A program made the position numbers and the translations under genes. 64,000 nt of DNA. It comes from Gaeumannomyces sp. JS-464. Its lineage: Eukaryota > Ascomycota > Sordariomycetes > Magnaporthales > Magnaporthaceae. The notes beneath the pieces were generated by a model. It saw only the letters and a list, made by a program, of their open reading frames with translations, was not told the DNA's origin and searched no databases. Below, in pieces: positions 1-64,000 of this stretch. The stretch lies in assembly GCA_002197995.1 (NCBI GenBank), contig NGZR01000011.1:1-64000 (forward strand), given 5' to 3'. The stretch's first letter is position 1. Each line of letters begins with the position of its first letter.

Positions 1-311
1 CACCACTTGGGGACTGACGACACACTCCACACTGCACACGTACCGTACCACGCACGTGACGGACACTCTTGGTCACACTGGCCTACACCGGCTGACACCT
101 GGCACACTTTGGACACGACACCGGACACACGACGTACCGCTCTTACGACACTCTACACTCACCGACACACACGTTCTACACGTACTACTACACTTGACTA
201 CACTGACCACTACTACTACTACTTACTGTCTTGGCTACACTTGCGTGCCACGCACGTCGCGGTACACTACCGTACGACGACCTACGTGTTACTTCACTCT
301 TTACTTACGGT

Positions 312-2064
312 GCTTTACTGACTGTGGGACTACTCACTACTACTGTGCCACGTTTTACACACTTACTCACACACCTCCGGGGACCACCCCTACACACACC
401 CACTTCGTACCTACACACCCACACACTACTGACACACTACTTTACGTGGCTGACGCTACACTTCCTTACGGTACACGTACACTACACGCGACACTGGACT
501 GACACGGACACACTGACACTGGGTACACTCGCGGACTCTACACGTCACGTACTTGTTACACACTGGTACACTACGTACCTGTACACACGACGCACACCGA
601 CGTACGACTGGTACGTTGACCACACTTGCTTACACTTGCACACGGGTTTACACGGTGTACCTCTACACTGGGTTTCGACACACGACACACTTACTCACGA
701 CTCACGACACTCCCTTCTACACTACACACTTACGACTACACACACGACTCACGGTTTTACTTCTACCACACCTACGGCACTACTTACTTACACCCACACA
801 CCTACACTTTCACACTCCTTGACTTTTTACACCACGGACTTTACTTGACCGGTGACACGGACTGTTTTACGACACTACGCTTTACACCTACACGACTCAC
901 ACACGACGACACACTACGGTTGACACGACGTACCACACCTTTTTTTCCACACTTACACTCTTCACTGACTACACACGACTACGACGCACTTACTTACGAC
1001 ACGCACTTACACACACACTTTTCTACGGACGTACGGGCACACACTTCACTGTACTCTGGACACACACACTCTTACTTCACACTACTACGACTACCACACT
1101 TTACGACTGACACACTTACCTGTGCTTTTGACACGCACTTTACGACTACACTACTCCGTTACACTTACCTACACACACACACACACGCGGACTTACCTTA
1201 CCTTTTACACGCACGCCTACTGACACTACACTTACACACTTACACACGGACACCACCTTACACTACACACGACTGGTCTTTTACACACACTACGCTTCTC
1301 TTACACGGCTTCTTTACACACTTTACGGTCTACTCACGACACCACTTACACACGGCTGCTTTTCCTACACTACTTACTACCCACGCTACTACACGACACA
1401 CTACCACGACTTACTTCACTTACGTACTTCCACACGTTGTACACCTGACTTACTCACGGACTTTGACCACGCTGACACGGTTGTTTTACTGGTACGGTTT
1501 GTCTACACACTCTACACGACCGTTCACCTGGACTACTCACACACTACTACTTACACGTTTTACTTACTACACTCACACCACCACTACCGTGACTGACGCT
1601 GTTGACTGACACACGTTTGACTACGACTTACCTTACGGTTGTGGTACACACTTACACCACACACACACGGGACTGTACTACTGACACTTCCACACGTTTT
1701 TACACACTTTACTCGACTACTTACCTGACTACACGTCACTACGTTTTTTTTGACACACACTACTCCTACTCTTACGGTGACTACACGGCCACACACGACT
1801 TTTGCCGACTTTTTGTTACTGTACGCACGACTTTACACTGACACACTACACACGTTCACTTTACACCTGACACGACTGGTGCGGCCACACACACACACAC
1901 ACACACACACGGACGGGTACTGACACTACACGGGTACGGCACACTCTACTACGGGCACACACTTGACACTACACGACTTTACTCCTCTTACACTTTTACT
2001 GACTACACACTCTGACACACACACTTTACCACCTCTTTGCCCACGGGTGTACACACTTGCCGTG
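312..2064 (+). mobile_element. Group I intron in rns with LAGLIDADG ORF
   Basis: The decoded exon TCATCTTTATTAGGT stops at 311 and resumes as TTAAAGGGTACCTAGACGG at 2065, as expected of an uninterrupted fungal rns. The 5' exon ends in T and the intron ends in G, the group I rule. Core elements are visible in order: P (CCTCCGGGGACACCCC, about 371), Q (GGGTAATCGCGGATCTAAGT, about 520), R (GCAACGAGTAGATGG, about 590) and S (AAGGTGTACTCTAA, about 650). The endonuclease gene follows the core. The same core type recurs in cox3 intron 2 and nad2 introns 1-4, so this is one mobile intron family. The site is near E. coli position 569 by my recollection of the alignment. Confidence 0.85.
795..2005 (+). 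pseudogene. LAGLIDADG homing endonuclease in the rns intron, frame broken
   Basis: Decoded motif 1 is GFIDGEGCF (about 835-870) and motif 2 is DLTAEGCFMVG (about 1458-1495), the two helices that form the active site of a monomeric double-motif enzyme. Between them FLGVGQIH and FEAF.YPLITKKK are typical. Near the C-terminus EKYPILGDKAKDF and a Lys-rich tail can be read. The protein would cut an intronless rns allele and so spread the intron. The frame is not clean: a TAA lies just after motif 1 (about 885), another lies before YPL, and at least three single-base shifts occur after motif 2. These could be sequencing errors or true decay. The start codon is not resolvable. Confidence 0.75.
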
Positions 2065-2394
2065 TTACACACGGGTACCCTACGACCGGTTACTACACTT
2101 CCACACTACACTACGGACACACACTGTACACCTACGACGTTTTACTACTGACACACGGTACGTACCTACTACGGACGGACGACGACTACACACTTCTGTG
2201 ACTACCTTACGACGGACCTGGTTACACGGCGACACGGCACACCCTTTTCTTACACACACCTGACCGTTGACACGGACCGACACGGCACACGGGCACCGAC
2301 ACACACGGACTTACGACTACCCCACACGTACGTCTTTGCACGACACACACACTACTGACACTGCCACTACGGTCACGCTGACCTCTCCTACGTG

Positions 2395-2503
2395 GCTACG
2401 CCACTTCGGCTACGCCACTTCGGCTACGCCACTGCACTACCTTCGTACGCACGGGCTACGCCACTTCGGCTACGCCACTGCACTACCTTCGTACGCACGG
2501 GCT
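2395..2503 (+). repeat. GC-rich tandem repeat inside a variable region of rns
   Basis: A decoded unit GCCATTCGGCTA is repeated, and a longer unit GCCATGCATACTTCGTAGCA is present twice. The flanks are conserved rns, so the array sits in an expansion segment of the rRNA. TACTTCGTA belongs to the genome-wide mini-repeat family. Confidence 0.7.
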
Positions 2504-3855
2504 GTTACTCTACGGTTGCTTTTACACTACTACTTACTTACTTTACACTACTACTTACTACTACACACTACACACACACTACACTACCTACTACCTTACG
2601 TACTTACTTTACTACTTTACTACTTACACACTACTACACTACACTACTACTACCTTACGTACTTTACACACACTACGCTGTGTTTTTTTTTACGTACTAC
2701 GACACACACACACTTACGTTTACCACGCGGACGTCACTCACGTACGTTGGTCTACTACACTGACACACGTGTACACGCACTTTCACCCTCACACGACGTA
2801 CACACTTGGCACACCACACCGGACACCTGACACACTCACCTACGACCCGTTTCTGACCACCCACGTACGTGACACGTACTGTTGTTTACACTTCGACTGA
2901 CTCCACCGACACACACACCTTACCCACCACACTACTGTACACTTTACTACCACGACTGTTGCACCGGCTGTTTTCACGTTACACTGTTGTGACACACTAC
3001 ACTGGTTACACACTCCACTGACACTTACACCGGACACGCCCTTGCTCTACTTTACTACACACTTTACACTTTTACTACGACGCCGACTTCGCCACTACAC
3101 TACGCGGTTACACTGACTACACACGGGACCTACACGACACACGTCACTCACTGGCTTTTACCACTTGTGGGCTACTACGACCGTGCCACCACTTTTCCTA
3201 CACACACCACACGACGACTGCACACACACACTGCGACACTTTACACGCTACACTCTCACACACACTACGGACTACACACACACGACACTACTGGACTTGT
3301 ACGTCTGACACACCTCGGCTACCACTGACACTACACGTACACTTACCTACGTACACTCGTGACACTCACCCACTGTCACCGGTGACACTCCACACCCTCG
3401 GACTTGGTACCTACACCCACCTCGTCACCACTGCTGACACACGGACGTGGGTGCACACTACACTTTTGCTTTTCTACTTGTACTACACTACACGTACACA
3501 CTGTACTACACGACTTTACGACACACTACTACACTACGACACTTCTTCGTACTGCGCTACCTCTACACTTACGTGTTACACGTCGACACACTACCGGTTC
3601 GTGTACGTGGACACGTTGCACCGGGACTTACACTGACTTTTTACACACACACACAACACACACGTACTACACTTTACACTTACTACCACACGACTCTTGT
3701 ACTTTTCACTACCACACGACTCTTTTACACTCTACACACGTGACACGGTTACGACTTACACACTACTTTTACTCACTACTTACACTACACACTACGACTT
3801 ACTACTGACTGACACTCACACTACTTACGACACTGACTACTTCTACACTACTCAC

Positions 3856-3956
3856 GGACACGGTTCCGTTTGTGGGTACTGACCGGGTTGACGCTGTACA
3901 CACCTCACTTACGCTACTCACTACGCTGTCGACACGGTTCGACGTCCTTTTCTTCC
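3856..3956 (+). tRNA. trnY: tRNA-Tyr (GUA)
   Basis: The decoded sequence starts GGAAGG and ends TCTTCC. The seven-base anticodon loop is CTGTAAA, and the T-arm is GAAGG TTCGAGT CCTTT. A long variable arm, as usual for mitochondrial tRNA-Tyr in fungi, lies between the anticodon and T arms. Confidence 0.88.
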
Positions 3957-3961
3957 TACTG

Positions 3962-4045
3962 TCCCTACTACGCTCACACCGGTACGACGCTCGGCACCTG
4001 TTACACTGCTGCGACTACGACTGTTCGACTTCACTCTTACGGGAC
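3962..4045 (+). tRNA. trnN: tRNA-Asn (GUU)
   Basis: Acceptor ends TCCCTA and TAGGGA pair perfectly after decoding. The D-arm contains TAGCTCAACGGTAGAGC, the anticodon loop is CTGTTAA, and the T-loop contains TTCGATT. It lies five bases after trnY. Confidence 0.88.
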
Positions 4046-4237
4046 CTACCTACTACTCACACTGACACTACGACTACACTACACTACTACACACACGTTT
4101 ACTTACTTACTACCGTACGCGTACCGACACGTCGACACGTCTTCTTACTTTCACTACTACACGCACACGCTTGCTTACCTACCGACACGTACGTACCTTC
4201 GTACGTACACGCACACGCGCTTCACCACCACACACAC
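4046..4237 (+). repeat. Intergenic GC mini-repeats between trnN and trnG
   Basis: AT-rich spacer followed by members of the dispersed family: decoded GTACGAAGT, TTCTTATTTCATA and CTTCGTAGTA. No gene seen. Confidence 0.6.
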
Positions 4238-4238
4238 C

Positions 4239-4321
4239 GACTTACTCACTTTACACTGGTACGGACTTACCTGTCTTCCACACACACGCGTACTGTCGGT
4301 TCGACGTCCGACCTACACTCG
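4239..4321 (+). tRNA. trnG: tRNA-Gly (UCC), copy 1, with a damaged anticodon stem
   Basis: Decoded GATTA...TAATC acceptor ends, D-arm TTTAATGGTAGGATTA, anticodon loop CTTCCAA and T-arm GTCGG TTCGAGT CCGAC. Compared with the copy at 15505-15588 it lacks one C just after the anticodon loop (AAAAGCG instead of AAACAGCG), which breaks the anticodon stem. It is either a degenerating duplicate or a one-base sequencing error. Confidence 0.8.
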
Positions 4322-4591
4322 TACTGTGACTTACCTGCTTGCTTGCTTCTGTGTGTACGCACCTACCTGTACCTACACGTCTTCTTACTTTCACTACGTA
4401 CGCTACGCTTCGCTTGCTTACCTTCGTACGCACGACACGTACTGACACACTACACGCACGTACCTTCTTACGACACGTTTACTACACGACACGTACTGGA
4501 CACACGCACCACCTTCTACACTACCGTACCTACCTACACTACCGTACCTACCTACACTACCGTACACTACCGTACCTACCTACACTACCGT
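4322..4591 (+). repeat. Intergenic repeat block with tandem CTAATACGTACTA units
   Basis: TGCTTGCTTGC tract, TTCTTATTTCATAGTAGC element (about 4380) and GCTTCGCTTGCTTAC element, then from about 4513 four tandem decoded units CTAATACGTACTA that run up to trnK. Confidence 0.7.
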
Positions 4592-4681
4592 ACGGGACTT
4601 TTCGTACTACACTGGTACGTACCTTACTGACCTTTTACACTCGTACACTGGACGGGGGTTCGACACTCCCTCACGGTCCTA
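4592..4681 (+). tRNA. trnK: tRNA-Lys (UUU)
   Basis: Decoded anticodon stem TATGA/TCGTA encloses loop CTTTTAA. The T-arm is GAGGG(GG) TTCGAAT CCCTC. The acceptor stem (AGGGATT with AGGTCCT) has mismatches, so the ends are approximate. Confidence 0.75.
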
Positions 4682-4700
4682 CTACTACTACTTTTACTAC

Positions 4701-4785
4701 ACGACGTGTACGTTTACACTGGTACACACTTACGACACGCTTCACACCCTTCCACGTTCTGGGTTCGACTTCCTACGTACCTCTT
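4701..4785 (+). tRNA. trnW: tRNA-Trp (UCA), decodes UGA as Trp
   Basis: Acceptor AGAGTGT pairs with GTACTCT after decoding. Loop CTTCAAC places TCA at positions 34-36, and the T-loop is TTCGATT. A UCA anticodon reads UGG and UGA, in agreement with in-frame TGA at conserved Trp positions of cox3 and nad2. Confidence 0.85.
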
Positions 4786-5213
4786 GCTGCTTTGCTTGCT
4801 TGCTTTACTGTTACTTTACCACTTACCTTACACACACTTTTTACTACGCTTACACCACACGTACGACACTGACTGCTTTGCTACGCTACCTACTGACACA
4901 CTACGCACACTGCTTACTTTCACTACGTACGCTGGCTTCGCTACGCTTCGCTTGCTTACCTCCGTACCCGTACCTTCGTACCTTCGTACCTTCGTACCTT
5001 CGTACCTTCGTACGGACACGCTACTTGACTACACTGACACACACTACACTACTTTTTTCACACTTGCTACCCTGGTACTCGCTACCGTACGTACCTACCG
5101 TACGTACACACTCACGGACGCACTACGCACGCTTACACACACACCCACACTGTTACGGGACACACTACCACTACACCTACACTACACTACTACACTACAC
5201 ACACACACACTTT
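4786..5213 (+). repeat. Intergenic repeats, including a tandem GTACTTC array, before cox3
   Basis: TTGCTGCTTTGCTTGC tract, TTATTTCATAGTAGC element (about 4914), GCTTCGCTAGCTTCGCTTGC palindromic stretch, then five to six tandem decoded GTACTTC units (4968-5012). From about 5041 to 5213 the DNA is AT-rich. No gene or recognisable promoter is seen. Confidence 0.75.
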
Positions 5214-8200
5214 TTGACCTACTTTCACGTACACGACACGTACACTTTCCACACGACTCACTCCTTTTCACTTTACGTTTCTCCTTCTCCTTGACCCTTT
5301 ACTACTTCTACGTACTACTCTTTACTTACGCTTTACACCTTCTACGTGGGGCCTTACTCTACTGCACCACACTTTTACACTACACTGGACTACTTACTTC
5401 ACTTACTACTTTACGCTTTACACTACCTGCTACACTTTCACTCTACTGTCTTTTTGACTTCCGTGACTACTACACTACGCACGACGGGTACCACGCCTAC
5501 TACTTCGACACTCTTTGACTACTTGAACACACCACGCTACACACGCTACTACCCCACACACGACACACACTTACACACTTACACGACCTACGACTTTACT
5601 ACTACACTTCTACCTTGTTCTACCTACACACACACTACTTTACTACACACACTACACTCCTACACTTTACTTTGGACTACTTACTTTACACGTGGTCTTT
5701 TACGACACGGTGACTGGTCACTACTACTACTTCCTTCACTTACGGACACACTACCACACCCTTACACACTACGACACTACCTTACACTCCTACGACACTA
5801 CGTTTTTACCTTCTCACTACTTGACTACACTTTACGGTCTTTTTGCACTTTACTTCACACTCACGACACTTACGGTGGTACTACGGACCGTTTTCACACT
5901 TACTCACGGTACACACACACTACCTCTACCGTTACTACTACACTTGGACGACTACACACGACACGGTACTACCTTCTTTTTACTACACACTTTGACTACC
6001 ACTGGACACACACTTACACGACACCACCCTACACACACTACTACACCCTTTACACTACACACTTACACTTGACACTTTTTTACTGACTACACTACTTTAC
6101 TTACTCTACTACTCTGACACACGTTTACTTGGACTGCGCACACGCGACCGGACTTTCACACTACACTACACTACGTTGACTTACACCTGGTTTTACCCGA
6201 CACGCTGACCGGACCACTTTTGGTACTTACACACTACTACGACACGCACACACGGTACACACTCACGACTACCTCGTACACACACGACTCTGTACACGTG
6301 ACACACACTACTTACGTTTACACGGTTTACGACTTACGACTCACACCGTTTGTTGACTACACACCCTACCACTCTTGTACGTACTGACACACCTTTTACT
6401 GGACGACTTACTCTTTACTACTTTACGACTACCTACACTTTACACACACTGTTACTACACTACGTACACTACACACCCCACGACTCACGACACGTACTTA
6501 CTCTTTACTACCACTACTCTTCTACTACGACTACACGACTACTCACTTTTTACACTTACACTTACTTTTGACTACACTACTCCACTTACTTACGGTGACG
6601 ACACTACTGACTACGTTACTGTACACACTGACGTTTCACGTTTACTACACTACTGACTACACTTTCTACACCACACCACCCTTACCTGACTGACACGGTA
6701 CGACTTACACACACTTACGACGACACTTACACTACGGACACACACCTACGACTTACACGTACACTTCGCTACTGTTGCTACCGTGGTTACTACCACTACA
6801 CACGTGCCCTCGTTACACACTTTACACCTGTACTGCTGGACACACCCCTACTCTTTACTACGGGCTACTCACGCACGGGACACCCACACCACGACCGACA
6901 CTACACACTACTCTTACGTACGGACCCCTCACGACGACCTTTACCGTTGACACGACTCACACTACCGTTTCACTACACACCCTACTTGACTTACACTACT
7001 ACACACGTCCACACTCACACTACTACGTACACTACTACTTGACACACACTTACTGACCTTTTTTACGGTGACCCACCACCTCTGGCTGTACCACACACAC
7101 GGGACTTACACACTTTACGGTGTTACTCTTGTTTTACGTTTCTGACACGCTTTACTTTTTTACTGGCTACTACTTCTGACGCTTTTTTTCACTACGTTTA
7201 CGCACCTGTGACACCACGACACCCACACACCTCCGGGTACACGCCCTACACACGCTCTACACTACACCTACACACTACTTTACGACACACTACTTTACTA
7301 CGTGGCCTCACTTACACTGACTACGACGGGTACTACGTACACACTCACTTACGACGACTTCACTCCTACTGACACGGACTGGACACTGGGTACACTCGCG
7401 GACTCTACACACTCACGACTACGTCCTACTACTCTGTACACACACGACGACACCGACGCACGACCGGTTCTTCACTACTTTTCTACACACTACTTGTACA
7501 CGGTGTGCTCTGACGACGCCACGGGACACACCTTGGTTTTACTACTACTCACACTACACACACACACTTTACACTACCTGTTACTACTCTACCTCCCCGT
7601 ACACTACGTACTTACGGGGTGTGGCTTTGCTTTTGCTACACACACACACACTACTTCTACTACTACCGACACTACTTACACTCACACACACTCTTTTTTT
7701 TCTACCTTCACACGACTTACACTCCTACACTTACTACTTACCACGGACTTTACCTGACTGGACGACACGGGTGTTTTACTACGTACGGACACTTACGTTC
7801 ACGACCCCTACGGTGTACACACACCACGGCTTTACGGGTACACACGCTACCACTTTCACACACTACGGTCTTCACTGACACACACGACTCTCGCTCTGTT
7901 ACGACACCACACACTTACACACTTGTTCTTTGGACGTACGGTACACTACTACACCTACACACTTGGGGGCACGACACACTCTTTTCACACTACTACGACG
8001 TCTCTGGTTTACGACGGACTTTACTACTCTTACTTACTTGACTCACTTTTACACTACTTACCCGCTACTTACACCCTACTACACACCACTTACTACACCT
8101 ACTTTACCTTTTTACACACGACACGTTACTACGCTTTACACTGACACACGACACGGTACACACCACTCTTTCTTTACGACACGGTACTACACACTACGAC

Positions 8201-11200
8201 ACTACGTGTCTACTTACACACGCCGTACTTACACACTACGACGGTACACACACTACTCTGACCACACTTTACACGTTTACGCTTTCCCTGACCTTACGAC
8301 GCCCGTTTTACACGCCCACGACACTTTGCACACACTACGACACACTACTGCACACGACCTTTCACCTGGTTACACGTGGTTTTACCTGACCGCTGACACG
8401 GGTGTTTTTTTACTACGCACTTACACACACACACTCACCCTACACTTCACACACACTTACGGGGACACACCTGTTTGACTTACACGGTTTACTTTTACAC
8501 CTCACACACTACGACGACTACACACGCTCTTTTACGGTACGTTTACACTACCACACTTTACACACACTGTGGTACGGTACTACTTTCTACACACCCACGA
8601 CTTGTGGGGACGTTTGTACGTTGACACACACACTTTTCACGACTACTTCACGGGTACACACTTACTACCCTACTACTTTGACACACACACTTTACACGCT
8701 ACCACTGGACGTTACACACTCCCTACGACCTTTGACGGACTTTTACACGTTGGCGGCTTTACTTACACTACGGACACACACACACGACCCACTTTACACC
8801 TACGACACACGGGTTACGACTGACGTTGACACACTTACTACACACACGGTACGACACTGACACACACACGACGACACACTACGTACTACACACACTTTAC
8901 GACTACTACTACACACACTTACACACTCTACTACTTTGTACGCTACTACCTTACTACTTACACGTACACGTTTACCACACACTACACACGTGACGTGCTT
9001 TACACCACCACACCCACTTGACGTTGGGGTCTCACACTGACCCACCCACACTACGGTACTACGACACCCCACTACACACTCCACTTCGACGCTGCCACAC
9101 TGTTGACACCACCTGTACACTTTTACTTACTCTACGCGGACGCTACCTGTGACCACTACTGCACCACCCACTACGCACTACACTTCACACGGTACACACA
9201 CGACGACACGGACGCCTTACTACTGGTTCACGTTGCTACCACACTACTTACTTACGCTACTACACTCTTTACCACGGCTTTCACACGGACACTACGACGT
9301 ACTACGTGTACTCTTCTTTTACCTACTACACGTGACCGGTGCCTTTGGGACCTTGTTTTTACCTTCGGACACCGGGGTTCCACTGGCTTTGTTTCTACAC
9401 CCCTTTTTTTTTACACTACTACTTACGCGGTTCACGTACGGTTCTACCCTACCCGTTACTTTACACACTACACCTACTACTTACACGTTTACACCACTTA
9501 CTACCACTACACTACGACTTCTACCTACTACGTACCTACACGACTACCACACTCGACACGCTTTCCCCTTACTTGGGTTACCACGGGTTTGCTGACCGCA
9601 CGACACGGACACGTTTTACGTTTTACACACTTACGCTACACACACACACACGTACCCTCGACTACTCTGGCTGACACGTGTACACTACCCACGCACTTTA
9701 CGTACTTGACGTTGCACTACGCACACACGACTACCACCACACTTACACTTACGACGACACACTACCACCTCCTTTTTTGGTGTACGGTACTTGTTACGTG
9801 ACACCGTACACACGACCACGACACACTACTTACTACGTACTACTACGTGTTCACGTCTTACCCGACTACTACACTTACACTGTCACTTACTACCTCACTT
9901 TTGACCACACACTTTCCTTTACACTTTCTCACACACACACACACACGCGGACTTACCCTTTACTTTACACGCGTGGTGTACGACGCTTTTACGCTTTACA
10001 CACACGCTACACACTCTACTTGACGGGTACTTACGGGACGACTTACTACACGTCTTACACACGCTTCACACTGACACTACCCGGTTTACTCCGACACACC
10101 ACTTACACACACCTCACACTTTCCACACCTGTACTTACCGTACCCACCGTCCACTTACGTCTGTTTTCACACGGGACTACCCTGACTCCTACACTTGACA
10201 CTGGCACGGTTTTGTACGACTGGACGACGGGTTGTTTTTACTGTTACACGGTACACGACACACACACTACACTGCTTACTTTACTGTGGGTACTCACGGT
10301 TACTTACTACTCACTTCTCTACTACTCTCACACCACCGCGACGACTGACGGCTTTACTTACGCTACACACTTACACTTGACCTACTCTACGGGTGTGGTA
10401 CACGACTCGACGACACGTGTCACACACACGACCCTTCTACGTGCTACCCTTTGTTGTACTACTACACACTTTACACTGACCGTGTACTGACTACACACAC
10501 TACACTCCCTTTTTTCCACACACACACTTTTCCTTTACCACTGGACGTACACACGTCTACTGGACTTGTACACACGACCTTTACGTACCGACTACGCTGA
10601 CGCTTACTTACACGACACTACACACTCCCACTACTACACCTCTTGACACGGTTTACACACGACGACTACACGACTCTTTACACACACTCTGGTACTGACA
10701 CTACTGGTACGACACCACTACTACACTTACGTTACTTTACTCTCACTGCCCCTGACGCCACACACGGGTACCGCCTACCTTCGTACACCGCACCCCTTTA
10801 CCACGGTGTTCCTGCTTCGCACGACGCGACACGCACCCCTCTGGTTACGGACGCACACGGCTACACTTACACACACACACACACACTACACACACTTACG
10901 TGTACGGTCCTGTTTACACACTTTACTACACTACTACACGCTACTTTTACTTACACTTACACACCACACACTACACACGTTACACTTGCACTGACACGAC
11001 TCTTGACTTTTACCTACACTACACGTACACTCACACGACACACTACTGCACGCCACACTACTTTTACCTACACACTTACTTGCGACACACACACTACTTT
11101 ACGTGTTACACACGGTTCACACCGACCTACACTACACACACTTACTCTTTTGTGCTTTACCTTGACCTGTACTGTTACTACTACGTTACACGACACGACT

Positions 11201-13915
11201 ACTACGTCTGACACCACGTACTTGTGACACACTACCTGACACACTACACCACTACACTACTACTTACACCTTACCTACTGTTACTCACTACTTACGTGTC
11301 ACTGGACTTACACTTGTACGTCCTACTACACACTTTACTTACTACTACACTACTTACCTACTGTTTCGTGCTTCGCTTACACACGCACACTTGCCTTTTA
11401 CACTTGTTACACTACCGTCACGTCCCGCACACACGTCGGACGACCACTACTTACCTACACGACTACGCCGCTTCGCGGACGGGACGACCTTTACACTACG
11501 GTCGCCACACACGCACGCACGCACGCTACCACCTGCCCTACACACACGACACGGGGGCCGACGTCCCACACTCCTGGGTACGCTTACGCTGCGGGACACA
11601 CGGCTGACGACACTTACACACTACTTTCTACTCCCACACCACACCTTCTACCCACACGACACGCTACACTTCTTACTTCTTTACGACTACGACACGACTT
11701 TACTACGACGTGACTTTGTACGGGTTTACCTGACTGGACGACACGGTACACTTTCCACCACTTACGACCTTACCACGACTTTTACACACGACTACCCACA
11801 CTTACTACACACTACTGCTCACACTTTACCACTTTCACACACTTACACTTTACCACTACACGGACTGACACACTCGACGGTTTTACGACGTACTACTTAC
11901 ACGACACTACCTTTACACACTGTGGTCACTACTTTCTACACGTCTACACACGACTACACACGTACACGTTACTTTTGTACACACTGACCACTACACACTT
12001 CACTTGTTACTACTGTTACTACACTACCCTACTACTTTACACTTACTGTGACACTCTTACACTACGTTCACACACACTACCCACTCACTTTTACACACTT
12101 ACTTTGACACACACGGCACGTCTTACCTACACCTGACACACACTACACACTACTCACTTTACTCACGCTGACACGGTACACACTTGGCTACTTACTACGG
12201 TTACTACACACACACGACACACTGACCACGGTACTGACACACACACTACACACTGACACTACCCTGGTTCTACTTACGTGACTACGACACTTACACTACT
12301 ACACCTACACACTACTTGACTTACGCCGGACTTTACTTGACTGCTGACACGCTACCCTTTTCACACCTACACTACACTACTGTACCCTACGGTTTACACG
12401 TTGGACACACTCACTACTTACACACGACACTTACGACGTTGTACTACACCACACACACACACACACGACTTTACTTACACACCACGGTACACTGTTTTAC
12501 TTACACCTACCACCCTACGACGACACCACTACACTGTCGACTACGTACACTCCTACCACACTACGTACTTACGACACACTTACACACACTACCACTGACA
12601 CCTTACTACACACTACTTTTACACTACCCCCTTACTTTACTGACGGACTTCTACACTTACTACACACGACACGGACGTACTTACTTACACACACTTTTAC
12701 ACACACGCTACACACGACTTTTTCACTTACTGGTTACACACTTTGGTACGACTACTGTACTTACCACACGGTTACTCACCACCTACCACCTCGACACGGT
12801 ACACACTACCACTACTTTGACTGCACACTACACACACTTACCACCACTTACACTACACACTACTACGACTTACACCACACCACTGACTACACTTTACTTG
12901 GGTACACTACACACGACACCGTACTTTCACACTTGTTGACACACTACGACCACACTCTACTTACTCCGCACCTTTACTTTACTCTGACTACGCCCTTACT
13001 GACGACTACACGACTCACCACGGGGGTACCGGTACTACTTACGACACACTACCGGACTACACACTTACGTACACGTGACACTCTGCTACGTACTTGTTGT
13101 TACTACGACTACTACACTACACCACACTACGGACACCACTTTACTACGTACGTACTGACGTGACACTGTGCGACACACGCTACTTACACTACTCTCTACG
13201 ACACACACCTACTTACACACACACTGTTTACACGTTCACGGTACACTTCTTACTACACACGGGTACTACCTTTTGTTTACACACTTACACTACTACGTAC
13301 ACTACTTACTACTACACTACACACACACTTTTTTTTACACACACGTTACACTACGCACACGACACACGTCACTTTTTTCTGTACACGTACACTGACTACA
13401 CTTTGCTGCCACACGTACTACTACTTGTTTACTGACCACTACTACTACACACGGTCCACACCGACCTACGTCACACTTACACCACTTGTGTTACCTTTAC
13501 ACTACACGACGTACGACGCTTTTGACCGACGGCTCGCTGCTTACGCACTACACACGTACACACTTGACCGTACACACGCTTTTCACTACTTACACTTGTT
13601 TACTTTTACTTTTTTTTTACACCACGCACCTACACTACTGACTGACCACTACGTCTACACTCACACTACACTGACGACACTTACTTGTTACACTACTCAC
13701 TTGTACCACCGTTACTACACTTGGACACCACACTTTTTTTCACGTGGCTTTGTGACCGTACTACTACTGGACTACTCACGCTACACCTGACCACACCCAC
13801 TCACTTTACGGACTTTGACACGCTGGTACTCCTTTACTTGACCACTTTTGTACGACCGTTGTACTGACCTTTTTTACTACTACTTTCTACTTTACTTACT
13901 TGACGGTTCTTACAC
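5214..13915 (+). CDS. cox3: Cytochrome c oxidase subunit 3, five exons
   Basis: Complex IV core subunit of the inner membrane. Exons: 5214-5489, 7055-7193, 8993-9378, 11299-11309, 13704-13915. Decoded, code 4. Exon 1 reads HPFHLVSPSPWPL and SMHNFNNGYYS, ending RDIIAEG. Exon 2 is TFLGDHTLAVQ to FWAFFH. Exon 3 contains QWPPIGIEPINPFEL, SGATVTYAHHS and TGFQGIEYS. Exon 4 is a nine-base micro-exon. Exon 5 has HVIIGTIF and HHLGFEAGILYWHFVD, ending YYWGS-TAA. TGA codes Trp at several conserved sites. The start is placed at TTG (5214) because no ATG lies upstream in frame. A C is missing near 9003 (ACACAACC for ACACCAACC) and a T run at 13733-13740 is one too long, both most simply sequencing indels. 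Confidence 0.93.
5490..7054 (+). mobile_element. Group I intron (IB-like), cox3 intron 1
   Basis: Exon 1 ends GAGGGT and exon 2 resumes ACTTTTTTAGGTGACCAC, rejoining EGTFLGDH. The intron ends in G. The core lies at the 3' side: P TGCTGGAAACCCCT (about 6832), a Q-like CAGCAGGGAACC (about 6870), R CCTCAGAGACTTTACG (about 6927) and S-like GAAGATCA. The ORF lies 5' of the core. The same core style occurs in nad2 intron 5. Confidence 0.85.
5640..6795 (+). CDS. LAGLIDADG endonuclease in cox3 intron 1
   Basis: Decoded motif 1 LSGLLEGDGHIYIPSLGK (about 5685-5745) and motif 2 WLTGFTEADGHFGIKI (about 6175-6235) belong to the class found in cox1/cob introns, whose members may also act as maturases. NQVKNTLRYIIGDK and LIHGKLRTPKN follow motif 1, as is usual in this class. 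The C-terminal part reads TSCSMKPFMEI and DEGRLKIRELI. One T is missing in CGTTTTCAATT (about 5887) and one A is extra near 5960. Otherwise the frame is open, with TGA as Trp before motif 2. Confidence 0.8.
7194..8992 (+). mobile_element. Group I intron, cox3 intron 2 (same family as the rns intron)
   Basis: Exon 2 ends TTTTTTTCAT (FWAFFH) and exon 3 resumes AGTGCTTTAACAC. P is at about 7228 (ACCTCCGGGTAAGCCC), Q at about 7385 (GGGTAATCGCGGATCTAA), R at about 7450 (GAACGAGCAGACGG) and S at about 7500 (AAGGTGTGCTCT). The ORF lies 3' of the core. Confidence 0.85.
7690..8900 (+). pseudogene. LAGLIDADG endonuclease in cox3 intron 2, frameshifted
   Basis: Motif 1 ITGFTDGEGCFMVG (about 7735) is followed by KTGFRVKLHF and, in another frame, GLHEKDLALLEQIK, FFGVGNITK and YRVSGLEDF. 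Motif 2 is WLSGFTDAEGVFF (about 8365-8405). Shifts at about 7855 (a base missing in TTTCAAATAGG), 7877 (one A missing) and 7970 (one A extra) alternate the frame, yet each piece keeps family-typical residues. That pattern fits recent damage or sequencing error rather than long decay. Confidence 0.75.
9379..11298 (+). mobile_element. Group I intron, cox3 intron 3
   Basis: It starts after GGAACGGGGT of exon 3 and ends in G before the micro-exon TCATGGATT. The core lies 3' of the ORF: R GGTTCAACGACTA (about 11112) and S AAGATATAGTCTGAA (about 11186), both near-consensus. A GC-rich palindromic patch with CTTCGC/GCGAAG arms sits at 10745-10860. Confidence 0.75.
9550..10730 (+). CDS. LAGLIDADG endonuclease in cox3 intron 3
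   Basis: Motif 1 PYWVTGFADAEGSFSFKIS (about 9570-9625) and motif 2 WLAGFVDGEGCFYVKV (about 10200-10255) mark a double-motif enzyme. Between them PAFSIELHS, GVGIVSERKRQ and HFDKFPLIS are typical, and CFQGIPDPN leads into motif 2. After motif 2 come ISQHARDEALL and YLGCGKIEK, then EGLKEIKIFK and KSGMNMGR at the end. One extra base near 9625 shifts the frame, but the remainder is almost entirely readable. Confidence 0.82.
11310..13703 (+). mobile_element. Group I intron, cox3 intron 4
   Basis: It begins after the micro-exon and ends in G at 13703, just before ACACGTTATAATTGG (HVIIG). A GC-rich helix-forming segment with Q-like GCTTAGCTGCGGGAAAGGC is at about 11581. R GGTCCAACGACTAGTC is at about 13452 and S GACATAGTCTAATC at about 13645. 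Confidence 0.75.
11640..13290 (+). CDS. LAGLIDADG endonuclease with C-terminal NUMOD-like region, cox3 intron 4
   Basis: Motif 1 WFVGFTDGEGNFHI (about 11708-11760) is followed by FKFQINLHKDE. Motif 2 is WLAGFIDAEATF (about 12318-12360). The C-terminus reads SPYEIRSQ and RGYGILEI, then SECAKAINISRKTIKKCL, the pattern of NUMOD DNA-binding helices often fused to homing endonucleases. One extra G just before motif 1 shifts the frame. Length is greater than in the sister genes because of the C-terminal module. Confidence 0.75.
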
Positions 13916-14059
13916 TTGTACGTGCCGTCCGACACGCACTACCTTCGCTACTCCCTACCCCTTTGTACGCTTGCTACGACCCTTTCGGACACTACCACTT
14001 ACACTGACACACTTACGTACTCTTGACTACCTACACTTTCACTTACACACTTTACGCAC

Positions 14060-15285
14060 ACCACCACACACGTGCTACACACGCTACCTCCTTACTTTTA
14101 CTTTACTACACTACACACTCACGACTGACTGACGGACACACTACGTGACTTCACACACTACGCGACTGACACGACACTACCTCACTCACTCTTCTGACGT
14201 CACGACACGACACGACTGACACGACTCCACACACTACACACACACACACACCTACTTGACCGACACTTTGACGACACACACACGTGGACCGACTTTACTA
14301 CTGACGCACGACGACTTACCTTTTACACTGACACGCACACTGGACACACGCACACCACACGCTGGACGTTTTGCCTACGACGACTACACTGACACCACAC
14401 CTTCACGGACGTTGCACACACTTTACACGACCCTACACACGCTTTACACACTACACGCTACACGGACTACGTACCACGACACTTTTTGTCTACACTCTGG
14501 ACTGACACGCTTTGGACACGCTGACACACACTCTCACTACTGACACCACACACACTGACACGACGTGACACTGACACACACACACACGACACACGACGAC
14601 ACACGCACGCACACTGGACACGCGACACACGGACACACACAACAACCCACACGTTTACCACTCTACGACACGTACCCTGACTGACTGGACTACTTCACTG
14701 ACTTACACGACACACACGACCGTGCTGCGTCGGACACTCTGACACTCACGCGGACACACACTGACACACTTCCACGTACCACACGTACCACACACACCGT
14801 CCTACACACTTACTCTGACTGACTACTTCACTCCTGGTACCACGCTACCACACCACGTTACACGGACTGGTCCACACGTACCACGACTACACTACTTACT
14901 CTGACGGACACGACTTCACACGTACCACACGTACACTACACCTCACTCTACACGGACTGACTTCACACGTACCACGGTACACACACTCCACCCTACACAC
15001 GACTGACTTCACGGTACACACACACTCACTCACTACACACGGCGGTGGACGACACTCTTCTACACACGGTGACTGGACGGACTCTTCTACACACGGTGAC
15101 TGGACGGACTCTTCTACACACGGTGACTGACACGGACTCTTCTACACACGGTGACTGGACGGACTCTCCTACTACGACTTACTGTACCTTGACACACACA
15201 CACGCGACGTGACTACTGCCTGACTTTTTTTGACTGCACGACTGACGGACGACTTACGTACTACTACGTACCTACTACACGCACG
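14060..15285 (+). CDS. Unknown acidic, low-complexity ORF with SSKGDGG repeats
   Basis: I do not recognise this gene. The decoded translation has a strongly acidic N-terminal part (SDEEYSSSSESEEDEDPNKK, about 14160-14245). A charged helical middle follows: FEKKVDDLYEQRLPFNEAM, LQDSTEFLSNLDEALEAE and a Lys/Glu-rich run. RRAASESESAEK and VQVQKRPKLSDD come next, then GKNHHKGGGESS and three to four tandem SSKGDGG units (15055-15165). It ends DFFDADEEISI-TAG or a nearby stop. The composition is hydrophilic and unlike mitochondrial respiratory genes. The frame needs one or two A-run corrections. It sits between cox3 and trnG/trnD, where conserved genes are not expected. It may come from a mitochondrial plasmid or the nucleus; that is inference. 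Confidence 0.5.
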
Positions 15286-15504
15286 GTTTACTACTGTTAC
15301 ACTTTTACACTTTTACACTTACACTACACACACTACTTTTTGTACGTACGCTTGCTACTTTACGCACACGCACTACTTTACTGTACTGACACTACACACA
15401 CACACGTTTGTTACTTACTACTGTACGCGTACCGACACGTCTTCGTACCGCTGGCTGCTACACGCCACGCACGTCACGCACGCACGACACACTACACACA
15501 CACC
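15286..15504 (+). repeat. Spacer with GC mini-repeats before trnG copy 2
   Basis: AT-rich stretch to about 15410, then decoded GTACGAAGTCTTCGTACGC, a palindromic member of the dispersed family, and GCTGGCTGCTAAGCC. No gene seen. Confidence 0.6.
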
Positions 15505-15588
15505 GACTTACTCACTTTACACTGGTACGGACTTACCTGTCTTCCACACACCACGCGTACTGTCGGTTCGACGTCCGACCTACACTCG
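15505..15588 (+). tRNA. trnG: tRNA-Gly (UCC), copy 2, intact stem
   Basis: Identical to the copy at 4239-4321 except that the anticodon stem is complete (ACTGT loop CTTCCAA ACAGC). The identity extends several bases into the flanks, so this is a segmental duplication. Confidence 0.88.
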
Positions 15589-15825
15589 TACTACTACCAC
15601 ACTACGTTACACTTTTACCCTACGGACTTGTACTACGTTGACTGGTTTGCTTACTTTCACTACCGACACGTACACGACACGCCACGCTGCTGCTACCACA
15701 CCTGCACCCACGCTGCACGCTACACACCTTTACGGACTTACACACACGCACACTTACACGCACTTACTCCTTACACGGGTACACGTGACGTTACACACGC
15801 TACGCTCTTACTTTGTACTACACAC

Positions 15826-15916
15826 GACTCTACGTACACCTTACACTTGGTACACACGGACTTCCCTTGTCACCGGGACACTACGACTGCCGGTTCGACA
15901 CTCCGGTCTACGTTCG
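15826..15916 (+). tRNA. trnD: tRNA-Asp (GUC)
   Basis: Decoded acceptor GATCTAG with CTAGTTC (one mismatch), D-arm TTAATTGGTAAAG, anticodon loop TTGTCAC in stem TTCC/GGGAA, and T-arm GCCGG TTCGAAT CCGGT. Confidence 0.83.
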
Positions 15917-16041
15917 TACGCACTCTGCTGGCTGGCTTACTTTCACTACGACACGCCACGCACGTACGACACGTACACGCCTGCCTACCTTCTTACTTTC
16001 ACTACGTACTTACGACACGTACCACGCACCGACACGGACAC

Positions 16042-16136
16042 GGACACACGTTTCCACTTGGTACACGGTACACGACTACTTTGCTACACACTTTGTGTTT
16101 TACCACCCTGGACGGTTCGACTTCCTCTCTTTTCCG
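16042..16136 (+). tRNA. trnS1: tRNA-Ser (GCU)
   Basis: Acceptor GGAAAG with CTTTTCC after decoding, anticodon loop TTGCTAA, extended variable arm, and T-arm GGAGG TTCGATT CCTCT. Confidence 0.83.
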
Positions 16137-16301
16137 ACACTTACACTACTTTACGTACTTACACTGTGACTTACTACTTGGTACACTTACTACCTACACT
16201 ACTACGTACTACTACTACTACGTTACTTACTACGACTACTTACACACACACCTACACCTTTACTTACACGGACGACTTACTTACACACACACACACACAC
16301 T

Positions 16302-19300
16302 ACTGACACTACACTTTACTTTACGTACTTCGACACTTTTACTACCACACTGGTTACTACACTACTACGACCACTTTTACACGTGTACACTTTCTTTACT
16401 TTTCTGTTTTACTGTGCCACTACTTTGTACACTTGTTACGTACACACACTCCTACTACGTGTCACGTACTTACTTTTTACACTACGGTTTACTTTGCACG
16501 GTACTACTCTTCTTACTTTACACTTACTTTGGTTTACACCTTTTACTACGGGTTACTCTTACTTTACACTTGTTTACTACTTGGTGCGGTGACGTGTGTG
16601 TACTACTTGACGGCGCACACGACTCTTACTTTTTGTTTACACTCACCGCCGCGTGACGTTACACACACTCTTACCTCTACTGACGGTACCGTTTACACTT
16701 ACACACACCACACTTTTTGACGCGACACGACACCGACGGACGCTACCACACTTACTTTTTACTCACTACTCTACGACTTGCTACCACTACTTACACACTT
16801 TGTTTCTTTACTTTTACTTACTTTGTTCTACCACCCTACACTACTACGTACTCTACACTTACTACGTCCGCTTACTTACCACACACGTCTTGTTTACTCA
16901 CGGGGTTACACGGGTTACGCACGCACACTACACACACACACTTACTTCACACCTCTACGTACTCCGACTGACTACACTTTTTTACACGGTGACTTTTCAC
17001 GGACTTTTCGGACTGCACGACGGGTACACTTTTACACTACTACACTTACTTTTACACACACACACTACACACCTTGGTACACTACTACTCTACGTGTCTC
17101 ACTTTACGACTTTACACACACTTGACGTTACCACTGTTGACCGACCACACGACACTGCTTTACACTTTTCACTACACACACACACACACTTACACACTAC
17201 TACGGTACACTGACCACTTGCACACTTTACCGACTACACCACGCTGTACGACTTTACCACGTTACCACCACTCCTACACACGACTACTTTACCACACGTT
17301 ACACTACGACACACTACTTTGACTACACACTACTACACTTTACACACTACCACACCACACTACTTTACGACCTACCTTACGACTTTTACACACACACGCT
17401 TTCACACGACTTTACTCACACGACACGACACTTACACACACCACGTTACACACGACTGACACGACACACTCTTTACACTACTTACTACTTACACACTACT
17501 TACACACACTGGGACTGACACTACGTTCTCGACACGCTGCTGGACGTTTACCCTGTACGACGCACTACACTACTTGTTACTTACCACGACTTACTTGACT
17601 TACTTACGGGTTACACTACGACACGGACGACGGGTTCTTTTTACTTTACGACTACGACACGTACACACACTGGACACCCTACTCTTTTCGACTTACCTCA
17701 CACACGCTACCACTACCACACCACTACCTCTGACTGGACACACACGACTACACACACTTACTTTACACTACGACTACACACTTACGGGTTTGACTACACA
17801 CTACTTCTACTACTTTACACACTTACACACTACACGTCACCACTACTTGCACACTACACTACTCACACTACACACGCTACGACACACTACACCACGTACA
17901 CACCCCTTGACGTGTTCTTACGACGTACACACACACACTACCTACACTGTTTACACTTACACTTACTTTACACTACCCACTACTTTACGACTACACACTG
18001 ACCACTTTACTCACCTACACACACACGGTTTACGACTTACTACACACGACTTTTACACACGTACACTACTGTACACACGCTACTACTACTGACCGGACGT
18101 TTACTACGACACTGACTACACTACTACACACACGACACTTACACTTCTACACACACTTACTCTTTTTCTACTGACACTACACCTACCACGACTTACTCTA
18201 CCTACACTTCACGACTACTACGACACACACACTTACCACACGGTTTACGTACACGTCACACGACACCTACGCTGACACACTACACTACTACTGCTACACA
18301 CCCTACCTACTTACTACCACTTTACACACGACACTGGTCTTCACACTTACGACTACTACACTACTCACGGACACACACTCTACTTACACCACGGCGTTGA
18401 CACCTACACTTGTGTTTTGACGACTTGTTACACACACACACCTGACCGACACTTACTTTTTACGCTTCTACCTTTACACACTGACACGCCGCACGACACA
18501 CTACGTACGGTGTACGACTTTTACGACACCTACTACACGACACACCACTTTACGTACGCTGACCGCACGACTACCACGGTGACACTACTGTTGTACGTAC
18601 ACACTACACTTACTACACACACTACACACACACTACGTGGCTGTACTTTACACTACACTTACGTGTTACTTACTTTGCACGCTACGACGCTACGCACTTA
18701 CGACACTTACGTACGTACGCTGCTGTACGGCTTGCTGCTTTGCACGCACTACACGTACCGCTCGCTACCGACACGTACCGACACGTACCGACACGTACCG
18801 ACACGTACCGACACGTACCGCCTACACACACTTGACACACTACACTTACACACTTACGACGGACACACGACACACGACACGGTTACCACACCCGTACCTA
18901 CTTTCCACTACCTCACTACGACACACACACTTACGGTGACACACACCGGTTACACCGACCGTCCTACGTTGACACGACCCGTCGGCACGTTGTACACACT
19001 GTCGCTACCACGACCTGGTTCACCCGGGGTTACGGTTGGACACTACCCTGTCCACACACTGTACCACGTCGACACTTCTACTACACCGACTTCACTACTC
19101 GTACGGGACGGACGGGACCACACTACCTACTACTTTACCACCACTACTTACGTACTTACTCTTTACTACCACCGGACTGACACACCTCCTGGACGTACTA
19201 CTTACACTACCTCTTACACGACTACTACACCACACGCTACTACTCTTACGTTACACTTACGACACTTGGTCACACTTTTACTTCTTACTTACTACTTACA

Positions 19301-19849
19301 CTGTTACACTTACTACTACACGACACTACACGTGACACTTACGACACACGTACACTACCTACGACACACTACGTACTGCTTTTACGCTACTTACACTACT
19401 TACTACTTACTTACTTTACACTTACTTCTTTCTCTACACGGTACTTGCCTTACTACACTACTTACACTACTGTTTACACTGGTACGCTCTACACTACTAC
19501 GACTTCACACACTTACTGGTACGCGACACGCCGGCTTACACACTACGCGACTACACTACTTTACTTACTGTACACCACGGACGCACTTACTGACGACCGG
19601 ACACACTTTACGCCGACACACTGGGACCACCACTGACCACACGTACTACGGACACTGTGACTGTACTACCACACACCTACCACACTGTACTGACCTTACT
19701 ACACTGGCTACGTTTTACTTCTTTTACTTACGCGACTGGTCGGACACGTACTACGTTACTACACCTACTTACGCACACACGGACACCCGACTTCCGCTGG
19801 TTCCGCTACGTTCTGTTACACCGGTACTACGGACGGGACGGACGTTACG
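16302..19849 (+). CDS. nad6: NADH dehydrogenase subunit 6, two exons
   Basis: Membrane-arm subunit of complex I. Exons 16302-16590 and 19269-19849. ATG is preceded by a purine-rich AAGGAG. Decoded exon 1 reads MNNFILVFEF, then ILSVISLFSVLCAIFVIV, SKNPIVSVLFLIGLFAGI and GLSYLIVYIGAV, the conserved NAD6 core. Exon 2 continues VSIFILIILMLIN and RISELESN, and ends MASFILLLAMVGSIVITIS with a short polar tail to TAG. The reading frame needs a T restored near 16345 (GTTATAAT for GTTTATAAT) and adjustment near 16525, in keeping with homopolymer errors elsewhere. The intron sits after GGTGCGGT. Confidence 0.88.
16960..18600 (+). CDS. LAGLIDADG endonuclease in the nad6 intron
   Basis: Motif 1 FSGFSDAEGNFNI (about 16993-17035), then FRFKIELHVDDKNAL and LIEIFDKYN. 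Motif 2 is YWLLGLIEGEGSFF-like (about 17590-17640, one G extra). The C-terminal part contains FSITQS, FITKKGLDYKDFK, YIKELI and a NUMOD-like EAAEIVGVDFRTY. The spacing between motifs is normal for a monomeric enzyme. The frame is open over the first 600 bases. Confidence 0.78.
18690..18835 (+). repeat. Tandem GTACGAA array inside the nad6 intron
   Basis: Decoded GCTACGAAGTACGAAGTACGAAGTACG..., five or more copies of a 7-base unit at 18769-18821. A GCTGCTGTAGGCTTGCTGC element precedes it. It is the reverse complement of the GTACTTC array before cox3. Confidence 0.8.
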
Positions 19850-20109
19850 TACGTACACTCGGTTTACACTACACACACACGACACACCTTACTACACACT
19901 TACCCTGCTACACTGTTACGACTCTTACTGGTACCGACTACACTACGCACGGTGACTACACACACACTTACCACTCCTCCTACACTTGACGTTACCGGGT
20001 GCTTACCGCTGTACGCGCTTACCGCACGTACGCGCTTACCTGCTTCGCACTGACACACTACGTACACGCGCTACCTGCTACGCGACACGCACACCCCACA
20101 CACGGGGTA
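19850..20109 (+). repeat. Spacer after nad6 ending in GC mini-repeats
   Basis: AT-rich to about 19985, then decoded GCTTACGCTGTAGCGCTTAC, AGTAGCGCTTACTGCTTCGC and GCGAAGCAACCCCAAGG. These abut and probably replace the first codons of the downstream endonuclease ORF. Similar strings recur at 46690-46790 and 50640-50730. Confidence 0.65.
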
Positions 20110-21320
20110 CGCACCACCACGACTGGTGACACGGACTCTTTTTCACGTGTCTACTTTGTACACACTCTACACACACTACGTACACACACTACGGTTGACC
20201 TTACTACGTTCCTACCACTTTGCTACTACGACACTTACCACTACGTACGACGACTACTACGACTTTACACTACTACGACACTCCACGGACGTTTTTGGTG
20301 TTGGTACACTGTTTACTACGTTTGGACGACACCACACACGGTCACTGCACACTCTTTGCTGTACACACTTCTACTACACACACGACTCTACTTACACACT
20401 GTACACTTACTACCCCCACTTTTGACACACGTACCTCTTTACTTACACCACACACACACACACGACGTACACACTTTTTTACCTTTTTACACACTGACAC
20501 TTACTCACGTTTACACTGTCTGACACACACACACACCACTTTACACCACGACACGACACGGACTTGCACACGACACTTGTACACGTACTTACGACGCGGT
20601 ACACTGACACTACACGACACACACCACACCACGTACGACTTCTTACTACCTACACCCCTCTACACTACACACTACGACTGTGCTCGTACGTTCCACGACT
20701 TTGACCGACACGACACACACTACTTACCTCCACGACACTGGTTACGCACGACGTTTACCGGACTGCACGACACGGGTGTTTCTTTACTTACACTACTTAC
20801 GACTTGACACTACGACACACCACACACGCGGTTACTTGACGCTACCACGCGTTACTTTACGTCTTACCACCACACCACCTCACACGACTTTGTCGTTACT
20901 TTCACACTTACACTTACTACGACACTACCTTACGGTTACTGGTGTACTTACACTACTCTGACTACACGTCTACACACGACCACACGTTACGACACTACAC
21001 GACACTACGACGGACTTTACCACACACTACACTACTTGGACACACACTGTACACTTCCACTTTTTTACCTACACTTACCCCTTTACCACGACGTACGTAC
21101 ACACTTACTTACACACTTTCCTCGACTTTTTGTGCTACCGCTGCTTCGCTGGCACTGTGTACGCACACGCTACCTACACTTACACACGACCACACACGCA
21201 CCACTTTACACCTGACACGACACGGTACTACTCTACACACTTACACACACTTACACTTACACACTCTGTCGCTTGCGCACACTGACACTACACACGGACA
21301 CGACACACGACTTACACTAC
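20110..21320 (+). pseudogene. Free-standing LAGLIDADG ORF between nad6 and trnV, invaded by mini-repeats
   Basis: The decoded text starts directly in motif 1 (TDGEGSFSVSICKS, about 20117-20165) without the usual leader. It continues FAIELHSRDI, FFGVGNVYS and HFEKYSLLTKKK. ITPEWLAGFTDAEGCFF is motif 2 (about 20730-20775). After VLISDKSKDKVRI and INLEKCNS, a GCTACGCTGCTTCGCTGGC repeat interrupts at about 21133-21160, before KDKAHLTEEGISK. The tail is IKSVACAMNKG. No exon sequence flanks it, so it looks like a stranded relic of a lost intron or an intergenic HEG. Confidence 0.7.
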
Positions 21321-21649
21321 ACCACTACACTACACACTTACACACTACACTTACACACACTCCACGTGTTTACGTACGTGTTTACGTGGTACGGTGCACA
21401 CTACGTACACTACACTACTACACACACCCACACACACCACTGACACGACACACTACACACTCTTACTACTACACTTACTTACTTTGGTGGTACGGCTACC
21501 GACACGTACCTACCGACACGTACCTACCACGCTACACACGCTACCACTACTCTACACCACACACACACTGCTTACCTTCGTACGTACGACCTACCGACAC
21601 GTACCGCCTACCACACACACCACACACACACACACACTACACTACACAC
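21321..21649 (+). repeat. AT-rich spacer with GTACGAAGTACTAC repeats
   Basis: AT-rich from 21321 to 21480, then GCTACGAAGTACTACGAAGT twice and TGCTTACTTCGTAGTAGAC. No gene seen. Confidence 0.6.
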
Positions 21650-21741
21650 GGGACGACTTACTTTCACACTGGTACGACACACGACCTGTTTTACCACCAC
21701 CACGTACGGTTACACGTGTTCGACACTCACCTTACTCTCTC
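21650..21741 (+). tRNA. trnV: tRNA-Val (UAC)
   Basis: Acceptor GGGAGAT with ATCTCTC after decoding, anticodon stem ACTGT/ACAGT around loop TTTACAC, and T-loop TTCGAAT. Confidence 0.87.
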
Positions 21742-22229
21742 ACTTACTACTACACTACGTACTACGTACACTTACTGCTTACTTCTACTGCACTACCTTC
21801 GTACTGCGCGACACTGGTACGTGTTTACCTTACTTACTTTCTACCGACACGTACGCGTGCTTACTTTCTTACTTTACACTACGTACGTACCTGCTTACCT
21901 CCGTACTGACGTACACGCACGTACCTTCGTACCACGTACTTACGTACGCACGCGTACGTGCGTACTTACGTACGCACGCGTACGCACGCGTACGCACGGA
22001 CTACCACGACACGTACACGCCACGGACTACGACACGTACACGGTTTGCTTGCTTACTTTGCTTGTGTTGCTGGCTACCTACTGACACACTACACGACACG
22101 TACACGCACCTACCTACTACTACACTACACACACACACACACTTACGCTCACACTACACTTACTACGACACGCTGGTTTTTCACGACGTACGGTTGACGT
22201 GTTGTACACTTACCTTACTTTTACTACAC
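21742..22229 (+). repeat. Dense GC mini-repeat block between trnV and trnI
   Basis: Decoded tandem GTAGCAGC units (21940-21995), GAAGTAAGC and TTGCTTGCTTATTTGC, and several CTTCGTA copies. The last 100 bases are AT-rich. No gene seen. Confidence 0.65.
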
Positions 22230-22317
22230 TTCTTTACGTTTACACGGGTACACACACCGCACTTTTTGACTACACGACACTGACTACTTCACACGTTCGA
22301 CGTCTTGGACACGACAC
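22230..22317 (+). tRNA. trnI: tRNA-Ile (GAU)
   Basis: Decoded acceptor TTCTT with AAGAA. The anticodon loop contains TTGATAA with one extra T in the preceding T run. T-arm CAAG TTCGAGT CTTG. Confidence 0.8.
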
Positions 22318-22323
22318 TTACAC

Positions 22324-22432
22324 ACGACGACACTTGTCCGACGTGGTCTACACGGACGGTACACGTTTGACGTTTTACTTGACACTCTACTACACACGGT
22401 TCCACTCCGTTCGACACTCGGACTACTTCTCT
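22324..22432 (+). tRNA. trnS2: tRNA-Ser (UGA)
   Basis: Acceptor AGAGAAT with ATTCTCT, D-arm CCGAGTGGTCTAAGG, anticodon loop TTTGAGT, long variable arm and T-arm ATCCG TTCGAAT CGGAT. Its place after trnI agrees with the usual Pezizomycotina order. Confidence 0.8.
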
Positions 22433-23032
22433 GACGTACGTACTCTTACACACGGACTACGCGGGACTACGGCTTGCTTACGTTCGTACGCGTTTCACCT
22501 GCTGGCTTACCTACCGCTTCTGCTACCGACACGTACCTACCTTCGTACGTACCTTCGTACGCACGACACACTACACGTACGTACACGCACTTACGCACTT
22601 ACGCACTTACGCACTTACGCACGTACCTGCTTACCTTCACTACGGACACGTACCGCTTCGCTACGACACGTACACACCACCGACACGTACTACGCGTACC
22701 TTCACTACCGACACGTACCTCCACTACGGACACTACACACTACTTACTTTCACTACGTACGCGTACGTACACGCCACGCCTACCTTCGTTTGACACGCAC
22801 GTACGGCTTACTTTCTGCTGCTTACGACACGTACCCACACACGGGTCACGACACGCACCACCTACGACACCGACACGTACCTACCTACCACCACACACTA
22901 CACTACTACACTACACTCTACTTTACTTACTACACACGTACTGTTTTTTACTGCTTACCTTCTACGTGTGCTTACCTTCTTACTTTTACTACGTACGCCA
23001 CGCACACCACACACACTTACTACACGACGTAC
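22433..23032 (+). repeat. 600-base GC mini-repeat block between trnS and trnP
   Basis: Decoded CTACGAAGTACTACTTCGTA palindromes, tandem AGCATT units (22587-22620), TTATTTCATAGTAGCGTAG and many TACTTC/GAAGTA copies in both orientations. No gene seen. Confidence 0.7.
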
Positions 23033-23118
23033 CGGACTTACGACGCCGGGCGGTTACGGCGTCTCACTTTGGGTTGGGACACACTACGTTGGGTTCGACT
23101 TCCTACACTACACTCCGA
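23033..23118 (+). tRNA. trnP: tRNA-Pro (UGG)
   Basis: Acceptor CGGATTA pairs perfectly with TAATCCG after decoding. Anticodon stem TCTCA/TGGGA encloses TTTGGGT, so positions 34-36 are TGG. T-arm TTGGG TTCGATT CCTAA. A CAT triplet lies in the stem and is not the anticodon. Position just before rnl fits synteny. Confidence 0.83.
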
Positions 23119-23429
23119 CGTACACTTACACACACTTACTTACACGACACACTGACACACCACGGACTACTACACTACTACACACTACTTTACTACCACT
23201 ACACTTTACTGTACTTTACGTACTACTACACACGACACACTACTTACTGGACTACTCTACTGCTACTGTACACACGTGTACACACTTTACTACACCACTT
23301 TTACTACTACTACTACTACACACTTTGTACACTACACACTTTACACTTTTACACCTTTACTTTTTACTACACTACTTACCACTACTACTACTACTACTAC
23401 ACACTTTGGTCACACCACTACTTACACCT
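23119..23429 (+). other. AT-rich spacer before rnl
   Basis: Decoded sequence is almost only A and T with TATATATA runs. I see no gene. A mitochondrial promoter for rnl may lie here but I cannot identify one. Confidence 0.5.
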
Positions 23430-23818
23430 CTTACGACGACACACTTACACGTACACTACACACCGACACGCGACACGTGACACACTACTCTTACTTACGC
23501 TTCACGGACACACACGACACACTCACACACACGACGACTTCTACTACACTTACGTGTGACACCGACACACTACGACTACACGCCTACACTACACGTACAC
23601 ACACTGGTACACACACACACCTGTTTGACACTACACTACACGGGGACACCCTTCCTCTACACGGCTACACTACTACACTACCACTACACGCACGTACGTG
23701 GACACACGTACCCGTGACGGGACACTTGACTACACTTGACACACTACGTACGTTTTACTACACGCACGCTCGACGCACACTACACACTGTACACGACGCG
23801 TACCCTTTTGCACTACAC

Positions 23819-26800
23819 GTGCGACCACTTGACACGCGCACCACTACACTTACACTGTGGTGACGACTTCCACCACACACCCTTTCCACTTGGTTTGACC
23901 CCTACTCCACTACCACACGCGACGGACGACGTACACTCACCCTGGTTTGACACGCTACTGGACGACCACACTGTACACCACACTACACTCCTACTCACTA
24001 CACACGACTCGGACGTGCTACGGGTACACTGACACTTCTACTGACTGACACCGACACACGTGACACTACTGCACTCGACGGCTTCGTACACACACGGTGA
24101 CACCACTACGACCGCACACGTTTACACGTTACACTACTCACCGACCGTACCTTTTCTTACTGCTGACACGTACCGGACACTGGGACCACACACACGTGAC
24201 TACCGGACGTACACACGCACTACCACACTCTACACGGACACTTCACGCACACCGGTACACTTACTGTGTGACACCACTGGTACACGCCCTCACACCCTTC
24301 ACCTTCACGTTTTACACACCACACACCTTCCACACACACTACACGGTTACACACCACACACACACACACGACGACGGTACACCACTACTACACGGACCTA
24401 CACACTCCGACACACTTGTTACTACGCGGGTTCACGGGTACGACACGACACCGTCTACACACACACGCGACACCGCACGGTTACGTACACTACGACCCTG
24501 ACTACGACGTTGACACTGACCTTACACTCCGACGACGGACTGCTGACCTTACGACCACTTGTGGTCACTCGTACACTTACTACACTACTTCTGACACACT
24601 ACTACACGACACACCCACGCCCGGGTTCACACACACCTGTTACTCACTACGGCACGTTACACGGACACACCACACACGTACGTACTCGACACTTACTCGA
24701 CCGGTTACACACCTTACTACTCCCGACCTTTTACACACTACCTGACGACGACACACCTTCTTCACACACCACACTCACACACTTACACACCTCCTGACGT
24801 TGTTACGTGTCACACCTACCACGTACACACGACGTACGACCACACCCTACCACTTACACGTCACACGACCTTCGACTACGACACTACCACTCACGTTACG
24901 TACGGACTTGTACACACTCACACCTACACACACTGACGACACTACGACACTCGGCTCACGACACTTTACGCACTTGGTCACCACACGTGCCGCTTGACAC
25001 TGACGTACACACCACACTACCACACGTACACACTACACACACTACTGTGACTACTCTCCACCTCACACTACTACACTACGACACTTTACACTACACACAC
25101 ACTCTACTGACACACCACACACCACACACCACACTTACTGACACTCGTTTACACGTGGACACGACTGTGACACTTACACACGGACCTGCTGTCTCTACAC
25201 GACGACACTCTACTGCTTGCACACTTGGTACACACACGACTACTCTTACGTACCACGACACACACGACACGGTCGACTACACACACACACCTTCGCACAC
25301 ACACGACGTGACACACTACTGACTTGACTTGACACACGACACACGCTGACACTCACGTACGTTACACACGACTCTTCACGGACGACACGACTACGTTACT
25401 CGCTACCACTTGACACACGGACACACTACTTACACACGACACGTGTACTCACTTTACCACACTGACACACTTACCTTACGCTCACCACGACACGCGACAC
25501 GCTACTCGCACGTGACGACACGACGTACACTACACCCACCACACACGGTGGGACACACACACGCTGGACACCGACTACACGGTACGTACTGACACACACA
25601 CTCCACCGACGACTTACTTGACACACTGCTACTACCACACACCTCTACGACGGGACACTACGTTACACACACACCCACACACACGACCTACTCGACGCTC
25701 ACACCCACTTGACGACACGACGTACTGACACTACCCCACACACGCCACACTTCGACACACGACACTTACACGGCCGTTACGGTACTACCCTACCTTTACA
25801 CTCGACCACGACGCACGTTCACACGCCACTACTACTCACTTTACGGGGTTGACCCCTGCACGTACGACACGTACACACCTCCGACTCCCACACTTCACTA
25901 CCGGACTTCACGGACACACTTTACGACTCTACCACCACGGACCGCCACTTACCACGCCACTACACGACACGTTTACTTGGACCACACGACACACGTCACT
26001 CCACCACCTGGACTACCTTGACACGCACGACTACTACTACACACTGCTTTGACTACACACACTCGACTCACCGACACTTCCTACTTACACACGCACCACC
26101 ACCACACTACTGTCACTACACACACTGGTTCTTACACACCACACTGACCTACACACACTCTGGACGTACACTGGACCCACACACACCTACTACTACGACG
26201 ACCTGACACGACACGGACACCTCCGCACACGGACGGACACTACACTACTCACCCGACCTTTACTGTACACCACTACGCTCTACACACTGGTACTTGACGA
26301 CACACCACTACTACACGACGACTCACTACACCCCTCTTACACACACGACGGACACTTACGCCCTGGACGTCCACCGTACACTACACGACTACCGCGGACT
26401 GACCACTGGTTACTACACCTGCACACACACGTACACGGACACACTACGCACCACACACACGACACTACTGGACACCTACTTGACACTGACCTTTCTGCAC
26501 ACGACGACGGGGACTTGACACACTTACACACCGACGACACGACACGACCCTTACACTACACCGCACTGTACACACACGACTGGGTTCGACCTTTCTACGG
26601 ACTTCCACTACTCACGACACGACACTGACACACTGACACACCCCACGACCTGACACCACGCGCACACCACGACCCACACGACCACCGGTGTTACACTACA
26701 CTTACACACCCACTCTACGCACACGGGTACTACACACGACACACCTTACACACGCGACGTACTTACACCACACACACTACACTTACTTACTGACACCACA

Positions 26801-27904
26801 CGCCTACTACACGACACACACTTACTACTCGGACGCTTACACCCACACTCTTGACGACGGACTGACGGACGACACCACTACACACACGACACTCTCCTAC
26901 TCACCACCTCACACGACACGTACTTTACTACACCGACGACTCACCTGACACTCTACTCACACACACGACTGGTACACACACTGACTCACCACCTGACCAC
27001 CACACACGGGTCACTTACACGGACACACACCTACTTCTCACACACTACTACTGACTTCACACACCACACCCCCCGACACACACTGGACACCTGACGGACA
27101 CTACTCCCACACACCTGACGACACACTACACTACACTCTTGGTGACACACTCCCACTACACTACACTCACGACACGACCCTTTACACACACTTGGACCAC
27201 ACACACACTCCACTACCACTTACACACGACACACTCTGACACGTACTTACTGACACACCACGACACACACACACGACACACCTCACTACGACGGCTACAC
27301 ACTTTACGACCACACGACACGTACTACCACACGCTACTTCGACACACACACGACTGTCCGCTTTGTACACTGACACTCCTTGCACTACACCGACTGACAC
27401 TACCGTGGACACTTACCACTCACCACTCACTTCCACCGGACACACTCACGGTGGACACACACTACTACGTCTTGACACACACCACTTGTACCCTTTACCA
27501 CCGACACACTACTGTCACCACACCACACGTTACCTCACTGGACACACTCACACACGTTTACGACACACGACTTCACACACTACGACACACTACCCACGAC
27601 ACACACTCTGACACACACACCCACACGACACGACACACACGTACACCACACACGTGACACACTACACCTCCCTCTTACGCGCACACGCGACACACGACTG
27701 GACTTCTTTACACTACTACGACCTACCACTTGGCTACACTACGACGACACGGACACCGACACTCTCCACACACACCGTGGGACTGACACACTTCTCTTGA
27801 CGCACTGACTTGCACCGACGCCGTGTGCGGTGACACACGTCGCACCGCACCGGTTCTACACGGGGGGACACACGTCTGACGACGGACCCTACCCTACTCC
27901 CACA
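23819..27904 (+). mobile_element. Group II intron, rnl intron 1, with reverse transcriptase ORF
   Basis: The exon GCGTACCCTTTTGCATAA is interrupted by GTGCGAC, the group II 5' consensus. Domain V is unmistakable at about 27817-27856: decoded GAGCCGTGTGCGGTGAAAGT followed by CGCACGCACGGTTC. The 3' end is in CCCTACCCTAT just before TTGGGTCACCCAAG of the next exon. The exact 3' splice base is uncertain by a few positions. Confidence 0.88.
25390..27640 (+). CDS. Group II intron reverse transcriptase/maturase with HNH endonuclease domain
   Basis: It copies intron RNA during retrohoming and aids splicing. The decoded order of domains is RT block RPLGIPTLIDRAVQA (about 25765-25830), then WILEADIKCFDKIDHEFLLK (about 26005-26090) and TPQGGIISPTLCNIALNG (about 26220-26290). 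The catalytic block HVIRYADDMVIT is at about 26375-26415, with both Asp residues present. GFDFLGFHIRRMK is at about 26580, the maturase (X) part KPSSKGIKETLKRV at about 26705, and LNPILRGW-like sequence at about 26840. The C-terminal HNH motif is CPLCNESLHN...LHHI (about 27350-27430), ending LVPLHRKCHNKV. Several single-base shifts occur, for example before RPLGIP. The N-terminus is not delimited. Confidence 0.85.
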
Positions 27905-29389
27905 CTTGGGTCACCCACACGTTACACCACTTACGACTGCACACGCTACACTTGCGTACACTTACACACTGACTCACTACACACACGACACTGACACTAC
28001 GTGTCTACACACGTTACGACCCCGACACGCCTACGTGACTCTTACCTACTACACCCACGGACCTACTACACCGGTCCGACACCGGGTACACACACACACT
28101 ACACGGTTACACGCTCTTACTTCTACACGCCCACTGTGGACACGTACACACCTTCTGCACTACTACTCTTCACACACTTGACCGGGACACACGCCCTACA
28201 CTACGCACACTCTTACACCTACACCTTACACTACTACGACACACTACTACACTTACACGGGCGCACGGTACACTGACCTCGCGACGACTACGTACACACA
28301 CTCACACGACTTGACTTTACCGACACACGTACACACACTGGGTGACTCCGCACTCCACACGCTTCACCACTTACACACTGGGACACGACACGGTTCACTC
28401 GACCTACGACTGGACGGTACGGCACTTTTACTTTACTACACGTTTACTTGACCTGCTACACACTTGACTTGCTTACACGACTACTACGTCACACGCCCCA
28501 CACTGGACACACCACTTGCACGGGTACACTACACTTTACTGTTTTACTTGACACACTACCTCTACGTTACACTTCTCCCTTCCTTACCTTCGTACGGACA
28601 CGGACTGTACTACGGTACGCTGTACACTTGTGGTACTTTACACGACTACACTTACGTACACTTGACACTTTACGGTTTGCACGCACTACTTGGCTACACG
28701 TCGGCTTCACACCTACACACGACCTTACACTACCGACCACGGCGACCTACCCTTTCGACACGGGTACACACCTTACACGACTACGGGGCTGACCCCCCTC
28801 GACTTCTTACGTGTCACACTACGGTTACTGGTACCACGTTGTCGTACTTACCGTTACTACACACGTACTGACCCTTTACACTTACGCACACGGTCCGGAC
28901 CCTACGTACGTGACTACCTACGCACACGCCGCTACACGTGACGCTTTGTACTGTGACTTCTACTTCTACTACACACCACCACTACGTGTTTGCACTACTA
29001 CTCGACCCCACCGTCTACGGACTGACGGTACGACCACACGGTACCTACACTCGACCTTACACACTTGACACACCGTACACACACACACACACGTCACACA
29101 CACACACCACCACACCACACACACACACTTTACACACTACACACTACACTACTACACTTACTGTCGGACTTTACTGCCCACGTGGTTACGACTACTGACG
29201 GACCGCACGACTACCACGACTACACACACTACCACGACTTTTACGCCGACTACACTCGGCACACACACGCACGGTGTTTACTCTTTGACGTTACACCACA
29301 CTGTACACGTGGACACTACACACTACTGTACGGACACGTTCTACTTACGCTTACACGTGTCACGACTGTACTACCTACCTTTGACGTCG

Positions 29390-30600
29390 CCCTACTTGAC
29401 ACACACCACACACACTTACTTACACTACTTTCTTTTACTTGTTGGTTTTACGACTGCTGACACGGACTGCTTCTCGACTCTACTACTGACGACACACACT
29501 CCTCTACGACTACTTCTCACACGGTTGACCACACGTACACACACCCGGTCTTTTACTACTACGGACTTGCACTACTTACACGGACTTTACTTACTTGACA
29601 CACACTACTACACACACGCTTTTTTACGACTGTACGGTACACTACTACTACACACACACACACACCGACTACCACGTGCACTTTACCACACGTTGACACA
29701 CTCTCGACTGGTACTACACTACACACCTACTACACACGACTACCTGGGGACACTACACTCCTTTTACTTACGTCACACACACACGACGCCGACTTTCGAC
29801 ACTTACTTCACACACACACGCTGTACGACACCTACACTACACACTCACGGGTGACACCACTCTTACCACACTGGACACGGACTTACGACACACACACACT
29901 TGTACGCACACTTACACACGCCTCACACTGACACTTTACGGTTTACACGTGACACACGTACTTTTACACACACGCCTTCCCTGACCACTTACACTTCTTA
30001 CCGACGACGGCCACTTACACTTCACACACCTCCGTCTGTACACTACGACCTCTACACTTGACTTACGCTGGTTTTGCTGACACGGACACTCACACACTTT
30101 TGCTACTCCGGGTTCACACGTTCACGTACTCTCACTACTACTTACGGTACACACTCTGTACTCACTTACACGACTTTACCTACTTACCTCACACCACTAC
30201 ACACGACGACTACTTTCTTTGTTACACACTACGTACTTGACGACACACTCGTTACGGGTGCGGACCACACGTTACACGGACACCGTTCACACCTCACTTC
30301 TTGCGCACGACTTACCACTTGTTACCACACACTTTCACGACGACTACTTACACTGACACACGACTACACTACCCACTTTTTTGACACACACACTTTCCTT
30401 TACACCACGGTACACTACACGACACACCTGGACTTACTCTTGACCTTCTGTACACGGTTGCTGACGCTACACTACACACACACTACACACGTTCACTTTG
30501 ACCTACACACGACACGGGTTACGACTGACACACTTACTTACGACACTTACACACGACTGGACACTGACACTACACACGGACACGACACACCACCGGTACT
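29390..30600 (+). CDS. LAGLIDADG endonuclease in rnl intron 2
   Basis: Motif 1 is VGFLDAEGCFSIYMRKSSR-like (about 29440-29505), followed by FLDVGNIYKK and PFISQKRADFELFKK. EHLTMEGLEK and IKASMNLG, then LSESIFKAFPDIN, form the usual bridge. Motif 2, WLAGFAEG (about 30055-30085), is shifted by one base into GESNF-type sequence. The end reads IIPFFEKFPLQGNKKLDYLDF and VHLTKEGLDEII. It is well conserved outside two or three homopolymer shifts. Confidence 0.78.
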
Positions 30601-30799
30601 ACTCTTACGACGGCTTACACGTTACACACTACGACGTTACACACTCTTACTTACCTCTTTACTACCGCGCCGTGACACTACGGGACTACGGTCTACTGAC
30701 CCCTACCACTACTTACACTTACACGACGCTTGCTACGCACTACCTTCGTCACGCACGCACACTACACCTACACACACACACACACGTACTTACTTCCAC

Positions 30800-31230
30800 G
30801 TACCACGTTTACCGTTCCCTACGCTACACACACACACTACGACCCTACTACGACTACGACGCGCTTTTACACACACTACCGGGTTTTCTACACGTTTTCG
30901 TTGTACTACTTTTACGACACTACCTGTACCTTCTGACACACACTGTTACTTGACTCGTGACACCACGTACTTACCTTACGACTACCACACTACACACCCT
31001 GACACTACCACACTACTTGTTGACACACACACGCGGGTTCCACCGTTACGGTTACTACCACCACTACACTGACACGCTTCTTTACGCCACACACTGACGA
31101 CACACTTTGTGTGTACACGTGACTGACACGTGACGACACACACACGACACACGCCACGTTCACACCACGCTACACTGCTGCGGCGGCTACACTACGACGT
31201 ACCCTACTTGTACGTTGACACACCACTACA
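30800..31230 (+). pseudogene. C-terminal remnant of a GIY-YIG endonuclease, rnl intron 2
   Basis: Decoded RALLKYGFSKFSLYILEYC, then VIDREQYYLDTINPEYNIV and KAGSTLGYTHNEASLAKMR form the second half of the GIY-YIG catalytic domain and its linker. The Glu of DREQYY is present. The N-terminal GIY...YIG strands are missing. A TACTTCGTCAGCAGC mini-repeat (about 30742) lies where they should be, so the gene looks 5'-truncated by repeat insertion. Confidence 0.7.
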
Positions 31231-31744
31231 CACACACTACACTGACGACTACACTACGACACTACCACTTACGTACTGACCACGACACGTACGGACACAC
31301 ACGTACCTACGGTGTACCACTACACGACACTGCACGTCGGTCACACGCACACTTTCACACACCACACTACGGCTTACTCACACACACACACCGTTCTGAC
31401 GTACACCACACACACACACACTACACACACTGGACACTACACTACACTTCACTGTGACTTACACCTACACTTGCACTTACACACACACACACACGACACA
31501 CGACGACGTACACACCACTACACACTTACTACTTACTCTGTACACACTGGACTACGTTACACTTGACACACACCTACTTTACGGGACGACACACACACTC
31601 TCACGCTTTGCCTACACTTACGACTGGGCTACACACGACGACTACACTCTGTACTCGTCGCACACACGACTACTCCGACACGACGTTACTGGTACACGTA
31701 CACGTGACACACGACCACACTTCTGACCTACGGACTACGCTGGT

Positions 31745-33604
31745 ACACACACACTTGACTGTACACGCACGTCTTTACTGGCCACGCTGGTACGGCGGAC
31801 CACACGCCTACCTACTACACACCCACTCACACACTTGACCGGGACACACGCCCTACACACGCTACTCTCACACCACACACCACACGACGTGGTACACCAC
31901 CACTCTTGTGGCACCACGTTACACTGACCTCGTGGTACACGGTACACACACTACGACGACTACGACTGTACCGACACACGGACACACTGGGTACACTCCG
32001 CACGCCACACGTACCCTGTACACTTACTTACACTACACTGACGGTACTGCACGTTCACTCGACCTACGACTGTTGGTTGACCGTTACTTTTCACTACGCG
32101 TTTACACGACTACTACGTCACACGCCTCACCCCGACACACGGGTGCACGACACTACACTTACACGTACTTTACACTCGTACTCACACTACTTTTTACACA
32201 CACTTACGCACTTTCGTTTTACTACGCTTGCGCACGTCACTACGGTACTTACTACACTACTCTACACGACCGACCGCTGTACACTTACTACCCTGACCCC
32301 TTTGGTTACGGGTTACCGACTTACGGACGTACCTCCTACACTCGTACCTTCGTACCTCCGTACCGGACACACACACTTCTACTCGTACACTACTTGTTAC
32401 ACCGCTACACTACCGCGACCACTGTACTTCACTACTGACACACGACCTACACACTACACTACACACACTGACACTTTACCCCACACCGACACACTTACAC
32501 ACTTTGTACGCTGTTTACTACACTTGTGGCTTACGACTACACACGCTCGTACTACTTACACACACGACGACACCACACACACTACGGGCACGCTGTACTA
32601 CTCGTTTACGTTACACTACACACTGTACACTACACTACACACACCTTACTACTACGGTACGTACCTACTACACACCTGTTCACACACTACGACTTTTCCA
32701 CACACTACTTTCACACTTTACACACGTACTTTACGCTGACACACGACACGACACCACCCTACTTCACTCTTGCTCTTTTACACACGTACTGGACTTCGAC
32801 ACACACTTTACCTTTACGACACACTACCTGGACACTACTTGTGACACGACACGGTGTACACACCCCTACACACACGACGACACCACGTACTTACTTTTTC
32901 TACACGTTACACACGCCACGACACTACTACACTACTTTTACGTACCACACGCGGGTTCTTCTTTACGGACTACTACACACCACTACCTGACACACCTACC
33001 TTTGGACTTTCTTTACACACACACTGACACACGACACACGTTACGTGACTACACTACACACACACACACACACACTTTGTCTACTACGCTGCACACCACG
33101 GCCGACGTACCTTACCACGACGGACACGACTACACGCACACACACGACTTTCTGACTGCCCGTACACACGGTACTTACTACCTTTCACGCTGACGACCTC
33201 GGTCTACACACACTACTCACTCTGCGGCTACTACGCTCTTACGACGGTGTTACCTGTGACTACGTTACACACACACTGTACACACTACCTACACTGACAC
33301 ACGTTACGACACTTTGCACACGTTTACACCTGACTGCACGCCACACACTACCACTACGGACGTACACGTACGACCCACGCACGTACACGACACACTACTA
33401 CTTGACTACCTACACTACACACTTACACTACCACACGGACACTACTACCCTTGTACTTACACCTACACACTACACTACCTTACACTTACTTCGTTACACA
33501 CTGGACTACGCACTACACTACTACACTACGCTACTTTACGGGACGACACGGACCCCTACGCTTTACCCTTACACACACGGTTACACACGGGGTCACTACA
33601 CCTG
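31745..33604 (+). mobile_element. Group I intron, rnl intron 3
   Basis: It splits GGATAGCTGGT from TTTCTGCGAAACCC. The core is almost consensus: P TTGACGGGAAAGCCCTAAA (about 31837), Q GGGTAATCCGCAGCCAAG (about 31989), R GCAGTTCATCGACTAGATG (about 32048) and S AAGATATAGTCAAGCC (about 32104). Confidence 0.88.
32520..33430 (+). CDS. GIY-YIG homing endonuclease, rnl intron 3
   Basis: Decoded VYRLVNKCNNKLYIGSS (about 32595-32660) is the GIY-YIG signature (here VYR/LYIG). INCSKRFS follows, then RRTPYIHLALLKYGFEKFTF, NILEYCEEGVNPKKREQYYF and KLKPEYNILVQAGSSLGYKH. The catalytic Arg (KRF) and Glu (REQYY) are visible. The C-terminus carries NUMOD-type DNA-binding sequence (ALRGVTVIVKNVNTNE, FASLTDAAKYIGVSRPAV). 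Only about one indel is needed to read it through, so it is likely functional. Confidence 0.85.
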
Positions 33605-33940
33605 TTTCTGCGACACACCCTACTACACACACGTACGGCACACTTTTACACTACACCACTCTTACGCACGGTACCACGACACCTTACACTCTCACGACCA
33701 CACGACTGTACACACTTTTTCACTGTGACACTTACACACGTACGTGCTCTTACGCTTACCTACGGTACGTGCTTCTTACTGCACCACTGACACACTACCA
33801 CTTTTACTTCTTGTACTACGACTCGGGGGACTCGTGACACGACTTTTACTCGGTGACGTACTGTACGACCTCGGACACTGGCACACACGACTGACACTAC
33901 TTGACACTGACTCGGACCACTACGACACTGACTACACGGT

Positions 33941-36026
33941 TACTACACTACCACGCCTACTTTGTACGACACGTGACACCCTTCTGCTACTACACACCCT
34001 TCACACACTTGCGGGACACCACCCCTACACACGCACACTCACTACACCCACACGTACACGACGTACGTACACTACCACTCTTACTGGCTCACGGCACACT
34101 GACCTCGACGGTACTGGTACACACTCACTGACTTGACTGTACCGACACACGTTACACACTGGGCACACTCCGCACGCCACACGCACCGACCGCACACGCT
34201 CGTGTGCACGTTCACTCGACCTACACACTGTACGGTTGGCGCACACGCTTACACACTACTACGTCACGGCCTCACTCCGACGCACACTGGCACACTACAC
34301 ACGTACACTTTTACTTTTTACTTTACTACACTTTACTACTACACACTACGCTTACTTTCACTACGTACACCTACGCTACTTTACTACGGCCGGTTCTGGC
34401 ACACACACGACCTTACACTACCGACCACGGCGACCTACCCTTTCGACACGGGTACACCGGACTTTACACACCGGGCTGACCACCCCTGGTTACACACTAC
34501 GTGTTACACTACGGTTACACGGTACCTGCACACGACACACGACTGTTGCACACACGCTTGCTACTTACACTTTTTTACACTACGCCGGACCCTGGCGGCG
34601 ACCGCTACGTACACTCCGACGACGACTGACGTACACTGGACTTTCCACTTACCCCACTGTTTGGTGGTACTGACGACCACACACCACCTACGGCTGTCGG
34701 CCTTTTTACTACACTACACACTCACACACACGTCACCACACACACACACACTTTTACTTACTTACACACTACACCGGGTTACGTACGCTCCACACTACAC
34801 ACACGCTACCGGCACTTACTTACACACTACACACACACGACCTACTACTTACCACGGACTACACACACACGGTACACACCCTGGTACTTTACGTACGACA
34901 CTTACACTACACACTTACACACTACACTACACTGCTTACTGTACGGTACGTGGACTTACACACTTTACTCACCACACACGACTTGACGTGACACTACTTA
35001 CCACACTCACACGTGACACTTACACACACACGACACACTTCTACGGCCTACTTCACTGCTGCTTTACCTTACACACTACTGGACTACCGACACACACTTT
35101 TACTACACTACGACACACTTTTACGACACTACTTGCCGACGCACGACTGACGCTTACTTACACACACGACGACACCACGTACTTACCTTGGACTCTACTT
35201 ACACACTCCTGACACTACTACACTGTACTTACACACACTACTGCTTACTTCGCTACTTACGGGTACTACACACCACTACCTCCTGACACACACTACTACG
35301 CGACACGTTTACACGTTACACACACACACGTTTCACCACGGACACCTTACACGGACTACTACTTACTCTTCACGTGCACCTTACGGACACACACGACACG
35401 TTACGTCACACGACACACTACGACGACTACACACTTACTCTCTTGCTACCACTCTACACCTACTACACACACACACTACACCCCTCTTTCACCCTGACAC
35501 GCTTTACGCTACACTACTTACCACGCTACACACACCTACCACGACACCGTGACACGGACGTGGCTGTTACCACCTTTTACACACTACCTCACACACCTAC
35601 ACCGACACGACACTTACGACACTTTCCTACCTTTACACCTACACACGTTGCGGACACTACTTTGGGTACTACACACACGACCACACGCTACTACCGACAC
35701 ACCGCACACTACACACTACGACGGACACGTCTTACTTACACACGGACCTTTACTCGTGTTTCACTACACACACACACGTACGGCACGTTTACTACCACCA
35801 CTACACGTACCTACACTTACTACACTACACTACACACACTACACACACTTACCTTTACACTTTTTACACTCTACTACACGGTTACACACACGTCACGGTT
35901 TACTACTACACCCTGTTGTCTACACACTGGACTACGCTCACTACACACGACTTTGTGGGCTACTTTACGGGACTACACGACTTTACACGCTTACTTACGT
36001 ACCACTACACGCTTACACACTTTCCG
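33941..36026 (+). mobile_element. Group I intron, rnl intron 4
   Basis: Exon 4 ends GAATGATAAGGT and exon 5 resumes TGTATGTCAAAAAGGG. P TTGCGGGAACACCCTAAAGC is at about 34008, Q GGGCAATCCGCAGCCAAGC at about 34160 and R GCAGTTCATCGACTAAATG at about 34207. S-like TATAGTCAGGCC is at about 34256. The CGACAGGCGACTACC block at 34420 matches intron 2. Confidence 0.85.
34780..35790 (+). CDS. GIY-YIG homing endonuclease, rnl intron 4
   Basis: Decoded AYVGSGLNLSQRLSEYYN (about 34935-35000) follows a KPWYLVELIN segment that stands for the GIY strand. HAALLKYGYENF, IIEILEYCRADELI, KREQYYLDLLNPEYN and LLGYKHTPENIAK follow. The tail has DKLSLATSN, EREGVAVTTF and FPTLTKVAEYLGIKRQAIRK, a NUMOD/helix-turn-helix region. 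Catalytic Arg and Glu are present. It is a relative of the intron 3 protein but not a copy. Confidence 0.83.
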
Positions 36027-37359
36027 TGTACTGTCACACACACGGGACACCCGCCCACGACACCACACGACGTTACACGGTTCCACACACACTTACTTAC
36101 TTACACGTGACACTTACACGACACGGTTTTTACTTTACACGTCGACCACACGGACGACTACGGCTTGGACGGCACGCCACTACACTTTACACACGACCCT
36201 CGTACACCACGACGCGCTTGTTACACGTTTTACACACACGCACTCGACACACTACTACACCGGACTCTACACACTACACTACTACCCGACTACCCTTGTC
36301 CACTACACACTTACACGACTACACTTTACTTACTGTTACTTTACTGGGGTACGCACGACACCGTTGGGTTTACTACTGACGACTTTTTCTTACTTTTACA
36401 CGACACACACTTACTACACTACTACACCTCACACGTGACTACACTGGTGACCACTGACGTACACCTACACACACGACGTTTACTACCTCTCGCCTTACAC
36501 GCTTACTGGCTACACGTACACACGTACACCGGCCTCTACACGTTTTTTACACCCTGACACGGTTACACACTGACTGACGACACACACACTCTTACACTTA
36601 CACACGACCACACCACTTTTTACACGTGACACACGTGTGCACGGACACACTACTTTTTACACTACACGACCACTACACACTACTGGACCCACACACACAC
36701 CTACACACACACGACTGACACGACACACTACTACACGTGTCACACCCGTACCCTACTACACGCTGCACACCACACGTACACGCTACGTACGACGGACTAC
36801 CGACACGGCGTACACACTGACGACTACACCACTCACTACACACGGACACCTCGGCACACACTACACCTACCCGTACACCTTACGGGACTACACGGACGGG
36901 CTCACTTACTTCTTGACTTACACTACTCACACGTACACACACGGACACGACACGCACTGACACACTACGTGTTGTACCGACCTGTTTACACTTACACACA
37001 CACACACGCACCTTTGCACACACACACGACTGACTACACTCTACACGTACTTGACGTGTGACACACTCTGCCCGACTGTCGGCTGGTTACACCGACACAC
37101 TACTACACACTTTTTACACACGGTTTGGTGTTGCACGGACACACCCCCGACTGACACTGGCGGCCTTACACCGTGACGGGTCCTACACGGTACGCGACAC
37201 ACTGCCTTGGCCGTTACACACTGCGGTCTTGCACTGACACTGACTGTACACCGACTACCACACCACGCTGTCTCTACTGACTTGACCTCACGTGACACAC
37301 TTGGACACTACACCTGTGCACGACTACCACGTTTACCCTCTACGACTACGACCGACGAC

Positions 37360-39782
37360 GTGCGACCTACGCTACACGTGCTTACACACACCACACTGTG
37401 GTGACACACCCACCCACGACTACACCCCGTTACTCTGACGCTTACTGTGGCACTGCACTTACACGACGTACACTTTTTTTGTGTGACACGCCCACCACAC
37501 ACTCCTGCCTTTTTGACTACACGGGACGGTGACGCTACTACTTACCTACTGGACTACACCTACACACGTGACACTCTGCGTCTGACACGCGTACGACTCT
37601 ACGACGCTCTACTTTCTCTACCACGTACGACACACACACTTTTACACACACACTACGACGTTTTGTTACACTTGTACTACACACCACACGTTCTCGTTTG
37701 TTTACTTACACTGGGTCTACACTACTTACACCCTACCGTACTACGCACGGACTCCTACACACGTACACTACACTTACACGGTGTTTTTACACGTACACAC
37801 CTACGGTACACGCCCCACTACGTGCCCTTACTACCACGCGTACTACACGGACACGTTTACACCTGTGACACGTTACACACTACTACCACTTACGGGGGTA
37901 CACACGGACTGCTCTACACACACACGCGACACACGTTCTACTTGTACACTGACTACGACACACTACGGTTTACTTGACCTACACTTCGACACACGACACT
38001 GCTGACCTTACGACGTGGGTGTTACTTACACACCTACTACACCGTACACACACTTGCACTTGACTTGGGTACCCGGCTTTCTTACACGTGACTACCGCAC
38101 TTGTTTACACTGTACGCTACACGACACACGACGGCACTGGCTCCGTACGCTTTTTACACACGACTTACACGACACACACACACACACACCGGGACTACGA
38201 CGACACACGACCACCACTGACCACACACCCCACACACTACACCACTTCACACTACTCACACCGACACACACGTTGGACTCCTACTGTGACGTACACCACG
38301 GGACTTGTACGACCGCGGACACGGTACACTTTTACGCACTACTACTTACCACACCGACACACACACCGGACTACACACTTTACGTGCTACTTTTTACACA
38401 CGTTACCACCACGACACACGTACCTTCACCTACACACTACTGTTACGTACGCTTTGACACACACACTTTTTTTACACTTGCGGTACACCACTACGTTACT
38501 TGACTACACTACGGGACACACCACGACTGGACTACTACACACTTTACACCGTTTCTACACACTTGTCTGACTTTACACTTGACTACTTACTTACTACCTC
38601 ACTTTTGACTACACACTACTCCTTTACGTGGGTTCTACACGCACTTTGGACTTTTTACACGTTTTACACGACACACGCTACTTTTACCTTACGACACACA
38701 CACGCGTACGCTGGCTCCGACACGGACGGACACACACCACACACGACTACACGACTTCTTTTTACTACACACACCCGTACTGACACTACACACACACACG
38801 ACTCTTACTGACACGACGCGTTGACACACCTACTCTACACACACACTTACTCTTTTACACTTTACCACTCCTGCGTGACGTACCACGGCCTTTGTGGACT
38901 GGTGACACGGTTGTTTCACACTGTACGACACTACGCCACACCACCTGTACACGTACGACACCTTTACCTTACCACTTACGTGTTACACTCCTACCCTTAC
39001 GACGACTACGCTCACACACACCACGTCACCGACTGTGGACACGTTTTGACACTGCTACTTACACACGACGTACTTTCGGTGTACGGTTACTCTACACACA
39101 CCCTACACGTACTGACTACTTACACACGACTTTACACACTGACACTCTACACACACACTCTCGTACGACGTTACACTACGACTTACACTTACTTACACTC
39201 ACGACGGACGGTACGTTACTTACACTTTTTTGACTACACACTACCCCCTTACTTACACCTTCACACACGACACTTTACGACTTACTTCACGACTTGACAC
39301 ACACTTACACTACACTACGACGTTACACACGACACACACACACACACTTCACCACTCGGACCTCCCGACGGGGACACACCACGGACACACTGACTACACA
39401 CTACTCACACACTTACGGTACTGACACTACGCACACTACGACTTACTTACGACTACCTACTACTACACTCACACTACTACTCACGACTACACACTTACAC
39501 ACACCTACACTTACACTCACTACACTCCACCACCGTTTCACGACGGCTGACGGACGTACGCACCACGTACTGGTTGTACTACTCTGTTACGGTACTTACT
39601 TGTTGGTTTTACTGACGTCCACCTTGACTCACGTGGCACTACTTTGTACGTTACTACGTTACACACTACACACACTACACACTGCTTGACGCCGTACTGC
39701 GACTGACACACGTTGCACCGTACCGGTTCTTACGACGGGGACACTTTTACGTACACTACACACACCGACCCTACTCTCGACC
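37360..39782 (+). mobile_element. Group II intron carrying a LAGLIDADG gene, rnl intron 5
   Basis: The exon AGATAGACGAGA is followed by GTGCGAC, and domain V is clear at 39688-39730 (decoded GAGCCGTATGCGATGAAAGT, then TGCACGTACGGTTC). The next exon is CAGACCCCTATGCAGC, in the peptidyl-transferase region. No reverse transcriptase is seen; a LAGLIDADG ORF is present instead. This combination is known from some fungal rns/rnl group II introns. The 3' splice base is uncertain by a few positions. Confidence 0.85.
38200..39440 (+). CDS. LAGLIDADG endonuclease within a group II intron
   Basis: Motif 1 WVTGIVDAEGNFSI (about 38285-38340) is followed by FFNCGNIVIDNRE, KFNVSKLSDLI, HFDKYPLVGSK and FLSFKKAILL. 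MNKKRSYEERW leads to motif 2, AFVDGEGCFNVEI (about 38887-38935). NSHDVEVLNAIKEYFGVGYL and FFDKYPLLTSKELDY come after it. Both acidic catalytic residues are present. The reading frame is nearly intact, so mobility by DNA cleavage rather than retrohoming is plausible (inference). Confidence 0.82.
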
Positions 39783-40140
39783 ACGACCCCTACTGCACGC
39801 TTTACCTGTTACCTACACTTACTTGACGTACTACGTACGTGACCACACCTTTTACGACACTACTACACGGTACACTTACACTGCGACTGACACACTTGAC
39901 ACACTACCCTTTACTTTGGACTACCTACTACTTACTACGGCGTACACGCTCTTACTTTACGGGTTTACTACCACACTTGACCTTTACACTGGTTGTACTA
40001 CTACACTACACGACCCCTGTACACGACGGGGACACCACTTTGCTACGGACGACCACGTTTACTGCGGGGCACCACGACCCCCACCACACACGACGTACAC
40101 ACTGGGTGTGTCCACACCACACACTACACTTTACCACTCT

Positions 40141-40440
40141 ACACTTACGTTGCTTCTGACCCCTTTGGGTACGACACACTACACGCACACGCTACTCGCT
40201 CGACCACTACGACTACTACCGGACACTACTGACCACGACTGTCGTTACGGTGTACACACCTACACTACTTACTTACTTACTTTTACACTACACTACACTA
40301 CACACTACTTTACTTTACTTACTTTTTTTGTTTGTACTTTACACCACGACCGACTTACACTTACTGGGTGTTCTACCGACACGTACCGCTGCTTCTGACC
40401 CCTTTGGGTACGACACACTACACGCACACGCTACCTACAC
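40141..40440 (+). repeat. Duplicated 38-base element in an rnl expansion segment
   Basis: Decoded GCTTCTGACCCCTTTGGG plus TAGAAATAAGCAAGCTA occurs at 40151-40193 and again at 40390-40433, inside exon 6 of rnl. Flanking exon sequence resumes at about 40750. Confidence 0.75.
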
Positions 40441-40937
40441 TACACGCACACCCTTTACACTCTTACTGTACACACACTCACACACTGTACACTACTTGTT
40501 TTACTTTTACACTACTACACAACTACTACACACTACTTTTACGGTACACGACGTTTACACTTACTTGTGACACACTTACGTACTACGTTACACTACACTA
40601 CTTACTGACACTACTACTTCTACACTACTTACTTACTACGTTACTTACTACACACTTACTTGCTACCCTCTACCTTCGTACGACACGTACCTACACACGA
40701 CCTACGCACTACACTACACTACACTTTACTACACTACACACACGTGACTACTACCACTACTACGACCCACGGTTTACACCGGCTTACACTCTTGCCTTAC
40801 CTGTTTGACTTACACCACACCACACACTCTTACCACGTCGCGTACACGCGGGGCACTACGGACTCACCGACGACCACCACTACACACGGACACACGGTCT
40901 TGGACTTTTTGGACACACACGCTACCGCTACGGGACT

Positions 40938-43737
40938 GTTTGTCCTTCACACTGTTTACTACTGACTACTACTACGCTTACACGCTTTACTACTACTACT
41001 ACACTACTTACTTGACTACACTACTACTTGGGTCACACTTTCACACGACACTTACCTTTTACTGCACTGCACTACCTTCTACCGGACGTACGCGACACGT
41101 ACCTGCTGTGCTTCTTACTTTCACTACGCACGCACACCACACACGGGTACCGCTACCTCCGTACGACACGTACGTACACGCACCACACTACCTTACGTAC
41201 GTACTACGCACACGTTACGACACACCTTGACACGCGACACGCTTACTCTTACACCACTACACTACACTACACTACGACGACACACGTACCGTTCACACCG
41301 ACCTACTACACGGTGACGTACACTGTTACACCACACTACACTCCTTTACACTACACACACACACCACTTTTTTTTACCTACTGTTTACTACACACTTACA
41401 CACTACACACTACCACACACACGGACACACTTTTACTGCCACCACCACCACACTACCTACACACACACACACTTACACACTCTACGTACTTTTTACACTA
41501 CGACACACTACTTACACTACACTACACACTACCACACTTACACTACCCTTTTACACTCACACTCACACTTACACTACCTACCACGGTGACACACCTACAC
41601 GTACTTTTCCTTCTGCACTCTACACACGACACTGACACACACACTACGTGTACTACTTCTTACTACACTCACACACACTACACACTACACACACACACTT
41701 TTCCTGTTTTACGACTTCACACGTGTTTACTACACTACTACACTTACACGACACTTACCTTTACACTTTACTACTTTTACACCCACTACACTTTACTTTT
41801 CACACTACACGTCACACACTACTCACTCTCTCCTACACTACACACTACTACTACACACACACTTTTTGTACACACACACACACCTGACAACACACACTAC
41901 ACTACACTTCTACACACGCTCTTACTACACCTACTACACTACCACTACTACACTACACGCACACGGACACGACTCTTTACTTACACACACACACTTACAC
42001 ACTACTACTTACACACTACTGTCTTTTTTTACTGGACTACTTCTTCACCTTACGTTACACGTGACACCTACACACACTTTTCGTTTCTGTACGCCCTGCT
42101 GCACACACGCACGCACGGACTGGGTGTTTCACCACGCACACACCACTGCTTGCTACCGCACTACCGCACGACACGACCTTCCTACCACGCACACCACACA
42201 CACACACGGTGACGTACCTACTACTTTACCTACACACACCTTTACACACACTTTTTCTTGTTTACACACGACACTTACACTACCTTACTTACGACACGAC
42301 TTACACACACTTACACGCTTACACTCTTACACTACACACTACTACACACTTTGACACGACACACACACTTTTTACTACCACACACTTACACGTACACTAC
42401 TTACGTACGACTTTTACTACACTACACACACACGTTGTACTTTCACTACTACGTACACACCTTGACACGTACTGTTACTGTACTACACTACGTGACTACT
42501 TTTTACCACGACACACTACTTCTCACTCACACACGTTACACGGACACTTTTACACTGCTACACTCCTCTACACACTTTGACTGGACTACTTTTACTTTAC
42601 ACTACACGCTACGACCTTCCACTACTGACACACACACACACTTACACGGACACGACACTTACGACACTACTTTACACTACCTGTACACACTTTTGACTGC
42701 TACTACACGTACTACACACTTTACGACGACTGTTACACTACTTACACTACACGACTACACTACACCACGTTGCTGCTGCTACACGCACCGCTTCGCTACC
42801 GACGTACTGCACTACGTTTACGACTACACTACTTTTACACACGACTCTTTACTCACTACACTGTTGTTTTTACACTACGCGGACGCACCTTCGTACGCGG
42901 GGTACCACACTACTCACGACTACTACGACCTACACACACACTTACTACCGACACTACTACTACTACATACTACTTTTACACTTCTACTTACACTTACACA
43001 CACACTACTACACGTGGACACTTACGACTTTGACACGTTACACACGGGACTTACACCTACACACCGTTTTACGACGCTGACTACGACTCTGTTTACACAC
43101 ACTTACACACACTGACACACGGACGGGTTACACGACACTACTACGACTTCTTCTTACTACACACGGTTTACTCACTGTGTACACACTTTCACGGGGTTTC
43201 ACCTTCACCCTACGTGTGCACGTACTTCACACTACACGTACCACTCACACACACCGTCACTGTTGACGCTTTGCACGTACACACACGGTTGACACTTACC
43301 TGCTACACACTACGACTTTTTACTGTACTGCTACCTTCTACACGACACGTACGCACTACCTTCGTACGCCCTGCTTTGCACGGGCTACCACACACGTACC
43401 GCTACGTGTTACTTTACTGCTTACTACCTTGCTACCCTACACTCACTACTACACGCACTACCTTCTGCTTACTTTCTGCTACCGACACGTACCTACCGAC
43501 ACGTACCACTACGTACCTTCGTACGCACGTACGCGTACGCTGTACGCCACGCCACGCACACGCCACGCCTACCTTCGTACTGACACGCACACGCACCTAC
43601 ACTACGTACACGTACGACACACACACTACTACGCGACTTACACACACACTACGTACACGTACACACACTGACACGACACTACGTCTGACACCCACTTTTG
43701 TGACGACACTTGGACACACTACTTTACTTACTGACTA
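40938..43737 (+). mobile_element. Group I intron at the omega site of rnl, hosting rps3
   Basis: The exon stops at CGCTAGGGAT, the classical omega insertion point (E. coli about 2449), and resumes AACAAGTTGAACACGG. R CGTTCAACGACTATATAGG lies at about 41287. A long Lys/Asn-rich ORF fills the intron, as in Pezizomycotina where this IA intron encodes RPS3. The 5' part (41040-41220) is packed with mini-repeats. The 3' boundary is within a few bases. Confidence 0.82.
41435..43315 (+). CDS. rps3: Ribosomal protein S3 encoded in the rnl omega intron
   Basis: Protein of the mitochondrial small ribosomal subunit. The decoded N-terminal two thirds are Lys/Asn/Ile-rich and poorly conserved, as usual. 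The C-terminus is diagnostic: LEVKGLTKRFRADRSVFKIK, MKGGLRILDSSYKGLS, CVNFRGFHPSVQYSISTSK, RHV(G)AFAVKGWITAK and TAG at 43311-43315. TGA encodes Trp in KGW. The start is taken at ATG 41435 but is uncertain. GC mini-repeats interrupt the coding text at about 42080-42190, 42768-42800 and 42878-42905. A G and a T are missing within GTTGAGCTTTGC (43261-43274), evident homopolymer losses. Confidence 0.85.
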
Positions 43738-44395
43738 CACCACACGTTGACACCACGGCTACACTTTGCGCACACGACGTGTGCGACACTGACCTGCGCG
43801 GTTTGGCACCCTCGACTGTCGGCTTACACCTTACTCCTCACTGGACCGCACGACACACCTACTGTACGGGTGCGACCTGTTCGTCGACTTACACACACAC
43901 GTTACCACCGACGCTGGGTTACACACTACCGTCGTGACGACCACGTACTGGTTTCTACTCTCTACGACGGGACACTTACGACACTACTACACTACACGGA
44001 CGTACACTCTACGTACCGACACGGACACCACTGGGGACCTGTTACTTCTACCGACACACACCGTTTTGTACACTTTTACTTACACCCTACTGGTTTACCC
44101 TGTTGTTTACTGTACCCACACTACTTACACTTTACTTACTACTACACCACACACCACTTTGTTACTACTACGGGACTTTTACCTTTCACCTTACACGTAC
44201 ACCACTGACTACGCACTACGGCACTGGCACGGGACACGCTACACGTTACGTCACACACGACTACACGTGTTGACACACGCACTACTACGACCACCGACAC
44301 GCTTACCCTTACACGACTACTTTCTTACTACTACTACCGTACACTACTACACTACTTACCGACGACACTACGGCTTTTACTCTGTACACGACACT

Positions 44396-44532
44396 CTACG
44401 ACGACTTTTTACGGACACCACACACGTACACTTTTACTACACGTTACACACACTACTTTTTACTACTCTTTCTTTTTTTTTTTACTACTTCACGCTTACG
44501 TTCCCTACCTACCGTACGGGACACCCACGGCC
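44396..44532 (+). other. Short AT-rich spacer after rnl
   Basis: A T-rich run at 44460-44485 and an inverted pair around TAGTTCCCTA/TAGGGAAC. No gene seen. Confidence 0.4.
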
Positions 44533-44630
44533 CCTGGGCCTACGTTACGCACTACACACACGTACACTGCACACTTGTTTTGTACACTCACACTACGACA
44601 CGCACACGTGCGACTACCTTGCACCCGGGC
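44533..44630 (+). tRNA. trnT: tRNA-Thr (UGU)
   Basis: Anticodon loop TTTGTAA in stem ATTG/CAAT, T-arm GCAAG TGCGATA CTTGC, acceptor CCTGGGC with ACCCGGG. First tRNA after rnl, as expected. Confidence 0.8.
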
Positions 44631-45030
44631 TTACTTACACCTTACTGCGACACGTACCACGCACACGCCTTGCTGTACCTTCTACACTACCGTACCTACC
44701 TACACTACCGTACCTACCTACACTACCGCACGCACTACTTTCACTACACTACACGTACTGCCTACTTTCTTACTTTCACTACGTACGTACCTACCTACAC
44801 TACCGTACCTACCGTACGCACACACGCTACCTACTGCACCTACCGCACCACGACACGTACACGCACCGCACCTACACGTACACACCACTGCTTTGCTACC
44901 ACACCTACCGCTACCTGCTACCGACACGTACCGTACGTACTTTCGTACGTACCTTCGTACGCACGACACACTACACGACACGTACCACCTTCGTACACGG
45001 ACTTACTTTTTACTACACTACACTACCTTT
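44631..45030 (+). repeat. Mini-repeat block between trnT and trnE
   Basis: Tandem CTAATACGTACTA units (44682-44727 and 44795-44815), TTCTTATTTCATAGTAGTA at about 44767, and TACGAAGTACGTAGTA palindromes to 44960. No gene seen. Confidence 0.7.
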
Positions 45031-45120
45031 ACGGGACTTACGTCGTCTACGTGGACACACGACCACTACGCTCTTTCACACTGCTGACGTCGCACGGTTC
45101 ACACCTCCTGCCTACGTCTA
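45031..45120 (+). tRNA. trnE: tRNA-Glu (UUC)
   Basis: D-arm GTCTAGTGGAAAGAC, anticodon loop CTTTCAA, T-arm GCAGG TTCAACT CCTGC. The acceptor stem pairs imperfectly, so the 5' end is approximate. Confidence 0.75.
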
Positions 45121-45124
45121 CACT

Positions 45125-45219
45125 GCGGACTTACTTGTACACACTGGTTACACCACACTTTTGACCTCACTGACCCACACACACACACTACTACGGTTCA
45201 CACACTCCTACTACTCCGC
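45125..45219 (+). tRNA. trnM: tRNA-Met (CAU), first of the pair after trnE
   Basis: Acceptor GCGGATT with ATCCGC after decoding, anticodon loop CTCATGA, T-arm ATAGG TTCAAAT CCTAT. The anticodon stem has one A-C mismatch. Confidence 0.75.
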
Positions 45220-45717
45220 CTGCCTACCGACACGTACCGACACGTACCTTCGTACCTTCGTACCTTCGTACCTTCGTACCTACCTACACTACACACTACA
45301 CTACACTACCGTACCTACCTACACTACCGTACGCACACACACGCACCGCTTTTACTGACACACTACACGCACACGTACCTGCTGTGCTTCTTACTTTCAC
45401 TACGTACGCACACCCACACGGACTACCACCTACCTTCGTACTACACGTACCTGCTGTGCTTCTTACTTTCACTACGCACGCACACCCACACACCACACAC
45501 GGGTACCGCTACCTTCGTACGACACGCGCTGCTTCTACCGACACGTACCTTCGCACCGACACGTACGTACCTTCGTACGTACACGCACGCCTTACACTAC
45601 ACACGACACTACTGCTTTTACTACGACCTTGCTACTGGTTACCGACACGTACACGCTTACCTTCGTACACCTACTACTTGTGCTTACCTACACGTACACG
45701 CACGCTTACTTTACGTG
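45220..45717 (+). repeat. 500-base mini-repeat block with GTACTTC and CTAATACGTACTA arrays
   Basis: GTACTTC tandem (45244-45282), CTAATACGTACTA tandem (45285-45330), and two near-identical TACTGCTGTGCTTCTTATTT copies (45376 and 45449). No gene seen. Confidence 0.75.
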
Positions 45718-45810
45718 ACGGCTACTACGCTTACACTTGGTACACACGCACTACCTGCTCACTACACCACGTACCTTACCTACACGTGTTCACACGTCAC
45801 CTTTACGCCT
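45718..45810 (+). tRNA. trnM: tRNA-Met (CAU), second copy type
   Basis: Acceptor AGGCTA with TAGCCT, anticodon stem ACTG/CAGT around CTCATAA, T-loop TTCAAGT. It differs strongly from the other CAU tRNAs, so initiator, elongator or lysidine-Ile roles may be split among them. Confidence 0.82.
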
Positions 45811-45815
45811 TACAC

Positions 45816-45920
45816 TCCGACGTGACTGACACACTTGGTACGACCACTACACACACACCTTACACACACTTTGTACGGTTACACTACGCCACTACACACG
45901 GTTCGACGTCCTTTTTCGGA
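45816..45920 (+). tRNA. trnL1: tRNA-Leu (UAA)
   Basis: Acceptor TCCGA with TCGGA, anticodon loop CTTAAAA, long variable arm, T-arm TTCGAGT. Confidence 0.82.
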
Positions 45921-46791
45921 CTACGCTACCGCACTGGGACGACGACGGTACTTTGACTTACCTACGGACTACTACGGGTACTTTACTCTACACACACACT
46001 TTTACTCACCCACGTTTTTTTTTTACTTTTTACTTTGACTTTGACTTTGGTTTGTGCTACCGACACGTACACGCACTACGACTTACCCGTACCTTACCTA
46101 CCGACACGTACTGACACTTACTTGCTACGCTACCGCACCTTCGTACACGGACGCACACGCTACACACGCTACCACCTACACTACACGACACTACACTACG
46201 TTGGGCCTGGCTACCTACTGACACACTACACGACACGTACCTACTTACCTCTTTTTTTTACGTACCTTCGTACGTGACTGTACACGTACTGCACTGTCTA
46301 CCTTCGTACGTGTACCGGCCTACCTTCTGCTGCACACCGGACGTACACGACACACGCACGCGTACCTTCGTACTGCACGGGACACCTTTACACGACTACA
46401 CTACCCCGCCTACGTTACACCGGACTGTACGTGCTTACCTTCTACTTACACACACACGGGGGCGTACCTTCGTACACCACCTACCTTCGTACACTACGCG
46501 CTTACTTTCACTACTACACGCACCACCTACCTACGACACGTACACGCACCACCTACCTACGACACGTACCTGCTGTGCTTCTTACTTTCACTACGCACAC
46601 CACACACCCACACACACGGTCACGCTACCTTCGTACGACACGTACCTACACACACACACACACACTACCCGGGGTGCTACCCCTTTGGGGTTGCTTCGCT
46701 GGCACGTACGCGCTTACCTGCTTCGCACTGACACACTACGTACACGCGCTTACCTGCTTCGCACTGACACACTACGTACACGCGCTTACGC
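45921..46791 (+). repeat. 870-base intergenic region dominated by GC mini-repeats
   Basis: A T-rich segment at 45990-46055, then TTCTTATTTCATA elements at 46501 and 46580. GTACTTCGTA copies occur at 46260-46400, and two tandem GCGCTTACTGCTTCGCATGA units (46710-46790) abut trnA. Similar units occur at 20030-20070. No gene seen. Confidence 0.7.
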
Positions 46792-46875
46792 GGGGACACA
46801 CTACGTACACTGGGTACGTACTACGCACACTTTTGCACTACTTGTTTGTCCGGGTTCGACTGCCCGGTTTCTCCA
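46792..46875 (+). tRNA. trnA: tRNA-Ala (UGC)
   Basis: Acceptor GGGGAAA with TTTCTCC, anticodon loop TTTGCAT, T-arm CCGGG TTCGATG CCCGG. Confidence 0.85.
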
Positions 46876-46908
46876 CCACTACTCTGTTCACTCTACTCCA
46901 CTTCACTT

Positions 46909-47003
46909 GCTCACTGTACACCTCACACTTGGTACGACGTGACACACTACCTGACACGACTACTTTTTGTTACTACACGTTCGACACTCTTACTCTTGGG
47001 CAC
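46909..47003 (+). tRNA. trnF: tRNA-Phe (GAA)
   Basis: D-arm ACTCAATTGGTAGAGT, anticodon loop CTGAAGA, T-loop TTCGAAT, acceptor GCTCATG with TTGGGC. Confidence 0.83.
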
Positions 47004-47026
47004 ACACGACTTCTTACACACTTACT

Positions 47027-47119
47027 ACACGGGTACACTGACTGGACACTTGGTACGACCACTGACACTACGTTTACGGTCTGTTACTTTTACTCCGTTC
47101 ACACTCGGGTTTACCCTTA
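47027..47119 (+). tRNA. trnL2: tRNA-Leu (UAG)
   Basis: Acceptor AAGGGTA pairs fully with TACCCTT. Anticodon loop TTTAGGT, extended variable arm. Confidence 0.82.
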
Positions 47120-47471
47120 CACTTACGTCTACGGACACTTTTTTACTCTACTACACACTCCTTTACCACTTTACACTTACACACTCACTGCTTACGTACC
47201 TTCTACCGACACGTACGCTGACCCTTTTGGTTTGGTTGCTACTGACACACTACACGACACGCACCACGCACGTACCTTCGTACCTTCGTACCTTCTACAC
47301 TACCGTACCTTCTACACTACCGTACGCGACCTTCGTACCTTCTACACTACCGTACGCGACCTCCTACCTTCTACACACCGTACGCACACACCACCACACA
47401 CACTACACGTGACTACACACTACGACTACGACCTTTACACCACTTACACACTACACACACCACACGTGACG
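47120..47471 (+). repeat. Mini-repeat block between trnL and trnQ
   Basis: GTACTTCGTACTTC units and CTAATACGTACTTC units (47270-47370), preceded by ACCCTTTTGGTTTGG (compare ACCCCTTTGGG in rnl). No gene seen. Confidence 0.65.
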
Positions 47472-47570
47472 ACTACTGTTGTACGACCTACACTGGGTAC
47501 ACGTCACTACACGTTTTTGACTACCTTACCACTACTGACGTGTTCGACACCCGCTCCACACCACTACACT
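47472..47570 (+). tRNA. trnQ: tRNA-Gln (UUG)
   Basis: Acceptor ATATGTT with AACATA(A)T, anticodon stem AAGT/ACTT around TTTTGAT, T-loop TTCGAAC. Confidence 0.8.
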
Positions 47571-47573
47571 GCC

Positions 47574-47666
47574 GGACGGACTACTACGTTCACACTACGG
47601 TACGACACCGTCTGTTCGTGGCTCACGACACGGTTTCTCTGTTCACACGTCACGACGTACTCCTCC
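47574..47666 (+). tRNA. trnH: tRNA-His (GUG)
   Basis: Acceptor GGAGGAT pairs fully with ATCCTCC. Anticodon stem TCTG/CAGA encloses a loop centred on GTG. T-loop TTCAAGT. Confidence 0.8.
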
Positions 47667-47764
47667 CTTACGTGCTTTCTTACTACTCCTTTGCTACCGT
47701 ACTTACGACACGTACCGACACGTACACGCACACGCCTACGTACACTTTACACTGTACCTACACT

Positions 47765-47853
47765 TTGCCTTTACGTTTACACTGGTACGACACCCGTACT
47801 TTTTCTACACACACTACCTTGTTTTACGTTCGACACTCTGGACACGGGCACAC
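47765..47853 (+). tRNA. trnR: tRNA-Arg (UCU)
   Basis: Acceptor TTGCCTT with AGGGCAA, D-arm TTTAATGGTAGAA, anticodon stem GTATT/AATAC around TTTCTAA, T-loop TTCGAAT. Confidence 0.82.
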
Positions 47854-48025
47854 GACACACTGTACACTACTACACTACTACTACACACACACACACACTT
47901 ACCTGCTTACACTTCTACGCGACACGTACCTTCGTACTACACACGTACACGCACCGACACGTACACGCACGTACACACACCTACTACTTACACTACCTAC
48001 TACACACTACACTTTACACACGACT
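47854..48025 (+). repeat. Short spacer with GAAGTAAGC repeats
   Basis: Decoded GAAGTACTTCGTA and GAAGTAAGCACGAAGTAAGC, otherwise AT-rich. No gene seen. Confidence 0.5.
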
Positions 48026-48123
48026 ACGTTACGGGTACGTTTACACTACGGTTACACACACCTTTACACTTTCACTACCGTTACACACACACTGACGACA
48101 CTTCGACTTTTCTCCCCTACGCT
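48026..48123 (+). tRNA. trnM: tRNA-Met (CAU), directly upstream of nad2
   Basis: Acceptor AGTTAGG with CCTAGCT, anticodon stem TTAAT/GTTAA around TTCATAC, T-loop TTCGATT. A trnM just before nad2 is the usual Pezizomycotina arrangement. Confidence 0.8.
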
Positions 48124-48133
48124 ACACTACTAC

Positions 48134-51100
48134 ACTGCTACCTACACCACTCTACTTCTACCTTACTACTTACACTTTCTACACTTCTGTACACCACTCA
48201 CGACGACGACTACTACGCTACTTCTTTACTACACTACGGGTACGCTACTACACTACGCTTTGTTGTACTTGTACTACTTGCTTGACACACTACGTTACGC
48301 TTACTCACACTTTTGACTACACACGGTACTTGGTTTACCACTGGTGGGTTGCTACTACTACTTACACTACACTACTACACACCACACGTTTTTCACTACT
48401 ACTTTACTACTACTACTACACTTACGTACTACTTACACTACACTACCACACTTACACCTACGTTTTTACTCCTCGACACACACGTTTGACTCTCCACGAC
48501 ACTACTGCACTCTTTACACCACACTACTGTTACTCACACACTACACACTTTACACTTACTTACTACGACACCTACACACTTACTACACACCACACTGGGG
48601 GACACCACTCTTACACTACTTACTACGACGTACTCCTGACACCACGACTACACACACTTACCGGGACTACACACCTGTCACACACCTCCGGGGACACCTC
48701 CTACACACGCTTTTGACTACCCACACACTCTGGACACACACCACTTTTCCGCGGTGGGTGACACTTACACTTACTTCACTGTACACGGTACACCACGTCA
48801 CACACACGACTGACTTCTTTTTTACCTTACACTTGACGTACTACACTACTTTACTGACGACTGTGTGTCTCACGGACACTCCTCACACACGTACGTACGC
48901 TACCTACACTTTCACTTACACACGCGCACACGCACACGCTCTCTTTGACACACACACTGGACCACACTCGCGGACTCTACACGTCACACTGACTGCTTAC
49001 ACACACTTACTTGTACACACACGACGCACACGACGTACGACCGGCACGTTGACCTACTTACACGTCACTTACTGCACTTTACACTACGTTTACACGGTGT
49101 ACCTCTTACGACACGACTTCGACACACGACACTTACCTTTACTCTGGACTCCCTCTCACGTGCTGCGTTGTGTACACCGCTACACACGACTACCACACAC
49201 TTTACACACTACACACGCTTACTACTTCACTCACACCACGCACACACGCTTACACCACCACGACACACACCCTTACACACACGTGTTACACACTCTTTTG
49301 TACACACACGACTGGTTTTACGTTTACACACTCCTTGACTTTGTACACCCGGTTTTACCCGACTGGACGACTGGTTCACTTTGCTGTCTCTACTACACCT
49401 ACGACACACACACACACGACGACACGGACTGACACACACACTTGTTCCTACTGTTTACCTACTTGGGCTACGACTACACACACACACGACTTTACGACTC
49501 TTTTACGTGCACACACTTACACACGCTTTTTTTACACACTACGGTACACTACTACTACCACCACACGTACCTACACACGGACACTACGTACTACTTACTA
49601 CCACGTACGGGTCTGTACACACACGACCACTACGACACACACGTACCACTTTTACCCTCACTTTTGACTACACACTTCCCTTTACGTTACCTACACACAC
49701 ACACTTCACACACGACTTTTACCACTTACTTTACACACACACTACGTACCTTCTTACTGGTACACACACGGACGACACCACCACACGACCTCTACCCTGG
49801 TTTACTTACACACACTTTTCTCACTTACACACACGTTACACTTTACACACTACACACGGACTTACCCTGCACGCACGTACACACACGACACGACACTTTC
49901 CTGACTACTTCACACCCTGCTACTTTTACCCTGACGCTTACACTACGCTGGCGCACCGCCCCTTACGTTTTACACTCCTACACTTGGGTACGCACGGACT
50001 TTACTCACCTGCACGACACGGTTCTTTTTTACTCTCCCTTTACTGCACACACTGACGACACACACGACACACACGCACGGACTACTGCTACTACACGTTT
50101 ACGCTTTCTCCTTACACGCCACACCACTCACTACGACGACTACTTGACACTTACCTACGACTGGACCTTGCTACTACTTCTTACGACACTGCGGACACTA
50201 CGTGACGACACTACTCACTCACACACTCGACGACCGCACGCTGACACTTACACTTCTACACCCACACACTCTGACACGACTTTACACACTACACACACAC
50301 TTACACTCCCGCTACTTGACACACACACTACTACACTTTACGCGGGTACTACACACACTTACTTACGACTTTTGACACGACTTTACACACGACTGCACTC
50401 TTTACTTACGTACACACACACTACACACTGCACTTTACACCTCCTGACACGGTGTACGCACTTACACTACACACACACCACACTTACACACGACTGCGAC
50501 TGTACTACACACACGACTACACTTACACTTTACTTGTGTGCTCCGTGTTTCGTACACGGACACACGCTACACACACCACCTGCTTACCTTTCGTACGCGC
50601 TTCTTACTGACACGTACCTGTTACCGACACGTACACGGACACACGCACGTACGGCTCCGCCTGCGTACGCGCTACCGCGCTACCGCGCTACCTGCTACGC
50701 GACACGCACACCCACACACGGGGTACGCACCACCACACACGTTTACTTTACGACACTTTGTGACGACTGACGGGACTACCCACCACACTTACACCGCTAC
50801 ACTTTTACTTACTTTGTACACTTACCTGGTGCTACTTTTTTACACTGTCACACCTACACTGACTTTACACTTTCGACTTTTTTTACGCACACTACGACAC
50901 TTACCACACACGTTACTGGTTTGTACTTTACTTACACGTACCTACTTTACTACGACACACCTCGGACACTTTTCTACCTACCACGGACGGACTTACACTT
51001 TACTTTCTTACTTGGGTGCCACACGTGGACGTGGGACTCCCTCTACTACTTTGTGCCACACCTACTTACCCACACACCTCCGGGGACCGCCTTACACACG

Positions 51101-54100
51101 CTTACTGACTACCTACACACCGGTGCTTGACACACACACGCACTTACGTGGCTGACACTTACACTTACCTCACGGTACTACGTACACCACACGTCACTAC
51201 ACGACTGACACGGACACACCTGACACACTACGGTACACTCGCGGACTCTACACGTCACACGTGACTACACTACACACACCACTTACCTTGTACACACACG
51301 ACGCACACCGACGTACACACTGGTACGTACTGTTTGACTTACTTTACACCTACTGTCACACCACTACACGACTGTACCTCTACACACGGGTTTTGACACA
51401 CGACACACTACTCTACACCCGACACGTCCCTTCTACACACCGACACACACACACCCTCTTGTCACACGACTTTTACTACCTACCTACTCACGACCACACG
51501 CTCCCACTTGTACACACTGACACACACTTTACACGTGGTACACTACACTTCTGCTTTGCACTTTGCGACACCTTCGTTACGCGCACACGCTGACACACAC
51601 ACACCGCTTACACTCCTTGACTTTACTCACCACGGGTTTACCACGACCGGGGACGGGGTACCTTTTCTACTTGGTACTTTCTACACACACTACACACACT
51701 ACACACGTACTGTTGACCGACGTACACACACTTACGACACTTTGGTACTACTCTTTACCACTGTACACACGACCACGACGCTCTTTTACGACACGACTAC
51801 TCCGGACACTTACCTTTTCACGCACGGTACGTACTTTTTACTACCACTCCACACCACCACACACACACACTTACACCTACTCGTGTCCTTTTACACACGA
51901 CTCTACGGGACACACACTTACTTACACACACCTTTGACTCACACTACTCCTTTACACTACACCTCACACACACACACACGCTGACCTTTGACGCTTTTTA
52001 CACGTTACGCACTACTACACACTTACGTTTTACACACTACACGACACCACTTTACACACACTTACGACACGGGTTACACACACACACACTTGTACGCACC
52101 TACACACACGCTACCACACTGACACTACACACGGTTTACTCTGACTCACACTTGCGACGCTGCTTTCCACACGACTCTTACTACCTCACTACCCTACGAC
52201 CCTTCACGTCGACACACACTACTGACTTACTACCCACGACTTTACGGTTGACACTACGCACGGGTTTGCACACCACGCACGACACGGTTGTTTTTTTGTA
52301 CACACTACTTCACACACACACTCTGTTACCACACCTACACGTCTGGACGTGACACTACTTCACACTTACGACACTTTACACTACTCTCTCACGCACTACA
52401 CACACGACGACTGACCACACTTACTTACGCACACGTTTACGTTACACACTTTTTACGGTTGCGGTACACTACCTTACTACCTACACACGGTACACCACTT
52501 TGTACGACTTTACGACGTACACCACACACTCTTACCACGACTACTACACCTACCACACACACACTTACTACCCTTTTTTTACACACGTACACTTTTACTC
52601 CACACGGACGACACACACACCTTACACACGACTTTTGTGGACTTTTTGTACACACGTACGCTCACACACTCACTGACACACGACACACACACACACTCAC
52701 CTTACACCTCACGACACACGGGTTACGACTCACACACTTCACTGACACACTACACACACGCTCGACACTGACACCACCGGACACGACACACCTACACACA
52801 CTACACTTTTACCTTTTTTTTTTGACACACACACACACTACACCGACACCTCTACACACTTACACACTACTTTACTTGTGTCTACACTTTACACTACTAC
52901 TCGTTTGTGCGTTTTTACGCACACGACTACACACTTCGGTACGCCTTGGGTTTACACGCTCACTGTTTTACTTTTACTTACGGTACCTACGCTTACTTAC
53001 TACCACCACACACTTCACGGTACCACACCTACACCTTGGACTACGTCTACTACTACTACACTTACCTACGTACTTACGTGACTACTACACACCACACCGA
53101 CTGGACTGCTTTTTACGGACACGCTCCTGACTACTACACCCACTTACTACTACTACACACTTTCTCCTTACCTTGTACTTTACGTACTACGGGTTTTACT
53201 TTACACACGTTACGTGCTGCTCCTTTTCACCTTTTGACTCTCCTACACACACACGGACCTTGGGACACACTCCTTACTTACACCACTACCGTTGGGACGT
53301 ACACACTACTCACACACTTCCGGGGACACGCCCTACACACGCTTCTGGTACCTACACACCCACTACTACTGACACACACTACTACGACGTGGCTGACACT
53401 TACACTTACCTCACGGTACCACGTACACCACACGTCACGACACGACTGACGTGACACACGCGACACACTGGGCACACTCGCGGACTCTACACGTCACGTA
53501 CACTACCACTACCGACTCACACGCACGTCGACGTACTTACTTGTACACACGACGCACACCGACGTACACACCGGTACGTTGACTGTGGTACTGACACTTT
53601 ACCCACCACTTTACACGACTGTACCTCTACACACGGGCTTCGTACACGACACGTTACTCACACGTTACACACACTCCCTTCTACACCCACACTTACTTCA
53701 CACACACCACACTTTCACTTCTACGTGCGTCTACACCCTACGACCACTACACCACACACTTACCCTACTACGACTCCTTGACTTTACTACTCACGGACTT
53801 CTCTGACTGCACGACACGGACTGCTTTCTTGTTCTACACTTCGTACACTCACCCACACACACACACCTACCTACGGTTGACCACACTTACGACGGTTACA
53901 CTTTCACCACACTTACACCCTCACTGTTACGACGACCCTACGACTCTTTTACACACACTTACTTACACACACCCACACTACCACTCCTTCTGCACGACAC
54001 GGACTGTACTTGGTACACACGACACACGACACACTGGTTGTTGTGACTTTCACCACACTACGGTTCTTTACGACTCACACACTACACTACACCACACACA

Positions 54101-57100
54101 CGTACACTACCCTCACTTTTGACTACACACTACTCTACACACACACCTACACTACACTACTTCTGACTTACTTTACTTACTTTACACACACACGTTGTCA
54201 CTGACTGACTGCACACCGTACGGGACACCACTTTACACCACACCTGACACGACTTTACCACACACACACTACGTTACACTACTTACGACGCTTCTTTACA
54301 CACTACGACGGACTTACACCTCCTTTACCTACTTACGACACGCCTTCCCTACACTACCTGCTTTACGCACACACACCCACTTACTTACCCACCCACCTTA
54401 CGTGTCACACACTTACGACCCCTCACACTGGGTACGCTGGTTTTACCACACGTGGTGACTGGTTGTTTTACACACTTACGTACTTACGACGACACTCTAC
54501 ACACTTACCACTACACACACCACGGACACGTCGTGTACTCACTTACCTTTTTGTACGTACACCTCACACCACTACTTACGACGACTGACACTTACCTACT
54601 TGACACACACGTTTACGTACGACTTTCTTCGGGTGTGGTCACACACCTTACTTCTTACTACACACGACTTACTACTTGACGTTTACGACTGTCACACTCA
54701 CTTCACACACGACTACACTTACTGACACACACGACTTTTACCCTTTTTTCACACACACTACCTCTACTTACTTGGCGTTACACACTCTACACGGACTTTT
54801 GACACGACTTGACGCTACACACGTACGCACACACACACACTACCACACACACGTTCACTTTACACCTACACCGACACGGTTTTGACTCACTACTTCGTCT
54901 ACACTAACACACGACGGACACTGACACTACACACGGTACGACTACCCTACGACACTACACACCTACCTTTACGTACCGTACGTACCGGCTACCTACTGAC
55001 ACACTACACGCACGACGGTACTACTGACTTACTACTACACACACTTGTTTTTTCTTTACACTTTGGACCGACTACACACTTTACACCCGTCACTCACTGT
55101 GGACCGTACTACTGACTGCGACTACCCTACCTACTACGTACACCTACCACTTTGTACGCCACTTACTACGCCACACACTACTCTACTTTTGTTTTTTTAC
55201 TTACGACACACTACACTTTACCTACTACCACACGTACACTTCTTTTTTACTACTCCTGCTTTGCTACTCCGGACGGACTACTGGACTACTTCACCACCCA
55301 CCACACTACTCTTACACTTGACACCACTCTGGTTTACTTACACTACACGTTCTTTACCTTTCCTTGACTTACTACGGTACCACGTACGTGGGTTTACACC
55401 TCACACTTTACGACACTACACACACACGACTTACTTTGCCTACCCGGTGACACTGGGCCGTACCTGTGGGCTACACACCTACTCACACACCTCCGGGGAC
55501 ACCTTCTACACTGCCTTTACGGTACCCACACGCTACTACACTCGACACACGACTTACTACACGTGGCTGACCTTACACTTCTTCACGGTACTGGTACACC
55601 ACACGCCACACGGACTACACGTTTACTACACCTACACTACACTACACTACACACACACACACACTGACTACACGTTACTACACCTTTACACTGACACCAC
55701 ACTCGCGGACTCTACACACTCACGTACGTACACTTACCACACACTTACACTACGCTTGCTTCTCTTCGGGCTACCACGGACACACGACACACGCTACCTG
55801 TACACACACGCACACCGACGTACGACCGGTACGTTACTTACCACTGTGTACGCTTTTACCCTTTCGGCCTTCCTTACTACACGACACGCACGCCACGCTA
55901 CACGGGACACGGGCACACTACACACACACTACTCTTTACACTACACTTTTTACTCTTTTCTTACTTACTACTACTACACGTACTACACGGTACTTTTTTT
56001 TTCACTGTACACTTACACGGTGTACTTCTACACTACACTACACTACGACACACGGACACTGCTTACCTTACGTGCTACTGTACGTACTGCACGCACACTA
56101 CACACGACTTTACACACCTACTTTGTACACCTTTTCTCTACTTACTTTACCGACCACACACTTTTTGGTTGTTTCACCGTTTACCACACCCACACACACA
56201 CACACTTTACGTTTACGCTCCACACTACACACTACCACTCTTACCACGACACGACACGACTACTTCACACCTTCTTCACACCGGTTACACGACGTGACTA
56301 CTTCTTACACCACACTACACTACACACACACACGACACTGCACCTACCTACACTACCTACCACGACTTTCTCGTTACCACACCACGGTACACTACACCTT
56401 ACACACTCCTTGACTTTACTTACCACGGTACTCACCTGACCGGTGACACGGTACGTTTCTCTTGTACTCACTTACACACCGTACACTACTGGCTTCTCGT
56501 TTTTCGCTCTTACTCCACCACTCTTACTTCACGTACCTTTGTTCTACGACCCTGTGGGCTTACTACCACGGGGTCTACACGGACTACACCCGTACACGAC
56601 ACACCTACTTCACACCCGTTACACCACCTTCACGGTGGTACCTACTACCACGCCCGTACACACACTACTACACTACACTACTGGGCCTACGACTACACAC
56701 TTCGGCGGACGCCGACTGGACACACACTACACACGGTACACGTCTGGTACTTTACTCGACACTCACCTACACTTGACCACACACTACACTACACGACCTT
56801 ACTACTGGACTCTACGTGTACACACTTTACACGTCACTACGACTTTTCTTGTTACTACTTCCACTTACACGCACTACTACGACACACGACTTACACACAC
56901 ACCTACGTACACCACTTTGTACACGGCTTTACACTTACACGTACTGGGTACCTCTGGGTTTACACACTTACGACGACTTTTACGACACTACCTGCTACTT
57001 ACACGGTACTTACCTTGACGACGACGACACCACGTACCTACTTTACACTACCTTTACACACCCCGGACACACTACTACTACACACGACCGGCTGTACGCT

Positions 57101-60100
57101 TGCGCACCACACTTTTGGTTACTACACACCACTACCTGACACGACACACCCACTACGGCGACACGCCTACACGACACACGCGTACGTCACCACCTGACAC
57201 GACACGTCACACACGCCCACACACTACTCTCTGTGTCACACACTACGGTACGACACACACCACCTCACGACACGACACACCTTACGCCACACACTTACAC
57301 ACACGGTCGTACTCCGTTCACGACACCGGTCTGGGACGGGCTACACACGTTCACACTTGGACACGTGTACTGACCCTACGACTACCTGGGACTACACACA
57401 CACCTACTTTACTCCTACCACACTGACACACGGGGCACGCTCACACGCACTTACGGTACTACTACTACCACGGACACCCACTTACGTACCACTACTTTTT
57501 CACACGGACGCTCCTCGGCACCCTTACTACACACGGACACGGTACTACTTTTTACACACACACGACTTGCACTCACGACTACCGTACGACTACGTACGGA
57601 CTCTTACGACGTTACGTCCCACCCACCCACTGACCCCTTGCTGTACCCTTACGTTACACGCACCTACTGCCGGGACCGGGTTGACACGTCGTACTTCCAC
57701 ACACTTGCTCTTCACTACCACACACGACTCTTACACACCTTTTGGACGCACACACTTACACACGCTTACCTTTGACTGGTGTACGGGACTACACTTACCT
57801 ACACACTCTGACACGCTACACACACGTACTGTGTGCACTTCACGACCACGACGTTACCTTCTCTTACACACCACACACTTACCCACACGGTACACTTTTA
57901 CCCTCACTTTTGCACTTGTACCCCTTTACACACACACCTCACACACACGGTGCCGACTTTCCACACCTTTGACTTACGACTACTCGTTACACTACTTACT
58001 GCTTACACTGCACACACACACGTTTACACCTGACACACTTGACCTTACACACACACTACTTGTTACACTACTACACGACGCTTCACTTGACACTTTACGG
58101 TTTACTCTGACGGTACTTACACACACGCACGCTTTCCCTGACCTACTACTTCCACGTACTCTACGACCCTACGCTTACTCTACTTACCACCACACGACAC
58201 TTACCCACCACTCCTGACACTGACACTGGCCGGGTTTACCTACCCGGACGACACGGACTGTTTCTTTGTACACACGGTTACACCACACACGGTCGTACAC
58301 TACACACTGTGGACGTACGGTGTTCACACTTACGTTTTTCACACCTACGCTCACACACTCTACCGACGACTGACACTTACTTACTTACGACACACGCTTT
58401 GTACACCTTACCTTTACACTTGTGGTCGTCTGGTTCGTGTTGTTGACACACTCACCTGACGGTTACTTTCCACACTGTACCTACACACTTTTCTGACTAC
58501 ACTTACTGACTACTACACTCACTACGACACTTCTTTACACACACACACTCCTACTACCGGGTACGCTGCGCACGACACACACGGTACACACGACTTTCGC
58601 TGACTTGACACTTCGACGTACGCACGACACACTTACTTACACACACTGGTGGACCACTTTACACCACCCACGACGGGTTACTACACGGACACACTTACTG
58701 CACACACTACACACTCTGGACACTGACACCACCTGGACACGACTCTACTCGACTTTTTACACACCTCCACGTTACCTTCTGACCACACTTACGTACACTT
58801 TGGTGCTTGCTGCTTCTACTCCTACACACGGGTACACGCACGTACGCCTTTGGTTACCTACCACCACCACACACTCACACCCACACCACGACCACACTCA
58901 CCTACGCACGACTACACGTCTGCTACACTCACACTTACTTACACGTACGGTCGGTTACTACACGACTCACGTACTACACGCTACGTTGCTTGTTTACTTT
59001 CTACCTACACGGGTCTACTTTCTTCCTTGCTTCGCACGCTTCGCTGCTTACGTTGACGACACGTACGCGACCCCTCCGCTACACGTACGACCTTACGTAC
59101 ACACACGACTTTTTTGTTGTTACTCACTTCTTGCTGTTGTTTTTGCTGTTGTTTACTTGGTTACTACCTACTACCTACGGACACTACTTTGTCGTACACC
59201 ACTTACACGACCACGTACCTACTCTCTCACTGTACGGACTTTACTACTTACTTACGCTTTACACGTACTACTCTACCACACTACGACACTCACACCTCAC
59301 ACGCTTTTGTACTTTTACTTTACACTACCACTACTTCTACTTACGTACACCTTACACACTGCACTTTACTTACTACTTACACTACACCTACTACGGGTTT
59401 TCTTTACTACTTCTTACTTCACACTACACCACACTACACACGACGTACTACACACACTTACACTACGACTACACACACCACACTTCTCCTACTCCACGTT
59501 ACACTTACGTCACACTACACGGGGACTACTTTTTACTACTACACACTCCTTTACTTACGCTTTACACGTTTACACCTACTTACCTACTACTTTTTTTTGC
59601 ACGGTGGACACACACACGACGGACACCGCCTGCACGCACTTTACTACGGTTACGTGTACTACTTTACCACGGTACTACACTTTTTACACACCTTACGACT
59701 ACTTACACGACACTTACCCGGCGCACACGCTCGTTACTTTTGTTACACTGCACACTACGGCGACACGCCGCCTACCTTCTACGCGTACGTTACTGACACG
59801 CACTTACCCTTTACACACTACTACTTTACTACTCTACTTACTGACACACACACTACTACTCACCCACTACTGCTGGACACACCTCCTTACCACACTTACT
59901 GCTACCTGGTTTTACTACTTACTTACACTTCACACGTGACACACTGTACTACACTTTTGGACCACACTCACGCACGGACACACCACACTACACCACACGC
60001 CCCGTTACTGACGTACGGGTCCTCACGACGACCTTTACCGTGACTACCACCCGGTACGCTTTTACACTTACTTACACACACACACACACACACGCTACTT

Positions 60101-62366
60101 GGCTGACACGACTACACACGTCCACTTTCACTCCGACTACACCACTACGGTTTCACTTACTACTTTACTCACACTTTTACTTTACTCCTCTTTTTACACC
60201 TGTACACACCACCGGTTACACACACACGACACCGGTACTACGACTGTTTTACACTCTTCGTGGTACACCACACTTTGTACGTACACTTGTCACCACTTAC
60301 ACACTTACACTACACCACTTACACACACGGTTACTACCTCGACACCACTTACGTGACACTTTACACTACGCACTCCGTACTTCCACGTCACACACACCCC
60401 TGTACCTACGCTACCTACTACACACACTTACGACACGTACGACTTCTACTTCTACCTACACTACACACTCTACGTTCACGGTTCGGTTGACTTACTACCT
60501 TCACGGTACACGGACTTCACTCTCCCCTTACACACCCTTGACTTTACTTACCACGGACTTTACCGGACTGCACGACACGGGTGTTTTACTGGTCACACAC
60601 CTTACGACACACACACCCCACACGACTTCACACTACCACGGACTGACTCACGTCCACACCCACGGGTTTCACACACTACACACGCTCCACTACACACACA
60701 CGACTACACGGACGCTACTTACACACCTTACTTACTGTTTTACTTTTGGACTCACGTACGGTACCACACTTACGTGTTGCACGGTGCACGACTTGCCTTA
60801 CGTTTTTCCGTTACACTTCGTTACGACACCCTACTTTTACGCTTGTACTACACTTCCTCACTTTTGACCACACACTACTCCTTTACACTACACCCACACA
60901 CACACTGGGCCGACCTACCTACCTTACTTTACGACGACGGTACGTTACTGACTGACTGCACACCGACACACGGACGCACTTTACACCGGACTACCTGGTC
61001 TTCACACGCTACTTACTACACACTACTACCGTGCTTCTTTACACACTACGACGGACTTACACCTGACTGGACCTTACACACGACACGCTTTCCCACGACA
61101 CACCTGTTGCCGTGTCTACGACCCTGTCGTACACACCCCACGTTACTTACACCGACCCCTGACGTGACGTTGCTGGACTTTACCGACGCGGTGACGGGTT
61201 GTTTTTACTACTTACACTACTACACTACACACTCTGCCACCCTACTACACGTCACGGACTTTCACACGTACCTACCTACACGACTTTCACTTTACGTTCA
61301 CACCACTTCTCGTGACTGACGCTACTTGACTGACACACACGTTTACGTACGACTTTTTTTACACACTGTGGTACACACTACTTCTTTACCCCCACACGGA
61401 CACCACGACCCGTGCGGACTTTTGTACTGCGACGACACTTTCACCTGACTACACCTACTGCTACACACACTCACTACCCACTTCTTTACACACCTTCACT
61501 CACACACTCACACACGGACGTCACACACTTACACACGACTTTCACACTGACCTGACTGTCACACGTACGCCGACACCTACACTTACGACACACTACACAC
61601 GCTCACCCTTACACTACACACACACGGACTTACGCTGACGACTTACCTTGTACTTACACACGCACGGTACTGACACCACGGGGCACGACCTACACTTACG
61701 GTACGGTCTACCTTACACGGTACACACACTGGTGTGACTGACCTTACACACACTACACGTACACACTTACTTTCACTTTACTGTTTGGCTTTACACCTAC
61801 ACGTTACACACACACACACACACACGCTACACGTACACGCTACACACCACACGCTACACTGACACACTACACCTTACTTACTACACTGTACACACTGACT
61901 TCCTCCCCTGGTACGGTTTTTTTGCTACACACCACACACTGGTACTTACACGTGCTGCTACTACGACTACACACGGTTACTACTTTTTCTACTCTTTACA
62001 CTCGCTACTTCTTACCACACGTGTACACTTGGGGCACGTTTACCTACTCTACACACTGTACACTACACGACACACTTTACTTTTTACTTCTTCTGACTTA
62101 CTACACACACTACACACTCCTTTACTTTACACACACTTCTACACACTTACACACCGGGGACTACTTACTTGACTACGACACACTACACTACACTACTACA
62201 CTTACACACTCTACTTACCACTTTACACTTACTACACACTACTACACCTACTGTCTACGTTCTGTCTCTACTTACCTACTCTCACACTACACTTACCACT
62301 TACGTACGTTTTACTTACTTCACTTTTACTGACACTACACACGACACTGACTTACACGTACTGGGT
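48134..62366 (+). CDS. nad2: NADH dehydrogenase subunit 2, at least six exons
   Basis: Proton-pumping subunit of complex I. Exons: 48134-48637, 50797-51017, 52949-53244, 55102-55441, 59210-59605, 61898 to about 62366. Decoded exon 1 has MLLTSILLILISNSVTSE, QLTSFYPRKVWSPEYASL and NIIEYP. Exon 2 has VITGAIFLMSTNDLISIFL and IELQSYGLYLLS. Exon 3 has GLSSCFIF, SLLYTNSGTT and FKVSAAPFHFWSP. Exon 4 has DVYDAIPTIVTTFVAIIAK, LLISSLLSLIIGTVVGLTQ and KKLFA. Exon 5 has YSTISHVGFILLALSI, INPLLALSLT and FAG. Exon 6 has IPPLVGFFAKQMVLSAA, AILTSVIGAVYYL and MNKEWLSMGT. After MGT either a short tail ends at TAA 62403 or a sixth intron begins. TGA codes Trp (HFWSP). Confidence 0.92.
48638..50796 (+). mobile_element. 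Group I intron, nad2 intron 1
   Basis: Between EYP (ATCCT) and CTAATTTTATTATT. P CTCCGGGGAACTCCTAAAGC is at about 48686, with Q at about 48957 (CATCGCGGATCTAAGT-type), R at about 49040 and S (AAGGTGTACTCTT) at about 49093. A GC mini-repeat cluster with four GCTACCGCGCTAC-like units (50640-50730) lies near the 3' end. Confidence 0.83.
49300..50530 (+). CDS. LAGLIDADG endonuclease, nad2 intron 1
   Basis: Motif 1 NPWFVTGFTDGDGSFAVSI (about 49328-49395) and motif 2 WVAGFITAEGSFYL (about 49986-50040). Between and after them are HFDYTLPF-type and IKTIKDAMYKR segments typical of the family. The ORF follows the intron core directly. Small frame shifts are likely but were not mapped one by one. Confidence 0.75.
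51018..52948 (+). mobile_element. Group I intron, nad2 intron 2
   Basis: Inserted in FLLGG after TTATTGGGT; exon 3 resumes GGTTTAAGCTCATG. P ACCTCCGGGGACGCCTTAAAGC is at about 51075, with Q at about 51232 (ATCGCGGATCTAAGTCAA) and S ATGTACTCTAAAAGGG at about 51372. The core is nearly identical to that of introns 1, 3 and 4. Confidence 0.83.
51600..52800 (+). CDS. LAGLIDADG endonuclease, nad2 intron 2
   Basis: Motif 1 TGFTDGDGVPF (about 51628-51668) is unusual in having Val-Pro before Phe, perhaps from a local indel. Motif 2 is AGFATAEGCFF (about 52258-52300). The end reads KKNHLTQKGLDQIHEIKARMN. Order and spacing match the sister genes. Confidence 0.75.
53245..55101 (+). mobile_element. Group I intron, nad2 intron 3
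   Basis: Between HFWSP (TCTCCT) and GACGTATATGATGCG. P ACTTCCGGGGAAGCCCTAAA is at about 53310, Q GGGCAATCGCGGATCTAAGT at about 53470, R GAGCACGAGTAAACGG at about 53562 and S GTACTCTAAAGGGC at about 53624. Confidence 0.83.
53770..54950 (+). CDS. LAGLIDADG endonuclease, nad2 intron 3
   Basis: Motif 1 GFSDAEGCFL (about 53795-53830), motif 2 AGFTSGDGCF (about 54433-54470), and the tail TKVHLTNEGFDHIRLIKEE. An A not followed by C (about 54906) sits in this tail. Confidence 0.75.
56400..56570 (+). pseudogene. N-terminal part of a LAGLIDADG endonuclease, nad2 intron 4
   Basis: Decoded FITGITDGEGSFSCIIK (about 56414-56480) is motif 1. The homology stops shortly after it, at a GC-richer stretch (CCCTGTGGGCTTATACAGG, about 56550) that starts the inserted GIY-YIG segment. 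The matching remainder appears at 57650-58745. Confidence 0.65.
56670..57560 (+). CDS. GIY-YIG homing endonuclease nested in nad2 intron 4
   Basis: Decoded VYRSLIDKNNKTLYGSS (about 56740-56820) is the GIY-YIG signature. VNLSHRFSVIFH, HIERLKTSNICKALIKYG, GFKLEILEYC, REQYYFNTLNPE and FGYKHTEETIAKMRKA follow. The linker repeats SHTEEVKAKIS and KHSEETLAKI, and a NUMOD-like GAAQALGIYTGT forms the tail. Catalytic Arg (HRF) and Glu (REQYY) are present. Few indels are needed. It sits between two parts of a LAGLIDADG gene. Confidence 0.8.
57650..58745 (+). CDS. LAGLIDADG endonuclease body and second motif, nad2 intron 4
   Basis: It starts TGLKSYSKIALHTKDLKLLE, the segment that normally follows motif 1, then YFDGVGIITK, HFALYPLKTQKGADF, IRASLNLGLSEVLKAAFP and VSRPL. 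Motif 2, WMAGFTTGEGCFFVKV, is at about 58215-58270, followed by LVFQLAQNLRDELLLESFV. It ends EKVKDFADWIRVA, GGHLTPEGLKEIM and KSGMNTGR. It has no motif 1 of its own. Confidence 0.75.
59606..61897 (+). mobile_element. Group I intron (IB-like), nad2 intron 5
   Basis: Between FAG (GCAGGT) and ATTCCTCCCCTGGTAGG. The core resembles cox3 intron 1: P TGCTGGAAACCTCC (about 59871), Q ACAATCAGCAGGAAACAA (about 59961), R CCTCAGAGACTTTACG (about 60021) and S GAAGATAAAGTCC (about 60103). Confidence 0.82.
60480..61700 (+). CDS. LAGLIDADG endonuclease, nad2 intron 5
   Basis: Motif 1 FITGFTDAEGCFMVKTLRK (about 60543-60610), motif 2 WVAGFTSGEGCFF (about 61170-61215), then LLMKSLVDFFKCGKYFPKG, IIPFFKLH, VAELIRNKAHLNKEGLAEI and IKAGMN at the end. 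It lies 3' of the core, unlike the ORF of the core-related cox3 intron 1. Confidence 0.8.
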
Positions 62367-64000
62367 ACCCACTACTGACCCCCTACTTCTTACCTACTGT
62401 GCTACACTGACGTACTTACTACCTCGTACACTTTACTTACCTGCTACTCACACACTACCACACTACCACACTTTCACTCCGACTACCTTACTCTACACTT
62501 ACACGTACTCCTTCTCTTACACTCGTACCTACGACCACCACCGTCTACTACCACTACCACTCTCACCTTACTCTTCTACTTTTGTGCGTACGCTACCTCA
62601 CACACACGACTACCTCACACTGTACCTCTACGTCACTACACTTACCCACTACCTACACGCTACTACTCACCCTTTACTTTACTACTCTGGTTACTTCACG
62701 ACTGCACGACACGGTTGTTTCACACCGTACGGTTTTCACACACGGACACTCCTACACTGGGACACACTTCTACTGTCCGTCCTTTACTTTCACACACTAC
62801 CACACGTTCACCTCTACACACGACTACACTTTACTTACTTACACTGCACACACTTACGACACACTTACTTTACGGTACGTACTTGGACACACCACTTCAC
62901 TACGTACACGGGGACACTACACACTCACACTACTTCGCGGTACACGACTCTTTACGACTGACTACTTTTACACACACACTCACTTTCACCACTTTTGACT
63001 ACACTTACCCCTTTACACTACACCTCACACACACGACACACGCACGACTTTTTACCTACTTTACACGCACACACTACGTCTACTACACACTTACGTTGAC
63101 ACGGGGACACCACTTTACTCACGCCACACACGGGTTACCACACGACACACTTGTACACACTACTTCGTGCTTCGACTACACACTTTACGGTTTACTCGCA
63201 CTTCCTTGACACGACCTACTTTTTCCTACACTACCTGTGCCTGTTTCTACGGCCCCTTACTACGACACACACTACTTACCTACTCCCTGACTTCTGACGT
63301 GGACTGGCGGGACTTTGTTTCACGGTGACGGGTTGTTTTTTACGTTACACTTTGGCTACACACTACTGGTGGACGTTACACACTTACGACTGGACGTTTC
63401 ACTTACACGTTTTACACGGTACTCTCACACCACTTTACACGACGACTGACACTTACTTACCTACACGACTCACTTTACTTACCTTTTTTTGGACTGTGGT
63501 ACTACTTCACACTTACTCACCTCTGGACACGTACGCACACGTTGGGTGCTGGACGTACTTTACTTGTTACGACACACCTTTTCGGACCACTACTGACGAC
63601 TACACACACTACACTTCCACTTTTTTACACACACCCACTGACGACTACACGACGGTGTTACACACACGACGACGGACTTTTGACACGACTTGACACTTCT
63701 ACGTACGCTGACACTTTACTACACTCTACACGGCTCACTCTACACCCACACACGACGGGACTTACGACTACACGACTTCGTGACACACTACACACACTCA
63801 CGTCGCTTGCGCACACTGACACTACACACTTACACGACTACACTTTTTACTACGCACTACCACTCTGCTGTGACACGCCACGCCACGCGTACTACTTTTG
63901 TACTTTACTACGTACTTTACGCCGACGACGCACACTACGGTTGCCCACACTTACACTTTGGTTACACTACACTACACCACACTTTTACACACACACGACT
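62367..64000 (+). mobile_element. Possible sixth nad2 group I intron, 3' end outside the window
   Basis: Nad2 reads MNKEWLSMGT and then diverges at ACCCATATG. The 5' exon ends in T, as group I introns require, and a LAGLIDADG gene follows. The alternative is that nad2 ends at TAA (62403-62407) overlapping an ATG (62406) as in the common nad2/nad3 TAATG overlap, but the downstream text does not resemble NAD3. Confidence 0.5.
62600..63830 (+). CDS. LAGLIDADG endonuclease near the right edge, probably in nad2 intron 6
   Basis: Motif 1 FISGYSDAEGCFKR (about 62680-62735), LFQIQVHSKD, ISHFDNYPLITQKKADF, EGEHLSHAKGLQEIVNIRAS and LGLSHSLKTIFPNTVP. Motif 2 is WMAGFVSGEGCFLVNL (about 63302-63355), then SQHLRDELLLRSFI, FFGCGIF, DFEDWILVAEF and KAHLTKEGLDKIR. 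The tail IKSVACAMN carries a TCGCTTGCGCA palindrome also seen at 21268. An open frame continues upstream to about 62410. No intron core is visible before it, so the core may lie beyond 64000. Confidence 0.72.

Follow-up and report, generated by a model that had tools for sequence, protein, structure and literature searches.

A mitochondrial genome written with a C after almost every A, a probable base-calling artefact of long reads

What kind of DNA, or what kind of record, carries a C after almost every A? The window analysed here, a stretch of 64,000 bases, raises this question directly. A dinucleotide count over its whole length found C as the next base for 16,771 of 16,779 A, the eight exceptions comprising seven AA, one AT and no AG, and none of the bases other than A was tied to a single next base. 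A reading made from the sequence alone had reported this rule with only a handful of exceptions, and had anticipated that AA, AG and AT would total about ten; both statements hold. The window forms the first part of a longer contig (C3), which is still AC-spelled beyond it, with 0.968–1.0 of A per 2 kb followed by C as far as the contig was read (to 84,000 of 87,801 bases); across all stretches tallied there are 114 exceptions to the rule among 56,460 A. As written, the window yielded no tRNAs with ARAGORN and no Rfam matches at gathering score, and its four longest open reading frames (stop to stop, table 11) had no Pfam match.

Replacement of each AC by A converts the window into 47,229 bases with a G+C content of 31% and ordinary dinucleotide frequencies, in which ARAGORN (code 4) finds 21 tRNAs. 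When 28 rules that delete one letter of a two-letter pair were compared, tRNAs came from AC to A alone, the other 27 giving none. Random removal of 16,771 C gave no tRNA in 18 of 20 trials and one tRNA in the remaining two, whilst deletion of all C after A gave 11 tRNAs and collapse of (AC)n gave four. Since only AC to A yields the tRNAs in full, exactly one C has been added per A, A runs included. The sequence-only reading had proposed this very decoding, which proved the best of all the rules tested, and it had also foreseen the folded tRNAs that appear where the undecoded window has none.

Once decoded, the window is an ordinary mitochondrial genome with introns (Table 1). Eleven decoded open reading frames, picked by eye, were used as Pfam queries; nine have a domain above the cut-off (COX3, Proton_antipo_M, LAGLIDADG_1 or RVT_1), one has a weak nad6 match (E 0.017, below the cut-off) and one has no match. 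The mitochondrial identity given by the earlier reading is borne out by the tRNAs together with these domains, and its cox3 by two PF00510 matches. For nad2 the result is mixed: a Proton_antipo_M match supports the assignment, but the domain search gave that family only, and the name nad2, given by the earlier reading and adopted here, came from no search. Similarly, nad6 has its weak match in favour, though one that lies below the cut-off. The decoded window resembles intron-rich fungal mitochondrial genomes in its 21 tRNAs, its tRNA-Trp(tca), cox3, LAGLIDADG reading frames and reverse-transcriptase piece, and shows no difference from them as far as examined. The mitochondrial genome is most likely fungal; the clues to the host elsewhere in the assembly are a eukaryotic rDNA that contains a group I intron, and contigs that begin with CCCTAA repeats.

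Table 1. Features of the window, with positions in the sequence as written (decoded: found after replacement of AC by A)
Feature	Position	Strand	Evidence or remark
AC-spelled mitochondrial DNA, 16,771/16,779 A written AC	1..64000	+	Start of contig C3, which has 87,801 bases
Eight A without a following C (7 AA, 1 AT): 3655, 5526, 14641, 14644, 40521, 41889, 42967, 54906	3655..54906 (span)	+	Dinucleotide count
tRNA-Tyr(gta), one of 21	3854..3958	+	ARAGORN, decoded
cox3 piece	6863..7134	+	PF00510, E 2.3e-05, decoded
Sole window stretch matching normal spelling among the stretches compared	6928..7648	+	C9:10135-10689, 96.2% decoded
LAGLIDADG_1 ORF	9875..10437	+	E 6.4e-10, decoded
cox3 C-terminal piece	13721..13965	+	PF00510, E 6e-15, decoded
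tRNA-Val(tac)	21650..21742	+	ARAGORN, decoded
Reverse-transcriptase piece	25669..26149	+	RVT_1, E 1.6e-11, decoded
tRNA-Glu(ttc), opens 11-tRNA cluster (cluster end 48124)	45034..45120	+	ARAGORN, decoded
tRNA-Met(cat), closes 11-tRNA cluster	48026..48124	+	ARAGORN, decoded
LAGLIDADG_1 ORF	49538..50090	+	E 3.8e-10, decoded
nad2-like stretch	50700..51363	+	PF00361 Proton_antipo_M, E 9.8e-06, decoded
First arm of giant C3 fold-back	57428..64000	+	AC-spelled reverse complement past the window; hinge ~C3:70,982-71,046 (by eye)
LAGLIDADG_1 ORF	63005..63644	+	E 1.3e-14, decoded

The source assembly comprises 34 contigs (53.0 Mb), of each of which the first 2 or 10 kb were read, with more of C3 and C9. 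The AC rule is present in 21 of the 34, in 20 of them throughout the stretch read and in one (C9) with a change-over; 11 contigs, including all nine of at least 1 Mb, have normal spelling in their first 2 or 10 kb, and C2 and C10 are normally spelled in the parts read. Of the 21 AC contigs, 11 follow the rule on the + strand and ten on the − strand. These counts bear on the suggestion of the sequence-only reading that a text substitution upstream of the record was the simplest cause. A substitution made in the deposited record would explain why decoding is exact, but a find-and-replace would alter the + strand of all contigs, and it is contradicted by the ten contigs that follow the rule on the deposited − strand, by the 11 that are normal where read and by C9, whose first 10 kb are normally spelled and which takes up the rule gradually. 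Such a substitution survives only via contig-wise corruption, reverse-complementing of some contigs and a part-mended C9, and we regard it as highly improbable.

The strand distribution can be followed down to single loci. Each contig was decoded in its own AC direction and then aligned to the others, which assigned a template to 12 of the 21 AC contigs, ten matching decoded C3 (C3 included) and two matching rDNA; nine (C5, C6, C8, C11, C22 and C25–C28) have no assigned template, so that the copy-number argument made below rests on the 12. Decoded contigs match the window mostly at ~94–98% identity and in both orientations: C13, C18 and C4 match it in reverse, C9 and C14 in the forward direction (C14 over 1.9 kb), and the fold-back contigs C7, C15 and C20 in both directions. 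AC copies of the opposite direction cover 30,903 of the 47,229 decoded bases, and copies of the same direction 29,491, with 16,014 bases covered by both. An opposite-strand AC copy predicted for decoded positions 16401–16664, a locus up to then without such a copy, was found at C7:30209–30561 (−), with 98% identity over 360 of 360 bases. The same segment in normal spelling gave no match in the assembly, an empty result that is weak when taken alone; as a control on the search, a normally spelled C9 query recovered itself. No normally spelled mitochondrial contig came to light in the stretches covered; such contigs may have been identified and taken out ahead of deposition, whereas the AC-spelled ones could not be recognised.

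AC-spelled DNA also gives many partial matches, at ~70–80% identity, to unrelated AC-spelled DNA, and matches of AC-spelled queries were treated as informative only if near full length and above 90% identity. Minor matches in the spelling searches were taken as repeats or AC-rich background, and candidate AC copies of the first tract of C9, represented by partial matches at ~68–83% only, were rejected as AC-rich self-background.

The same locus is thus AC-spelled on either strand, from which it follows that the rule tracks the direction of reading, as one double helix cannot hold both spellings; the AC rule belongs to the reading and not to the molecule. A molecule that truly carried a C after each A, whether a strange organelle genome or the product of hypermutation, would have in its favour only its presence in the assembly. 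Besides the two-strand spelling, which is impossible for one double helix, it is opposed by fold-backs in which both arms obey the rule (see below), and by an undecoded window with no tRNA, no RNA family and no Pfam domain in the four reading frames tested; we give it a negligible probability, and the earlier view that the pattern is not biology is upheld by the two strands and the two arms. Organellar insertional RNA editing, for example the C insertion of Physarum, likewise produces an extra C relative to the expected sequence, whereas the C seen here belongs to reads of DNA and follows each A, on either strand read and in the hinges of fold-backs too.

The nature of the molecule that was read can be judged from the rDNA. 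C16 and C19 carry a single rDNA region, each on a different strand, and Rfam identifies the region as eukaryotic rRNA; once decoded, the two contigs are 98.6% and 98.3% identical, respectively, to a normally spelled 5 kb of C10. Deletions make up 65 of the 67 base differences in C16 and 72 of the 83 in C19, and those listed are mainly shortened runs, in which (AC)n loses whole AC units; the molecule read therefore held plain A runs. With normal C10 as the reference, shortening is commoner in A runs than in T runs (46 of 479 versus 17 of 477); the mitochondrial counterparts (537 of 5,204 versus 155 of 5,092) are biased, the reference being itself an AC contig. The excess shortening of A runs fits a fault at A, and also fits a repeat consensus. 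An excess loss of genuine C behind A, which seemed strong at first and was considered as a base-calling signature, was discarded when it disappeared at isolated A (1/144 versus 2/254; 19/1,332 versus 6/645).

Decoding further reveals that, among the 16 AC contigs of which at least 10 kb were read, six are fold-backs (C3, C6, C7, C11, C15 and C20), with C9 scanned piecewise; the scan covered AC contigs only, and the proportion is not a measure of excess over normal contigs. In all six, both arms are AC-spelled in the same contig direction. The hinges between the arms are 31 to 46 bases long in the four fold-backs with automatically set ends; for C3 and C15, in which the automatic ends were off (383 and 0 nt), limits were set by eye in the hinge tally, according to which C follows 114 of 114 A across the six hinges.

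The hinges were compared with the PacBio SMRTbell adapter. Single-hinge scores are too weak alone (depending on the hinge, between 0 and 58 of 500 shuffles do as well, the 58 being for C7), and the hinges were therefore tested jointly. Their summed score is 175, compared with 143 for the best of 2,000 random-window draws, whilst 41 of 2,000 shuffled adapters reach 175. The match is better in the read orientation than in the other for six of six hinges, and three of 2,898 other windows score at least as high as the best hinge; re-centring the C3 hinge window by eye left its adapter score unchanged (22 versus 11). We liken the fold-back contigs to PacBio missed-adapter palindromic subreads, which are likewise self-reverse-complementary with a short adapter-like hinge in read orientation. 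In contrast to such subreads, the arms as written here are not palindromic, since the spurious C of each arm follow the direction in which that arm was read. An adapter in AC spelling would escape detection, so that, if the hinges are adapters, the fault precedes adapter removal. An earlier paper (PMC6218980) deals with palindromes in long reads, which in that case reportedly arise by amplification.

In C9, the change-over from one spelling to the other lies within a single contig. Bases 1 to ~10,135 are normally spelled and plasmid-like, and are followed by normal cox3 sequence; over 10.6–12.5 kb the proportion of A that carry an extra C climbs from almost 0 to ~0.9, the normal side coming first in the reading direction, and from 13 to 40 kb C follows at least 0.99 of the A in each kb. 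Within the ramp neighbouring A behave independently (114 switches versus a null mean of 100.6), the extra-C share ranges from 0.53 to 0.69 by next base and from 0.53 to 0.63 by previous base, and C is gained after C, G or T at 9 of 2,075 bases. As the onset is gradual and proceeds A by A, an all-or-none edit cannot produce it in one read, whereas a gradual onset can; alternatively, the ramp may stem from a consensus in which normal and AC reads were mixed.

The plasmid-like tract (C9:1–10135) contains a reading frame of 1,252 aa for a type B DNA polymerase (PF03175, DNA_pol_B_2, E 1.6e-94) and, on the other strand, a 1,079-aa frame that by eye resembles a phage-type RNA polymerase; the two share a peptide at their starts, as if these lay within terminal inverted repeats. 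The tract resembles a linear mitochondrial plasmid. Its junction with mitochondrial cox3 at ~10,135, close to a lone N, reflects either integration or misassembly.

The AC spelling is almost certainly a read-level artefact that arose before assembly, as the decoding, the dependence on reading direction and the fold-backs indicate. As to its overall nature, mitochondrial DNA has probably been misread through a long-read base-calling artefact that writes one spurious C per A in the direction of reading. In the mechanism that we propose, the sequencer would follow every A call with a false C in some of the single-molecule long reads; these AC reads would fail to overlap with normal or opposite-strand reads and would form assemblies of their own, one per strand; and mainly high-copy templates, such as mitochondrial DNA and rDNA, would be deep enough to give AC contigs.

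The fold-backs, which suggest missed adapters, the adapter-like hinges, and the gradual and independent onset in C9 lead us to infer PacBio base calling: PacBio is the likely instrument, and base calling, not a damaged read file, a reasonably probable stage. On a PacBio-type instrument a single colour channel may serve both A and C, with the tail of an A pulse being called as C. Against base calling, the tally of 114 exceptions in 56,460 A is very regular for a physical process, and consensus would have to supply that regularity. A script that replaced A by AC in one read file prior to assembly, with contigs then forming one set per strand, would account for the extreme regularity of the window (16,771 of 16,779) and for both orientations, and is in keeping with the loss of whole AC units from (AC)n, in which the errors seem to predate the substitution. 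Such a script, however, leaves unexplained the fold-backs with their adapter-like, rule-obeying hinges, as well as the A-by-A onset in C9 unless that is a mixed consensus; the greater shortening of A than of T runs in the rDNA also speaks against it, although a repeat consensus could be the cause. We consider such a script unlikely, though it is the chief rival to base calling.

For the base-calling artefact, we lean slightly towards a failure mode in which, partway through a read, the chance of an extra C after A climbs smoothly to 1, giving decodable, per-strand organelle contigs that are missed by mitochondrial screening. The titles and abstract openings of the literature searched contain no description of an A-to-AC read artefact.

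The AC spelling is of low biological interest. Nonetheless, 21 small contigs of a publicly available assembly cannot be read in their present form, in whole or in part, and the record needs correction; gene prediction, repeat tallies and analyses of composition would be misled by AC contigs. The signature, kilobases in which every A precedes a C or every T follows a G, is easily screened for, and its recurrence elsewhere would reveal whether an instrument fault lurks in other long-read assemblies. Two AC-spelled 16S patterns gave no matches in a prokaryote contig collection, which is weak evidence on recurrence.

Some further observations concern other contigs. A group I intron lies in the nuclear small-subunit rRNA gene of C10, at 1535–1822 of the stretch examined (Rfam). 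Normally spelled COX1 fragments, with one stop each, occur at C31:2170651–2170854 (a 3.0 Mb contig) and C33:374184–374543 (a 1.4 Mb contig), and are probably nuclear copies of mitochondrial DNA. Lastly, the first 60 bases of C24 (14 kb) and C32 (2.7 Mb) are almost identical, the shared start being a probable duplicate contig end.
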